DNA of 40,773 nucleotides from a virus. The translations under genes were made by a program, and so were the position numbers. Where the stretch lies: IMG/VR virus record IMGVR_UViG_3300020442_004286, positions 1 to 40,773 of that record; one strand, written 5' to 3'. The notes below the pieces were generated by a model, which did no database searches, was not told the DNA's origin, and saw nothing but the letters and a program-made list of their open reading frames with translations. Shown one piece after another: positions 1 through 40,773 of this stretch (the stretch's first letter is position 1; every line of letters begins with the position of its first letter).

Positions 1-1
1 C

Positions 2-1111
2 TGGAGAGCAGGTTTTAGAGAAGGAGTAAAAATGTGTCTTTTAGAAGGAGAAAAACCTTCTAAAAAAGATATGAGAGAAATACATTGGAAAAACCTAAAT
101 CGTTTATATGTTTGGTGTATGGTAGGTTCTGATATAAAAAATGGCTTATGGGCAATATATGGAGCAAGAGAAGGTTTTTATAAAACCATGTGTACTGATT
201 GGGATTACGTAAATGTTCGAGACTTTGAATGGTTGAATAATTATTGGAAAGATAAAAGTAATCTTACAGAAACAGATGTTATACAACATTGTTATGATTT
301 AGGGTTAGATATTAAAAGTGAACTGGAAGTTCCAATAGATCCTGAACCCTTTAGTGCAGGACAAAGTAAATTTTTTAAACAAATATATACAAGCCCTACT
401 AGACCTCAACACACTTCTATTGTCACAAATAAAAATAGCAATTACGACATAATTATGATTTCTTATGGCGAACAAAATAGCAATCATAATTATAGTATGT
501 TAAAGAAAAGATTTCCTGATGCAAAACGTATACACGGTGTCAAAGGCATTGCTAATGCTCATATAGCCGCCGCAGAAATTTGTGATACTGATATGATGTG
601 GATAGTGGACGGAGATGCTGAAATCATTGATAATTTTAGTTTTGATTATATTGTACCTGATAGTGATAAAGACGCTGTTCATGTATGGAGAAGTATAAAC
701 CCTATAAATGATTTAGAATACGGATATGGCGGAGTAAAACTTTTACCTACAGAACTTACAAAAAAAGTAGATAAGAATAAAATTGATGTGAATACAAGTA
801 TTAGCACTAAATTTATAGTAAAAAAAGAATTAAGTTGTATTACAAAATTTAATACAGGCCCTTTTGAAGCCTGGAAAAGTGCTTTTAGAGAATGTGCTAA
901 ATTAGCAAGCAAAGTAATTGATAGACAAAAGGAGGATGAAACAAATGCAAGACTTAAAACTTGGACAACCGTGGGACACGATAGATTATATGGCAAATAC
1001 GCTTTGGCAGGCGCGATGGCTGGTATGGAGTTTGGCCTTTCTAGGAGGTCTGATCTTAGGTTAATAAATGATTTTGAATGGTTAGAGGAAAAATTTAATG
1101 AAAAAGTTTGA
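2..1111 (+). CDS. Glycosyltransferase-like protein, tandem-domain, 5' end outside window
   Basis: The open frame runs in from the left edge (codons W-R-A-G-F-R-E-G-V-K precede the first ATG at 32), so this is the C-terminal part of a longer protein. A complete domain spans about nt 430-1111: an N-terminal IIMISYGE strand, an HGVKGIANAH segment, then WIVDGDAEI, a DxD-like motif typical of nucleotide-sugar-dependent GT-A folds. The fragment before it (W-R-A-G-F-R-E-G to FEWLNNYW) resembles the end of the complete domain (AWKSAFRECAKL to FEWLEEKF), so the gene carries at least two tandem copies. The role is inferred as sugar transfer to a phage or host glycan or protein; donor and acceptor are unknown. 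It overlaps the next gene by 14 nt. Confidence 0.6.
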   Translation, partial: WRAGFREGVKMCLLEGEKPSKKDMREIHWKNLNRLYVWCMVGSDIKNGLWAIYGAREGFYKTMCTDWDYVNVRDFEWLNNYWKDKSNLTETDVIQHCYDLGLDIKSELEVPIDPEPFSAGQSKFFKQIYTSPTRPQHTSIVTNKNSNYDIIMISYGEQNSNHNYSMLKKRFPDAKRIHGVKGIANAHIAAAEICDTDMMWIVDGDAEIIDNFSFDYIVPDSDKDAVHVWRSINPINDLEYGYGGVKLLPTELTKKVDKNKIDVNTSISTKFIVKKELSCITKFNTGPFEAWKSAFRECAKLASKVIDRQKEDETNARLKTWTTVGHDRLYGKYALAGAMAGMEFGLSRRSDLRLINDFEWLEEKFNEKV

Positions 1112-2294
1112 ATTATTAGATAGATTTGAATTATTATATCCTCAAGTTGAACAGTTAGCAGAACTTCGCAGGCTTTATATTGATAAGGACTTATCCAGTT
1201 TATTTAAAATTACTAATGCAGATGAAGAACTTCGTAAAGCGGTGATGGAACAAAATCTACACAGTGTTTTTAGATTAGCAGATAACAAATATGAAGATCT
1301 TAGAAAAGCAGTTGTAGAAAAAAATTGGCGAAGTATTTTTAGACTTTTGTTAGAAGATGAAAAAATTTCTAATGGTACTATAGATGATCTTAGGACAGCA
1401 GTGGTAGAAGAAAATTTAAATGGTTTGTTTAGATTGCTTGGACCAAAATATGAGGATTTAAGAAAAGCAGTAGTAGAAGAAAATATACATAGCATATTTA
1501 GATGTATGCCTGATACAAATGAAGATTTTCAAAAAGCAGTGACAGAAAAAAATATTTACAGCATTTTTAGGTTATTAGACGATGAAGATCTGCGTAAGTT
1601 AGTAACAGAAGATAATGATTGGAAGCTATGGCCTGTGTTAGAACGTTATATCGACACACAATTTGTTACAGCATTTAAAAACTTCTTTGTTAACAAAACT
1701 GAAATAGCGGAAGACTGCTTTAGTAGAGGCCAATTACAAAGTAAAGCATGGTTAGTAAATGAACTTAAAAAATTAAATCCTCAACTTGGCACAGTATTTC
1801 TTTGTGCAGGTTGGTACGCAACATTAAGTACAATGCTTTTTGAAAATGATTTTGATATTAAATGTGTAAGGAGTTTTGATATAGATCCTAGTTGTGTTGA
1901 AATTTCAGAAATATTTAATAAACCTTGGGTAGTTGATAATTGGAAATTTAAAGCTATTACAGAAGATATAAAAAATATTAATTATTCCAAACATGAATGG
2001 CAGATGTGGAGTGATAAAAATGATAGGTTAAGCAGTCCAATAAGTGATACTCCTGATACAATTATTAATACTAGTTGTGAACATATTGAAAATTTTTCGG
2101 AATGGTATGATAAAATACCTTATGGCAAATTACTTATATTACAAAGTAATAATTATTTTTCAATAGCAGAACATTTTAACTGTTCAAAATCATTAGAAGA
2201 TTTTGAAATACAAACACCTATGCGCCAAGTAAAGTACAGTGATGAACTGGATTTAGGTGAGTACACGAGGTATATGAGAATTGGATATAAGTAA
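1098..2294 (+). CDS. Repeat-containing SAM-dependent methyltransferase-like protein
   Basis: 398 aa. The N-terminal half (residues about 21-181) holds seven degenerate copies of a 19-residue motif of the form EDLRKAVxExNxxSIFRLL. The C-terminal half (about 225-398) looks like a Rossmann methyltransferase: strand GTVFLCAGWYATL in the motif-I position, RSFDIDPSC as the acidic motif II (D of IDP), and TIINTSCEHI in the motif-IV position. The classical GxGxG loop is replaced by CAGWYA, so SAM binding is inferred rather than certain. The repeats probably mediate binding or oligomerisation. The ATG overlaps the upstream GT gene, suggesting translational coupling and a shared pathway. Confidence 0.6.
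   Translation: MKKFELLDRFELLYPQVEQLAELRRLYIDKDLSSLFKITNADEELRKAVMEQNLHSVFRLADNKYEDLRKAVVEKNWRSIFRLLLEDEKISNGTIDDLRTAVVEENLNGLFRLLGPKYEDLRKAVVEENIHSIFRCMPDTNEDFQKAVTEKNIYSIFRLLDDEDLRKLVTEDNDWKLWPVLERYIDTQFVTAFKNFFVNKTEIAEDCFSRGQLQSKAWLVNELKKLNPQLGTVFLCAGWYATLSTMLFENDFDIKCVRSFDIDPSCVEISEIFNKPWVVDNWKFKAITEDIKNINYSKHEWQMWSDKNDRLSSPISDTPDTIINTSCEHIENFSEWYDKIPYGKLLILQSNNYFSIAEHFNCSKSLEDFEIQTPMRQVKYSDELDLGEYTRYMRIGYK
1158..1640 (+). repeat. Seven degenerate 19-aa coding repeats
   Basis: Within the methyltransferase-like gene, the units begin at about residues 21, 43, 66, 96, 119, 142 and 163. The consensus is acidic-D-L-R-K-A-V-x-E-x-N-x-x-S-[IL]-F-R-L-L. The central units are nearly identical in protein (EDLRKAVVEKN and EDLRKAVVEEN), whereas the first and last have decayed. 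Linkers of 3-11 residues separate the units. This is a periodic helical-repeat pattern. Confidence 0.8.
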
Positions 2295-2514
2295 CTTAAC
2301 ATTAAGACAATTACAGCAAGAAAGTGCAAGAGCATTAAATACAATGCAAGCTACAAACAACAATATCTATCAATTTAATAAACAAGCACATCATAATAGT
2401 CAGATGTGGTACAAAGCTGTCATCGAGTGGTATATAAATACTTATGGAGATTTACCGAGTAAAATTGGACCAGGTAAAGATATAAGATTAATTTTAGATG
2501 ATACATCCATTTAA
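2281..2514 (+). CDS. Small hypothetical protein, TTG start
   Basis: 77 aa, not recognised. It begins with TTG inside the end of the methyltransferase gene (14-nt overlap), about 10 nt after a GAGG, and overlaps the following radical SAM gene by 17 nt. It is predicted to be helical and polar, with a Gln/Asn-rich N-terminal third, aromatic residues in the middle (MWYKAVIEWYINTYG) and no cysteine, signal peptide or membrane segment. Its position directly before a radical SAM enzyme makes a partner or substrate role conceivable, but nothing in the sequence proves it. An internal ATG (MQATNNN) would give a shorter product. Confidence 0.5.
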   Translation: MDISNLTLRQLQQESARALNTMQATNNNIYQFNKQAHHNSQMWYKAVIEWYINTYGDLPSKIGPGKDIRLILDDTSI

Positions 2515-3478
2515 TAAATTAGAAACCGTTCCTAAATTCAAAAGCATGACATGGGTATCTCATACTTATTGTAATTATAGTTGTGATTATTGCGTGCCAG
2601 AATTTTATAATGGCAAATATAGATGGAAAGATGATTTCACTGATATTATAAATTTAGTAAAAAATTTTAGAAAAAACAGTCCTTTAAGATTTGACATTAT
2701 GGGGGGAGAACCAACTTTATGGCCAAAGTTTTCTGATCTATGTAAAAAAATAAATGATACTGGAGAAAAAAATTATATAACATTTTCTACTAATGGAAGT
2801 AGAACAATAAATTGGTGGAAGAAATTTGACGCACCCACTTCCGAAGTTGTTTTATCTTTTCATATTATAAGTGGAGCTAGTATAAGTCATTTTATAGAAG
2901 TGATAAAAATTTTATCTGACAAAGGATATAGAGTGATAGTTTTTTTAATGATGCACCCTAAACATTTTAAATCTATCAAAAAATCAGCAAAAAAAGTTAT
3001 TAAATTAAATCTAAAATGTAAATTATATGTAAAATTAGTTACAGATTGGAAAAACATGGAAAAAGGTGGAGCGTTAATTGATGGATATACACAGCAAATG
3101 AAGGACTTTGCTGTTAAGATTAAATATGAAAAATCTCATCCAAGAAATGATTTTTGGAAAAATTTATGCTTACATGCAAGTTACAGTAAATCTGACAAAA
3201 GACCAATTGATTTGAGAGACCTTATTGTCCAAGAGAAAAACAGTTTTAAAGGTTGGATGTGTGCTACTGGTATTGATTATATTGGTGTAGAACCTAATGG
3301 TGATATATACGGTAGCCAATGTCGTCATCACGGTAAACTTGGAAATATTCATACTGGCTACACATTGCCAAAGACACCACAGACATGCTACAGAGAGTTT
3401 TGTAATTGTGGAAGCGATTTAGAAATATACAAATTTATAGATAGGAAAGCCGATGTCAATACATCAAAAATTTTGTAA
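2498..3478 (+). CDS. Radical SAM protein with SPASM-like C-terminus
   Basis: 326 aa. The radical SAM cluster motif is CNYSCDYC (C25, C29, C32), and the SAM-binding strand reads IMGGEP (residues 68-72). The C-terminus carries five cysteines (about C255, C275, C297, C302, C304) in a pattern W-x-C ... C-R-H-H-G ... T-C-x4-C-x-C, consistent with one auxiliary Fe-S cluster. It is a paralog of the protein at 17589-18701, sharing CNYxCxYC and the LGNIxTGxTL tail motif. SPASM/twitch radical SAM enzymes modify peptides or small molecules by H-atom abstraction; the substrate here is unknown. It is coupled to its neighbours on both sides by short overlaps. Confidence 0.85.
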   Translation: MIHPFNKLETVPKFKSMTWVSHTYCNYSCDYCVPEFYNGKYRWKDDFTDIINLVKNFRKNSPLRFDIMGGEPTLWPKFSDLCKKINDTGEKNYITFSTNGSRTINWWKKFDAPTSEVVLSFHIISGASISHFIEVIKILSDKGYRVIVFLMMHPKHFKSIKKSAKKVIKLNLKCKLYVKLVTDWKNMEKGGALIDGYTQQMKDFAVKIKYEKSHPRNDFWKNLCLHASYSKSDKRPIDLRDLIVQEKNSFKGWMCATGIDYIGVEPNGDIYGSQCRHHGKLGNIHTGYTLPKTPQTCYREFCNCGSDLEIYKFIDRKADVNTSKIL

Positions 3479-3890
3479 AATTAATTTACAACATACAAAT
3501 TATAAAATGCTTCCTAATGCAAGGCTACTAAAAGCAAATGAAATTGATATAGATTATTTACAGAATGTTTTTAGACAATATTGTGCTTACAAAAATTTTG
3601 ACAGTGTAATGCCATTATTTGATAGCGAATTTGAAGGAAATGATATTATTGGTTATTTTTATAACAATAAGATAGAAGCATTTACTATGGTAGGTGTGTA
3701 TGATGATACTAATTGTGAAAGCTATCAATTCTGTTGGACCTATCATGATCCTAACCTTAGACTAGGTATTGAAAGCATGAAGCATGAATGTGCTTACTAT
3801 AAAAGTTTAGGATTTAAATATTATTACTTAGGCCCACCAGGAAAATATAAAAGCCAACTTGAAGGTTATGAAGTGTGTGGAAAACTTTGA
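3453..3890 (+). CDS. GNAT/arginyltransferase-like (ATE-C-like) protein
   Basis: 145 aa. The middle strand pair (GYFYNNKIEAFTMVGVYDD) and the ending (helix of MKHECAYYKSLG, then FKYYYLGPPGKYKSQLEGYE) resemble the C-terminal GNAT fold of arginyl/leucyl-tRNA-protein transferases, where a YLGY-type segment is followed by K-x2-[FL]. Homology is weak and the assignment is tentative. ATG 3453 follows AGGAAAG by a few bases and overlaps the radical SAM gene by 26 nt; ATG 3507 is the alternative start. The 3' end overlaps the convergent gene by 25 nt. Confidence 0.5.
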   Translation: MSIHQKFCKINLQHTNYKMLPNARLLKANEIDIDYLQNVFRQYCAYKNFDSVMPLFDSEFEGNDIIGYFYNNKIEAFTMVGVYDDTNCESYQFCWTYHDPNLRLGIESMKHECAYYKSLGFKYYYLGPPGKYKSQLEGYEVCGKL

Positions 3891-4384
3891 ACAACATCAT
3901 TTAAATAATCTTTTGTCCAATTTTTATAATACTGCTTTTTCTTTAATATTTCTCTAGCTTTCTGTAATTTTTCTGCTTCTTGTAAAAGTATAAGTGCATA
4001 TGAACCTTGGTTTAATTTATATTCTAATACTTTTTCTTCAACAGCAGGATGATCTTCTAGTGCTATAAATCCTCTTTTTGTTAAAAATTTATCTGATGCA
4101 ATTTCTACTATATCGCTTAAATCATCACTTGAAATTAATTCTGGTTTACAGCCTAAAACTATAACTTCTTTTCCTTTTGGCCAGTGATAGCTATAATTTT
4201 CTAATTCTGCTAAAAAATATTCTTTCATAGACATCCTAGATTCATATTGATTATCTAGTTCTTGAATAACAATTTTATTTTTGATTAATGCTTCTTTAGC
4301 AAAAGGACATGCAGGTAGATTGTTAAATTCAGGTAAGTTTGTACTAAGTCTTTCTTTTATCCATTGCCGAATTTCATATTCCAT
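3866..4384 (-). CDS. Hypothetical protein with CPFA motif (DUF1415-like, weak)
   Basis: 172 aa from ATG 4384; an in-frame TTG at 4390 lies closer to an AAAGG and could be the real start. Not firmly recognised. The N-terminal W-I-K-E-R-L ... LPACPFAKEAL segment and the later VIVLGCKPELISSDDLSDIVE strand/helix loosely resemble DUF1415 proteins, which have a conserved CPFA motif. The C-terminal third is a Lys-rich helix (EKLQKAREILKKKQ). It lies immediately downstream of the amidinotransferase gene with a short overlap, so the two are probably co-translated and functionally linked. Confidence 0.5.
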   Translation of the reverse strand: MEYEIRQWIKERLSTNLPEFNNLPACPFAKEALIKNKIVIQELDNQYESRMSMKEYFLAELENYSYHWPKGKEVIVLGCKPELISSDDLSDIVEIASDKFLTKRGFIALEDHPAVEEKVLEYKLNQGSYALILLQEAEKLQKAREILKKKQYYKNWTKDYLNDVVQSFPHTS

Positions 4385-5585
4385 AATCAACTTGTTTACC
4401 TTTACGTTTAATATCTAGGGTTAAGCAATGCCAACCACCGTCCCAAAAAAATCTATGCCTTAGGGGACACACCACAGGCTCTATTTGATATTTACGTAAG
4501 TTTTCAATTAAATGTGGGTTTTCTGTGTTTACTACAACATGTCTTTCATCTAACACTAGACAGTTTACATCGAATATAGTTTCTTCTACATATCCAGTCC
4601 AGTCATGTAAAAAACTTTCTACAAACGCAGTGAATTCATCATTGTTTTCTTCTTCAGGCACCCACCACTTGCCTTGATTTTTGTGTTTCAAGTCCTTCCA
4701 GTGTTGTACCTTTGACCAGTTTGGATCTTCAAACCAAATTATTTCCCAACCTTTAAATAGATCCTTGAAAGGTTCTAAATCTCTGCTGGCTACAACTACT
4801 CCTGGCCTAATGACACTGAACACGGAATCATTATGACCACCTATAGATAATTTTTTATATTTGAATTCGGGATATTGTGTTTCTAAAAAATCTTCAACAA
4901 CAGTTGGTACTTGCCAAGTATCAACAAGACAAGTTTTTCCTATTCTAGTAAGATTAGGACTACAAAATGACGATAACATAAACCCTTCGTCTTTTTTATA
5001 CTTTGCAATATTGTTTGGTGTAACTTCTATGTTATTTTTTCCAAGGAAATTTTTTAAACTTCTATTACTACGTTCAAATTTAAATTTGCCGTCTTTTATA
5101 TCACAATCTATATTTTCTTTACCAAACCATTTTTCGTATTGAGGCAGTAATTTTTTTGTTGCAAAAGTCCAAGGATCTGTAGCTAATAATTTATTACCCA
5201 TTACAATACAATCATCTCTTGGTTGTAAAGGAGGATTCGGAACAAGACTAGGACTAACACCAGTGCTCCAAAAATTGTCATCATTTTTTTCTTCTTCGTC
5301 TCCTACATTTTTCCTATAACCTAGTTCGCCATTTACATTTACATAATCTAATATACTGTCTTTATATCCTAATTTTTTTACATCTGGTTTGTAAACTTTG
5401 ATATTATGACTCTTCATTGTATTTTCAAAATTTTCTAAATCTTCATTGGTATCATCAATAATTTTTTTCAATGCATCCTTTGCTCTTACATTTTTTACTG
5501 CATCAAAAAAATTACTGTCATAACAAGAACCTACTACAAGTTCTTCTAAAGGTTGAAATTCATCCCAACTATTAATTTTATTCAT
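4374..5585 (-). CDS. Glycine/inosamine amidinotransferase-like protein
   Basis: 403 aa, matching the usual length of L-arginine:glycine amidinotransferase and streptomycin-pathway inosamine-phosphate amidinotransferases. The N-terminus (NSWDEFQPLEELVVGSCYD) is the typical first strand of the pentein fold. GGHNDSVF supplies the catalytic His (H251), and FFWDGGWHCLTLDIKR carries the nucleophilic Cys (C387). The segment where the family has FDAAD reads FCSPNLTR, so the acidic triad member is not obvious. The family transfers an amidino group from arginine to an amine through a Cys-amidino intermediate; the acceptor is unknown. It is sandwiched between two small minus-strand genes with overlaps of 8-17 nt. 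Confidence 0.8.
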   Translation of the reverse strand: MNKINSWDEFQPLEELVVGSCYDSNFFDAVKNVRAKDALKKIIDDTNEDLENFENTMKSHNIKVYKPDVKKLGYKDSILDYVNVNGELGYRKNVGDEEEKNDDNFWSTGVSPSLVPNPPLQPRDDCIVMGNKLLATDPWTFATKKLLPQYEKWFGKENIDCDIKDGKFKFERSNRSLKNFLGKNNIEVTPNNIAKYKKDEGFMLSSFCSPNLTRIGKTCLVDTWQVPTVVEDFLETQYPEFKYKKLSIGGHNDSVFSVIRPGVVVASRDLEPFKDLFKGWEIIWFEDPNWSKVQHWKDLKHKNQGKWWVPEEENNDEFTAFVESFLHDWTGYVEETIFDVNCLVLDERHVVVNTENPHLIENLRKYQIEPVVCPLRHRFFWDGGWHCLTLDIKRKGKQVDYGI

Positions 5586-5907
5586 CTGGGTAGTCCCTGT
5601 ATAAGAAATGCTGTATTGTATCTACATCTACAAGATGATTAAATCCAATGTGTTCATCCTCTATGCTTTCTTCATTACTAATTACACTGGACATAGCATC
5701 GTCTAGTTGTTGCATATTTTTAAATTCCATATCTATTCTAAATTCTGGAAGATTCATAGATCTAAAGCCTAATTTACATCTAGTAAGTCGATAATTTTCA
5801 ATCCGGTTCATTTTGACCATTTTATCTAAAAATTTTTTCATTTTTGTAGTAAAATCTTTTGCATTAGAATTACTAGTATGATCGGCGTATATAGTGTATA
5901 TGTCCAT
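5578..5907 (-). CDS. DUF6614-like small alpha/beta-barrel protein
   Basis: 109 aa from ATG 5907. An ATG at 5964 would add 19 residues, but they lie upstream of the promoter-like motif and do not fit the family start. The sequence MDIYTIYAD ... FLDKMVKMNRIENYRLTRCKLGF ... EFRIDMEFKNMQQLDDAM ... LYRDYPD follows the order of motifs of DUF6614, a dimeric ferredoxin-like barrel family of unknown function. It overlaps the amidinotransferase start by 8 nt and is the first gene of the minus-strand trio. A weak AAAAGAG lies upstream. Confidence 0.65.
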   Translation of the reverse strand: MDIYTIYADHTSNSNAKDFTTKMKKFLDKMVKMNRIENYRLTRCKLGFRSMNLPEFRIDMEFKNMQQLDDAMSSVISNEESIEDEHIGFNHLVDVDTIQHFLYRDYPDE

Positions 5908-5933
5908 ATGTAAATTATGCTCTTTTATGTAGT

Positions 5934-5947
5934 GGTAAATATTTATT
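5934..5947. promoter_or_regulatory. Divergent pair of T4-late-like promoter motifs
   Basis: The plus strand reads GGTAAATA (5934-5941) and the minus strand AATAAATA (5947-5940). Both match 7 or 6 of the 8 bases of the T4 late element TATAAATA. If transcription starts 6 bases past each element, plus transcripts begin near 5947 and minus transcripts near 5934. The AT-rich background makes chance matches common; the intergenic, divergent position is what supports the call. Confidence 0.4.
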
Positions 5948-5955
5948 GTTAATAA

Positions 5956-6984
5956 ATGGAGCAAATATTAGATATGGTTTGGAATTCGGTATCTTTATTA
6001 AGAAAACACACAAAGCAAATAGTAAAACAAGTCACAGCAGAAATCTCAAATAAATATCCTAATAGAACAGTGTATTTCAATAAATGTAGTAGAGATTTAA
6101 AGTATATTTTTACTGCTATTGCAGATTGTTTGGAATCTGATAATCAAAAATCGTTGATGTATGTAATAAAAAATTTTTTTAGAGGTGGAGAATTACGTCT
6201 ACAAAGTATTGATGTAGAAATAGAAGCATACAGTATTGCAGAAAATAAAATTCACAATTTATTTGATGCAAGTAACATAGATCCTTTATTTAAACAAAAA
6301 GTAACAGATTGTTTTGATATAATAAAAGAAAATTTTAAAAATGGTTACACTGATACAACTTATCCTGATAACTCTTGGACACAGATGTTAGAAGCGAAGA
6401 AGCAGTGTGCAACCTGGAGTGATAAAAAAGTAGATAAAGAAGAAATAGAAAGTATACTAGATGATATACACAAACACTGTAATAGTAAACAAAATAAAGT
6501 ACCTTATGAAATTAAAGTAATGGATTGGTCTAATACAGAAATGCGAGATTTACTTTTTCGTCATGCCCGCGACGAAGAATCACCAGAAGGTAAAAAGATA
6601 ACCCATTATAATACACAAGTGCTGGCTCCTTATGTGTTTTTATTCTTTGAGAGAGATGACAATACATATGATGAAAGAGATCTATTAAGGATTTCTAATT
6701 TAGAAATAGGATTAGCTGTTCAAACAGCGGCTTTAAGTGCAGTATCTAAAGGCTTGAGCGTAGGATTTTGTAAATGTTTTAATGATAGAGATAGACAAGA
6801 ATTTCACAAAAAGTTTAATGTGTTTAGTTCGCCTAGTGTTGTTCTAGGAATTGGATATTATAAAGAAAACAAAACACAAATAAATTATCATACACAAAAA
6901 CAACATCAGGCTTGGATCAGTTCAACTGTTCAAGAAGGAAAACATATTAAACCTGCAATGTATGATTATGTAAGTTATGTATAA
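5956..6984 (+). CDS. Nitroreductase-fold flavoprotein
   Basis: 342 aa. The C-terminal half (about residues 185-320) has the nitroreductase signature order: MRDLLFRHARDEE, then an APYVFLFFERD strand, then EIGLAVQTAALSAVSKGLSVGFC (the central helix with A-x4-LxG(L)xxGFC), then PSVVLGIGYY. The N-terminal ~180 residues are an unrecognised helical extension. Family members are FMN-dependent NAD(P)H oxidoreductases acting on quinones, nitro groups, flavins or peptide heterocycles. ATG 5956 lacks a Shine-Dalgarno; ATG 5974 follows GGAG at 5958 and is a good alternative. It overlaps the next radical SAM gene by 8 nt, so the two may work together. Confidence 0.65.
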   Translation: MEQILDMVWNSVSLLRKHTKQIVKQVTAEISNKYPNRTVYFNKCSRDLKYIFTAIADCLESDNQKSLMYVIKNFFRGGELRLQSIDVEIEAYSIAENKIHNLFDASNIDPLFKQKVTDCFDIIKENFKNGYTDTTYPDNSWTQMLEAKKQCATWSDKKVDKEEIESILDDIHKHCNSKQNKVPYEIKVMDWSNTEMRDLLFRHARDEESPEGKKITHYNTQVLAPYVFLFFERDDNTYDERDLLRISNLEIGLAVQTAALSAVSKGLSVGFCKCFNDRDRQEFHKKFNVFSSPSVVLGIGYYKENKTQINYHTQKQHQAWISSTVQEGKHIKPAMYDYVSYV

Positions 6985-8053
6985 TTACGAAGATATTAAA
7001 ACAATCCATTTAGAAGTGACACAAAATTGTCAAGCCGCATGTCCTATGTGCGACCGTAACATGAATGGCGAAGGGGTCAATCCGCATATTAATCTAGATG
7101 AATTAAGTTTAGAAGATTGTAAGAATATTTTTACACCTAAGTTTATTTCTCAACTTGATACTATGTTCATGTGTGGCAATTTAGGAGATCCTATAATTGC
7201 ACGTGACACATTAGAAATTTTCAGATACTTTAGAAAACACAATCAAAACATGTGGCTAAGTATGAATACTAATGGAGGAGCTAGAGATGAAGAGTGGTGG
7301 ATGGGACTGGCAGACATATTTGCTCGTCGCGGTGCTGTTATTTTTAGCGTTGATGGCTTACGATCTACAAACCACTTATACCGCCAAGGCGTTGTTTGGG
7401 ACAACGTCGAACGTTCCATGAAAGCATTTATTAAAGGTGGAGGCAGAGCTCGTTGGGATTACTTAATTTTTGAACACAATCAACATCAAGTAGAAGAAGC
7501 AGAATCTCTTAGTAAGGAATGGGGTTGCGAAAAATTTATTGCTAAAAAAACTGGCAGATTCATTACTACACAGTCTAAGAAAAAAGATACTCACCAAGCT
7601 GTAAATAAAAAAGGAAAAACTACAACACAACTTAAAAAACCTGAAAAAAAATATCAAAACAAAGCGTTAAAAAAACAAGATGTAATCATTAACAAGTACG
7701 GTAGTATGGATGTTTACTACGATGATGCTCCTATAGTTTGTAAAGTTAAAAAAGAAAACAGCTTGTTCATAACAGCTGAAGGTTTAGCTTTGCCTTGTTG
7801 TTGGACAGCAGGACGTATGTATAAGTGGTGGCATGAAGATCCATATGTTGAGCAAATATGGACTCATATTGATATTGCAGGAGGCAAACAAGCATTAGAT
7901 GCACGACAAGGCCTTGACAAAGTGTTTGACACAGGAATTTTTAATACTATTCAAGATAGTTGGAAATTAGATAGTTGTAATTTGGGAAAATTAAAAGTTT
8001 GTGCAATGAAGTGTGGAGCAGAATTTGACCCATTTACGGAGCAATTTAAATAA
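6977..8053 (+). CDS. Radical SAM/SPASM protein
   Basis: 358 aa. The cluster motif is CQAACPMC (C18, C22, C25). MFMCGNLGDPI stands where the GGEP loop normally is, as in other phage SPASM proteins. FSVDGL is a core barrel strand. A Lys/Gln-rich spacer (about residues 200-235) separates the barrel from the SPASM-like region, which has IVCKV, LPCCWT and a C334-x7-C342-x3-C346 tail. It is a paralog of the next gene, which starts on the shared TAATG. GC content rises to 43-48 % over 7321-7440, well above most of the window. Substrate unknown; peptide or small-molecule modification is typical of the family. Confidence 0.85.
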   Translation: MYNYEDIKTIHLEVTQNCQAACPMCDRNMNGEGVNPHINLDELSLEDCKNIFTPKFISQLDTMFMCGNLGDPIIARDTLEIFRYFRKHNQNMWLSMNTNGGARDEEWWMGLADIFARRGAVIFSVDGLRSTNHLYRQGVVWDNVERSMKAFIKGGGRARWDYLIFEHNQHQVEEAESLSKEWGCEKFIAKKTGRFITTQSKKKDTHQAVNKKGKTTTQLKKPEKKYQNKALKKQDVIINKYGSMDVYYDDAPIVCKVKKENSLFITAEGLALPCCWTAGRMYKWWHEDPYVEQIWTHIDIAGGKQALDARQGLDKVFDTGIFNTIQDSWKLDSCNLGKLKVCAMKCGAEFDPFTEQFK

Positions 8054-9111
8054 TGCATTACGTTGAACATCCTACAACATTACAAATTGAAATTTCATCA
8101 AATTGTAATTTGTGTTGTACAGGTTGTTGTCGGGTAGACGAAAATAGTTATGACATAAAGCCTAATAAATTTATTCCAAAAAATAAATTTTTAAGTGTTG
8201 AAATATTTAATAACCTTGTAAATGATCCTGCACTTAGTAAATTAAACAAGATTGAATTTTGCGGCACAATAGACGACCCACTTACTCATCCGAATTTTTT
8301 AGATTTTTTAAAAATTCTAAAGGAAAAGAATATTTCGTCTCAAATACATACAAACGCAAGTTTACGTACACCTGAATATTGGAAAAAAATAGCAGATTTG
8401 ACAAAACATGACGGACATACTTGTGTAAAGTTTAGTATTGATGGTTTAGAAGACACCAATCATTTATACAGACGTGGAGCTAATTGGAACAAAATTATGG
8501 AAAATGCTAAAGCATTTATAGAAGCAGGAGGAAATGCGTGGTGGCAAATGATTGTTTTTTCTTGGAATGACCATCAAATAGCTACAGCACAAAATTTAGC
8601 TAAAAAAATGGGATTTAACATGTTTAAGTATAGGCATGATAGGAGTAGGTCACCTAATGCAATCCAAGCTAAAGAAATGTCTGCTAAAAATTTTGGTACT
8701 AAAAAGACTAAAACTTACGAGCAACGAGTAAGATCTATGCAAACAATGTTACCTTTAAAAATTGAATGTTTTTCACAAAAAGAAAATTATTATTTTATAG
8801 GCCATAATGGTCAAGTTTGGCCTTGTTGTTTTTTAATGAATGCAAATTGGTCTACATTAACTCTAAGCGAAGAATATAACAATAGATTTGAAGGAAATTA
8901 TGGAAAACATTGGAATAATATAAATTACAAATCATTTAGTGAAATATTAAAATCACCTTTTTACACAGAAGATTTAGTTGATAGTTGGAAAAGTAAAAAA
9001 CACGGATCAGGTTGTAAAGACAGAGTTATAAGATGCACAGAAACTTGTAGTGTAAAAAGGTTAAAGGATAATCCTTTAGCAGATATCTCTCATGAAAATT
9101 GTATATTATAA
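8053..9111 (+). CDS. Radical SAM/SPASM protein, paralog of upstream gene
   Basis: 352 aa. The cluster motif is CNLCCTGC (C18, C22, C25) with a fourth cysteine directly after it. FCGTIDDPLTHP replaces the GGEP loop, FSIDGLEDTNHLYRRG is nearly the same as the matching part of the upstream paralog, and WPCCF plus C-terminal Cys residues (GCKD, RCTETC) form the SPASM-like region. Translation is coupled to the upstream gene (stop/start TAATG). The 3' end overlaps the convergent PLP gene by 6 nt. Confidence 0.85.
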   Translation: MHYVEHPTTLQIEISSNCNLCCTGCCRVDENSYDIKPNKFIPKNKFLSVEIFNNLVNDPALSKLNKIEFCGTIDDPLTHPNFLDFLKILKEKNISSQIHTNASLRTPEYWKKIADLTKHDGHTCVKFSIDGLEDTNHLYRRGANWNKIMENAKAFIEAGGNAWWQMIVFSWNDHQIATAQNLAKKMGFNMFKYRHDRSRSPNAIQAKEMSAKNFGTKKTKTYEQRVRSMQTMLPLKIECFSQKENYYFIGHNGQVWPCCFLMNANWSTLTLSEEYNNRFEGNYGKHWNNINYKSFSEILKSPFYTEDLVDSWKSKKHGSGCKDRVIRCTETCSVKRLKDNPLADISHENCIL

Positions 9112-9945
9112 TGCTCTAAGTAAAGGTCTTACACCTACAGGTTTTCCTTCTTTGGTTTTTGCTAAATGAATTGCTTTTGTCTGATAAAGATCAAAATCTT
9201 TGCATACTTTTTCATATTTTTCTTTATACTTGTTCCAAAAATATTCAGGACCTATATGATCTATAAATTTTATACCCAGGCTTACAAGGGCTTGACTATT
9301 CATGTTAAATTCATTCATTAATGTGATTGAACCTGAGGGTTTTTCTCTAGCATATCTCAATCCAATTCTATTTCCGCCAAGTCCACCTTTACTCAAACTG
9401 ATGCCCACAGTTTTGATAGCTGGATGATTGAAATCAAAAGAAATGTGTCTGATACAACTTATCCATGCACCATCAATATGCACAGAAATATTTTTCTTAT
9501 GTGCAGAATCTAATATTTGCTCCATGTCAGGATGTACATCTCCGTAAAACGGAAATGGCATAGATATTAATAACTCTTTGTTAGGGTCTAGTGTTTCTAC
9601 TGTAGTGTATTTAATATCATTGTTAAGACGCCAATGATACTTGTAATCGTTTTCAAAAATTTGTAAACTACCACACCTTTGATACAAATCATCAATATAT
9701 TGTGTGCAACCATTTATAATATCTCTGTGTTTAAAATTTTCTAAACCAAAAAATATACTTAATTTATGATTCTTCATATATTCATCAAACTTTTCTTTAA
9801 ATAATTCGTCTAAATTGTGTGTATGTACTGGATTTTGCTTGTAAAACCCATCATAAAGTTCGTTTATTTTTTTATCGTACATAGGCTGTGGTCTAGTGTG
9901 TTGCAACCATTCTTTTGTGTACTTTCTATTTGTGCTGTCTCTCAT
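9106..9945 (-). CDS. Minimal PLP-dependent aminotransferase-like protein
   Basis: 279 aa, much shorter than the 350-450 aa of fold-type I aminotransferases. It still shows the PLP core: HIDGAW with Asp158 (pyridine-nitrogen ligand), and GISLSKGGLGGNRIGL with the candidate Schiff-base Lys186 and phosphate-contact Arg193. The chain ends soon after the large domain, so the small C-terminal domain is reduced or absent. A paralog lies at 21757-22614. It may be an aminotransferase, lyase or a degenerate regulator. It is a lone minus-strand gene between two plus-strand radical SAM blocks, with its start 40 nt from the divergent array. Confidence 0.7.
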   Translation of the reverse strand: MRDSTNRKYTKEWLQHTRPQPMYDKKINELYDGFYKQNPVHTHNLDELFKEKFDEYMKNHKLSIFFGLENFKHRDIINGCTQYIDDLYQRCGSLQIFENDYKYHWRLNNDIKYTTVETLDPNKELLISMPFPFYGDVHPDMEQILDSAHKKNISVHIDGAWISCIRHISFDFNHPAIKTVGISLSKGGLGGNRIGLRYAREKPSGSITLMNEFNMNSQALVSLGIKFIDHIGPEYFWNKYKEKYEKVCKDFDLYQTKAIHLAKTKEGKPVGVRPLLRAL

Positions 9946-9971
9946 AGTAATACTTATATGTTATATGCGTA

Positions 9972-9979
9972 TATAAATA
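9972..9979 (+). promoter_or_regulatory. T4-late-type promoter TATAAATA before the radical SAM array
   Basis: This is an exact TATAAATA in the only gap before the 23-kb plus-strand gene run. With the T4 geometry (element at -13 to -6) the start site falls on 9985, the A of the ATG, predicting a leaderless mRNA. No Shine-Dalgarno is visible upstream of the ATG, which agrees. Confidence 0.55.
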
Positions 9980-9984
9980 TAATA

Positions 9985-11172
9985 ATGAAGCCGTGTATTT
10001 TGCCTTGGATAAATTTTAGCACAAATACATTCGGCAGACCCAGAGTCTGTGGATATAGCAGTGTGAAAACTCCTACTAAACTAAAAGACAGTACTCTTTC
10101 TGTTGAATGGAACAGTGACTATTTTAGAAAAATTAGGAAAGATTTTCTAGCCGGAAAGTGGCCAGAAAATTGCAGTCGTTGTGAGTATGTAGAAAAACTT
10201 AAAGGTGTTAGCAAAAGACAAGACGAAAATGGTTTTTGGTTTGATCAATACAAACATTTAATTGATCAAACAAAAGAAGATGGTAGCGTGCCGTATGACC
10301 CGCCACATATAGATGTACGCACAGGTATGATATGTAATTTAAAATGTATTCATTGTGGTACAGGAGCAAGTAGTAAATGGCAGGAAGATAAATTACTTTT
10401 AGATAAGTACCCCAACACAGAAAACTATAACATAGATAATAAATGGATTGAACAGCAAAACGAATTTTGGAATCACTTACGCAGTAAATGGCATGAAACA
10501 AAAAGATATAATTTTTTAGGCGGTGAAAGTTTTGCAAACAAAAGGCATAACGAATTTTTAAAAGATTTATCAGAAACTGAACATGCAAAAAATGTGCATC
10601 TTGCATATGTATCAAATGGGACACTTATAAATGAAGATAGGTTACAACAATTAAGTAAATTCAAACATATTGTTATGAGACTTAGTATAGATGCTTTGGA
10701 AAGGGCAGGTGAATATTTTAGATTTCCTATAAAATGGGAAACGTTTACAAAACAGCTTAAAGTAATTGATAATTTTGTTGCAGATAAAAATAATTTTGAT
10801 ATAGGAGTACAATGGACTTGTAGTAACGTAAGTATGTTTTATCTTATAGACACTTATGATATAATTAGAAAAGAATTTCCTAACATTAAATTTTTATTCT
10901 GCAATCATGTTGAATGGCCAATTCACATGAGTGCTCAGGTGTTACCACTTGAATTAAAAAATAAAATAAAAGATAAGATTGCTAATTATAATTTTAAAGA
11001 AAGAGATTTAGAAGATTATCCTTTTTATGTTAATCATATGATGGAAAAAGATTTATGGGAAGAGCACGGCCATACATTTATGAATTATCTAGATGATTTG
11101 GATACTGCAAGAAAGATTAGTTGGAGATACAATTTTCAGGAAATGGAGTTAGATAAGTATGATCCAAGATAA
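9985..11172 (+). CDS. N-terminal-twitch radical SAM protein (array member 1)
   Basis: 395 aa from ATG 9985. A longer frame from 9817 would read antisense through the PLP gene and across the promoter, and its N-terminus is unlike the family. The N-terminal twitch module has C4-x17-C22 and C63-x2-C66, linked by the helix WNSDYFRKIRKDFLAGKWP. The radical SAM motif is CNLKCIHC (C117, C121, C124), followed by an S-S-K-W segment and a GGES loop (179-182). The second twitch cysteine is C-G rather than the usual C-C. This architecture implies one SAM-binding [4Fe-4S] cluster plus one auxiliary cluster placed before the barrel. Overlaps the next gene by 14 nt. Confidence 0.85.
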   Translation: MKPCILPWINFSTNTFGRPRVCGYSSVKTPTKLKDSTLSVEWNSDYFRKIRKDFLAGKWPENCSRCEYVEKLKGVSKRQDENGFWFDQYKHLIDQTKEDGSVPYDPPHIDVRTGMICNLKCIHCGTGASSKWQEDKLLLDKYPNTENYNIDNKWIEQQNEFWNHLRSKWHETKRYNFLGGESFANKRHNEFLKDLSETEHAKNVHLAYVSNGTLINEDRLQQLSKFKHIVMRLSIDALERAGEYFRFPIKWETFTKQLKVIDNFVADKNNFDIGVQWTCSNVSMFYLIDTYDIIRKEFPNIKFLFCNHVEWPIHMSAQVLPLELKNKIKDKIANYNFKERDLEDYPFYVNHMMEKDLWEEHGHTFMNYLDDLDTARKISWRYNFQEMELDKYDPR

Positions 11173-12301
11173 ACCATTATGTTATGCTCCTTTTATAGGA
11201 ATGTATGCAACAGGATATGAGCAGTATGCACCTTGTTGTGTTGCAAAAAAAGATACATATGAAAATTTAGATCCAGCTGATTATTGGAAAAGCGAAGAGT
11301 TACAAAAAATAAGAAAAGATTTACTTGCAGGAAAATGGCCAGACGCATGTGCTTTTTGTAAAAATAAATCTGACAAAGGATTAAAAAGCGAAACATGGAT
11401 ATGGGACAAGCATATGTCTAAAGTAGATGTTGAGCTAGATATTCAATATGGTAACACTACAAAAGGACCTATGTTTTTAGATTATAGACCTAGCAATTTA
11501 TGTAATCTTAAATGTAGAATGTGTGTACCAAACGCAAGTAGTCAAATTACAAAGGAATTTCAAGAAAATCCTGAAATGCAAAAATGGTTCAAAGCACCAG
11601 AGAAAATTGTCAAGAATTTTGATTTGTTTAAAAATTTTACAAATAATATACAATTAAAACAAATAAAAATTTTAGGAGGAGAACCTACACTTGACCCATT
11701 AGTATTAGATTTTTTAGAAGCAATAATAGACAATTATGATACATTGCCTGCACTTAGATTTACTACAAACGGTACTAATCTAAATAAACGTTTTCGTAAC
11801 ATAATGGAAAAGTTTAAGGATATTCATATTGTGTTTAGTGTTGATGCAGTCGGAAGTGCATATGAATATATAAGAACAAATGCTAGTTGGAAAAAAACAA
11901 AAAAGATTATTGAAGAAATATTTGAAAAAGATATGGCAAAAGTATACGGATTTAACATTGTGTTAATGCCTTATAATATATTTCATTTAACTGATTTGCT
12001 AAAATGGTTTAAAGAGTTACAAAATAAAAATTATGATTTTGAAACATTCTATGAATTAAGTGAAGGTTATAATACTGAAATGAGTAGTGTGTTACCTGAT
12101 CATATGTCAAAAGCAACTCAATCATTGATTGATTGGAGTTTTGAAAATAATTATGACATAGATGACATTTTGAAATTGCTAGAATCAGTAACTTTTAATA
12201 CAAAAGCGTTTAATTATTTCAAGGAGTATAATAATAGTTTAGATAAAATAAGAAAAACTTCTCTTTTAAATTTAGATAAAAGGTTTGCAAATTATGCCTA
12301 A
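11159..12301 (+). CDS. N-terminal-twitch radical SAM protein (array member 2)
   Basis: 380 aa. The twitch cysteines are C8-x17-C26 (CC) and C64-x2-C67 with the helix LQKIRKDLLAGKWPD. The radical SAM motif is CNLKCRMC (C115, C119, C122), followed by VPNASSQ and ILGGEPTLDP. FSVDAVGSAYEYIR is the conserved mid-barrel strand. The SVLP motif seen in sister proteins is present. Its C-terminus (LDKIRKTSLLNLDKRF) keeps the D-x-x-R part of the shared tail motif but lost the D-x-x-P part. GGAG lies upstream of the ATG inside the preceding gene. Confidence 0.87.
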   Translation: MIQDKPLCYAPFIGMYATGYEQYAPCCVAKKDTYENLDPADYWKSEELQKIRKDLLAGKWPDACAFCKNKSDKGLKSETWIWDKHMSKVDVELDIQYGNTTKGPMFLDYRPSNLCNLKCRMCVPNASSQITKEFQENPEMQKWFKAPEKIVKNFDLFKNFTNNIQLKQIKILGGEPTLDPLVLDFLEAIIDNYDTLPALRFTTNGTNLNKRFRNIMEKFKDIHIVFSVDAVGSAYEYIRTNASWKKTKKIIEEIFEKDMAKVYGFNIVLMPYNIFHLTDLLKWFKELQNKNYDFETFYELSEGYNTEMSSVLPDHMSKATQSLIDWSFENNYDIDDILKLLESVTFNTKAFNYFKEYNNSLDKIRKTSLLNLDKRFANYA

Positions 12302-13583
12302 TTATAAAAATAAACCTGATAGTTTTTTACAAAAGAATAAGTCAATCTGTATTTTGCCTTGGATTCATACTTCTGTAAAACCCAATAGTGAAGCAAAACC
12401 TTGTTGTAGATTTCAGCATTATTTGCCTGAGCATAAAGATATAAAAAATATAAACGTAGTTGATTACAAAACACCACAAGACATTTTACAAAGTGCAGCT
12501 TATAATGAGTTGCGTGAAAAAATGTTGCGAGGTGAATTTATTCCTGGGTGTAGCAAGTGTTATAGAGAAGAAGATAGACATGGGCATAGTATGAGAATGG
12601 GAGAATGGAGTCTCTATGATTCAAAAAAAATAATCGAAAATGAAGATATTGGATTAAGATACTTGGAGGTAGCATTTGGTAACTATTGTAATTTAGCTTG
12701 TAGAACTTGTAATTCTGAATTATCAACAAATTGGTACGATGATGATATTATTTTATCTAAAGATAAGGGGTATATTGATAGAAAACCGTGGAAAAAAGTC
12801 ACTGATGTAGAATATAATTGGCCAAGTAACGAACTTACAGAATTAAAACAAATTAAATTTACAGGCGGCGAGCCTATGTTGCACCCTAACTTTATAAAAT
12901 TTATAGATATTTTAATTCAAAGCGATCTAGCAAAAAATATAAAATTAGAAATTTTTACAAATTGTAGTTGGGTTCCTAAACAAAAAGTATTAAGTAGGCT
13001 AAGCAAATTTAAGGAAATAGAAATTTGCATGTCAATTGACGGTTTTGGAAAACTTAATGATTATTTACGACATAAATCAAAATGGGAAATAGTACATGAC
13101 AGTTTAAAAACTTGGTTAGATTATGACAAAGAGAATCCTAGAGCTAATGCAGTGCTATCTCCTACAATTTCAGTATATAATATATTTGATATTTTTGAAC
13201 TAATGGATAATTATGCAAAATATAGAACAGAACGAAAATTAAAAACAGATCGTAGTCATTTGGTCATATCAACCGCAGTATATCCTGAATATGTTGGTTT
13301 TAGAAATATAGGAGATAAAGTCCGTGCAGTAGTACATTTGGAAAAAATTTATAATAGGTATACTAAAGATTTAGCAAATTACGATTTACGTTTTAAATTA
13401 ATTACTAGAGCTTTTAATAAAATAAAAAACGAAGTTGAAAAAGAAACAAATGGTGTGCATCCTAAATTTTTAGACTTTATTAAAGACTTAGATGAAATAA
13501 GAAAACAAAATTTAAAGGATTATATTCCTAATTTATATAGATATCTTGAAGATTGTGGTTGGATAAATTATGAAAAAAGATAA
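12294..13583 (+). CDS. N-terminal-twitch radical SAM protein (array member 3)
   Basis: 429 aa from ATG 12294, which follows AAAGG by 10 nt; an in-frame TTG at 12285 is possible. The twitch module is C19-x17-C37 (CC) and C86-x2-C89 in CSKCYREED. The radical SAM motif is CNLACRTC (C132, C136, C139), then S-T-N-W and FTGGEPMLHP. ICMSIDGFGKLNDYLR is the core strand. The tail LDEIRKQNLKDYIPNLYRYL matches the shared C-terminal signature. It overlaps both neighbours by 8-14 nt, consistent with a single translationally coupled operon. Confidence 0.87.
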   Translation: MPNYKNKPDSFLQKNKSICILPWIHTSVKPNSEAKPCCRFQHYLPEHKDIKNINVVDYKTPQDILQSAAYNELREKMLRGEFIPGCSKCYREEDRHGHSMRMGEWSLYDSKKIIENEDIGLRYLEVAFGNYCNLACRTCNSELSTNWYDDDIILSKDKGYIDRKPWKKVTDVEYNWPSNELTELKQIKFTGGEPMLHPNFIKFIDILIQSDLAKNIKLEIFTNCSWVPKQKVLSRLSKFKEIEICMSIDGFGKLNDYLRHKSKWEIVHDSLKTWLDYDKENPRANAVLSPTISVYNIFDIFELMDNYAKYRTERKLKTDRSHLVISTAVYPEYVGFRNIGDKVRAVVHLEKIYNRYTKDLANYDLRFKLITRAFNKIKNEVEKETNGVHPKFLDFIKDLDEIRKQNLKDYIPNLYRYLEDCGWINYEKR

Positions 13584-14874
13584 CACATTTTGTATTATGC
13601 CATTTGTGCATCAAAATCTAAAACAAGAAGGTAGAGTATGTGCTTGTTGGAGAGCTCAAGGAGATCTTGGTAATAGTACAACAGACAGTCTGCTTGACAT
13701 ATTTAATAGTTCAGAAACAAAAGAGCTTAGACGTGCATTGCTTAATGGAGAAAAACCAGAAGGTTGTAGAAGTTGTTGGGATACCGAAGATTCTAATGTA
13801 GAAAGTACAAGACAACAATGTTTTACAAATTGGAAATATGAATACAATACAATTAATTTTGCTGATGGATCAAAAACTAACGATGATGAAAATACAAAAC
13901 AATTAGAAAATTATGTAAGAAATAACATAAAAGAAGATTATAGTTATCCTGTTGAAAATTTAAAAAGTATAGAAGTAAGATTTGATAATATTTGTAATTT
14001 AATGTGTAGGCATTGCAGTCCTGTTTACAGTAGTTTATGGGAAAAGGCAGTGAAAAAAATGCCTGCTTTACAAGATGCTTCTGCAGGAAAAAGAAGAGAA
14101 GAAACACATATTAGTTTAACAGATAACATTGTTAATGAAATAGAATATCTTGCTCCAAATTTACAAGAAATTTTAATAACAGGTGGAGAACCTTTATATC
14201 ATTCAAAACATTATGAATTTTTAAAAAACTTAGAACCTTATGCAGAAAACATTACCTTAAATTATAATTCTAATTTTAGTACATTAGAGTACGGCGGCAA
14301 AAATATTATTCCTTTATGGAAAAAATTTAAAAGAGTTGGTGTACTTGTAAGTCTTGATGCTTATCCTGACATTTATTCATATATAAGAGTTTATGGAAAA
14401 ATAGATAAGGTTGAAAGTAATATTAAAAAAGCAAAAAAAGAATTAAGTAACCTTGCACTACAAGCAACTTGTACAACAAGTGTGTTGAATATTACGAGAC
14501 TTCATCACGTAATTAGATATTATATTTCTTTAAGAACAGGAATACATGCAAGTATAGTTCAATATCCTAGTCAACTCAACCCTAGGGTTTTACCAAAACA
14601 GCTAAAAGAAAAAATTACACATGAATGGAAAAATTTTGTAGAAAATTTAGATAATATCTTGGACGAAGAAAAAGTTTTTAACAAAAAATATCGAGACTAT
14701 TGTAAAAGGAGAATTCCACAAGTAGGAAATAAAATGATAAAGTATATGAATTCTGTGGATAACTTTGATTCTGATTGGAAATCATTTATTAATTTTGCAA
14801 AAACACAAGACGAATACCATAATACAGATATTTTAGATTATTATCCAGAGTTTAAGGAGTATTGGAATGTCTAA
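13570..14874 (+). CDS. N-terminal-twitch radical SAM protein (array member 4)
   Basis: 434 aa. The twitch module is C8-x17-C26 (read as C-A-C, with an extra Cys24) and C66-x2-C69 in CRSCWDTED. The radical SAM motif is CNLMCRHC (C142, C146, C149), followed by SPVYSSLW and ITGGEPLYHS. The core strand LVSLDAYPDIYSYIR and the RVLPKQLKEKI motif are shared with array members 1, 5 and 6. The tail ILDYYPEFKEYW fits the shared C-terminal signature. The linker between twitch and barrel (about 80-130) is longer and acidic. Confidence 0.87.
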   Translation: MKKDNTFCIMPFVHQNLKQEGRVCACWRAQGDLGNSTTDSLLDIFNSSETKELRRALLNGEKPEGCRSCWDTEDSNVESTRQQCFTNWKYEYNTINFADGSKTNDDENTKQLENYVRNNIKEDYSYPVENLKSIEVRFDNICNLMCRHCSPVYSSLWEKAVKKMPALQDASAGKRREETHISLTDNIVNEIEYLAPNLQEILITGGEPLYHSKHYEFLKNLEPYAENITLNYNSNFSTLEYGGKNIIPLWKKFKRVGVLVSLDAYPDIYSYIRVYGKIDKVESNIKKAKKELSNLALQATCTTSVLNITRLHHVIRYYISLRTGIHASIVQYPSQLNPRVLPKQLKEKITHEWKNFVENLDNILDEEKVFNKKYRDYCKRRIPQVGNKMIKYMNSVDNFDSDWKSFINFAKTQDEYHNTDILDYYPEFKEYWNV

Positions 14875-16171
14875 TACTTTTTGTCCTATTCCCTGGAACT
14901 TTCAAGCAGTGCAAAATAATGGAACAGTGCGTGTTTGCTGTCAAATGAATATGACTAAAGGTAGAGGCACGCTATTCAAGGACGATGGTGCGCCTTATAA
15001 TGCAGGAAAAGATGATTTAGATAGTGCTAGAAATGCAAAACTTATTAAAAGCGTAAGAAAAGACATGTTACAGGGCAACTGGCCTAAGGATTGTGTGAGA
15101 TGTATGCAAGAAGAACAAAGTGGCTTACGTAGCAGAAGAATATATGAAAATGAATCTTGGAATTTGACAGTTGAACAAGCAAAAGAATTTACAGAAGGTG
15201 ATGGTACTATAGATTCTAAAAAATTTCCATTGGTATATTATGATTTAAGGTTTGGAAATTTGTGTAATTTAGCATGTAGAATGTGCGGACCAGAAGATAG
15301 TCATACTTGGTACAAAGATTGGGCAAAAATGTACGGTCCAGAATGGGATGATACACACGGCAAAGTTAAATTACAAAAAAATTCAAAAGGTAGATGGGTA
15401 ACTGATGCATATGATTGGCATTACAGCACAAAATTTTGGGATCATATAGAATCTAATTTACAAAATATTCAACATGTTTATATGGCAGGTGGAGAACCAT
15501 TGTTAATTGAGCGTCATTATGAATTTTTACAAAAGTGTATTGATGCAGGTGTTGCAAAAAATATTATTATAGAATATAATACAAATTTAACAAATATTCC
15601 TCACAAAGTTTTACCTATGTGGGAAAAATTTAAACTTATAAGAATAGGTGCAAGTATTGACGGATATGGTAAAGTCCAAGAATACCAAAGATATCCTTCT
15701 AAATGGTCTGCTATAGAAAAAAACTTACAAAAAATCGATAGTATGCCCCAAAATATTTCAGCTTGGATTGCTTTTACTGTTACAAATATAAATGTCTATC
15801 ATGTGCCTGAATTTATTTCTTGGAAATTACAACAAAATTTTAAAAAAATAAACAAAGGAAAAACAAAAATTATTACGCATCATGTTTGTCATAAACCTTG
15901 GTACAGTAGTATAAGAGTTTTGCCTAGTAATACCAAAAAAGATATCACAGCTCATTATGAAGATTGGAAAGAAAAGTTTGAAACATATGATGATAATACC
16001 AAGAAACGTGCATGTTCAATTTTAGACAGTATAAGTAACTACATGAATGCAAAAGATGAGAGTGATAAATTATCAAATTTTGTAGAATACACTAAAAAAC
16101 TTGACACAATAAGAAATCAAAGCATTTTAGATATAGTACCTCAATATAAAGACATATTCGATGAAAAATAA
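14867..16171 (+). CDS. N-terminal-twitch radical SAM protein (array member 5)
   Basis: 434 aa; AAGGAG precedes the ATG by about 8 nt. The twitch module is C6-x17-C24 (CC) and C76-x2-C79 in CVRCMQEEQSGLRSR. The radical SAM motif is CNLACRMC (C133, C137, C140), then GPEDSHTW and AGGEPLLIE. GASIDGYGKVQEYQR is the conserved core strand and RVLPSNTKKDI the shared motif in the C-terminal half. The tail LDTIRNQSILDIVPQYKDIF is the clearest form of the shared C-terminal signature. Close sister of members 6 and of the distant copy at 37788. Confidence 0.88.
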   Translation: MSNTFCPIPWNFQAVQNNGTVRVCCQMNMTKGRGTLFKDDGAPYNAGKDDLDSARNAKLIKSVRKDMLQGNWPKDCVRCMQEEQSGLRSRRIYENESWNLTVEQAKEFTEGDGTIDSKKFPLVYYDLRFGNLCNLACRMCGPEDSHTWYKDWAKMYGPEWDDTHGKVKLQKNSKGRWVTDAYDWHYSTKFWDHIESNLQNIQHVYMAGGEPLLIERHYEFLQKCIDAGVAKNIIIEYNTNLTNIPHKVLPMWEKFKLIRIGASIDGYGKVQEYQRYPSKWSAIEKNLQKIDSMPQNISAWIAFTVTNINVYHVPEFISWKLQQNFKKINKGKTKIITHHVCHKPWYSSIRVLPSNTKKDITAHYEDWKEKFETYDDNTKKRACSILDSISNYMNAKDESDKLSNFVEYTKKLDTIRNQSILDIVPQYKDIFDEK

Positions 16172-17570
16172 AGTAAGTGATACATTTTGTTTGCTACCAT
16201 GGGTACATTTAAGTACTAGGCCTGATGGCTCAATGAGAGTCTGTTGTACTGCTAACGCAAGTAGCGTAGGGCCAACTAATGATAAAAAGTATGGAGGCCA
16301 AGTAGGTATATTAAAAGATGATGAAGGTAGGCCTAACAACTTAAATGTAAGTGATTTTCAGACTGCTTGGAACAGTGAATATATGAAAAATGTTCGGCTA
16401 CAGATGTTAAACGGTGAAAAACCTCCTAGTTGTCTCAAGTGTTATAAAGAAGAAGATGCAGGGCATCGTAGTAAACGCATGTGGGAAACAGATTACTGGA
16501 GTAAACGTGTAGATGTAGATAAAATTCTACAAGAAACAAATGCAGATGGAAGTGTGCCGCCTAATTTAGCTTATATAGATTTGCGTTTTGGAACTAAATG
16601 TCAACTTGCTTGTGTAATGTGTTCGCCACACGACAGTAGTGGTTGGATAAAAGATTACAAAGCAATTTTTCCAGCAGTAAAAAATGAGTCATTAAAAGAA
16701 ATAATGCAATGGAAAGATAAAGGTTCTACTAACGGAAGTAGTTACAATTGGCATAAACAAAATCCTACTTTTTGGAAACAGTTTTACGAACAAATGCCAA
16801 GTATGCAACAGATTTATTTTGCTGGTGGCGAAAGTTTAATTATAGAAGAACACTACGAAATCCTTGAACATGCTATTAAAATGGGTTATGCAAAAGATCT
16901 TGAACTTCGATATAATTCTAATGGTGTAGAATGGCGAGAAGATTTATTTGATTTATGGAAGGAATTTAAACTTGTAAGATTTCATTATTCTATTGATAGT
17001 ATTAAACAAATGAATGATTACATCAGGTACCCTAGTAATTGGAAACGCCAAGAAGAAGTATTTCATCTTTTAGATACACAAACAACAGATAATGTTGAAG
17101 TGACTATTGCTACAGCCGTTCAGGCATTAAACATTTACTATCTACCTGATTTGATACAATGGAAATTAGAACAGAATTTTAAAAAAGTAAACATGTGGCC
17201 ATTTGGTGCAGGAGGTATAAGTCAACACTTTGTTTATTGGCCTGGTCATCTTAATGTCAAAGTTTTGCCTAAATGGTTTAAAGAAGAATGCCATAAAAAA
17301 TATGAATCATGGTATCCTTGGTGGGAAAAGAACTGGGAGCTAGGAATTCCTAGTTGGCATAAAGGAAAAGTAAATTTTGCTCAATGGCGCACAGCAGAAT
17401 ATGGAATCAAAAGATTAGAAGGAATTTTAAGTTTTATGGATAGCGAAGACTGGAGCAGACGCTTACCAGAAATGCAAGAATTTTTACAATTATGTGATCA
17501 GCAAAGAGGTATAAGTTTTGCAGAAACATTTCCGGAGATGAAGGACATATTTATTGACTTGCAACAATAA
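16161..17570 (+). CDS. N-terminal-twitch radical SAM protein (array member 6)
   Basis: 469 aa, the longest of the set. The twitch module is C10-x17-C28 (CC) and C91-x2-C94 in CLKCYKEEDAGHRSKR. The radical SAM motif is CQLACVMC (C147, C151, C154), followed by SPHDSSGW and AGGESLIIEE (S in place of P). FHYSIDSIKQMNDYIR is the core strand. The KVLPKWFKEEC motif and the tail CDQQRGISFAETFPEMKDIF are conserved. Extra Trp/Tyr-rich residues around 390-420 (WYPWWEKNWE) distinguish it from its sisters. It ends 18 nt before the next gene. Confidence 0.88.
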   Translation: MKNKVSDTFCLLPWVHLSTRPDGSMRVCCTANASSVGPTNDKKYGGQVGILKDDEGRPNNLNVSDFQTAWNSEYMKNVRLQMLNGEKPPSCLKCYKEEDAGHRSKRMWETDYWSKRVDVDKILQETNADGSVPPNLAYIDLRFGTKCQLACVMCSPHDSSGWIKDYKAIFPAVKNESLKEIMQWKDKGSTNGSSYNWHKQNPTFWKQFYEQMPSMQQIYFAGGESLIIEEHYEILEHAIKMGYAKDLELRYNSNGVEWREDLFDLWKEFKLVRFHYSIDSIKQMNDYIRYPSNWKRQEEVFHLLDTQTTDNVEVTIATAVQALNIYYLPDLIQWKLEQNFKKVNMWPFGAGGISQHFVYWPGHLNVKVLPKWFKEECHKKYESWYPWWEKNWELGIPSWHKGKVNFAQWRTAEYGIKRLEGILSFMDSEDWSRRLPEMQEFLQLCDQQRGISFAETFPEMKDIFIDLQQ

Positions 17571-17588
17571 ATGTGTTAGTATAAAGGT

Positions 17589-18701
17589 ATGTCTGAAGAT
17601 TTAAAATGGAGCAATTATGACTTTACAAAAATACCTTTCAAGGATATTGTAAGTGTAGGTCAACGAACTCTCTTATATAGAGATCTATTTACTGTATCTT
17701 GGTTATTAGGAAGATTTTGCAATTATAGATGTTCGTATTGTTGGCCTTATGCAAGAAGCGATAGGAAAGATCATAGACCAACAGAACTATGTTTACGCAC
17801 TATAGACAGTATAAAGGAGCAAGCACGTGACAACGGTTTTAATTCTTTTCATTTTAGTTTATCTGGTGGCGAGCCTACGTTTCACCCAGGATATCTTGAC
17901 ATCCTTAAATATTTGGCTGATGACGTCAGCAATACTAATTACACTAGTATACATATGACCTCTAATTGTTCCAGACCTATTAAATGGTTTGAGACTTATG
18001 TAGAATATGCAAAACCTTTTCATCGTGCAAGTATTACAGCAAGCCTTCATACAGAACATGTAAATACAAAAGAAAAGATGCAAGAGTTTGCAGATAAACT
18101 TAACTTATGTCAGGAGAACGATGTACAAATTACAATTAATCAAGTTATGGTTCCAGAATGGTTTGAAAGAGATTGGGAAAACGCTCTCTTCTTCCACGAA
18201 AGAGGTATCAATGTTACTCTTAAACCTCAGTCCGATCCAACAGCCTCAAGAGTGGTTGATGGATACAAAAAAGAACAACTCGAAAGACTCTGGAACGGAA
18301 TGCCGCAAAGAGCCTTCACCGAAGCGAAACGTATTTGGAATAACCGTCCACGACCACAGTTTCAAGTTCCCGCAGGAATAACCGGAAAAAATGATGCTAG
18401 TGTGCCTTGGCACATGCAGGTAGAATTAGAAGACTCTAAAGGAACAAAGTGGTATATGGACCAAGCAGAACGCTTTAATGCCTTTAATTTCAATAATTTC
18501 GAAGGATGGCGGTGTAACGCCGGTTTTAGCGGAATAATAATACGGGAGCCTGACGGTTCTGTAAAAAGAAGTTATTCGTGCCATGATGCACCTCTTGGTA
18601 ACATAGAAACAGGTTTTACCTTATTTAAAGAGCCAAAAACGTGTATTACAAAAAGTTGTGTCAGTTCAGCAGATTCTAAGATACCCAAGAGAAAAGTTTA
18701 A
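17589..18701 (+). CDS. Radical SAM protein with SPASM-like C-terminus, inside the N-twitch array
   Basis: 370 aa; ATG follows AAAGG. The radical SAM motif is CNYRCSYC (C44, C48, C51) and SLSGGEPTFHP is the SAM loop. There is no N-terminal twitch; instead the C-terminus has W-R-C309 ... S-C331 ... T-C352-x4-C357 with LGNIETGFTL, as in the protein at 2498-3478. Composition is unusual: 18181-18420 is about 47 % GC with CTC/ACC/CGT codons against about 25-30 % in neighbours, suggesting that part of the gene came recently from a higher-GC relative. It is the only non-N-twitch member within the nine-gene block. Confidence 0.85.
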   Translation: MSEDLKWSNYDFTKIPFKDIVSVGQRTLLYRDLFTVSWLLGRFCNYRCSYCWPYARSDRKDHRPTELCLRTIDSIKEQARDNGFNSFHFSLSGGEPTFHPGYLDILKYLADDVSNTNYTSIHMTSNCSRPIKWFETYVEYAKPFHRASITASLHTEHVNTKEKMQEFADKLNLCQENDVQITINQVMVPEWFERDWENALFFHERGINVTLKPQSDPTASRVVDGYKKEQLERLWNGMPQRAFTEAKRIWNNRPRPQFQVPAGITGKNDASVPWHMQVELEDSKGTKWYMDQAERFNAFNFNNFEGWRCNAGFSGIIIREPDGSVKRSYSCHDAPLGNIETGFTLFKEPKTCITKSCVSSADSKIPKRKV

Positions 18702-18702
18702 C

Positions 18703-19896
18703 ATGAATAATTTAGATACTATTTGCACATATCCTTGGACATGGTTTAGTTTTAATGTTGATTATGGAATGTGGCGAATATGTCCTAGAAGTGAATATAG
18801 GTGGTTTCAAAATGAAAAAGAAGTAAATGATTTTTTCAACACACCTACCCAACAGGATATACGTAAATCTTTATATAATGGTATAAGACATAGTAACTGC
18901 AAAGATTGTTACACAGCAGAAGATAAAGGAGGAATGAGTTATAGAAAAGCATTAAAAAGAAACTATGAAGTGCAAAATGCAGATTCTGTAATTTTAAATT
19001 CTCCTAAAGTTATTGAATTAAAATTTAGTAATTTGTGTAATTTAAAATGTGTGTTTTGTGCCAGTGTGTGTAGTAGTTTATGGGAGCATGAAGTTGGTTT
19101 GCCAAAATATGTTACTAAAAATCAAAAAGTTTCTGCAGATTATATGAAAAAAGTTATATTTGATTGGCTTGAAAATAATATAGAAAGTTTAGATTGTATT
19201 ATGTATTTAGGTGGTGAACCTGCTATACAACCTGAATTCTATGATATAGTAGATTTACTTGTCAAACACAGTCCTGAGAAAGTTGGCGTTAAAGAATTGA
19301 CCTTTAGTACAAATACTTATTATGGTGATGCTCATAGGAAAAAATTTGAAGATGCAATACAAAAAGTTTTAGATGTAGGGCATACAATATTTCCTAGAGT
19401 GAGCTTAGACGGAATTGGGGATAAGCAAATATACCAGAGAACAAATTTAAAATGGGAAAATTTTGAAAAAAACATGTTAAGTTTTTTTAATAAATTTAAC
19501 ATGAAAACACCTGGTGTTACAAAAGTAAGAGCAAATATTGCATTGAATATTTTAAATTTAATTTATTGTGAAGAAATAGTAAAATATTTAGACAATATGG
19601 GATATGGAGATATAGAACCACATTATAATTATATTGTTAAACCTGAAATGTTTTATATGCGTCATTGGGGAAGTAGATTGAACAAAGCAATAGATATTAT
19701 ACAAACACAAGATTTTAAAAACCATAAAAAGTACAAGCAACATATTTTAAAAATGGCTAAGTCGTTTACAAATTTAGAGCCAAATTTAGATCATATTAAA
19801 AAAACAAAAAAATGGATTGAAGAATACGATGAAAAAAACAATTTAAATTTTCAAAACATTTTTCCAGAAAATAGGTTTATGTTTGATGAAATGTAG
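18703..19896 (+). CDS. N-terminal-twitch radical SAM protein (array member 7)
   Basis: 397 aa from ATG 18703, one base after the previous stop; the in-frame extension to 18658 runs through the upstream gene and lacks family features. The twitch module has C8-x18-C27 (one residue longer, C-P instead of C-C) and C66-x2-C69 in CKDCYTAED. The radical SAM motif is CNLKCVFC (C112, C116, C119), then S-V-C-S-S-L-W and LGGEPAIQP. VSLDGIGDKQIYQR is the core strand. The tail NLNFQNIFPENRFMF is a variant of the shared C-terminal signature. Confidence 0.85.
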   Translation: MNNLDTICTYPWTWFSFNVDYGMWRICPRSEYRWFQNEKEVNDFFNTPTQQDIRKSLYNGIRHSNCKDCYTAEDKGGMSYRKALKRNYEVQNADSVILNSPKVIELKFSNLCNLKCVFCASVCSSLWEHEVGLPKYVTKNQKVSADYMKKVIFDWLENNIESLDCIMYLGGEPAIQPEFYDIVDLLVKHSPEKVGVKELTFSTNTYYGDAHRKKFEDAIQKVLDVGHTIFPRVSLDGIGDKQIYQRTNLKWENFEKNMLSFFNKFNMKTPGVTKVRANIALNILNLIYCEEIVKYLDNMGYGDIEPHYNYIVKPEMFYMRHWGSRLNKAIDIIQTQDFKNHKKYKQHILKMAKSFTNLEPNLDHIKKTKKWIEEYDEKNNLNFQNIFPENRFMFDEM

Positions 19897-21037
19897 TTTA
19901 CTTGATCATGGCTTATATTTTTACCCAGAAAAAGATAACCTTGCTTCTAGCAAGGCCTGCTGTCATTTTTCTAGAAACAAATTAAATCGTATAAGCCTGT
20001 CAAATTTATCTAATATCTTTGAAGATGAACACAGAATTTCTGCAAAAAATGCGTTAAAAAATAACGAAAATTTTGATAGTTGTAATTCATGTTGGAAGCA
20101 TGAAAAAGTAGGTTATCCTAGTATGCGTACTAGAGTAAATGAATTAGGAATAAAAGGAGAATACGGCGAATTAAAATATTTAGAATTAAACACTGGAAAT
20201 ACTTGTAACATACAATGTGTGATGTGTAATCCAAACGATAGCATGAAAACAAAAATGTATATTCCTATTCGTGAAAAATATAAACAGATTGATTCATCAA
20301 GATGGGAAAATTTATATGCAAGAGGCCTGCATAAAACAGACATTGATGCTTTAGATTTTAGTGTGTTTAAAAATTTAGAATATCTTAAAAGCACTGGAGG
20401 TGAAACTTTTTATAGCAAAGAATATTGGTATATGTTAGAAAAGTTTATAGATAAAGGTTATGCACAAAATATTACTATTATAAATGTTACAAATAATACT
20501 ATTCCTCTAGATAAAACAAAACTTGAAATATTTAAAAATTTTAAAAGAGTAAAAATTTTTAGCAGTGTTGACGGAATAGGTGAATTATGTGAATCTATTA
20601 GGGCTGGCAGTGTTTGGAATGATGTAAACGATAATATTAAGCATTTAATAGAACTTAATAAAGAGTATCCTAAAATATTTTCACACACTGAACCACATAC
20701 AGTGGTTCAATATGCAAACGCTTTACAGCTTGACGAAATTGTAAATTGGTGGGAAAAGATCAGCCATCCTGCTTTTAGAACAAAACAGTATTTTAGGATT
20801 TTAGATCAGCCTAGTTATTATGACATAAGAAATTTAAACAAGAATATAAAAGATAAAATACAAAACAGATATAAAAATATTCATAAATTAAAACATGTAG
20901 TAAATTATTTGAAAACAAATAAAAGTCTATATGATAGTGAAATGGGTTACAATATTTTCAATGAAAGTTGTCTTATCAATAAAGTAAATCCATTATCGTC
21001 ACATGTGCATAAGGAGATGGAAGATGCTATACAGTAA
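19886..21037 (+). CDS. N-terminal-twitch radical SAM protein, divergent (array member 8)
   Basis: 383 aa from ATG 19886 (in-frame TTG at 19883 also possible). The twitch module is changed: C3-x21-C25 (CC), without the usual C-x-x-P-W motif, and C66-x2-C69 in CNSCWKHEKVGYPS. The radical SAM motif is CNIQCVMC (C107, C111, C114), followed by NPNDSMKT and STGGETFYS, so both the S-x-W and P of GGEP are altered. FSSVDGIGELCESIR is the core strand. The shared C-terminal signature is absent. It carries two perfect small inverted repeats in its DNA. Probably a different substrate or a partner subunit. Confidence 0.82.
   Translation: MKCSLLDHGLYFYPEKDNLASSKACCHFSRNKLNRISLSNLSNIFEDEHRISAKNALKNNENFDSCNSCWKHEKVGYPSMRTRVNELGIKGEYGELKYLELNTGNTCNIQCVMCNPNDSMKTKMYIPIREKYKQIDSSRWENLYARGLHKTDIDALDFSVFKNLEYLKSTGGETFYSKEYWYMLEKFIDKGYAQNITIINVTNNTIPLDKTKLEIFKNFKRVKIFSSVDGIGELCESIRAGSVWNDVNDNIKHLIELNKEYPKIFSHTEPHTVVQYANALQLDEIVNWWEKISHPAFRTKQYFRILDQPSYYDIRNLNKNIKDKIQNRYKNIHKLKHVVNYLKTNKSLYDSEMGYNIFNESCLINKVNPLSSHVHKEMEDAIQ
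19939..19955. other. Perfect 6-bp hairpin inside coding sequence
   Basis: CCTTGC-ttcta-GCAAGG lies about 50 nt downstream of the start of array member 8. It is GC-rich for the region. A T5 run begins about 11 nt after the stem, so it is not a clean intrinsic terminator. Confidence 0.4.
20689..20709. other. Perfect 8-bp hairpin inside coding sequence
   Basis: TGAACCAC-ataca-GTGGTTCA lies within array member 8. No T-run follows, so an intrinsic terminator is unlikely. It could be an mRNA structure, a protein-binding site or chance. Confidence 0.45.
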
Positions 21038-21764
21038 ACCGCAAGACATAATGTTTGACGATGATAGAATAGATAAACTTAAAAAAATTAAATCTGACTC
21101 GCAAGTAATAAAAAATTTTTTCAGCAAAGATGAAATTGAAAAAATTATTAGAGAAAAAGAAAATTCTGTACCTGTAAATAAATTAGGAAGTATTGTAAAT
21201 TGGAAATATTCGGCAAACTCAGAATACAAAAACTGGCTTGAAGAAAAATTTCAAAAAGTTTTGCCCCATAAGTTTACTCAACACGGAGGAAATTATTTTA
21301 AAACAAGTATGCCTTTTTTTGTGCATACTGATACAGGCAAGGAAGAAGTAAATAATTTACTTCCTTACAAAAACATTGTTGTACCACTTACACAAAGTTC
21401 AAAAGATCAGCCATGTTATACAGTTTTATTTAAACAGAGATGGTATGGGCAGTCATGCATGTTTTGGAAAGGACCGCTTTTTAAAAAATCTAAAACTGAT
21501 TACAATTATAAATTAGAAGATTACTCTACATTAGAGAATTTTACAAATAGGAATATGAGCATAAATGAATATACTAATTTTCTTACACATTTACCGTATA
21601 ATAATTTACATGGACTTTCTGTAGAGTGTGTTTATGAATGGAATATTGGCGATATAATTATTTTTGATTGCACACAATTACATAGTAGCAATGATTTTAC
21701 CAGCAAAGGATCTACTAGTCCTAAATTTGCTTTAAGTTATTTTTGTAGGGTTACTGATGATTAA
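21024..21764 (+). CDS. Probable Fe(II)/2-oxoglutarate-dependent oxygenase
   Basis: 246 aa from ATG 21024, which follows AAGGAG by 7 nt; ATG 21003 would leave that site inside the gene. The metal facial triad is suggested by FFVHTDTG (H101, D103) and DCTQLHSSNDF (H220). The basic residue that binds 2OG is not an obvious Arg; K234 in SPKFALSYF is a candidate. The fold is the double-stranded beta-helix seen in hydroxylases such as phytanoyl-CoA or prolyl types. It overlaps the radical SAM gene upstream by 14 nt and the PLP gene downstream by 8 nt. Confidence 0.65.
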   Translation: MLYSKPQDIMFDDDRIDKLKKIKSDSQVIKNFFSKDEIEKIIREKENSVPVNKLGSIVNWKYSANSEYKNWLEEKFQKVLPHKFTQHGGNYFKTSMPFFVHTDTGKEEVNNLLPYKNIVVPLTQSSKDQPCYTVLFKQRWYGQSCMFWKGPLFKKSKTDYNYKLEDYSTLENFTNRNMSINEYTNFLTHLPYNNLHGLSVECVYEWNIGDIIIFDCTQLHSSNDFTSKGSTSPKFALSYFCRVTDD

Positions 21765-22614
21765 AGGAGCAAGAGCTATTTTTGACAGTAATGTATATAA
21801 CTTTGTTAAGTCATGCGACCTTTGGAACAGTAATGATGAAAGTATGACATATGCAAATGTGAATAAATTTGTATCAACTTATAAATTAAAATTAAGTGAA
21901 TACAAATATTCGCAATTACAAGGTTTAGGAAAATACAAGTTTGTCAATGTAGTAGACGGTGTCACTGGTGCGTTTCTTGACTGGTATATAACTTTTGGAA
22001 TAAAAAATATTTTTGTTCTTAAAGGAGAATACCCTTTTCATAAGGCTAATGGATGCAAAGAAGTAGATACAGTTTACCAAGTTCCAATGTACAAAACATT
22101 AATATTAAGTCTACCATTTAGTGCTACAGGTAATGTGCATGAAAATTTTTACGAAATACTAGAAACATGCGTAGCTAATAAAATTAATTTACTCATAGAT
22201 TGTGCTTATCTTAATATTAGTTCTATAGGAAAAATAAACATTGATTGTATACAGATACAAAGTATTGCTACTAGTTTAAGTAAAGTCTATAATACAGGAT
22301 CAAATAGAATAGGTTTACAATTTAACAGGTATGATAAAAATAGTCCTTATAAAGAACTTAATAATTGGTCTTACTTAAATCATCATAGTATTAATCTGCA
22401 TACACAACTCTTAAACAAATTTAAATTATCATACACATTAGAAAAATATCAACAAACACAAAAAACAATATGTAACAAATATAACTTAGATAAAAGTGAC
22501 ACAGTAATATTTGGTTTGTCTAATGCCGAAAAATATAATTCATACAATCGATCTGGAATAATTAATAGAATATGTATATCAAAGGAAATACAAGATGCAA
22601 ATAACATACAATGA
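21757..22614 (+). CDS. Minimal PLP-dependent aminotransferase-like protein, second copy
   Basis: 285 aa, paralogous to the minus-strand protein at 9106-9945. LLIDCAY carries the PLP-ring Asp148; IATSLSKVYNTGSNRIGLQF carries candidate Lys176 and Arg184. SLPFSATGNVHENFYEIL matches SMPFPFYGDVHPDMEQIL in the paralog. As there, the N-terminal and small domains are short. Embedded in the operon between two 2OG oxygenases, which suggests amine introduction or removal in the same pathway as the oxidations. Confidence 0.7.
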   Translation: MIKGARAIFDSNVYNFVKSCDLWNSNDESMTYANVNKFVSTYKLKLSEYKYSQLQGLGKYKFVNVVDGVTGAFLDWYITFGIKNIFVLKGEYPFHKANGCKEVDTVYQVPMYKTLILSLPFSATGNVHENFYEILETCVANKINLLIDCAYLNISSIGKINIDCIQIQSIATSLSKVYNTGSNRIGLQFNRYDKNSPYKELNNWSYLNHHSINLHTQLLNKFKLSYTLEKYQQTQKTICNKYNLDKSDTVIFGLSNAEKYNSYNRSGIINRICISKEIQDANNIQ

Positions 22615-23284
22615 CGAAAACATTACAATAGTTGATAATTTTTTAGATGATGACACATTGCTTAAAGTAAGAGATCAAAGCGAATGTTTAAAAATGGTAA
22701 GACTACAACTAGGTGATGATAAAGTTTATAAATTAAATGTTGGTGATATTTACAAAAGTGAAAACAAATATTGGACACATAAACTACCTTGGAATAATAA
22801 TTTTGAACCATTTATACATAAACTAATAGATTTTATAGCACAAAATAAAACATGCCTTCCAAAGGAAAAATTTGAGAAAATTAGTTGTATGTTACATGTA
22901 TATTTAAAAGGATCAGAGCTAAGTTGGCATCGTGATGGTGCTTTAGGTGGAGGCGCATATAGTTTTTACATACACGATGAGTGGAGGCATACATGGGGCG
23001 GAAATCTTATGATAGCAGATTCTAAAACAAAAATGAAACCAACTAGAAAAATGCCAGGCACTGTTTTAGAGGATATGTTAGGTAGAGAATATAATGCAAG
23101 AAGTAGAACTTGGAATTTAAAAACAGAAAGCGAGATGATAATGACTCCCGGACACGGAAGATATTTTGCTCCATTACCAAATAGACTTATGATTACTACA
23201 GGCGAAATTGTTCATAAAGTAGAAAGAGTTGATTCAACAGCAGGAGAAAATAGTAGAAGAAGTTTAACAGGATTTTTTTCATAA
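22595..23284 (+). CDS. Fe(II)/2OG-dependent oxygenase (prolyl-hydroxylase-like)
   Basis: 229 aa with a full facial triad: SWHRDG (H112, D114), GEIVHKVERV (H207), and the 2OG-binding Arg in ENSRRSLTGFF (R221 or R222). The HxD is preceded by the CMLHVYLKGSEL strand and followed by WGGNLMIAD, as in prolyl 4-hydroxylase-like phage oxygenases. It is the best-preserved oxygenase of the seven in the window. The gene overlaps the PLP gene by 20 nt and shares one base with the kinase-like gene, implying co-translation. Confidence 0.82.
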   Translation: MQITYNDENITIVDNFLDDDTLLKVRDQSECLKMVRLQLGDDKVYKLNVGDIYKSENKYWTHKLPWNNNFEPFIHKLIDFIAQNKTCLPKEKFEKISCMLHVYLKGSELSWHRDGALGGGAYSFYIHDEWRHTWGGNLMIADSKTKMKPTRKMPGTVLEDMLGREYNARSRTWNLKTESEMIMTPGHGRYFAPLPNRLMITTGEIVHKVERVDSTAGENSRRSLTGFFS

Positions 23285-23829
23285 TGTTTCAAAAGTATAC
23301 TACAAAACATGATGGTGTTGGCACAGTTGTTGATGTTGAGATTGATTATGATGCAAATATTATTAAGAGGTCTTTTCATGAAGGATCAGTTACAGTCAAC
23401 GGCACACAACACGAATACAAAAATGATGAAGTAACAGAATTTTTTGAAAACGAAATCTATTGGCTACAAGAATTAAAATCAAAATGGGTGCCTGAATTGA
23501 TCGATATAGATTATGCAAAAAAAGAAATCCTACAAAAGTATTATGGACCATGTCTGTTAGACAGTTATAATAACAAAAAATATTTAATTTACGTACCAGA
23601 TATAAAAAAACAAATTATTGAAATGTACACTTTTTTTAAAGAAAAAAATGTATATAAACGAAATGGAAGCCTAAGTAACCTTACACATAATAATGGACAA
23701 TTAATTGCATTTGATTTTAAATGGGCTAAACAAAGACCTAAAGGAAAGAAAATGGAAATTTTTTCATATGACACTTGGCTTGTAAAAATAGACAAAACAT
23801 TACCAGCAAAATTAAAGGAGATAGCATAG
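23284..23829 (+). CDS. Small kinase-like protein
   Basis: 181 aa. The segment GSLSNLTHNNGQLIAFDFKWAK resembles the catalytic N (N132) and DFG-like Asp (D144 in AFDFKWA) region of lipopolysaccharide/aminoglycoside-type kinases. The C-terminus ends with a WLVKIDKTLPAKL helix. The N-lobe is short and has no clear glycine-rich loop, so it may be a degenerate or minimal kinase. It lies between two oxygenase genes with overlapping ends. The phosphorylated substrate, if any, is unknown. Confidence 0.5.
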   Translation: MFQKYTTKHDGVGTVVDVEIDYDANIIKRSFHEGSVTVNGTQHEYKNDEVTEFFENEIYWLQELKSKWVPELIDIDYAKKEILQKYYGPCLLDSYNNKKYLIYVPDIKKQIIEMYTFFKEKNVYKRNGSLSNLTHNNGQLIAFDFKWAKQRPKGKKMEIFSYDTWLVKIDKTLPAKLKEIA

Positions 23830-24374
23830 TGTCCCATTTTGAAAAAATAAATTTTTTACCTGTGCATAATTTATACTATGAATACAAACTTCTTAATTTA
23901 GAAAATAAAGATGGACAAATTTGTTTAAACAGTACAAAAGATGATCCGGACAATTATTTACTAGGAGCAGGAAGTTTAATCAAAGACTGGAGTGATGCAC
24001 TTAGTACAGAAGGAAGACATACGTCAAAAACACCAAAAATTGAATACAAAGAAGAAGATTTTACAGAGTTATGTTCAATTTTTAAAGGAACAGTTTTTGA
24101 AAGTGTATATATAAAGATTAAACAACATTTTAAGATAGGAAGAATACGCATAATGACAAGCAAACCTAAGACTTGTTTGTCTTGGCATTACGATTTGCAT
24201 AAAAGACTGCACTATGTTATGCGTACAAATGAATTTGGTTGCTATATGATAATTGAAAAGGAAATACAGCACTTACCACATAATACTTGGTGGGTTACAG
24301 ATACTACTAAATATCATACTGCGATAAATGCAAGCCAAAATGATAGATTGCATCTGGTAGGAACAATATTATGA
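23829..24374 (+). CDS. Aspartyl/asparaginyl beta-hydroxylase-like 2OG oxygenase, GTG start
   Basis: 181 aa from GTG 23829, which overlaps the upstream TAG and follows AAAGGAG by 8 nt; the in-frame extension to 23775 lacks that site. The core has IGRIRIMTS, SWHYD (H120, D122), RLHYVMRTN, TTKYHTAIN (H163) and NDRLHLVG (R173), the order found in aspartyl/asparaginyl beta-hydroxylases. These hydroxylate Asp/Asn side chains or related small molecules using Fe(II) and 2OG. The 3' end overlaps the SpeD-like gene by 4 nt. Confidence 0.78.
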   Translation: MSHFEKINFLPVHNLYYEYKLLNLENKDGQICLNSTKDDPDNYLLGAGSLIKDWSDALSTEGRHTSKTPKIEYKEEDFTELCSIFKGTVFESVYIKIKQHFKIGRIRIMTSKPKTCLSWHYDLHKRLHYVMRTNEFGCYMIIEKEIQHLPHNTWWVTDTTKYHTAINASQNDRLHLVGTIL

Positions 24375-24730
24375 TATGGGGATACCATTTAGTACTTGAC
24401 TGTAAACAAGGTAATAAAGAAAAAATAACAGATCCTGCTGTTATAAAAGATTTTTCTAAAACACTAGTAAAAGATATTGAAATGGTTGCATATGGGGATC
24501 CTATTGTAGAACACTTTGCAACCCACGATAAAGAGAAAGCTGGTTGGACATTAGTTCAGCTAATAGAAACAAGCAATATTTGTTGTCATTTTGTAGATAT
24601 ATCTGGTGATTTTTATTTAGATGTATTCAGTTGTCAAACTTTTGACAATAACAAAGTTATAGAACTTGTCAATAAATTTTTTCAGCCGGTAAACATTAAA
24701 GAAAGATTTATTGAAAGAAATGCAGAATAA
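24371..24730 (+). CDS. speD-like: S-adenosylmethionine decarboxylase (SpeD) family protein
   Basis: 119 aa, the size of bacterial class-1b SpeD. GYHLVLDC is the typical first strand. The pyruvoyl-forming site reads IETSNICCH: Ser68, then His73 five residues later and Cys88 twenty residues later, the same spacing as Ser63/His68/Cys83 of the Thermotoga enzyme. The normally invariant His after the Ser is Asn69. Autocleavage before Ser68 would create the pyruvoyl group. Known activity of the family is AdoMet decarboxylation for polyamine synthesis; some SpeD homologs have been reported to decarboxylate ornithine or arginine instead, so the substrate is open. Confidence 0.75.
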   Translation: MIWGYHLVLDCKQGNKEKITDPAVIKDFSKTLVKDIEMVAYGDPIVEHFATHDKEKAGWTLVQLIETSNICCHFVDISGDFYLDVFSCQTFDNNKVIELVNKFFQPVNIKERFIERNAE

Positions 24731-25298
24731 TTTATATGAATTTGTTGAAATAGAAAATATTGACGTCATAAAAAACGAGCTTATAGAGCTCGGAAAAATT
24801 AAAGCTCCCAAAAAAAATAAAAATATATTTAAAAGTGATTTGACAAATACATGTCCAACTTTATACAATTTTCTTAAAAAATCTCCCTCAACTTATAACT
24901 GCAGGTTTTATTTTACAAAAACTAATGAAGGCTTAATGCCACATATTGACGGGCATAAAGATTTAGGATGGGGATTGAATATACCTGTTCTTAATTACGA
25001 GGACAGTGAAACTTTGTTTTATAGTTGTGATGAAAGTAACATGCAACATAGTAATTATGATTTCAATACTAAAAAAAGTAACATCAAAGGTAAAATGAAT
25101 CCTTATCATGCCCAATATATGTATGCAAAAGATTTAAATAAATTAACAATCATAGAAAAATTTTGTATGGACAAACCTTGTATTTTTAACACCAGTGTAA
25201 TGCATAGTATGAAAAATTATAATGACATGACACGGATTATGTTTTTGGCTAGGTTTCACACACATAACAGTTATGATGAGATTAAAGAGTGGATATAA
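24720..25298 (+). CDS. Fe(II)/2OG oxygenase-like protein
   Basis: 192 aa from ATG 24720 (TTG 24711 also in frame). The facial triad is MPHIDGHKD (H75, D77) and SVMHSMKN (H162), with R172 in NDMTRIMFLARF as the 2OG anchor. WGLNIPVLN after the HxD matches YGLNIPIKN in the protein at 40169-40735, so the two are paralogs. Overlaps the SpeD-like gene by 11 nt and ends 2 nt before the next ATG. Confidence 0.72.
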   Translation: MQNNLYEFVEIENIDVIKNELIELGKIKAPKKNKNIFKSDLTNTCPTLYNFLKKSPSTYNCRFYFTKTNEGLMPHIDGHKDLGWGLNIPVLNYEDSETLFYSCDESNMQHSNYDFNTKKSNIKGKMNPYHAQYMYAKDLNKLTIIEKFCMDKPCIFNTSVMHSMKNYNDMTRIMFLARFHTHNSYDEIKEWI

Positions 25299-25300
25299 GT

Positions 25301-25774
25301 ATGTATATGATAGAAGAATTAATCAAAATAATTTTAATATTTTTTAGTTGGACTTGTGTTTTATATTGGACACACAGACTTTGTCATGTGTTACCATACG
25401 TAAAGACTGTGCATTGGCATCATCACAAGTATGTAACATCACAACAACCTCAATGGATGTGGCAAAATATATTTCTGTACAGTGATGATTGGATGAGTAC
25501 CTTGGACATTATTATTACAGAAATCATACCTACAATAATATTTTGTTACTTAACAGGACAATGGTGGATATTTATTGTATATTATGTATGGACAGCTTTT
25601 ATACAAGAATGGATTGAACATAATTCTAAATTTAATATTTGGCCATTTAGTGCAGGAAAGTTTCACTTAAATCATCACAAAAATTGGAGATGTAATTATT
25701 CATTATTTTTTCCTATTTGGGATCATGTTTTTGGTACAGCCATACCTGTAAAAAACAAAGAAAAAACTAATTAA
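25301..25774 (+). CDS. Sterol desaturase/fatty-acid hydroxylase superfamily membrane protein
   Basis: 157 aa from ATG 25301 (GTG 25289 is an alternative). The di-iron His motifs are HRLCH (25-29), HWHHH (38-42), WIEHNS (H107) and HLNHH (122-126). Hydrophobic stretches at about 8-22 and 70-105 fit membrane insertion. The family uses a di-iron centre and O2 to hydroxylate or desaturate lipids or related amphipathic substrates. Shorter than the 230-300 aa of most members, so it is a minimal form. It joins two acyl desaturases downstream as a third lipid-type enzyme. Confidence 0.8.
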   Translation: MYMIEELIKIILIFFSWTCVLYWTHRLCHVLPYVKTVHWHHHKYVTSQQPQWMWQNIFLYSDDWMSTLDIIITEIIPTIIFCYLTGQWWIFIVYYVWTAFIQEWIEHNSKFNIWPFSAGKFHLNHHKNWRCNYSLFFPIWDHVFGTAIPVKNKEKTN

Positions 25775-25781
25775 ATACTTC

Positions 25782-26420
25782 ATGTTAGATTATAAAAAAA
25801 TTGTTTTTTTGCCTCTTGACTTACCTAAATTAGATGTACCTTACGAACGAATACATGCAAAATTAAAAAATTCAATAGAAGACAGATATAGAAATTGCAA
25901 TCATATACCGATAATTGTAGATACACCGGGATCTAGGAATAAACAAGAATTTTTAAAATATACAGAAGAGTCAAATGATTTTCCTGAAATAATTGAATAT
26001 TTAGAAACATATATAAAACCATTTATGGTAAATTTACCGAGAGCTATGATAATAAGCACACCTCCAGGCGGAAAAAACAAAATACATATTGATTGCTCTC
26101 GCAAAAAATTTGACACACTGCAACTTAAATTTAGAATTGTTTTACACGGTAGTACTGATACTTTATATTTTTTAGATAAAAATAAAAAACAATTTGCTCC
26201 ATCAATAGGAAATCAACCATTTTTAATGGCTGGAGAATGGCCGCATGGTATGGATAATACAAGTGACTATTATAAGTTTACTTTAGGTTTAGGAGCTCCT
26301 TGGGATTGCGAATTAAATAAACCATTTACTAATTTAGTTGAACGATCTATTAAAAAATATGATTGTGTGTGGAATGATTTTGAATTGCCTAATAATTATG
26401 AAAGATATTTTATGGAATAA
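25782..26420 (+). CDS. 2OG oxygenase-like (aspartyl/asparaginyl-hydroxylase-like) protein
   Basis: 212 aa. The order PRAMIISTPPGG, IHIDCS (H102, D104), LKFRIVLHG, then WPHGMDN (H155) and YYKFTLGLGAPW fits a jelly-roll Fe(II)/2OG enzyme of the Asp/Asn-hydroxylase type. The usual Arg near the end is replaced by Lys165 or absent. Activity is therefore likely but less certain than for 22595. It sits 3 nt before a methyltransferase gene. No Shine-Dalgarno is obvious. Confidence 0.62.
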   Translation: MLDYKKIVFLPLDLPKLDVPYERIHAKLKNSIEDRYRNCNHIPIIVDTPGSRNKQEFLKYTEESNDFPEIIEYLETYIKPFMVNLPRAMIISTPPGGKNKIHIDCSRKKFDTLQLKFRIVLHGSTDTLYFLDKNKKQFAPSIGNQPFLMAGEWPHGMDNTSDYYKFTLGLGAPWDCELNKPFTNLVERSIKKYDCVWNDFELPNNYERYFME

Positions 26421-26422
26421 TT

Positions 26423-26887
26423 ATGGAACTTTTTAGTGAATACATTTTAAAAGTATCTCCATGGCGGCAAAGAAATAAATTTATTGCAGAAAATTTTTTA
26501 GAACCAAATAGATCTTTGTTAGATTTAGGAGCTGGCGCAAAAACTTTTCTATGGTATTACAAGCCTAGTAAATATTTTTCCGTAGAGGGAATGCCAATTG
26601 AAGGGATAGATTTAGTGATTGATTTGGATACTGATTTTCAAAATAAAATTCCAGGTTACTATGATTATGTGTTAAACAGCGGAATTTTAGAGTTTGTTCA
26701 AGTACCGAAAAAGTATTTGCAAAGACAACTAAAGCTAGGCAATGAATTTATATTTACATATGATAGAAAAATAGGTCTTACTACAATAACTTATGATCAG
26801 ATGGATAACTTAATAGGAGAGTATTACATTATCGATCGAAAAGAAGACTTTGGAAAACAAAGGATCTATAAATGCAGACCTCTGTAA
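26423..26887 (+). CDS. Small SAM-dependent methyltransferase-like protein
   Basis: 154 aa. LLDLGAGAKTF (32-42) is a good motif I for class I methyltransferases, and YFSVEGMP supplies the acidic motif II. YDYVLNSGILEFV occupies the motif-IV position. The chain is shorter than the 200+ aa of most family members and has no cap domain, so it may pair with a neighbour. It overlaps the N-twitch radical SAM gene by 16 nt, suggesting coupled synthesis. Confidence 0.6.
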   Translation: MELFSEYILKVSPWRQRNKFIAENFLEPNRSLLDLGAGAKTFLWYYKPSKYFSVEGMPIEGIDLVIDLDTDFQNKIPGYYDYVLNSGILEFVQVPKKYLQRQLKLGNEFIFTYDRKIGLTTITYDQMDNLIGEYYIIDRKEDFGKQRIYKCRPL

Positions 26888-27906
26888 AAAAATGTGTTTA
26901 CCCTAATAACATACTAGTTGTTAGTAACGATGGAAATACAATAAGCTGTCCATTAGAAAGTGGTAATGTAAAACTTGCTGACATTAACAATGGAATACAA
27001 AATGCTTGGCAAAGTCCTTTATATGATGATTTTAGAAATAATTTAGACAAATATTTAAATGACAAAAATAAAATTTGTTGGCAATGTAATTTATTGGAAA
27101 GAAATGGAGCTACAAGTTTAAGAACAGAACTATTACCAATTACAGAAGATGTAAAATTAAAAGGAGTACAATTTAAGTTGAGCAACAAGTGTCAATTGGT
27201 TTGTGCTCATTGTGGGCCATTACTTAGTAGTAGTTGGGGAAAACATCTTGGAATAACAAAGCCTATACGTAATTTTAATTTAAAAGATAACATTATAGAA
27301 GAATTAAAAGAATTAGTTCCATCTTTAAATTTTATTAGATTCACAGGAGGTGAACCTTGGATAGATCCAACTCATTGGAAAATCTTAAATGAATTACATA
27401 AAATTGACAAGAAAGATTGTGAGTTACATTACATTACAAATGGTCTAGGTAAAATCAAAAAAGAACTTTGGGAACCATACAAAAGAGTATTAATAATGTT
27501 AAGTGTAGACGGTTATGCAGAAAGTTATGAATGGTTCAGAAGAAAATCTAGTTGGAAAGATCTTATAAAAAATTATGAAAATCTTAAAAAACTTCAAAAT
27601 GTAGAAGTATGGATAAATTTTTCTATAACTCCTTGGACAATAAATTATCTTGATGATTGCAAAAATTTTTTTTCTGAAAGATTTTTTACAGTTCCTATAA
27701 TGAATCCTAGTCATTGTAGTTTAGCATCTATATCAAAAGAAAATTATGAAAAACTAGGGTTGACAAATTATCCAAAATATAGTAAAATAATAGGATCAAA
27801 CATTAAACCTTTGGAGCATTTAAAAAATTGGGCATTAAAATGGGACAGATCTTGGAACACAATCGGACAAGCAGAAAAGATACATCCTTGGTTGTTAAAA
27901 ATTTAA
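26872..27906 (+). CDS. N-terminal-twitch radical SAM protein (array member 9, separated)
   Basis: 344 aa. The twitch module is C8-x17-C26 (C-P rather than C-C) and C69-x2-C72 in CWQCNLLERNGATSLR. The radical SAM motif is CQLVCAHC (C107, C111, C114), followed by GPLLSSSW and FTGGEPWIDP. MLSVDGYAESYEWFRR is the core strand. It is shorter at the C-terminus than the main array members and lacks the shared tail signature. It lies 6 kb from the main array, between a methyltransferase and a GNAT-like gene. Confidence 0.85.
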   Translation: MQTSVKKCVYPNNILVVSNDGNTISCPLESGNVKLADINNGIQNAWQSPLYDDFRNNLDKYLNDKNKICWQCNLLERNGATSLRTELLPITEDVKLKGVQFKLSNKCQLVCAHCGPLLSSSWGKHLGITKPIRNFNLKDNIIEELKELVPSLNFIRFTGGEPWIDPTHWKILNELHKIDKKDCELHYITNGLGKIKKELWEPYKRVLIMLSVDGYAESYEWFRRKSSWKDLIKNYENLKKLQNVEVWINFSITPWTINYLDDCKNFFSERFFTVPIMNPSHCSLASISKENYEKLGLTNYPKYSKIIGSNIKPLEHLKNWALKWDRSWNTIGQAEKIHPWLLKI

Positions 27907-28490
27907 AAGATTTAACAAAAAACCAAATCTTAGACTTTTGTATCTTTGCAAGTAGTTTTAAAGAAGATCCTGCCCATGTAAATATGTACCATAAAAATTG
28001 GGAAGATCATCCCGAAACTTTACCATATCTAGTTTTTATTAGCCATAGATTTGCCAAAGGAAATGGAGAATTTTTTGTTCTTTTAGAAGACGAAAAAATA
28101 ATTGGAATATCTGGAATACATATAAGTGCTTTTGATAAAAATGTTGCATTAGGAGGAGTTAGAACCTGGTTACCAAAAAAATATAGGGGAAAGTTTTTAG
28201 TTGGAAGATACCTACTACCGAGACAACTTGCATGGGCAAAACAAAAAAATTTAAAAACCATTGCACTTACCTTTAATGAATACAATAAAAATTTAATTCC
28301 CTACTTTACGCGAACAGGAGTCAGCATTGCAAAAAAACGTAACCCTAATAGTATGTTTTATAAAGGAGTAAATGAAGTTGATTTTCCTTGTAATATACAG
28401 TATACAAAACAATGGGTAATTTATGATAAAATAGATCCTGAATATACTCCAGACTGGCATGCAATAAAGTGGACACACCAAGAGCAGTAA
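27840..28490 (+). CDS. GNAT-like acetyltransferase
   Basis: About 216 aa from ATG 27840, overlapping the radical SAM gene by 67 nt. TTG 27888, with only a 19-nt overlap, is a plausible alternative and TTG 27828 a less likely one. FFVLLEDEKIIGISGIHI and the following strand (ALGGVRTWLPKKYRGKFLVGRYLL) resemble the beta4 and R/Q-x-x-G-x-G/A acetyl-CoA loop of GNAT enzymes. The helix/strand AWAKQKNLKTIALTFNEYNKNL completes the pattern. The acyl acceptor is unknown; an amine made by the PLP enzymes would fit but is speculative. Confidence 0.6.
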   Translation: MGQILEHNRTSRKDTSLVVKNLKDLTKNQILDFCIFASSFKEDPAHVNMYHKNWEDHPETLPYLVFISHRFAKGNGEFFVLLEDEKIIGISGIHISAFDKNVALGGVRTWLPKKYRGKFLVGRYLLPRQLAWAKQKNLKTIALTFNEYNKNLIPYFTRTGVSIAKKRNPNSMFYKGVNEVDFPCNIQYTKQWVIYDKIDPEYTPDWHAIKWTHQEQ

Positions 28491-28507
28491 TTGACAGGTA
28501 AATTCTA

Positions 28508-28515
28508 AATAAATA
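28508..28515 (+). promoter_or_regulatory. Late-promoter-like AATAAATA before the desaturase pair
   Basis: Matches 7 of 8 bases of TATAAATA in the 24-base gap before the first desaturase. With T4 spacing the transcript would begin at 28521, exactly at the third codon (ATG) of the gene, repeating the 13-base geometry of the motif at 9972. Chance occurrence is possible in such AT-rich DNA. Confidence 0.35.
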
Positions 28516-29282
28516 TGAGTATGCTAAGATATTTACAATCAACAGAAAACACACTAAATTACATACAAATATTTGCTCTTTTGGTAGCTATATTAGGTAT
28601 ATTTTTTGTTGACTTTTCTTATCAAAATATACTTTTAGTAGTAGCAGGTTTTTATATTTTAAGTATTCTAGGTGTAAGTATGACCCTTCATAGATACTAT
28701 TCACACAAAAGTTTTCAATTTAAAAATGATTATATAAGGAAAATTTTTACTTTAATTGCAATATTAGCAGGCAGAGGTAGCCCTTTAGGTTGGGTATATA
28801 TTCATAGAATACATCATAGACATTCTGATACAGATAAAGATCCGCACGGGCCTAAAACTATTGGATTCAAACTGTTTGGATTTAAACCTATAGATACTAC
28901 TGATAAAAAAACTAAAGTTTTTTTAATTAAAGATTTTATGAATAAAGAACAATTATTTTATCATAATTATTATATGTTGTTTGTTATTGGTTTTGTATTT
29001 TTTTTATTGCTAATTGGTTTTAATTATTTGTATTTTGCATATATTTTACCTTTACTAGTAGTGCAATTCAGCCAAAATTGTTTTAATTTTTTTGCTCATA
29101 AAGCAGGGTATAGGAATCATAATACAAAGGATAACAGTACAAATAACATTTTGTTATGGCCGTTTATAATGGGTGATGCATGGCACAATAATCATCATGC
29201 AAATTTAGGCAAACTAACAACAAAAGAAAAATGGTGGGAATTTGATCCTGTAGTAAATATATGTAAGGTGGTAGCAAAATGA
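28515..29282 (+). CDS. Acyl (delta-9-type) fatty acid desaturase
   Basis: 255 aa from ATG 28515; if the promoter-like motif is used, Met3 (28521) is the start. The three His boxes of membrane acyl-lipid/acyl-CoA desaturases are HRYYSH (59-64), HRIHH (97-101) and HNNHH (224-228), with TDKDPHGP after the second. Hydrophobic segments at about 18-50 and 153-188 form membrane hairpins. The enzyme uses a di-iron centre to insert a double bond into fatty acyl chains. Overlaps the second desaturase by 4 nt. Confidence 0.88.
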   Translation: MSMLRYLQSTENTLNYIQIFALLVAILGIFFVDFSYQNILLVVAGFYILSILGVSMTLHRYYSHKSFQFKNDYIRKIFTLIAILAGRGSPLGWVYIHRIHHRHSDTDKDPHGPKTIGFKLFGFKPIDTTDKKTKVFLIKDFMNKEQLFYHNYYMLFVIGFVFFLLLIGFNYLYFAYILPLLVVQFSQNCFNFFAHKAGYRNHNTKDNSTNNILLWPFIMGDAWHNNHHANLGKLTTKEKWWEFDPVVNICKVVAK

Positions 29283-30049
29283 ATTATTTAAAAAGCAACA
29301 CATTTGTAGCACAACTAATTTTGGGAATTTCAATTTTAGGTACTATTGCAGGTTACTATACATATGGATTCACTGTTGGAACAATATTATTACCTATTTT
29401 AGGATATTTTTTATATGTTGGATTAGGAATAAGTGTAACATTTCATAGACAATTAACCCATAAGTCTTATAAAACACATCCTTGGATCATAAAATTAGGT
29501 ACTTTACTTGGTACATTAAGTAATACAGGTAGTAGCATTGTATGGGTAGCAATACATATGAATCATCATAGACACGCCGATACTGAAAAAGATCCGCATA
29601 GTCCTAGACATCAAGGTTTAAAAACTTTTGCTCTTGAATATGATTTAGATACAAGTAGAGTAAAATGGAAAATGAAGCATCTAATAGGCGATCCGTTTCA
29701 TATGTTTCTACACAAATATTATTTTGGTGTAATAGCTCTATGGAGTTTATTTTTATATGCTGTTGGTGGATTTTATTTAATGGTTTTCCTACATTGGTTT
29801 CCAATGATTATCAGTGGCGCAATGAGTAACATTGTAAATTACGTAGGCCATAAGCCAAACTGGTGGGGCGGTTACAGACGCTATAATACTAGAGATGATA
29901 GTATTAATAATTGGCTTTGGGCTTTACCTAGTTGGGGAGAAACACTACACAACAACCATCATCGTAAACCTTATTCTTACAGTCATGGCGAAAAATGGTG
30001 GGAGGTTGATGTAGGTGCTTGGATCGTCAAACTTATCAAAACAAACTAG
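29279..30049 (+). CDS. Acyl (delta-9-type) fatty acid desaturase, second copy
   Basis: 256 aa. His boxes are HRQLTH (56-61), HMNHH (93-97) and HNNHH (224-228), aligned almost residue for residue with the upstream copy, so a tandem duplication is clear though the sequences have diverged. TEKDPHSP follows the second box. The membrane segments match. AAGGTGG precedes the ATG. Two copies suggest different regiospecificity, acyl carriers or a heteromeric complex. Confidence 0.88.
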   Translation: MNYLKSNTFVAQLILGISILGTIAGYYTYGFTVGTILLPILGYFLYVGLGISVTFHRQLTHKSYKTHPWIIKLGTLLGTLSNTGSSIVWVAIHMNHHRHADTEKDPHSPRHQGLKTFALEYDLDTSRVKWKMKHLIGDPFHMFLHKYYFGVIALWSLFLYAVGGFYLMVFLHWFPMIISGAMSNIVNYVGHKPNWWGGYRRYNTRDDSINNWLWALPSWGETLHNNHHRKPYSYSHGEKWWEVDVGAWIVKLIKTN

Positions 30050-30058
30050 GAATAGTAA

Positions 30059-31594
30059 ATGGCTAATATAGTCTTATGTGGAGGTATATCCGTGGTGCCT
30101 TATTGGAGGCCTATAGGAATATACCAAATTGCTAATATTTTAAGGAAAAAAGGATACACTGTACAAGTGATAGATAGTTTTCCTTGGTTAGTATATACTG
30201 ATTTTGATAAACTACTAAAAATATTTGATAAATTTGTTGATAAAGATACACTATGGATCGGATTTGGTTCTACATGGTTTTATAGAATAGAAAACATGTT
30301 TAATGACCCACAACCTAAAGCTGGAAGTTCTGATGGACTTATGACAACAAAGCCCAAACAGAAATTAGATGCTATTAAAGAAAATACAAGATTATTAAAC
30401 TTAGATGAAATTGAAAAATTAAAAACGTTAGTGTACAGTAAAAATCCTGAAATTAAATTTGTAATGGGAGGAGCTAGGGCATTTAGCGGCAGAAAAGGTT
30501 TTGCATCTCCTTTAATAGATTGTTACATAGAAGGTTTTGCTGATGCAACGGTTGTAGAATATACAGAGTATCTGGATGGAAAACGTGATAGCATAGAACA
30601 TATTAAAAACGAAGATGGAAGCATAAACATAATTCATGATCACAAAGGCGAATCCTTTGACTTTGTGCATGATAAACATTCATGGCATTCTAGTGATTTG
30701 GTAATTGATGGAGAGATTCTACCTTTAGAAACTGCAAGAGGTTGTATTTTTAGTTGTGCTTTTTGTGCATATCCTTTAAATGGTCGTAAAAAATTAGATT
30801 ACCTTAAAAGTTCAGATATTTTAAAAGATCAATTTTTAGAAAATTATGAAAAATATAATGTAACAGATTATTTTTTTACAGAAGATACTTTTAATGATAG
30901 TCCAAAAAAAATTAGGATTTTACATGATGAAGTTGTTGACAAATTGCCTTTCAAAATTACCTTTAGTTCGTATATGCGTTTAGATTTATTGAATGCTCAT
31001 AGAGATACTATTCCTTTACTTTATAATATGGGGGTTAGATCTGTGATGTTCGGAATAGAAAGTATGAACTATGAAGCTAACAAAACTGTTGGAAAAGGAA
31101 TTAGAAAAGAAAAAATATTAGAAATGGGTGAAGTTTTACAAAAAGAATGGCCGGACACTATCAAGTATGCAAGTTGGATGCTAGGTTTGCCAAATGATGG
31201 AGAGCAGGAAATATCTGAATGGCTAGAAGAAATTTGCAAACCAGATTTTCCTTTTGATATATCTGCTGTATATCCTTTGACATTAGATAGATGGTTACAC
31301 AAGAAAAATATATGGAATTCTAAATTCAATCTCAATCCTGAAAAATACGGATATACTTTCCCTCAAGATAAAAATAGTTTTTTCTGGGTGAACAACAAAG
31401 GTTATTCATTAGCTGATGCCGTAAGAATGCGTAACTCATATAATAAGACGCATATAAAATCTAAAGAAAAACATTTATTTGAACATAACGCATTTGTTAG
31501 AAGTTTTAAAGCTGATACATGGAAACAGCGTTTACAAAAACGTATGGATTTCAATATTAAGTATATGGATAGGCTTTTAAATTACAATGGCTAA
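30059..31594 (+). CDS. Radical SAM protein with B12-binding-like N-terminus (twin 1)
   Basis: 511 aa. The N-terminal domain (1-160) starts with a Rossmann strand (NIVLCGG), then PIGIYQIANILRKKGYTVQVID, and WIGFGST and FVMGGARAF strands, as in B12-binding radical SAM proteins. The DxHxxG cobalt-ligand motif is not seen. The radical SAM motif is CIFSCAFC (C229, C233, C236) followed by YPLNGRKKLDY. YFFTEDTFN and MFGIESMNYEANKTVGKG are typical later strands. Members of the family perform methyl transfers, C-C or C-S bond formation and other radical reactions. Overlaps its twin by 8 nt. Confidence 0.82.
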   Translation: MANIVLCGGISVVPYWRPIGIYQIANILRKKGYTVQVIDSFPWLVYTDFDKLLKIFDKFVDKDTLWIGFGSTWFYRIENMFNDPQPKAGSSDGLMTTKPKQKLDAIKENTRLLNLDEIEKLKTLVYSKNPEIKFVMGGARAFSGRKGFASPLIDCYIEGFADATVVEYTEYLDGKRDSIEHIKNEDGSINIIHDHKGESFDFVHDKHSWHSSDLVIDGEILPLETARGCIFSCAFCAYPLNGRKKLDYLKSSDILKDQFLENYEKYNVTDYFFTEDTFNDSPKKIRILHDEVVDKLPFKITFSSYMRLDLLNAHRDTIPLLYNMGVRSVMFGIESMNYEANKTVGKGIRKEKILEMGEVLQKEWPDTIKYASWMLGLPNDGEQEISEWLEEICKPDFPFDISAVYPLTLDRWLHKKNIWNSKFNLNPEKYGYTFPQDKNSFFWVNNKGYSLADAVRMRNSYNKTHIKSKEKHLFEHNAFVRSFKADTWKQRLQKRMDFNIKYMDRLLNYNG

Positions 31595-33164
31595 CATAAT
31601 TATTTTCACAGGGTCATCCCGTACTAATCCTAAAATATTTTTTAATGAAAGCGATAATACTACTTTCTTATTGAATAGACCTTTGGGTGCATACCAGATA
31701 GCATCTATATTGCGTGATAATGGTTACACTGTACAAGTTATAGATAGATATCATTGGTTAGTAAGAACAAAAGGTATAGAATTTTATAAGGAGGTAATAA
31801 GAAAATATGTTGACAAAGATACATTGTGGATCGGATGGAGTAATACATTTATGGAGGGCAAACCAAAAACAGATAATGATGTAAGAACAGTAGGGTATAT
31901 TGTAGATGCACTTGACGCAATTGGCATGGAAAAAGAAGGCATGATGGCTATGAATATGTATAGGAAAAAGACAAATCCTAACATAAAATTTGTGTGTGGT
32001 GGTGCTAAAACTTGGAGATGGAGTCAACAAGGTTTAACATTTTTTGATTTTTATTTTGAAGGATATAGTGATGCAATGATGCTAGACTTTACCAACTGGC
32101 TTGCAGGTAAAGGTCCAAAACCAGAATCAAAAAAATTAGATACTGGTGCAGAGGTGATTGATTATGATAGAACAGGAGATGCATTTGATTTTGTAAATCA
32201 TGTGCATAAATGGCATAAAAGTGATTACATAATACAAGGAGAAGCAGTACCAATCGAAATATCTAGAGGATGCATATTTAGATGTGCGTATTGTAGTTTT
32301 CCATTAAATGGAAAAAAGAAATTAGATTTTATAAGAGATGCAGAATCTTTAAAGGAAGAATTTATTAGAAATTACGAAGAATATGGAATAACAAAATATT
32401 ATTACAGTGATGACACGCATAATGATAGTATTGAAAAATTAGAATACCTTTATAATAAGGTATATAGTAAACTGCCTTTTAAGATTGAATTTGCAACGTA
32501 TTGTAGATTAGATTTGTTAGGAGCTCATCCAGAAACTATTCCTTTACTTTATGAAAGTGGCCTGAGATCTACATTTTTTGGGATTGAAAGTTTTAATAAT
32601 AATGCTAATAAAACAGTAGGCAAAGGAGCTAGTGAAGAAAAAATATATGAAAATTTATGGAAATGTAAAGAAGTTTGGAAGAATGATGTCTTTATACATG
32701 TAGGATTAATTGTTGGATTACCTAATGAAGATGAACAATCTGTAATGGATTGGGGTACTAGAGTATTAGAAAAAGATTCTCCTATTGACTGGGCTATGAT
32801 TACAGAGTTACATCTATTTCCAAACTATGCTAAAGATGCTCATTGGTTAAACAAAATGGAATTGAATCCAGATTTTTATGGATATACTTTTGATGAAAGG
32901 GGAATAATCTGGACAAACAATAAAGGCATGACTAAACCTAAAGCCCAACTAATAAGCAAAAAATTAAATAACATGTTAATAAGAAATAAAAAGAAAAATT
33001 TGCATCCTGAGAGTTGGTACAGTTTTGCCAATGCCGCAAATTTACAAATGGACTTAAACAGTTACCTAAATACTCCCCAAGATGATCTAATTGAAAATAG
33101 AGATAAAATTTTAAATGAATATTATTTAAATTTAAAAAATAATGCTCCCAATCTCGCAAACTAA
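31587..33164 (+). CDS. Radical SAM protein with B12-binding-like N-terminus (twin 2)
   Basis: 525 aa, paralog of the preceding gene with the radical SAM motif CIFRCAYC at identical positions (C229, C233, C236) and the same FPLNGKKKLDF continuation. The N-terminal Rossmann-like region is RPLGAYQIASILRDNGYTVQVID with WIGWSNT and FVCGGAKTW strands. YYYSDDTHND and FFGIESFNNNANKTVGKG match the twin. As there, no DxHxxG is visible. Tandem retention of both copies implies that they have different substrates or act as a pair. It ends the 23-kb plus-strand run. Confidence 0.82.
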   Translation: MANIIIFTGSSRTNPKIFFNESDNTTFLLNRPLGAYQIASILRDNGYTVQVIDRYHWLVRTKGIEFYKEVIRKYVDKDTLWIGWSNTFMEGKPKTDNDVRTVGYIVDALDAIGMEKEGMMAMNMYRKKTNPNIKFVCGGAKTWRWSQQGLTFFDFYFEGYSDAMMLDFTNWLAGKGPKPESKKLDTGAEVIDYDRTGDAFDFVNHVHKWHKSDYIIQGEAVPIEISRGCIFRCAYCSFPLNGKKKLDFIRDAESLKEEFIRNYEEYGITKYYYSDDTHNDSIEKLEYLYNKVYSKLPFKIEFATYCRLDLLGAHPETIPLLYESGLRSTFFGIESFNNNANKTVGKGASEEKIYENLWKCKEVWKNDVFIHVGLIVGLPNEDEQSVMDWGTRVLEKDSPIDWAMITELHLFPNYAKDAHWLNKMELNPDFYGYTFDERGIIWTNNKGMTKPKAQLISKKLNNMLIRNKKKNLHPESWYSFANAANLQMDLNSYLNTPQDDLIENRDKILNEYYLNLKNNAPNLAN

Positions 33165-33177
33165 TTTAATGTTAATT

Positions 33178-33185
33178 TGTAAATA
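33178..33185 (+). promoter_or_regulatory. Late-promoter-like TGTAAATA
   Basis: Lies in the 47-base gap before the PP-loop gene at 33212 and matches TATAAATA at 7 of 8 bases. A start at about 33191 would give a 21-nt leader that includes AGAAAGG, a good ribosome-binding site. Confidence 0.35.
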
Positions 33186-33211
33186 TCAATATCAACAAGA
33201 AAGGCTACAAG

Positions 33212-34147
33212 ATGTATTACAGCGAAAATAACTGGAGTGCTTGGAAATATGACAATGGTGACTTGTTTAGTCGTTCAGTATCTCCAGAAGAAACTTTAAT
33301 GCCTGTTTATAAAAAAATGAATAGGCCTATACTTACACTAAAAGAAGAAGCATTACTAGCCGCTAAAAGCACTAAAGACCATTTTCCAGATGAAAAATTA
33401 AATTTGTTTTTAAGTGGCGGTTTAGACAGTGAATTAATGTTGAAAAGTTTTTTAGAAATAGGAGAAAAACCTAATATTTTTATTGTTAGATATGAAGACG
33501 ATATAAATTTATATGATGTCAGTTATGCTGTAACAATATGCGGAATGCTTAATCTAGAATATAAAATTATAGATATAAATCTTAAAAAGTTTTTTGAAAA
33601 TGATGCAGAGCAAGTAGCAGACGATGCACAATGTGATCGCCCGAGAATGTTACCTAGTATGACATATGCTGATTACGTAGACGGCCTTTCGTTTTTGTCA
33701 ATGGGTGATATGTATTGGGCAAGACCACATAATGATTATAGCATAAAAGCTGAATGGGTAGCGATTGAATTAGAAAGTGATTTTGCTGCTGATAGATACA
33801 ACATTTACCACAATCGACCATGTGTGCATTTATGGGCAAGATGGACACCAGGAATGATGATGGCTCATACAAAATGGAAATGGTTTCATAGACTGATTAA
33901 TGATAAAATACCAGGAAAACTTGGAAACAGTTCTAGTAAATTGCAAGGTTGGCAAGAGGAATTTCCAGATGTAATACCTAGAGAGAAAGTACACGGTTTT
34001 GAAAATATTGATCCTTTGATTAATGAATTTGAAAAATCATTAGAGAAAAAATACAATGGATTACCTTTTAGACGGCAACACGAAATGACTCTTGATGAAT
34101 TGTATATAATGGTTACTGGTTCGGATTACGCTGCCAATATCTCTTAG
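33212..34147 (+). CDS. PP-loop ATPase-like protein
   Basis: 311 aa; AGAAAGG precedes the ATG. LFLSGGLDSE (66-73) is a PP-loop (SGGxDS) as in asparagine synthases, NAD synthases and related ATP pyrophosphatases, which adenylate a carboxylate, amide or carbonyl before nucleophile attack. PNIFIVRYEDDIN and YKIIDINLKKFF are the next Rossmann strands. No glutaminase domain is attached. The 3' end overlaps the convergent PP-loop gene by 35 nt. Confidence 0.72.
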   Translation: MYYSENNWSAWKYDNGDLFSRSVSPEETLMPVYKKMNRPILTLKEEALLAAKSTKDHFPDEKLNLFLSGGLDSELMLKSFLEIGEKPNIFIVRYEDDINLYDVSYAVTICGMLNLEYKIIDINLKKFFENDAEQVADDAQCDRPRMLPSMTYADYVDGLSFLSMGDMYWARPHNDYSIKAEWVAIELESDFAADRYNIYHNRPCVHLWARWTPGMMMAHTKWKWFHRLINDKIPGKLGNSSSKLQGWQEEFPDVIPREKVHGFENIDPLINEFEKSLEKKYNGLPFRRQHEMTLDELYIMVTGSDYAANIS

Positions 34148-35018
34148 TTTCTTTGCCGTTTTCTAAATGATCCATAAGTTTATTGATATCTATAAACATA
34201 TTATTTTTACTGTAATCGTGTTCCATACCATTTATGATAAAGTCTATTTTTTCGCAACCTTGATACTTGTAAACATAGTGTAAATCGTTACCCCAGTTTT
34301 TTCCATAAAATGTAGGTTTGATAAACAAATCCCAATAATTTATTATGCTTATAGGATCTTCTCCGTCATAGGATAAGCCCGGGATTTTATAGTAATTCCA
34401 TGCGTTGCACATAGAGGTCAGTGTACCGTCTTTAATTATGCTTGCAAGCAAATGTTCGTCTTTTTCAAAGAACACTGCTGTATGACGCTTATTTCGCTGT
34501 TTATAGGCCCTTATTCGTGCATATTCCACACTATTTGCAGATTCTAATATGTAGTGTTTTCCTTCATGTACATATGGATCAGGCCCATTGAACCCTTCTA
34601 CAAAAGTTTTTTCTTCAGGCAAATGCTCAAGGAAAATGCTGTGCAAGATTTGGTTTGGAGGAATTTGTAATCTATTAGACTCAGATAATATTTTATCTTT
34701 TAGTTTGTAAGGGTCTAATGTAATTGTAGTTAAATTAATATCCCATTTTTTAACACAACGCAATACATTTTCATATTCGTTGTCATTGTATTTGGGCAAA
34801 TGCATAAATGCACAATCTATTTTATATCCAACATCTTTAAATGCAAGATACGTAGCTTGACTATCAATGCCTCCGCTAAATGCTAATATTAAATTTTTAT
34901 GATTTTGTAAAATTGATTTTGCCCGCTCAGCAAACTCTTGTCTAGGAGAACCTACTGAGCGAACTAGTGGTTTAACATCTATGTAGAAATTGTCTTTCGT
35001 GTCAAAACCAAAAGACAT
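34113..35018 (-). CDS. PP-loop ATPase-like protein
   Basis: 301 aa. ILAFSGGIDSQATYLAF (44-60) is a canonical PP-loop. KIDCAFMHLPKYND and INLTTITLDPYKL are the following strands. The N-terminus (FYIDVKPLVRSVGSPRQEFAERAKSIL) has no glutaminase-type catalytic Cys. Probably an adenylating or amide/thio-forming enzyme of unknown substrate, working with the other PP-loop proteins on both sides. It starts 3 nt downstream of the DUF2061 gene on the same strand. Confidence 0.72.
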   Translation of the reverse strand: MSFGFDTKDNFYIDVKPLVRSVGSPRQEFAERAKSILQNHKNLILAFSGGIDSQATYLAFKDVGYKIDCAFMHLPKYNDNEYENVLRCVKKWDINLTTITLDPYKLKDKILSESNRLQIPPNQILHSIFLEHLPEEKTFVEGFNGPDPYVHEGKHYILESANSVEYARIRAYKQRNKRHTAVFFEKDEHLLASIIKDGTLTSMCNAWNYYKIPGLSYDGEDPISIINYWDLFIKPTFYGKNWGNDLHYVYKYQGCEKIDFIINGMEHDYSKNNMFIDINKLMDHLENGKETKRYWQRNPNQ

Positions 35019-35021
35019 TTT

Positions 35022-35528
35022 TTAAGCAGTGACTGCTTTCTTTCTACCTTTTTTTGGGCTGTCTTTTAAAGATGGATCAACCATTGCTTCTGCTAATGAT
35101 TTTGCCCAAGGAACAATGTTCCAAACTCTTTCATGAGCGTAATATAAGAACATATTAACTGCTGTAGCAAGTCCTGCAAAAATTGTTGCTGAACCCCAAC
35201 TTCCTGTTACAATAAACGGAATGAAAAAGTTACTTGAAGTAATTACTACTCTCCATGTAATCATCTTTAGAGCTGATCTAGGCTCTCTATCGTCAAAAGC
35301 TCTTTCGACATTTTCTTTTCTAAGAGCATTGAAAAAGTTCCAAGCTCTTTCGTGTAACCAATATAAGGTACTGTTGATAACAGTTGCCCAACCAGCAATT
35401 TTTAAACCCACAAGTAAACTACCCGTAGCTAAAAATCCATTAATGATATGGGAGATTGTTAACAACACTCTCCAAGATACCATTTTTGCAATAGTCCTTG
35501 GGTGTTTTTCTGTAAATTTATTAAACAT
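35022..35528 (-). CDS. Duplicated DUF2061 membrane protein
   Basis: 168 aa with two tandem DUF2061-like units. Unit 1 (about 8-65) has PRTIAKMVSWRVLLT ... INSTLYWLHERAWNFF; unit 2 (about 82-140) has PRSALKMITWRVVIT ... VNMFLYYAHERVWNIV. Each has two hydrophobic segments, giving about four membrane spans. The C-terminus is Lys-rich (PKKGRKKAVTA), probably cytoplasmic. DUF2061 has no established biochemical role. AAAGGAGAAA 11 nt before the ATG is the strongest Shine-Dalgarno in the window, suggesting high expression. Confidence 0.85.
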   Translation of the reverse strand: MFNKFTEKHPRTIAKMVSWRVLLTISHIINGFLATGSLLVGLKIAGWATVINSTLYWLHERAWNFFNALRKENVERAFDDREPRSALKMITWRVVITSSNFFIPFIVTGSWGSATIFAGLATAVNMFLYYAHERVWNIVPWAKSLAEAMVDPSLKDSPKKGRKKAVTA

Positions 35529-35563
35529 GATTTAGATTTCTCCTTTGTTAAACACGTATATAA

Positions 35564-36754
35564 TTACTTATGCCATAATAATTTATCGGCATTTATTTCT
35601 GAGTCCATTTTTGTGACTCTATAATTGACTGAATGTATCTGTAACCCGTCCTCAAATCCGTGATCTTTGTTAATGAAGTTACTTGCATGTTTAGATACAT
35701 AATCAATACCCTGCTTCCATATGTCATGGTGTTTAGTACCCTTATGACCCTCTATATACCACGAATCGAATTCGCTATACCAATCTAACGTTGCTTTATC
35801 TGCTTGATACCATGAATTATCCCATGTGCTATATAGTATAGGCCTTAGCTCTCTTTCATGCATTGTTCTAAATAAATCAGCAGTCATATTTTTGCCATAC
35901 CAATATTGTTGTTTGTTTGGATTTAATTCTAACCATTTTTTTATGACATGTGCTTGCTTACAAAGAATATCTATGCTTTCAGGCGCCCAATAAAAATATT
36001 CTACTGTGCTATTGTCGTATTCTTTTATGTGATTTTCAATGGTAATAATATTAGTTGATCGATCATTAAATCTTATGTAAAAGTCTCCATTAGAGTGTAT
36101 AAATGTTCTTGGCTTTTCGATTCCTAAAACTAGTGCAAGTTTTTTTGATCTATCAAACTTTTTTCTAGTTTCGTCAAAATGTATGTAATTAAACCTAGTA
36201 ACATTTAAAGGATTTAAACCTTCTTTCTTATCCATAATCCAACTTGCATCACCAGCAGATAACCAAGACTCAAACAAATAATCTGACATATCTAAAATTG
36301 TAATTTTAGTTTTAGGGGAACGTTTTTCTATTTCTTTTAATCTTGGAATAGTTTGTAAGTAATGTTCTGCCGCGGCATTTCTTGGATCTTTATTGTTAGG
36401 ATCAATAATAGTGGACTTATAATTTGCCTTTTCCATTGTGTTTACAATTATTTCGTCTAAATGCAAACCTTGTCTAATAAAACTTTCTACTATATTTTGA
36501 CTATCACTGCCTCCGCTGTAACTTAATATGATATAATCATATGTATCTCTAAGTTGTTTTGCTCTTAAATCGTATAGTTGATCTAAACTTAATTGCGGCT
36601 CGTTTTCCCAATTATAAGTTTTAAAAACTGTGTCGTTGAAATGCCATTTTACTTTTGCATTTTTTTCCTGTGCAAAAAAACATGCTTGAATTTTGCTATC
36701 AAATTCAACACCGTTTACAGTATAGTAACCTAACTTCTTATTAATTTCAAACAT
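35564..36754 (-). CDS. PP-loop ATPase-like protein (LGYYT family)
   Basis: 396 aa. The N-terminal leader MFEINKKLGYYTVNG precedes a helix-rich segment; YIILSYSGGSDSQNIVESF (74-92) is the PP-loop. LDEIIVNTMEK and KITILDMSDYLFES are the later Rossmann strands. The C-terminal half is Trp/Tyr/His-rich and unrecognised. The start of another protein with the same N-terminus (ELGYYTCDN) lies at the right edge of the window. First gene of the minus-strand trio, with a late-promoter-like element 8 nt upstream. Confidence 0.72.
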   Translation of the reverse strand: MFEINKKLGYYTVNGVEFDSKIQACFFAQEKNAKVKWHFNDTVFKTYNWENEPQLSLDQLYDLRAKQLRDTYDYIILSYSGGSDSQNIVESFIRQGLHLDEIIVNTMEKANYKSTIIDPNNKDPRNAAAEHYLQTIPRLKEIEKRSPKTKITILDMSDYLFESWLSAGDASWIMDKKEGLNPLNVTRFNYIHFDETRKKFDRSKKLALVLGIEKPRTFIHSNGDFYIRFNDRSTNIITIENHIKEYDNSTVEYFYWAPESIDILCKQAHVIKKWLELNPNKQQYWYGKNMTADLFRTMHERELRPILYSTWDNSWYQADKATLDWYSEFDSWYIEGHKGTKHHDIWKQGIDYVSKHASNFINKDHGFEDGLQIHSVNYRVTKMDSEINADKLLWHK

Positions 36755-36762
36755 GTCAAGAG

Positions 36763-36770
36763 TATTTATA
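36763..36770 (-). promoter_or_regulatory. T4-late-type promoter TATAAATA (minus strand)
   Basis: Exact TATAAATA on the minus strand. With T4 spacing transcription would start at about 36757, three bases before the ATG at 36754. It is paired with a plus-strand element at 36785. Confidence 0.55.
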
Positions 36771-36784
36771 GGATTAAATACGTA

Positions 36785-36792
36785 GATAAATA
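36785..36792 (+). promoter_or_regulatory. T4-late-type promoter GATAAATA (plus strand)
   Basis: Seven of eight bases match TATAAATA. The predicted start is 36798, three bases before the ATG at 36801, mirroring the minus-strand element on the other side of this 46-base divergent gap. Confidence 0.5.
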
Positions 36793-36800
36793 TATTTGAT

Positions 36801-37778
36801 ATGATAGTAGAAACAAAACATCCTATTCTAGCGGCTTCAATGAATCATGTATCTGAAGCAAATCTAGCCATTGCTTGTAGCAAAGCAGGTATTTTGCCAA
36901 GCATTAGTATTTTATGTTTTATAGATAAAAGCAAAGGTAAAGTAGATATACAAGGTTTTGAAAAAGATCTCAAAAAGTTTAATCAGGAAACAGGATCTAG
37001 TGACTTGTGTGTAAGTATAGGCAGTAAAAGTTTATTAGCCCCCAAAATGATAGAAGAGTTTCGTAGAATACTTTCAGAAGTAAATTATTCTCATATTGAA
37101 CTTTTAATCACTAAACCATTAGAACTGCCTAATGATAGGCTATCAGAAAAAGACATAGAGTTGTTTGACACATTGAAAAAGACTTTAGATTATATTATAG
37201 GTGAAAAGGATATAAAAATTATTTACAAAGCTATTGATGTTTTTAGTGTTATAGAATTAGAAACAAAATATGGTGCAGATTTCTTTGATTCGTATATGCT
37301 TAAAGGTCCAACAGCCGCTGGTACTGTGTCTTCGAGATACAACAAATCTATTACATTATACGACATGATGGATAAGGTATGGCAGGTTCATCCTAATGCT
37401 TCATTAATTGCTTGTGGAGGAATATCTGACCATAGCCAAATTTCTGATTATTTACAAATTGGTGCAGAAGCAGTTGCAATAGGAACTGTGCTAGCCGCAT
37501 CAAAAGAAAGTGTTTTAAGTGATACTGCAAAAAATCAATATATAGAAAAACAATATGAAGATGTGCAGAAAATTAACGGCAGCTATACAGGAAATCAGAA
37601 TGGAATATTCTTTTCGAAAATAAATGGGTTTGATGATAGAAATAATACTATGTCGTTGCTTAAAGGGATAGCAACAGGCAATGAAGGCCATCTTTTTGCA
37701 GGAGGTGCTATTAGTGGTATTAATGAAATACTTTCAGTGCAAGACATAGTAAACAATCTCACAGATGTTGATATATAG
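36801..37778 (+). CDS. Nitronate-monooxygenase/IMPDH-like FMN TIM-barrel protein
   Basis: 325 aa. HPILAASMNHVSEANLAIACSKAG is the classic first strand/helix of FMN-dependent nitronate monooxygenases and enoyl-ACP reductase II. MLKGPTAAGTVSS (166-178) is the mid-barrel loop, and IACGGISDHSQISDYLQIGAEAVAIGT (203-229) is the phosphate-binding pair of strands for FMN. The family oxidises nitronates or reduces enoyl groups with FMN; the substrate here is unknown. It lies 9 nt before an N-twitch radical SAM gene and is probably co-transcribed from GATAAATA. Confidence 0.75.
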   Translation: MIVETKHPILAASMNHVSEANLAIACSKAGILPSISILCFIDKSKGKVDIQGFEKDLKKFNQETGSSDLCVSIGSKSLLAPKMIEEFRRILSEVNYSHIELLITKPLELPNDRLSEKDIELFDTLKKTLDYIIGEKDIKIIYKAIDVFSVIELETKYGADFFDSYMLKGPTAAGTVSSRYNKSITLYDMMDKVWQVHPNASLIACGGISDHSQISDYLQIGAEAVAIGTVLAASKESVLSDTAKNQYIEKQYEDVQKINGSYTGNQNGIFFSKINGFDDRNNTMSLLKGIATGNEGHLFAGGAISGINEILSVQDIVNNLTDVDI

Positions 37779-37787
37779 GTAAAAAAA

Positions 37788-39191
37788 TTGAGTGCAGGTA
37801 AGTCTAATTTTAATTTAGAAAGTTTCTGTCCTGAAGCATGGAATCAAATTGAGATTGATGCTCAAGGCGATTACAAAATTTGTTGTTTAGCAAATTTTGA
37901 TAAAGATTTCGGAATGGCTCTAGATAAAGACGGCAATGTTATGAATGTTAAAACTCATAGTATAGAAGAAGCTATGAATAGTGAAACACATAAACAACAT
38001 AGAAAAGAAATGAGCCAAAACATAAAACCCCAAAGATGTAGAAACTGCTTTGATAGCGAAGAAAGCACAAGAAATCTTAAAGGATTTGGAAAGTACAAAG
38101 ACAAATTTGCCCATTTAGGAATAAGCAAGCGTCAACGAGTTTTAAGAAAAACTACTAGAGATGTTCCTGAATATACTAAAGTTGAAAATGCACATTTAGT
38201 TACAAGTGCTGACGGAACTTTGGATACATCAAAATCAAAAGTTGTTAATTTAGATATGCGTTTCGGAAACCTTTGCAATCAAAAATGTATAATGTGTAGT
38301 CCGCAACACAGTAATCAATGGTATGAAGATTGGGTAGCAATAGGATACGGTGCTCCGCAATATAATAGAAACCATGGAGTTTACAGAAAAGGCAAAGCAA
38401 AAGAATTTAGTTTTTATTATGACAAACATGATAAAATAAAAATGGAGGGTATGGAACCTTGGTGGGAAGGAAATGATTGGTGGGATAGATTTGATTCAAT
38501 GGCGCCTAATTTAAGATATATTTATTTTACAGGTGGTGAGCCTCTTATAGTGCCACAAATGCAACAGTGTTTAGATAGACTTATTAAAGGCAATTTTGCA
38601 AAAAATATACAATTAAGATATGATACAAATCTAAGTGTAATAAATCAAAAAGTGATAGATAAATGGAAGCATTTTAAAGAAGTATTTCTTTGTATTAGTG
38701 TAGATGATACTGGTGAAAGATATAACACAATTAGATACCCAGGAAATTTTGACAGAATAGAAAACAACATTGTTACTCTCAAAAACAATGGCATGTTAAT
38801 AGAATATGTAAGTACTTGTATTGGAATTGCAAGTCCTTATGCTGTACAAAGAATATATGAATTTGGCAAGAAATACGATATCGAGACAAACTTTAGATTT
38901 TTAGAAGGACCAAATTGGTTAGATATTAGAAATTATCCACGTAAAGCAAAAGAAGAAATCATAGAAAATTTAAAAAATTATTCAGATGATCAAAAATACA
39001 CACGGTGGGCTATAGCTGAAATAAAATTATTAGAGAAATATATAGATCATTGTAATGAAAAACACTTACATGAATTTATTAGAGTAATGGATGTATTAGA
39101 TAAACAAAGGTCAACTAATTGGCGTAAAGCTATGCCCGATGTTGTAGACTTATTTAAAAAATATTGTCCCCATATATATAAGGAAGGTTAA
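37788..39191 (+). CDS. N-terminal-twitch radical SAM protein (array member 10, separated), TTG start
   Basis: 467 aa from TTG 37788, preceded by AGGT; no in-frame ATG lies before the first twitch cysteine. The twitch module is C14-x17-C32 (CC) and C84-x2-C87 in CRNCFDSEES. The radical SAM motif is CNQKCIMC (C163, C167, C170), followed by SPQHSNQW and FTGGEPLIVP. CISVDDTGERYNTIR is the core strand. The tail LDKQRSTNWRKAMPDVVDLF fits the shared C-terminal signature, so it is closest to array members 5 and 6 although 20 kb away. Linker residues 95-150 are basic. Confidence 0.87.
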   Translation: MSAGKSNFNLESFCPEAWNQIEIDAQGDYKICCLANFDKDFGMALDKDGNVMNVKTHSIEEAMNSETHKQHRKEMSQNIKPQRCRNCFDSEESTRNLKGFGKYKDKFAHLGISKRQRVLRKTTRDVPEYTKVENAHLVTSADGTLDTSKSKVVNLDMRFGNLCNQKCIMCSPQHSNQWYEDWVAIGYGAPQYNRNHGVYRKGKAKEFSFYYDKHDKIKMEGMEPWWEGNDWWDRFDSMAPNLRYIYFTGGEPLIVPQMQQCLDRLIKGNFAKNIQLRYDTNLSVINQKVIDKWKHFKEVFLCISVDDTGERYNTIRYPGNFDRIENNIVTLKNNGMLIEYVSTCIGIASPYAVQRIYEFGKKYDIETNFRFLEGPNWLDIRNYPRKAKEEIIENLKNYSDDQKYTRWAIAEIKLLEKYIDHCNEKHLHEFIRVMDVLDKQRSTNWRKAMPDVVDLFKKYCPHIYKEG

Positions 39192-39794
39192 ATGAATTAT
39201 TACAAGTTAGGAAAATTAAATAAAGATGTAGTGTCCGAAATGTTGACAGGTGTTTTGCAAAAAAGTACACCAGAAAAAGGATATCACTGGATAGAATTCG
39301 ACGACCAATTGAACGAGATGTGGAATAAAGTATGGGACAATAAAGATCTTAAAGTAAGAAGATGGGATAATAAATGGATTCAAAAAGCATTTTACAGTCC
39401 CGTTGGTAAAGGATGGAAAATACATAAAGATGGAATAAACTGTAAAGTAGCTTTAAATATTGCTTTACAAGTGAACGATTCTGATTGGGTAAGATGGTAC
39501 GATGAAAATTATATTAATAATTTGCAAGAAGTTAAAGTTAATAACAATGCACAAGGTAAAGGCCAATCTCGAAATATATTAATTGAGGAATATCAAGATA
39601 TTCCTTATATAGATGAATTAAAAGTAGAAAACGGAGATATATATCTTGTTAATACAGATGTATTTCATAGTTTTTATTGTGGTGGACCTAAAGATAGAGT
39701 AGTAGTACAAACAAAATTTCAGGACAATCCAGACTGGAACACCGTGTTACAAGGTGTAAAAGAAAGTAATTTTAAAGAATTTTATACTTATTGA
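39192..39794 (+). CDS. Fe(II)/2OG oxygenase-like protein
   Basis: 200 aa; AAGGAAGG precedes the ATG. WKIHKDG (H78, D80), GDIYLVNTDVFHSFYCGG (H159) and DRVVVQTKF (R169) give a full facial triad plus 2OG-binding Arg. CKVALNIAL is the strand after HxD. It directly follows the N-twitch radical SAM gene (stop and start adjacent), recalling the radical SAM to 2OG succession at 21037/21024. Overlaps the convergent gene by 7 nt. Confidence 0.68.
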   Translation: MNYYKLGKLNKDVVSEMLTGVLQKSTPEKGYHWIEFDDQLNEMWNKVWDNKDLKVRRWDNKWIQKAFYSPVGKGWKIHKDGINCKVALNIALQVNDSDWVRWYDENYINNLQEVKVNNNAQGKGQSRNILIEEYQDIPYIDELKVENGDIYLVNTDVFHSFYCGGPKDRVVVQTKFQDNPDWNTVLQGVKESNFKEFYTY

Positions 39795-40108
39795 CCTTGT
39801 TCAAAAAGAACTTCGTCACCTTTTTTGATTTCTAAAAGCAATATTTCGCATCCTTCGTTCCAAGCAACTTCTTTGTCTTTTTCTTCTTCCCATTTAGGAT
39901 CTGTTAATATTGCATCTAGGTCGTGAGCATCATTCCATTCAGAAGTAATTGTTAGTATGCATTGTGTTTCATCCAAAGTTTTTGTTCTAAATGATGTACA
40001 AATTCCAGTATCAATCCATTTTTCTTTTACATATGCTAAAAAGTCAGCACTTGGTTCGTACCAATCTACTTCTACACTAGGACGAACAAATTTTTTACTA
40101 AAAATCAT
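39788..40108 (-). CDS. Small hypothetical protein, ferredoxin-like fold possible
   Basis: 106 aa, not recognised. GGAGAAAAGAT precedes the ATG. The order helix (SADFLAYVKEKWIDTG), strand (CTSFRTKTLDETQCILTITSEW), helix (AHDLDAILTDPKWEEEK) and strand (CEILLLEIKKGDEVLF) could form a small alpha/beta-barrel like antibiotic-biosynthesis monooxygenase or DUF6614 proteins, but no specific family motif is visible. It is the only minus-strand gene in the last 4 kb and has its own late-promoter-like element. Confidence 0.55.
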   Translation of the reverse strand: MIFSKKFVRPSVEVDWYEPSADFLAYVKEKWIDTGICTSFRTKTLDETQCILTITSEWNDAHDLDAILTDPKWEEEKDKEVAWNEGCEILLLEIKKGDEVLFEQGQ

Positions 40109-40124
40109 ATCTTTTCTCCACTAA

Positions 40125-40132
40125 TATTTATC
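40125..40132 (-). promoter_or_regulatory. T4-late-type promoter GATAAATA (minus strand)
   Basis: Seven of eight bases match TATAAATA. A start at about 40119 would give an 11-nt leader beginning with GGAGAAAAGAT, a ribosome-binding site right at the 5' end, before ATG 40108. Confidence 0.5.
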
Positions 40133-40133
40133 A

Positions 40134-40141
40134 AATAAATA
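40134..40141 (+). promoter_or_regulatory. T4-late-like promoter AATAAATA (plus strand)
   Basis: Seven of eight bases match. A start at about 40147 would give a 22-nt leader before the GTG at 40169. It is back-to-back with the minus-strand element at 40125-40132. Confidence 0.42.
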
Positions 40142-40168
40142 TGTATATATTTACAAAAAGATATACTC

Positions 40169-40735
40169 GTGACAGGTAAAAACTTAGAAATATTAGAAAT
40201 AGAAGATTTAGATCTTATACAAAAACAATGTTTTTCCTACATTAGTAAGGTAAAACAAGGAAATCTTGATCACAGATCAGGTGTAAATTCTAGGCATTCA
40301 ATACGTGGAGACGGCAAAGAAATAAGTCCTGTTCTTCATAAATATCTCAAAGAAAATTTTAAGATTATGCCTAACAGATTTACTTTTTATGTCAATGTAC
40401 CTGAGAGTAAAATTCCTCCACATATTGACGGAGGAGGTATACAGCATTTACAAGACCTTAGTTGGTACGGTTTGAATATACCAATTAAAAACACAGAAAA
40501 TAGTGTTACAAGTTTTTATGATGTAGAACCATCTAATATGCAAGGTCGATGGCCCATTGATAAAAGTAAAATTAAACTAATAGAAAGTCATACTATAGTC
40601 AAACCTGTTGTAATCAATACTGGAGTATTACATGGTGTTGAACATTTTGACAAAGACAAAACTAGGTATATGCTTTTGATAAGATGGCATCCTAAGTATA
40701 ATTTTTTTAAAGAGGTAATGAATGATCCCGCATAA
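40169..40735 (+). CDS. Fe(II)/2OG oxygenase-like protein, GTG start
   Basis: 188 aa from GTG 40169; no in-frame ATG precedes the conserved region. PPHIDGGG (H85, D87), NTGVLHGVEH (H155) and KTRYMLLIRWHP (R166) supply the metal triad and 2OG-binding Arg. WYGLNIPIKNTENS and EPSNMQGRW match the paralog at 24720-25298 (WGLNIPVLN, ESNMQHS). It overlaps the gene that begins at 40722 by 14 nt. Confidence 0.72.
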   Translation: MTGKNLEILEIEDLDLIQKQCFSYISKVKQGNLDHRSGVNSRHSIRGDGKEISPVLHKYLKENFKIMPNRFTFYVNVPESKIPPHIDGGGIQHLQDLSWYGLNIPIKNTENSVTSFYDVEPSNMQGRWPIDKSKIKLIESHTIVKPVVINTGVLHGVEHFDKDKTRYMLLIRWHPKYNFFKEVMNDPA

Positions 40736-40773
40736 AGAATTAGGTTATTACACTTGTGATAATAAAATTTTTA
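40722..40773 (+). CDS. N-terminus of a further LGYYT-type PP-loop protein, cut by window end
   Basis: ATG 40722 follows AGAGG by 7 nt and opens a frame of 17 codons to the edge: M-I-P-H-K-E-L-G-Y-Y-T-C-D-N-K-I-F. This matches the N-terminus of the PP-loop protein at 35564-36754 (NKKLGYYTVNG, then FDSKI). The most likely product is a paralogous PP-loop ATPase-like protein continuing outside the window. The match is short, so the call rests on about six identical residues and the ribosome-binding site. Confidence 0.5.
   Translation, partial: MIPHKELGYYTCDNKIF

Follow-up and report, generated by a model that had tools for sequence, protein, structure and literature searches.

Why would a virus give nearly half of a 41-kb stretch of DNA to radical-SAM enzymes, and what might they make? 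The window analysed here is the whole 40,773-nucleotide stretch of IMG/VR record IMGVR_UViG_3300020442_004286, in which a first-pass annotation had counted sixteen such genes of three architectures and proposed that they imply a major product. The count was confirmed: the PF04055 profile has exactly 16 matches at E<=0.001 (from 2.0e-18 to 2.2e-7), each falling on a gene named by that annotation, and the CxxxCxxC motif is intact in every one. Thirteen of these lie above the curated PF04055 cut-off and three (6977, 14867, and 19883) lie below it. Their summed length, 6,575 codons and the stop codons, amounts to ~48.5% of the window. Judged by an N-terminal C..PW-like motif, the genes R04 and R11 probably start later than their longest open reading frames, at 9985 rather than 9817 and at 18703 rather than 18658, respectively. 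An Rfam search of the whole window found nothing.

The proposed division into three architectures held in part. Ten genes, as had been claimed for the N-twitch group, match the NCBIfam family NF033640 (N_Twi_rSAM), nine above its 170-bit cut-off and the tenth (26872) short by half a bit. In all ten, an N-terminal C...C(C)...CxxC set, read from cysteine positions, precedes the radical-SAM motif, and across 79 sequences C28, C91, and C94 are invariant and C10 is nearly so. A segment of the N-twitch profile (positions 5-75) matches, at 1e-8, the twitch region (186-258) of BtrN, an aminoglycoside enzyme that defines the twitch domain. The NF033640 family description gives no function, and among the papers listed by a text search on the family name, one was on SPASM/twitch spectroscopy and the rest matched by chance. 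The SPASM-like label given to four genes was borne out for 8053, which has a Pfam SPASM domain (1.2e-6); in 2498, 6977, and 17589, the C-terminal cysteines come without a match to that model. The two genes described as having B12-binding N-termini (30059 and 31587) do match B12-type families best, the top one being PhpK-like (8.4e-20 and 7.7e-18, scoring 71 and 64 bits where the cut-off is 600), but the B12-binding domain PF02310 is under its cut-off in the former (2.1e-4) and unmatched in the latter. A sequence-only search of solved structures returned none for g01, R10, and R02, and one weak match for R15.

Table 1. Core, radical-SAM, and selected accessory genes in the window.
Feature	Coordinates	Strand	Remarks
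g01, core, tandem-domain GT-A-like glycosyltransferase	2..1111	+	5' end cut by window edge
g02, core, N-terminal repeats and methyltransferase-like C-terminus	1098..2294	+	function read by eye; 30/37 loci
77-aa core gene	2281..2514	+	TTG start in window; overlaps g02 end
R01 radical SAM	2498..3478	+	N-terminal core and C-terminal cysteines; Pfam SPASM unmatched
Amidinotransferase-like accessory	4374..5585	-	recognised by eye; no Pfam match
Nitroreductase-like accessory	5956..6984	+	PF00881 4.9e-7
R02 radical SAM, core	6977..8053	+	C-terminal cysteines; 35/37 loci
R03 radical SAM with SPASM domain	8053..9111	+	PF04055 1e-11, PF13186 1.2e-6
R04 N-twitch radical SAM	9985..11172	+	NF033640 299.5 bits; probable start
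R05 N-twitch radical SAM	11159..12301	+	NF033640 245.2 bits
R06 N-twitch radical SAM	12294..13583	+	NF033640 299.8 bits
R07 N-twitch radical SAM	13570..14874	+	NF033640 317 bits
R08 N-twitch radical SAM	14867..16171	+	NF033640 392.4 bits
R09 N-twitch radical SAM, core	16161..17570	+	NF033640 420.7 bits; 37/37 loci (R09-chosen); modelled
R10 radical SAM, core	17589..18701	+	PF04055 7.8e-15; C-terminal cysteines
R11 N-twitch radical SAM	18703..19896	+	NF033640 232.7 bits; probable start
R12 N-twitch radical SAM	19883..21037	+	NF033640 191.8 bits
SpeD-like (AdoMet decarboxylase) accessory	24371..24730	+	PF02675 9.8e-17
R13 N-twitch radical SAM, borderline	26872..27906	+	NF033640 169.5 of 170 bits
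R14 class-B-like (B12-type) radical SAM	30059..31594	+	
R15 class-B-like (B12-type) radical SAM	31587..33164	+	
R16 N-twitch radical SAM	37788..39191	+	NF033640 288 bits

Most of the sixteen genes are variable accessories around a small core, and the idea of one major product is therefore unproven. The constant part of the island is a GT-A-like glycosyltransferase (g01), a methyltransferase-like protein (g02), a 77-aa gene, and the radical-SAM genes R02, R09, and R10. Among 37 loci with both flanks covered, chosen by R09 so that its own count of 37 holds by construction, R02 is found in 35, g02 and the 77-aa gene in 30 each, g01 in 29, and R10 in 25, the next family reaching 18. The order g01>g02>R02>R09(>R10) on one strand is kept in 31 of these loci; the other six miss one or more core members and none has them out of order. 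The surroundings vary and include radical-SAM, 2OG-oxygenase, PLP, GNAT, desaturase, and ATP-pyrophosphatase genes. We found no published description of this internal structure. Heavy SAM use had also been offered as context for the SpeD homolog. SpeD itself uses up SAM, and it is absent from the shared families of the 37 loci; SAM supply via SpeD was rejected because a relative occurs in just one of 161 related loci, each place being assigned to its best-scoring window protein only.

For g01 there are 354 viral relatives, of which the best 80 were kept. The full-length relative L205 is 78% identical to the window gene, and its model (pLDDT 91.3, pTM 0.63) consists of two similar halves, the second of which resembles B4GALNT1 (Z 12.1, rmsd 2.7 over 140 residues); the best Foldseek match is chondroitin polymerase (7.1e-6). 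On this modelling, g01 has a GT-A-like fold, matched domain by domain, and is a putative glycosyltransferase. No Pfam match was found for g02. The 77-aa gene, which did not figure in the earlier finding, occurs in 64 phage loci as 39 distinct sequences. Its product has conserved aromatic and His residues and is conserved along most of its length, not in a leader-conserved, core-variable pattern; the window copy is cysteine-free.

The best explanation of the window, itself a flankless fragment, is that it represents the inner part of a host-recognition cluster of a T4-like marine phage, between tail-fibre genes. Its viral origin is upheld by single contigs of relatives that bear T4-like head, tail, and replication genes. 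Of the five contigs whose flanks were examined, G003, G005, and G001 extend to both ends of the island; in these three it is bordered on each side by fibre-like genes, with VrlC and baseplate genes adjoining. Flanking genes identified on G003 include a tail collar (PF07484, 5e-20), Mtd_N (7.6e-9), and a baseplate wedge (1.6e-292). The heavy investment in radical-SAM genes is real and recurrent: 22 related contigs have 8-23 matches apiece, in a sample that is biased by being picked through these genes and in which G019-G021 look like near-copies. Nine contigs of 58-186 kb chosen by capsid have 0-5 matches each, so either the island is no constant of the lineage or these fragments miss it; 71 of the 80 capsid loci lie on contigs below 43 kb, outside the survey. 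A scan with the HTVC008M capsid gave mostly short contigs, and the one surveyed of 80 has two matches. Two of the relative lists retain the best 80 of 160 and the best 80 of 308.

A tblastn search of isolate phages found none for R10 or g01 and only remote relatives for R09 and R02, the latter being 22% identical in Pelagibacter phage Mosig EXVC030M. Mosig also has an island between VrlC and tail fibres, which is smaller and contains a nitroreductase, a 2OG oxygenase, a desaturase, and three 'molybdenum cofactor biosynthesis' genes, but only two PF04055 matches. As far as the accessible text of the description goes, the pelagimyophage host-recognition cluster also follows VrlC, is variable, and contains tail fibres and glycosyltransferases, and two genomes differ in it by added radical-SAM cassettes (PMC7029224, 2020); the relatives of the window differ in their larger radical-SAM load of 8-23 per contig and in the fixed core. 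TARA_ERS488813_N000010, a T4-like marine genome (183 kb) in which 12 radical-SAM genes were reported (PMC5332604, 2017), is probably the same kind of phage, judging from its published description. Its authors discuss Fe-S metabolism, and neither a core nor a fibre context nor a counterpart in bacteria is described in the accessible part of that paper.

Counterparts of the core are found in cells. In Bdellovibrionota genomes, R09 and R10 recur jointly and are usually accompanied by R02 and a glycosyltransferase. An R10 search of 144 such genomes gave 34 with a match at E<=0.001, namely 8 orthologs (E 7e-85 or better; 57-67% identical; one of them spread across two contigs) plus 26 weak matches that are other radical-SAM genes. 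N-twitch genes are present in 41 of the 144 genomes versus three of 200 from another phylum. In the nine cellular loci that have R10 plus neighbouring sequence, R09 is always present, R02 exceeds 240 bits in eight, and a glycosyltransferase lies within about 5 kb in seven; none was seen in G095 or G164, the contig of the latter ending soon after. Outside these nine stand G137 (a 5.3-kb contig with R10 only), L288 (R09 without R10), and seven loci that were picked via other N-twitch genes and show no full R10; three MAG contigs (L290, L291, and L299) were excluded from the cellular set as, in our judgement, probable misbinned phage DNA. The best R08 segment is up to 52% identical in cellular loci. 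Relatives of g02 (33-46%) occur in four Bdellovibrionota loci; the g02 profile, built with g01-g02 fusions, also catches the short glycosyltransferase, and such rows were read as g01. A minimal four-gene module is found in L297, where the gaps between the genes are about 110 bases at most, and a rearranged form in L295; beside g01 in both there are gaps of 600-700 bases. The same proteins stand together as in the phage core, but the gene order differs, g02 relatives occur in some loci only, and the 77-aa gene was not found in the Bdellovibrionota loci searched although R09 and R10 persist there.

The first-pass annotation would count it against its reading if such gene density were ordinary for the host chromosome, and this is partly the case. 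Equally dense clusters do exist in Bdellovibrionota, which are at most candidate hosts, with at least 13 N-twitch matches listed in G032:C1:745,513-774,880 (a 917-kb contig) and 8 within 12 kb on an 84-kb contig (G036:C41). G016, a relative, encodes a tmRNA of the alphaproteobacterial or permuted type. In the R09 tree (49 rows, three from the window, out of 103 distinct relatives; very long outgroup branches), 32 of the 35 phage rows form a single clade with SH-aLRT 99, and in the unrooted R10 tree (32 rows, one from the window, out of 95), 19 of 23 do so with SH-aLRT 98, cellular rows lying outside in both; phage rows above 80% identity had been thinned to every fifth. From these sequence trees, transfer looks old and may have run in either direction.

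What, then, might the core make? Our tentative reading, to which we give somewhat less than an even chance, is a pathway in which a glycan-like decoration, meant for virion fibres or the host envelope, is assembled and tailored by radical chemistry; we infer the substrate, product, target, and working as a single pathway. The core would make a glycan-like building block and then transfer it, and the radical-SAM enzymes would act on C-H bonds of the sugar or of its carrier, by oxidation, deoxygenation, epimerisation, or cross-linking. The variable enzymes may add phage-specific decorations, such that neighbouring phages would show different chemistry, and the decoration would go onto the tail fibres encoded on either side or onto the host envelope. 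Favouring this are the constant core order, the fibre-gene flanks in relatives, the GT-A-like g01, the BtrN match, the likeness of R09 to BlsE and DesII, and the sugar families nearby: Epimerase 2, UDPG_MGDP_dh 2, and DegT 2 among 127 genes without the motif in four phage islands, and Polysacc_synt_2 3, Glycos_transf_2 3, and Bac_transf 1, families that overlap on the same proteins, among 91 genes in ten cellular loci; 5/127 and 2/91 of these genes still match PF04055. Against it, sugar families account for the smaller part of the genes in the islands, no adjoining glycan genes were seen in the tightest cellular modules (L297 and L295), and the GT-A fold is also that of enzymes which glycosylate proteins or small molecules. 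Nor do fold comparisons of the R09 model separate sugar from peptide chemistry, since BlsE and DesII (sugar) tie with CteB and SuiB (peptide) at Z 11.4-11.6.

The main rival is direct modification of a peptide or structural protein, which we consider rather unlikely: SPASM/twitch enzymes would mature the 77-aa protein or the fibres by cross-linking, epimerisation, or methylation, and g01 would glycosylate it. SPASM/twitch enzymes are often peptide maturases, and SkfB, CteB, and SuiB are all among the structural neighbours of the R09 model. The conserved aromatic and His residues of the 77-aa core protein, the 2OG and Asp/Asn hydroxylase families in the island, and its position between fibre genes are also consistent with this. 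However, the conservation of the 77-aa protein is not of the leader/core type and the window copy has no cysteine. As a candidate RiPP precursor it is present in phages and none was found in the cellular loci searched, which weakens the precursor idea; the short gaps within L297 point the same way, although a precursor could lie elsewhere or beside g01.

Remodelling of the envelope of the infected cell, with its O-chain or capsule altered for superinfection exclusion or progeny escape, appears unlikely. Cellular relatives lie within ~4-10 kb of polysaccharide-type genes, recognised by eye, in G081 and G164, and the same role is proposed for the cluster's glycosyltransferases in the accessible text on pelagimyophages (PMC7029224), but no membrane carrier, flippase, or ligase was recognised in the window, and a location between fibres suits a virion target equally. 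It is more doubtful still that the island is a mere landing place for acquired genes of secondary or auxiliary metabolism unlinked to recognition. The very mixed enzyme content, the 159 clusters at 50% identity into which 427 distinct N-twitch sequences from the phage loci examined fall, and the Fe-S metabolism genes noted in such phages in the accessible part of PMC5332604 are in keeping with it; the strict core order and the grouping of R09 and of R10 into one main phage clade each argue instead for one selected function. DNA hypermodification is highly improbable: glycosyltransferases and radical-SAM enzymes are found in phage DNA-modification sets, and the thymidylate-synthase family usual for base hypermodification occurs in five of 21 core-type contigs (including those of 382, 275, and 180 kb), but the other 16, all possibly fragments, lack it (including those of 330, 257, and 236 kb), and related modules reside in cellular genomes.

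Returning to the radical-tailored decoration, Bdellovibrionota are known for predators with tail-fibre-like adhesins. It is conceivable, if speculative and on balance improbable, that the module in phages and these bacteria decorates fibre-type adhesins for prey recognition and is diversified by swapped accessory radical-SAM genes. No name for a module of a glycosyltransferase and three radical-SAM genes was found in the searchable literature.

The abundance of radical-SAM genes in marine T4-like phages has already been reported; the fixed core with a Bdellovibrionota counterpart, which we did not find in print, is the new part. It provides a testable core for an abundance that had been noted in some of these phages but left unexplained, and a handle on the N-twitch family, for which we found no stated function. 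Three enzymes together with the glycosyltransferase, methyltransferase-like, and 77-aa proteins form a tractable set in place of sixteen enzymes, and the cellular form offers bacteria in which the product could be sought. Should the glycan reading be right, radical enzymes would be a means by which phages vary the chemistry of surfaces, a matter of consequence for how marine hosts are recognised and how they resist phages.

Exactly 16 Pfam radical-SAM matches occur in the window record, all at the sixteen genes that the first-pass annotation had listed, and 13 of these pass the curated cut-off; those at 6977, 14867 and 19883 fall below it, yet the radical-SAM motif is present. Ten had been called N-twitch, and NCBIfam likewise assigns N_Twi_rSAM (NF033640) to ten; nine clear its cut-off, which 26872 misses by half a bit. 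Twitch-type cysteines lie N-terminal to the motif in all ten proteins. Aligning 79 N-twitch sequences, these ten plus others taken from phage loci, shows no variation at C28, C91, C94, the CxxxCxxC cysteines or GGE; the profile also matches the BtrN twitch region over its positions 5-75. The auxiliary domain thus truly precedes the radical-SAM core. The four genes described as SPASM-like all have an N-terminal core, and SPASM is recognised only in 8053. The two large proteins described as B12-binding-like match B12-type families best, with a cobalamin domain that is weak or not recognisable.

Related contigs chosen via radical-SAM genes (22) carry 8-23 matches each, whereas nine contigs of 58-186 kb chosen via the capsid gene carry 0-5; HTVC008M has one, Mosig two and one additional T4-like contig two. 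Radical-SAM richness is thus a trait of some phages, or of contigs containing the island, the radical-SAM-rich stretch between tail-fibre genes. A high count is in itself not new in kind, since two earlier papers describe radical-SAM cassettes in the pelagimyophage host-recognition cluster (PMC7029224) and, in 2017, a T4-like genome carrying 12 radical-SAM genes (PMC5332604).

The window is a linear IMG/VR fragment (40,773 bases), without tRNAs and without head, tail or replication genes recognised by Pfam, NCBIfam or PHROGs, which covered most genes but not every gene in every library; its genomic setting is supplied by relatives. Viral contigs hold at least 160 relatives of the radical-SAM gene R09 and at least 308 of R10, with 80-91% identity among the best 80 of each. 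By tblastn, isolate phages gave no match for R10, g01 (a glycosyltransferase-like gene) or R15, and remote matches only for R09 and R02. In the related phage contig G003 (256,558 bases), HTVC008M proteins match the terminase, portal, protease, capsid, polymerase, clamp loader, UvsX, UvsW and gp46/47/55 at 26-36%, and gp4 at 41%. Before its island come a baseplate wedge gene, a protein of 4,806 residues where VrlC would be expected and collar-type fibres, and an Mtd-type fibre gene closes it; 15 of the 19 radical-SAM genes of G003 (looser profile) fall within the 47 kb that the fibres enclose. G005 and G001 have these fibre genes on both sides of the island as well, and the Mtd-type gene lies downstream in the part of G015 that was covered and in G016, a contig starting inside the island. 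This placement is the host-recognition cluster known from pelagimyophages. G003 also has TctA-like and TctC-like (by eye) transporter genes in this cluster, and the G005 island a tryptophan-halogenase-like gene (30% to HTVC008M PrnA); the Pfam tally of phage islands holds one match each for TctA (PF01970, 2e-57) and PF04820 (1e-65). G016 bears an alphaproteobacterial/permuted tmRNA (RF01849, 85.9 bits; RF04321, 111 bits) and a 20-tRNA gene cluster, which hint at an alphaproteobacterial host.

Features of the window and of related phage contigs
Source	Position (strand)	Feature
Window	2..1111 (+)	g01, GT-A-like glycosyltransferase gene (core)
Window	1098..2294 (+)	g02, methyltransferase-like gene (core)
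Window	2281-2514 (+)	77-aa core gene, directly after g02
Window	9106-9945 (-)	short PLP-fold-like protein (by eye)
Window	21757-22614 (+)	short PLP-fold-like protein (by eye)
Window	28515-30049 and 25289-25774	two fatty-acid desaturases and one fatty-acid hydroxylase
Window	33212-34147	ATP-pyrophosphatase type, sub-threshold QueC/NAD-synthase match
Window	34113-35018	ATP-pyrophosphatase type, sub-threshold QueC/NAD-synthase match
Window	35564-36754	ATP-pyrophosphatase type, by eye
G003	L193:7613-9675	TctA-like and TctC-like genes
G005	L179:7768-9180	tryptophan-halogenase-like gene
G005	about 94-101 kb	second divergent core set
G015	about 61-69 kb	second divergent core set
G016	L173:14692-15076, L171:15932-18202	tmRNA and cluster of 20 tRNA genes

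Across 37 R09 loci surveyed with 10 kb either side, g01, g02, R02 and R09 keep a fixed order and strand in 31, with R10 also within reach in 21; in the remaining six at least one of the four is missing, and none is rearranged. ORF clustering recovered R09 in 37, R02 in 35, g02 and the 74-77-aa gene in 30 each, g01 in 29 and R10 in 25 (its position is often outside the flank), the next family reaching 18. The small gene sits between g02 and R02 in relatives, and its 39 distinct sequences from 64 loci are conserved over most of their length. Outside the core, the window's thirteen further radical-SAM genes are accessory; R12 and R14 claimed no place in 161 loci by best-hit assignment. In G005 and G015, a second core set (g02, R09, R10, R01 and R02 homologs at 19-42%) gives the impression of a module duplication.

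Among other accessory genes, the two PLP-fold-like proteins have no convincing Pfam match and are related to proteins of phage as well as Bdellovibrionota clusters; three cellular loci match the first at 37-39%. Counterparts of the three adjoining ATP-pyrophosphatase-type genes turn up repeatedly in further phage islands and in Bdellovibrionota clusters, and desaturases also lie beside the G025 cellular cluster (31-34%).

Scanning genomes with four N-twitch proteins gave 40 loci, of which 25 come from records titled Bdellovibrionia, Bdellovibrionales, Bdellovibrio, Bacteriovorax, Bacteriovoracaceae or Oligoflexia (phylum names follow record titles). Some are chromosomal, as nusG/rplK-, serS- or htpG-like genes adjoin them (by eye). 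Of 144 Bdellovibrionota genomes, 41 have N-twitch genes (E<=1e-45), against 3 of 200 genomes of another phylum, each count including the centre genome. R10 orthologs (57-67%) occur in eight of the 144, and none at E<=1e-30 was found among 398 genomes of the phylum of genome G040. Nine cellular loci have R10 together with neighbouring sequence: R09 is adjacent to it or one gene off in every one, R02 is present in eight, and seven have a glycosyltransferase. Amid unrelated genes, the MAG locus L297 holds a bare g01-R09-R10-R02 module and L295 the same four genes rearranged. In trees, most phage R09 rows form one clade (support 99), as do most phage R10 rows (support 98), with cellular rows outside and a few divergent phage rows apart. 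Exchange between phages and Bdellovibrionota, in whichever direction, looks old. Phage-type versions of the island also lie on MAG contigs with the titles Rickettsiales, Neisseriaceae and Thermoplasmata; the first two contain the 77-aa gene and the R09-like protein of the third clusters with phage rows, and all three are probably misbinned phage DNA. Neither the core nor its sharing with Bdellovibrionota is described in the titles or abstract openings of top-ranked literature matches on radical SAM and marine or jumbo phages, twitch domains and phages, T4-like islands, Bdellovibrio, fibres and glycosyltransferases, or the N-twitch family name, a coverage outside which lie most subscription papers and bioRxiv preprints.

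The model of a full-length g01 relative has a confident fold within each of two halves (pLDDT 91.3, pTM 0.63); both are predicted to be GT-A-like, the second being the better tested. R09 is modelled as a confident radical-SAM structure (pLDDT 89.6), whose nearest structures are a tie of sugar and peptide enzymes. Sugar-nucleotide and polysaccharide families are a recurrent minority both in phage islands and around the cellular loci; by eye, G081 and G164 have such genes near the module, but none was seen adjoining it in L295 or L297. From the fold models and these recurring families, we tentatively rate radical-tailored glycan decoration as the likeliest role. Direct modification of peptides or fibres, to which the peptide half of the R09 tie would correspond, ranks second and seems rather unlikely. 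Bdellovibrio has tail-fibre-like MAT adhesins (PMC10769870), which suggests that a bolder link between these phages and the Bdellovibrio group may exist.

Follow-up and report, generated by a model that had tools for sequence, protein, structure and literature searches.

A conserved four-gene amidinotransferase cassette in the radical SAM-rich modification island of a large uncultivated T4-like phage

Phage modules combining several radical SAM genes with an amidinotransferase gene have been noted since 2010, and we found no tested function for them; in the T4-like Campylobacter phages CP220 and CPt10, five radical SAM genes lie around a putative glycine amidinotransferase (PMC2853527). Pelagimyophages possess a hypervariable, tail-adjacent host recognition cluster with glycosyltransferases and radical SAM cassettes (PMC7029224), and jumbo cyanophages carry predicted sugar and amino-acid secondary-metabolite clusters, for which envelope decoration or a small molecule was proposed (PMC7824862). 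In the argolaphos cluster, genes for GNAT aminoacyl-tRNA ligases and for a PLP aminotransferase accompany that of the guanidine-directed YqcI/YcgG heme enzyme AglA/AlpD (PMC8976061, PMC12866846).

We compared these systems with a fragment of a large uncultivated T4-like phage (IMG/VR record IMGVR_UViG_3300020442_004286; the whole stretch of 40,773 nucleotides that was analysed is referred to as the window). Its amidinotransferase-fold enzyme (AT) is homologous to that of CP220/CPt10 (~23%, E 1e-5) and has a Ser-to-Glu change in common with it, but CPt10 AT keeps the equivalent of AGAT Asp254, which is Cys208 in the window AT. In CP220/CPt10 we found relatives of neither the DUF6614 nor the GNAT partner described below, and in this comparison the 3866-4390 family was found only in cyanophages. 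As in pelagimyophages, the relatives of the window have a hypervariable island beside tail fibres; they represent, however, a different lineage, and an amidinotransferase is unmentioned for the pelagimyophage cluster (PMC7029224). The jumbo cyanophage clusters are equally dense in modifying enzymes, while radical SAM proteins and amidinotransferases are unmentioned there (PMC7824862). The argolaphos cluster, with AglA/AlpD, GNAT ligases and PLP enzyme together, parallels the predicted content of the window cassette and its PLP neighbour, but contains phosphonate genes, and the displayed part of its gene table lists neither an amidinotransferase nor a radical SAM protein.

The window encodes 16 radical SAM proteins, all with a CX3CX2C motif (16/16), and its intergenic space amounts to 303 nt in total. 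At 2-1111 (plus strand) lies a candidate glycosyltransferase-like gene, with an NCBIfam match to a family-2-type synthase (E 0.011) and without Pfam or PHROG match. It is followed by a gene for a methyltransferase-like protein with N-terminal repeats (1098-2294, plus strand; by eye), a gene for a conserved 77-aa protein (2281-2514), and a radical SAM gene without twitch that adjoins the cassette (2498-3478, plus strand). Further products encoded in the record are several proteins resembling 2-oxoglutarate oxygenases (Pfam supports two of them, and the others were recognised by eye), SpeD, three proteins of the fatty-acid hydroxylase/desaturase type, and three in which an SGGxDS motif like that of ATP-pyrophosphatases was noticed by eye. 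A preliminary description of this DNA had listed AT, two PLP proteins and ten twitch radical SAM genes, all of which we recovered in place, only eight of the ten lying within the interval 4374-22614 to which it referred; the glycosyltransferase-like protein 2-1111 and a kinase-like protein, also listed, have no Pfam support within the window. The GNAT-like protein that it mentioned is present at 3453-3890 and is of the ATE_C / MprF / FemX kind, which alters the likely chemistry. The tight gene group at 3453-5964 was not part of that description, and the oxygenase-like, hydroxylase/desaturase, SpeD and SGGxDS proteins did not figure in it either.

The window itself, being a fragment, contains no tail genes, and its location is taken from relatives. 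In three of these (G013, G004 and G006) the island adjoins tail-fibre/baseplate genes; glycosyltransferase-like genes also border it in relatives, in which counterparts of 2-1111 and 1098-2294 connect the island to tail-fibre genes. The relatives' baseplate is nearest to that of the jumbo phages Atu_ph07 and SCTP-2. We take the region to belong, most likely, to a hypervariable modification island of jumbo T4-like phages that lies beside tail-fibre/baseplate genes in relatives, and the four-gene unit described below probably contributes to an unusual chemical modification. A 7-deazaguanine DNA modification was discarded as an explanation, as no TGT/DpdA (PF01702) was detected in 16 contigs, although inspection by eye shows QueE-like and FolE-like genes in some of them.

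The new finding is that AT belongs to a conserved four-gene cassette. This compact group consists of a single-domain GNAT (3453-3890, plus strand), a protein with a predicted fold nearest to AglA (3866-4390, minus strand), AT itself (4374-5585, minus strand) and a DUF6614 protein (5578-5964, minus strand; PF20319, E 1.4e-21), the true start of which is probably an internal ATG 19 codons into the listed frame. Of the 50 AT loci whose flanks are complete, 40 have all three partners at most 3 kb from AT, in several gene orders; this fraction overstates the independent cases because many loci are near-copies. AT also occurred without the three partners (L049, L052, L055, L059), and the three partners without a detected AT (L079, L080, L082-L085). 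At four further loci (L073, L075, L077, L078), an AT only ~27-30% identical was still paired with DUF6614, the other two partners being absent. A scan of genome contigs with exact short patterns found no cellular relative of either the phage AT or phage-type DUF6614, which is weak evidence for absence.

AT is homologous to cellular amidinotransferases across 90-99% of its length and retains in alignment the catalytic Cys, His and two Asp of the family (C387, H251 and D253 among them), which together place it in the AGAT/StrB1 superfamily. The donor pocket is changed: Cys208 replaces AGAT Asp254 and Glu335 replaces AGAT Ser355, so that the catalytic Asp254 and arginine-binding Ser355 typical of AGAT and StrB1 are both missing. 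In AGAT, Ser355 binds the amino-acid end of arginine. The position equivalent to Asp254 varies among phage ATs, and the Ser355 equivalent is Glu in all phage ATs compared. Because of this altered pocket, free L-arginine is a doubtful donor for AT; the changes could also reflect loss of transfer activity. Phylogenetically, phage ATs, that of the window included, formed a phage-only group (support 100/100), while StrB1 (L095) clustered with a Robbsia AT and AGAT. Deiminases were not found among the database matches of AT, and the tree contained none.

For the protein encoded at 3866-4390, structural comparison of a predicted model points weakly to AglA as the nearest fold, AglA being the only family above Z 5.1 (Z 8.0-8.5 over ~154 residues), although it was absent from the 50 best Foldseek matches of the model. 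In AglA, a heme-thiolate guanidine N-hydroxylase, the heme ligand is Cys44, and the phage family also has an invariant Cys (invariant pairs: C28-P29 and D113-H114). By sequence, the phage protein falls outside the AglA family: AglA was not found in PDB with either profile, and PF08892 (YqcI/YcgG) gave no match at E <= 1 in the 14 contigs carrying the family and none by hmmscan. A resemblance to DUF1415, perceived by eye, was dropped for want of a Pfam match. The model of the GNAT reached Z 15.5 to MprF (VIA) and 13.8 to FemX, with Ate1 also matched, and the ATE_C profile scored one homologue at 27.3 bits (cut-off 25) and others just under; profile and fold thus both assign this family to the ATE_C / aminoacyl-tRNA-dependent GNAT kind. 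At 145 aa, the protein lacks a tandem GNAT architecture.

Ten radical SAM proteins carry an N-terminal twitch and belong to NF033640 by match along the model and CX3CX2C motif (10/10 at E <= 1e-5; two members scored individually reached 392 and 299 bits, cut-off 170). Six of their genes follow in succession at 9817-17570 (listed starts 9817, 11159, 12285, 13570, 14867 and 16161), two lie at 18658-19896 and 19883-21037, and those at 26872-27906 and 37788-39191 are located outside 4374-22614, all on the plus strand. The first of them probably starts near 9985 rather than at 9817, since its G013 orthologue has 395 aa. Mutual identities of only ~21-35% indicate that the ten are old paralogues and speak against recent tandem duplication. 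Also on the plus strand are two radical SAM genes at 6977-8053 and 8053-9111, the latter with a C-terminal SPASM domain, and one without twitch at 17589-18701 that is conserved in marine and freshwater relatives. A resemblance of the radical SAM proteins to viperin was rejected, the matches being far under cut-off. Two short PLP-type proteins share 27% identity: that at 9106-9945 (minus strand) is of fold type I, with a distant match to valine-pyruvate transaminase (E 3.8e-6, far under cut-off) and an SxSK lysine shared by every one of its 23 distinct relatives, and that at 21757-22614 (plus strand) has an SLSK motif. Proteins of the 9106-9945 type were found close to many AT loci, and radical SAM enzymes likewise often accompany the cassette.

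The preliminary description had arranged these enzymes into a pathway to a guanidino-sugar or aminocyclitol: a BtrN-type radical SAM enzyme oxidises a cyclitol or sugar, PLP aminotransferases aminate it, a StrB1-type enzyme amidinates it and glycosyltransferases attach the product. The AT fold with catalytic Cys and His, the PLP proteins and the twitch radical SAM proteins withstood our analysis, and do occur in a modification island, but the analogies to StrB1, BtrN and StrS/DegT did not. AT, for which placement with either StrB1 or AGAT had been suggested as a check, grouped with neither and shares with StrB1 the superfamily only, differing in clade and donor residues. BtrN likewise combines a twitch with a radical SAM core, yet its twitch is C-terminal and precedes the core in all ten phage proteins, and the PDB match to BtrN is confined to the twitch (profile positions 5-75 against BtrN 166-240). 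A DegT/StrS-type aminotransferase was not found in the window with Pfam, both PLP proteins being of another type. The absence of a cyclitol synthase and a nucleotidyltransferase had been correctly observed for the window, which as a fragment lacks the combination of cyclitol synthase, StrS/DegT and sugar nucleotidyltransferase, as well as an SDR, but a cousin contig possesses a cyclitol synthase together with a nucleotidyltransferase. A C7-cyclitol synthase is encoded ~10-20 kb from AT in 2 of 14 related contigs (best match ValA, 4p53, E 5e-77; DHQ synthases 1e-41 and weaker), one of which also has NTP_transferase, SDR and a short DegT protein; DegT is present in 9 of 16 related contigs, and in Synechococcus phage S-SCSM2R a distant AT adjoins genes annotated KdsA, KdsB and glycosyltransferases. 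With the synthase missing from 12 of the 14 cassette contigs, which are partial, we regard such a pathway as quite unlikely here.

Somewhat better placed, but still unlikely, is a modification of peptides or of virion proteins such as tail fibres by the twitch radical SAM, oxygenase, PLP and AT enzymes. Many of the twitch/SPASM relatives by profile are peptide maturases, among them SkfB (3.6e-9 in PDB) and, under cut-off in NCBIfam, PapB, YhhB and others, and the island lies beside tail fibres in relatives. The 303 nt of intergenic space leave hardly any room for precursor genes, and we rejected a RiPP with a separate precursor gene on this ground; the sole candidate, the conserved 77-aa protein beside a radical SAM gene (2281-2514), has no variable core. 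The GNAT, AglA-like and DUF6614 proteins might instead be T4-like accessory proteins for virion assembly or regulation, with AT an incidental neighbour, given that the triplet without detected AT adjoins baseplate-hub and gp46-like genes (by eye) in jumbo phages and that the 3866-4390 family lies beside gp25 and gp6 in cyanophages. The recurrence of AT with its partners in varied order, and its pairing with DUF6614 even at low AT identity, make this distinctly improbable. Least credible is the synthesis by AT of a free small metabolite for the infected cell, e.g. creatine-like guanidinoacetate: the AGAT-superfamily fold would suit it, and GAMT in Arctic viruses was read as creatine synthesis (PMC11360552), but AT lies outside the AGAT clade and has substitutions at the positions by which AGAT binds free arginine, and no creatine-type methyltransferase was recognised next to AT.

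Our preferred reading, to which we give a probability of about one third (0.35), is that the AT cassette makes a guanidino-type decoration of a surface structure by an amidino-Cys mechanism. AT would form an amidino-Cys387 intermediate, assisted by His251 and Asp253, and transfer the amidino group to an acceptor amine that the PLP and radical SAM enzymes create or uncover. The group would probably come from a guanidine compound held differently from free L-arginine, e.g. a carboxylate-blocked arginine. Hydroxylation of the guanidine by the AglA-like protein might follow, and the GNAT might add an aminoacyl group taken from charged tRNA. The structure decorated would be either a glycan of the host envelope, whereby receptors would change and competing phages be kept out, or the fibres of the virion itself; both kinds of target are plausible, as tail-fibre and glycosyltransferase-like genes border the island in relatives. 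More of a long shot is a pathway confined to phages: a remodelled AT would draw the amidino group from a carboxylate-blocked arginine (arginyl-tRNA or peptidyl-arginine) and, aided by a GNAT that depends on tRNA and by a heme-thiolate hydroxylase, would place an (N-hydroxy)guanidino group on tail fibres or host envelope glycans.

The conserved four-gene cassette, with its recognisable active-site changes, constitutes a small testable unit. If the function proposed here is true, guanidine chemistry would join the means by which large phages alter surfaces, and amidinotransferases would possibly gain a new kind of donor.

The window, an IMG/VR virus record, is 40,773 bases long with a G+C content of 30%, and probably represents a fragment, since it is linear. 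Genes are tightly packed, with 303 nt in total outside the chosen ORFs, and no tRNA genes were found in the window. All 16 radical SAM genes encode the CX3CX2C motif, and ten of the 16 products match NF033640 as N-terminal-twitch radical SAM proteins, sharing about 21-35% pairwise identity. The preliminary description was mostly right in what it observed: an amidinotransferase-fold protein (AT; 4374-5585, minus strand) and two PLP genes (9106-9945, minus strand; 21757-22614, plus strand) lie where it placed them. A 77-aa protein (2281-2514) adjoining a radical SAM gene is unusually conserved, at 73-82% identity in most close relatives against mostly 40-70% for its neighbours. Elsewhere, a T4-like ocean genome is reported to carry 12 radical SAM genes (PMC5332604), and the 71.7-kb phage contig G008 (L101-L104) carries 22, together with a second, divergent AT-like gene (61089-62126).

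AT relatives are encoded at 51 viral loci. Using profile HMMs, we examined 50 AT loci, many of them near-copies, with 2.5 kb on both sides. Within 1.5 kb of AT lay a gene of the type found at 3866-4390 (minus strand) in 44/50, a GNAT gene (3453-3890, plus strand, in the window) in 43/50 and a DUF6614 gene (5578-5964, minus strand) in 43/50; all three lay within 3 kb in 40/50. At L063 and L067-L070 the linkage persists although the genes are ordered and oriented differently. The overlaps in the window are 8 nt between DUF6614 and AT and 17 nt between AT and the 3866 gene; the 3866 and GNAT genes lie tail to tail. DUF6614 relatives occur at 23 viral loci, some on contigs shared with AT relatives, and at L073, L075, L077 and L078 AT and DUF6614 form a pair alone. 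At six further loci (L079, L080, L082-L085) the three partners were present and AT was not detected; by eye, two of these triplets (L080, L084) adjoin genes resembling baseplate-hub and gp46 genes. In cyanophages a 3866-family gene adjoins baseplate wedge genes. Because of these AT-less triplets and baseplate neighbours, AT may be a later addition to partners that already served an older function. No published description of the four-gene cassette was found in the open literature searched.

Single-sequence searches of AT against solved amidinotransferases matched HsvA (2e-10), AGAT (3e-7) and StrB1 (1e-4), with the score confined to its C-terminal 60-70 residues. Judged by tblastn against plasmids, homology to cellular ATs is full-length, since alignments span up to 90-99% of the protein at 22-24% identity. 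On Streptomyces plasmids (L090, L092, L093) the order aspartyl/asparaginyl hydroxylase, amidinotransferase, ATP-grasp recurs. In a maximum-likelihood tree, which has long branches and was built without deiminases, all phage ATs formed a single group (support 100/100) apart from AGAT, the Robbsia and Streptomyces ATs and StrB1 (L095, verified by its match to 1bwd, E 5e-173). In the residue mapping to AGAT, where the Arg322 region aligned less surely, Cys407, His303, Asp305 and Asp170 are retained in all phage ATs compared. At the Asp254 position the window's clade has Cys, and the remaining phage ATs vary; at the Ser355 position all phage ATs compared have Glu and all cellular ones Ser. We take Asp254 of AGAT to be catalytic, and Arg322 and Ser354/355 to hold the amino-acid end of arginine. 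Given these presumed roles, the altered Asp254 and Ser355 positions lead us to infer a different donor or a different reaction; 'arginine amidinotransferase' is an unproven name. Neither the tree nor the residues support the StrB1-type enzyme proposed earlier.

The predicted GNAT model (pLDDT 93) is closest in fold to MprF, FemX and Ate1-type transferases, and one homologue passed the ATE_C cut-off. For the 3866 model (pLDDT 94), Foldseek returned no significant match; among 1000 chains re-aligned, AglA alone exceeded Z 5.1, at 8.0-8.5. AglA is a heme enzyme with a Cys44 ligand that hydroxylates guanidine nitrogens (PMC12866846). C28, P29, D113, H114 and W158 are conserved in the 3866 family across viral contigs and cyanophages, and by sequence the family does not belong to PF08892. 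We regard this model-based likeness to AglA as a lead, not an identification.

Further genes in the window encode an S-adenosylmethionine decarboxylase (24371-24730; PF02675) and a nitronate-monooxygenase-family protein (36801-37778; PF03060), both part of this island, and three proteins bearing an ATP-pyrophosphatase-like SGGxDS motif (33212-34147, plus strand, weakly resembling QueC and NAD synthase; 34113-35018 and 35564-36754, minus strand). A similar protein adjoins the cassette in the related contig G006. A fatty-acid hydroxylase (25289-25774; PF04116) and two adjacent fatty-acid desaturase genes (28515-30049; PF00487) point to possible modification of lipids as well.

An aminocyclitol or amino-sugar pathway had been proposed by analogy with StrB1 and BtrN. 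No recognisable cyclitol synthase, sugar nucleotidyltransferase or DegT aminotransferase was found in the window. Two related contigs, G005 and G006, encode a sedoheptulose-phosphate-cyclase-type enzyme about 10-20 kb from AT, nearer ValA (4p53, 5e-77) than DHQ synthases (1e-41); ValA is the best PDB match of the G006 copy (G006:C1:43986-45047; L096:1339-2400). G006 further encodes an NTP_transferase, an SDR, a short DegT protein and, two genes upstream of the cyclitol synthase, a RuBisCO-like protein (G006:C1:41751-43028; L098:11751-13028; PF00016, E 2.5e-43). Cyclitol chemistry is therefore present in some of these islands, yet it is no constant partner of AT. Of the proposed pathway, the broadest form, a guanidine-type decoration, is supported in part, and the StrB1/BtrN form is not.

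In the closest relative, G013 (AT 85% identical), gene order matches the window, and the island is preceded by a 5,256-aa ORF, genes called tail-fibre-like from PHROG tail matches and two glycosyltransferase-like genes. G004 and G006 are laid out similarly, and G008 has fibre-like genes on the same contig. Gp23 capsid occurs in 7/14 contigs bearing cassette genes, which reach 343 kb, and the G004 baseplate protein is nearest those of jumbo phages Atu_ph07 and SCTP-2. Beside the G004 island we noted by eye a tripartite tricarboxylate transporter-like set (TctA/TctB/TctC and a TRAP-type binding protein; G004:C1:15807-19684, L105). Similar settings are known from jumbo cyanophages with predicted sugar/amino-acid secondary-metabolite clusters (PMC7824862), and Campylobacter phages CP220/CPt10 carry radical SAM and AT modules whose AT is homologous to the window's (PMC2853527). 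Marine T4-like phages likewise have tail-adjacent hypervariable islands with radical SAM cassettes and glycosyltransferases, for which host-surface change has been proposed (PMC7029224). The best reading is of a conserved AT cassette in a tail-adjacent modification island, with putative substrates, reactions and target.

Follow-up and report, generated by a model that had tools for sequence, protein, structure and literature searches.

An array of N-terminal-twitch radical SAM enzymes marks a candidate host-recognition island in uncultured T4-like phages

Phage modules rich in radical SAM (rSAM) genes have been noted since 2010 (publications of 2010, 2017 and 2020), with no proposed function past auxiliary metabolism; both Timms 2010 (PMC2853527) and Nishimura 2017 classed such genes with auxiliary metabolism or fitness. 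The module of Campylobacter phages CP220 and CPt10 (Timms 2010) is interchangeable, with five rSAM genes and an amidinotransferase that differ between near-identical phages, glycosyltransferase-like genes, a PLP-like gene (CPt10) and a position just after the baseplate genes. Work on marine T4-like phages describes pelagimyophage host-recognition clusters, variable tail-fibre/glycosyltransferase islands with rSAM cassettes (PMC7029224), and the genome TARA_ERS488813_N000010, with 12 rSAM genes (PMC5332604). Among single enzymes, the best comparison is BtrN, the 2-deoxy-scyllo-inosamine dehydrogenase of the butirosin pathway, which carries a four-cysteine auxiliary cluster and performs a two-electron oxidation (PMC9012708). 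The NCBIfam entry NF033640 (N_Twi_rSAM, twitch domain-containing radical SAM protein) covers proteins whose cysteine-rich twitch precedes CxxxCxxC; it has no assigned function, and dense viral arrays, a core gene order and partner genes fall outside it.

We analysed a 40,773-nucleotide stretch of viral DNA (IMG/VR record IMGVR_UViG_3300020442_004286, positions 1 to 40,773; here the window), whose features are collected in Table 1. Nine rSAM genes follow one another between 9985 and 21037 as overlapping or abutting ORFs with gaps of at most 18 nt, and Pfam PF04055 recognizes all nine, as an earlier note made from the letters alone had read them; counted over the whole window, rSAM genes number 16. 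Eight of the nine are N-terminal-twitch (N-twitch) rSAMs, scoring 192–421 bits against NF033640 (whole-protein cut-off 170 bits), and E-values of 1e-49 to 1e-126 exclude chance. The ninth, 17589–18701, enters the profile at position 107 with 45 bits and lacks the N-terminal module. Further copies at 26872 and 37788 bring the N-twitch proteins to ten, the note's own count, on both profile search and cysteine pattern; nine pass the cut-off and the tenth (26872) falls short by 0.5 bits. It is plausible that the array forms one transcription unit: no + strand terminator-like site was found in 8823–20000, yet the scan yields no more sites than it does in shuffles.

Table 1. Features of the window (aa, amino acids; N-twitch, N-terminal twitch; clade sizes are tree tips and contigs)
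Feature	Coordinates	Strand	Evidence or remark
GT-A-fold glycosyltransferase-like protein, core member	32..1111	+	AF2 C-terminal domain mostly pLDDT >90; fold matches
Conserved protein, C-terminal half methyltransferase-like by appearance	1098..2294	+	family in 57/81 loci
Undescribed conserved small protein (74-aa protein; 77 aa here, TTG start), core member	2281..2514	+	72 viral contigs, 62-83% identity
rSAM with C-terminal cysteines, without N-twitch	2498..3478	+	Pfam PF04055
Amidinotransferase, HsvA/SxtG/AGAT/StrB1 superfamily	4374..5585	-	PDB 5wpi E 1.7e-10, 6u1r, 1jdw, 1bwd
rSAM with C-terminal SPASM-like cysteines, core member	6977..8053	+	29/32 anchor loci; 66/72 small-protein loci
rSAM with C-terminal SPASM-like cysteines	8053..9111	+	Pfam PF04055
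Divergent fold-type I PLP protein, HisC-like aminotransferase	9106..9945	-	profile A2 vs 3ftb E 4.5e-4, 3if2 E 3.1e-4
N-twitch rSAM copy 1, 395 aa	9985..11172	+	NF033640 299.5 bits; 96% identity to G001 orthologue; dN/dS 0.044
N-twitch rSAM copy 2, 380 aa	11159..12301	+	NF033640 245 bits; clade 20 tips / 15 contigs
N-twitch rSAM copy 3, 432 aa	12285..13583	+	NF033640 300 bits; clade 25 tips / 24 contigs
N-twitch rSAM copy 4, 434 aa	13570..14874	+	NF033640 317 bits; clade 31 tips / 28 contigs
N-twitch rSAM copy 5, 434 aa, often partner of core	14867..16171	+	NF033640 392 bits; AF2 pLDDT 95.9, pTM 0.92; clade 46 tips / 42 contigs
N-twitch rSAM copy 6, 469 aa, core type	16161..17570	+	NF033640 421 bits; 52-91% identity between contigs; clade 54 tips / 54 contigs
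rSAM without N-terminal twitch, conserved companion	17589..18701	+	65-90% identity in other contigs; same strand in 21/32 anchor loci
N-twitch rSAM copy 7, accessory	18703..19896	+	NF033640 233 bits; not at equivalent place in G001
N-twitch rSAM copy 8, accessory	19883..21037	+	NF033640 192 bits; not at equivalent place in G001
Second PLP protein, family of 9106-9945	21757..22614	+	
2OG-Fe(II) / Asp/Asn beta-hydroxylase-like genes	22595-23284, 23823-24374, weak 24711-25298	+	Pfam
AdoMet decarboxylase	24371-24730	+	Pfam
N-twitch rSAM copy 9, 344 aa	26872..27906	+	NF033640 169.5 bits; seven cysteines all kept
Two rSAM genes, B12-binding type	30059..33164	+	
N-twitch rSAM copy 10, 467 aa	37788..39191	+	NF033640 288 bits

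All ten copies keep C6, C24, C76, C79, the CxxxCxxC motif and GGE, with the module ahead of CxxxCxxC, while sharing 22–35% identity with a reference copy; the note's picture of homologous but diverged proteins that all retain cluster-binding cysteines is thereby upheld. Across 229 non-redundant viral copies, the twitch cysteines are 98–100% and the rSAM cysteines 100% conserved. Profile alignment places the BtrN twitch (residues 183–259) on the N-terminal module (E 1.2e-8 and 6.7e-8), agreeing with the note's placing of the domain, and by this comparison the module is homologous to the C-terminal twitch of BtrN. The four conserved twitch cysteines and the rSAM motif match the BtrN four-cysteine auxiliary cluster and so predict a two-electron oxidation; the proteins differ from BtrN in the position of the twitch, N-terminal in all ten copies, and in low whole-protein identity. 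In an AF2 model of the 14867 copy, the closest solved folds are SPASM/twitch rSAMs, including the sugar/nucleoside enzymes DesII and BlsE and the peptide/protein modifiers SkfB, CteB, SuiB and anSME, with the rSAM core equally close to the peptide maturases and to the sugar enzymes. Foldseek aligns in sequence order and cannot demonstrate a permuted twitch, which rests on the profile matches.

The copies sort into clades long separated and almost single-copy per contig, and the nearest relative lies within the same contig for merely 8 of the 229, which rules out recent tandem duplication. An independent contig, G001, shares 19 genes in identical order up to 18698; against it, dN/dS is 0.04–0.14 for the six array N-twitch copies common to both and 0.09 for rSAM 17589, although many of the dS values are close to saturation. 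Cysteine conservation, the scarcity of same-contig relatives and the dN/dS values thus support an old family of selected paralogues under purifying selection, in line with the note's view that this is not copy-number noise. The shared order is the conserved synteny that the note had proposed to look for, and over most of the array it excludes the mis-assembly that would have undone the reading. At the equivalent place G001 lacks the final pair of genes, 18703 and 19883, which are therefore accessory. Fusions (two N-twitch modules in a single 1412-aa ORF, two in an 890-aa ORF, and an N-twitch rSAM joined to an aminotransferase-like PLP domain) lend some support to a physical or pathway coupling of copies. 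As the note suggested, the copies might each work at their own position of a single complex substrate, or might assemble into hetero-oligomers.

The note had called so dense an array highly unusual, a judgement that comparison does not support: N-twitch arrays are common in uncultured T4-like phages, with 3–21 copies per related viral contig, and rSAM-rich phage modules are already published. The relatives are T4-like phages, some jumbo-sized; a T4-type major capsid gp23 was found in 6 of the 37 related contigs tested, the window itself being a fragment. In all 12 informative contigs (those showing a tail-collar gene and listing an N-twitch copy), the tail-collar genes lie on the same strand with the array 8–20 kb downstream, and in G001 the array is preceded by tail genes and by a virion-protein relative of 5256 aa. 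No virion or tail-fibre gene was found within the window. We dropped an assignment to the pelagimyophages, as capsid and giant-protein relatives point to jumbo phages of the PA5oct/Phosso type. Simpler N-twitch sets occur in cultured phages, namely Vibrio K566/K567 and the KVP40-type phi-pp2, and in K566 the N-twitch genes are interleaved with glycosyltransferase-like genes. Searches of plasmids and, with single copies as queries, of cellular genomes found no N-twitch matches. AG-345-D19, a marine single-cell virus for which no host was obtained, has one truncated N-twitch gene and amidinotransferases.

Comparison of loci reveals a conserved core, new here: a GT-A glycosyltransferase, an undescribed 74-aa protein, a SPASM rSAM and the 469-aa N-twitch enzyme. 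The 434-aa N-twitch enzyme, a QueC-like protein and rSAM 17589 are frequent additions, and the core is interrupted by a variable set of inserted genes of the N-twitch, aminotransferase, amidinotransferase and 2OG kinds. The glycosyltransferase family occurs in 69 of 72 small-protein loci (37 of 39 non-redundant), and the top PDB fold matches of 32–1111 are mainly glycosyltransferases (probability 0.9–1.0, but E about 1e-3). In almost every one of the 72 contigs, which were fetched independently, the 74-aa protein is flanked on its own strand by the glycosyltransferase upstream and the SPASM rSAM downstream; it is conserved over its whole length, with 12 invariant positions in alignment A8 (H, Y, S and R among them). 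Pfam, PHROG, PDB and isolate phages gave no credible match to it, the PDB matches with low E-values being chance ones that span 15–19 residues of designed proteins.

Around the array, the family of 9106–9945 has invariant D157 and K185; it is also the family fused to an N-twitch rSAM in the locus noted above (L052). A methyltransferase identity for 1098–2294 could not be confirmed (sole PDB hint E 0.3), and hhalign gave no link between a 466-aa partner family (cluster 6) and the glycosyltransferase or methyltransferase-like families. Among the neighbouring families are UDP-sugar dehydrogenase, GDP-mannose dehydratase/epimerase, DegT/StrS aminotransferase, carbamoyltransferase and SufE, together with many Asp/Asn hydroxylases of peptide type. 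The resemblance to CP220 and CPt10 lies in several rSAMs accompanied by an amidinotransferase homologous to theirs (E 1e-17 and 2e-24) beside baseplate or tail genes, the latter seen here in G001, and in a content that varies from relative to relative. The Campylobacter rSAMs belong, however, to another subfamily (best NF033640 score 35 bits, below cut-off), the sole twitch detected there (CPt10_0931) is C-terminal, and no 74-aa protein was detected in the stretch of CP220/CPt10 examined. The pelagimyophage clusters and TARA_ERS488813_N000010 share a marine T4-like setting and many rSAM genes; their accessible text does not identify the N-twitch class, copy structure, core order or small protein, and the window's relatives differ in their PA5oct/Phosso-like capsid and structural proteins.

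Building on the genes present, their homologies, the conserved cysteines, the signs of selection, the order of the core and the relatives' tail-fibre neighbourhood, all described above, we infer the chemistry of the array (by homology), its substrate and its purpose. A product would be begun by the GT-A glycosyltransferase and its partners, with the N-twitch enzymes then acting serially. In each, the CxxxCxxC cluster would generate a 5′-deoxyadenosyl radical that abstracts one substrate hydrogen, and the second electron would pass to the fully cysteine-ligated auxiliary cluster of the N-terminal twitch, as in BtrN with its C-terminal twitch, giving a net two-electron oxidation or cross-linking. 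The PLP aminotransferase-like, amidinotransferase and 2OG hydroxylase genes could then act on the carbonyls or unsaturations so formed. The fixed core, often extended by its frequent partners, would set the product class, and accessory N-twitch copies exchanged between phages would diversify it. We put at about even the chance that this is the variable host-recognition island of an uncultured phage, T4-like and probably of jumbo size, and that its array tailors a decoration by a modular series of oxidations. The decoration would most likely be a glycan or glycoprotein and would sit on the virion receptor-binding region or the infected host surface. This reading draws on the BtrN-type twitch, the glycosyltransferase fold, sugar-pathway neighbours, upstream tail-collar genes, the published parallels, the fusions and the interleaving in K566. 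Against it stand the equal nearness of the rSAM core to peptide maturases, the many peptide-type hydroxylases, a PLP protein that is HisC-like and unlike sugar aminotransferases, the lack of a virion gene in the window, and upstream tail-fibre genes that may merely follow a shared T4-like genome layout.

Several of these points suit a peptide, and the core's conserved 74-aa protein could itself be the substrate or carrier, modified by the SPASM rSAM, N-twitch rSAMs, glycosyltransferase and hydroxylases into a RiPP-like or virion-displayed decorated peptide. Its constant place, its invariant residues and the presence of SkfB, CteB, SuiB and anSME among the top folds speak for this; but its conservation runs over the whole length, with neither a leader-plus-variable-core pattern nor conserved cysteines, an RRE-type domain was not found, ten enzymes are many for a single 74-aa peptide, the BtrN homology suggests small-molecule alcohol oxidation, and the small protein was not detected in K566 or phi-pp2, both of which have N-twitch enzymes. 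We regard this route as unlikely, though far from negligible. Slightly less likely still is a combined form, a phage pathway both widespread and undescribed, with the 74-aa protein as substrate or carrier. In it the fixed core would build a modified glycopeptide, to be diversified by exchangeable sets of N-twitch enzymes, up to about 20 in number.

Ordinary auxiliary metabolism, the treatment of Timms 2010 and Nishimura 2017, would place the copies in unrelated host pathways, brought together only because cargo genes accumulate in the island. The conserved order of the core, orthologous clades that are almost single-copy, the fusions between copies and the same-strand packing make that improbable. 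It appears very improbable that the rSAM, QueC-like, glycosyltransferase, AdoMet decarboxylase and amidinotransferase genes hypermodify phage DNA, giving it an altered base or sugar that escapes restriction. T4-like phages often modify their DNA, and QueC-like proteins with an SC...CxxC..C zinc pattern occur in 24 of 32 anchor loci; but the family diverges from true QueC (partial Pfam match; best PDB match Cap9, E 7e-4) and was not found in the window, where PP-loop matches at 33212 and 34113 are weak, sub-threshold and outside the relatives' QueC-like cluster. The array, moreover, lies near tail-fibre genes and not nucleotide metabolism, and its extreme variability better suits surface variation. 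Most improbable is a diffusible aminoglycoside- or guanidine-like compound made from host metabolites: a BtrN-like twitch does co-occur with an amidinotransferase related to StrB1/HsvA/SxtG, a PLP protein and AdoMet decarboxylase, but no resistance or export gene was recognized within the window, a secreted compound would be of little benefit to a lytic phage, and the conserved glycosyltransferase and tail-fibre position favour a macromolecular target.

The rSAMs of this phage module can now be given an enzyme class, four-cysteine and BtrN-type with a predicted permuted twitch, in old orthologous types around a fixed core with a new small protein, and the cultured phages with simpler sets make the question of function testable. 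If the glycopeptide pathway is true, these phages would have, in addition to tail-fibre sequence, a chemical coat or receptor-binding group that evolves rapidly. Should the array prove to decorate the receptor-binding region or the surface of the host, oceanic phage–host recognition would have a chemical layer that has gone unrecognized.

The window (40,773 bases of an IMG/VR virus record, G+C 30%) encodes 16 radical SAM genes, and from 9985 to 21037 all nine genes, overlapping or abutting on the plus strand, are of this class. Eight are members of NCBIfam NF033640, in which an N-terminal one-auxiliary-cluster module (N-twitch) precedes the radical SAM core; the ninth is without this module. 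Ten N-twitch copies in the window share C6-x17(18,21)-C24 ... C76-x2-C79, then CxxxCxxC and GGE, at 22–35% identity to the reference copy. The NF033640 matches and cysteine pattern confirm the array described in an earlier note, whose interpretation finds partial support.

Judged from alignment and phylogeny, the N-twitch copies are old and under selection. The seven-cysteine pattern is matched by 273 of 276 full-length copies (80 viral loci). Cysteine loss in related genomes was looked for, and conservation across 229 non-redundant copies is 98–100% for the twitch cysteines and 100% for the CxxxCxxC cysteines, GGE, S263 and R275. In a FastTree phylogeny, whose sample was seeded with the window copies and is biased toward the 14867 and 16161 types (named by window start), just 8 of the 229 have their closest relative within their own contig, and the window copies split among separate clades, each nearly single-copy per contig. 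Recent tandem duplication was rejected on this count, which upholds the earlier view of an old, selected family. Synteny also holds: 19 window genes (32 to 18698) are collinear in an independent viral contig, G001, with dN/dS of 0.04–0.26 over eleven genes, values that are rough because many dS exceed 1. Copy 1 is 96% identical to its G001 counterpart at dS 0.45, whereas neighbouring genes are 67–88% identical at higher dS, suggesting that single genes have been exchanged.

Comparing the window with G001 revealed an undescribed, strongly conserved small protein (74–77 aa, usually TTG start), with no credible match in Pfam, PHROGs, PDB or isolate phages. A scan seeded with this protein alone finds it in at least 72 viral contigs (62–83% identity), accompanied within 6 kb by a glycosyltransferase in 69, a SPASM radical SAM in 66 and an N-twitch gene in 60 (37, 34 and 32 of 39 once near-duplicates are removed); it is tied to this radical SAM locus. 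Gene maps reveal a constant order of glycosyltransferase, small protein, SPASM radical SAM and 16161-type N-twitch; further genes interrupt this series. A divergent family of QueC-like ATP-pyrophosphatases occurs at 47 of 81 loci, but none turned up in the window; its members show SGGxDS and four cysteines in a zinc pattern, and Cap9 is the best PDB match. In three window proteins an SGGxDS-type motif lies toward the N-terminal part; matches to PP-loop ATPases (QueC, NAD synthase, LarE) are weak for two of them and absent for the third.

Genes and families of the island and related loci (window positions unless a locus is named; fractions of 32 are non-redundant loci around a 16161-type copy, nearly always same strand)
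Feature	Position	Strand	Occurrence
Small protein	2281-2514	+
Amidinotransferase	4374-5585
Ninth array gene	17589-18701	+	21/32
Additional N-twitch genes	26872 and 37788
AdoMet decarboxylase	24371-24730
Fatty-acid hydroxylase, two desaturases	25289-25774, 28515-29282, 29279-30049
SGGxDS-type protein	33212-34147
SGGxDS-type protein	34113-35018	-
SGGxDS-type protein	35564-36754	-
SPASM radical SAM (6977 type)			29/32
1098-type protein			26/32
14867-type N-twitch			25/32
Glycosyltransferase-like protein			24/32
QueC-like protein			24/32
Divergent QueC-like family	L039:13691-14482 and relatives
16161-type clade			54 tips/54 contigs
14867-type clade			46 tips/42 contigs
12285-type clade			25 tips/24 contigs
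Fusion, 1412 aa: two N-twitch modules, N-terminal partner	L052:317-4552
Fusion, 820 aa: N-twitch, aminotransferase-like domain	L052:4542-7001
Fusion, 890 aa: two N-twitch modules, second weaker	L056:4573-7242
N-twitch protein, 686 aa: 230-aa N-terminal extension	L011:1514-3571
Vibrio phage K566 locus (L109)	143697-184848
AG-345-D19 amidinotransferases	L112:89-1381, L113:2588-3904, L111:9856-11148

The N-terminal module can be aligned with the twitch domain of BtrN at E about 1e-8. BtrN holds its auxiliary cluster by four cysteine ligands and makes a two-electron oxidation; the MoaA cluster has an open site and that enzyme is redox-neutral (PMC9012708). From the four conserved twitch cysteines, BtrN-like oxidation is predicted. 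Substrate and purpose are matters that we infer. The confident AF2 model of copy 5 (pLDDT 95.9) has as its closest solved folds SPASM/twitch enzymes, some of which modify peptides and others sugars or nucleosides; the fold therefore fits either kind of substrate. The neighbouring genes lean toward glycans: the GT-A-fold protein, sugar-nucleotide enzymes and a carbamoyltransferase at related loci, the window amidinotransferase, and, in Vibrio phage K566, glycosyltransferase-like genes next to the N-twitch ones. A peptide is also a candidate target, from Asp/Asn hydroxylases among the neighbour families and the small core protein. Fusions of N-twitch with N-twitch or with an aminotransferase-like domain lend support to enzymes working one after another or within a single complex. 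The same island holds fatty-acid enzymes, and its AdoMet decarboxylase and amidinotransferase (best PDB match HsvA) could serve polyamine or guanidine chemistry.

Upstream of its matched genes, G001 has fibre genes of the tail-collar type, two glycosyltransferase-looking genes and a 5256-aa protein whose relatives are virion structural proteins (Atu_ph07, PA5oct, Phosso). T4-type gp23 is present in 6 of 37 related contigs, and the one gp23 compared shares 68–72% identity with Phosso, Vibrio phage 2.275.O and PA5oct. A collar gene lies upstream of the array, same strand, ~8–20 kb off, in 12 of 12 contigs where a collar-domain match can be placed relative to listed copies; because these share ancestry, this is one layout seen repeatedly, not twelve independent events. 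In the marine virus AG-345-D19, derived from a single cell, three contigs encode related amidinotransferases, and an N-twitch gene sits truncated at the end of a contig.

The density of the array, which the earlier note thought highly unusual, has ample parallels. All fifty related virus records contain the N-twitch family, with 3 to 21 matches each (21 in a 77-kb, 20 in a 44-kb and 16 in a 233-kb contig), and there are published precedents. Campylobacter phages CP220/CPt10 encode 11–12 radical SAM proteins, with an interchangeable module of five such genes and an amidinotransferase (PMC2853527); a T4-like Tara genome has 12 radical SAM genes (PMC5332604), and pelagimyophages have radical SAM cassettes within a host-recognition cluster (PMC7029224). 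On re-examination, the CP220/CPt10 amidinotransferases are homologous to that of the window (E 1e-17 and 2e-24). The radical SAM proteins of these phages do not belong to the N-twitch class, scoring at best 35 bits against NF033640; in one protein, CPt10_0931, the twitch module stands C-terminal (iE 1.5e-6), as is usual. The cultured Vibrio phage K566, with five N-twitch genes, three glycosyltransferase-like genes between and a possible surface protein, is a simpler model system. The array is probably one of the radical SAM-rich, tail-adjacent variable islands of T4-like phages, a kind already known; in the literature searched, no report appears to cover its class of enzyme, its evolutionary structure, the fixed core or the small protein.
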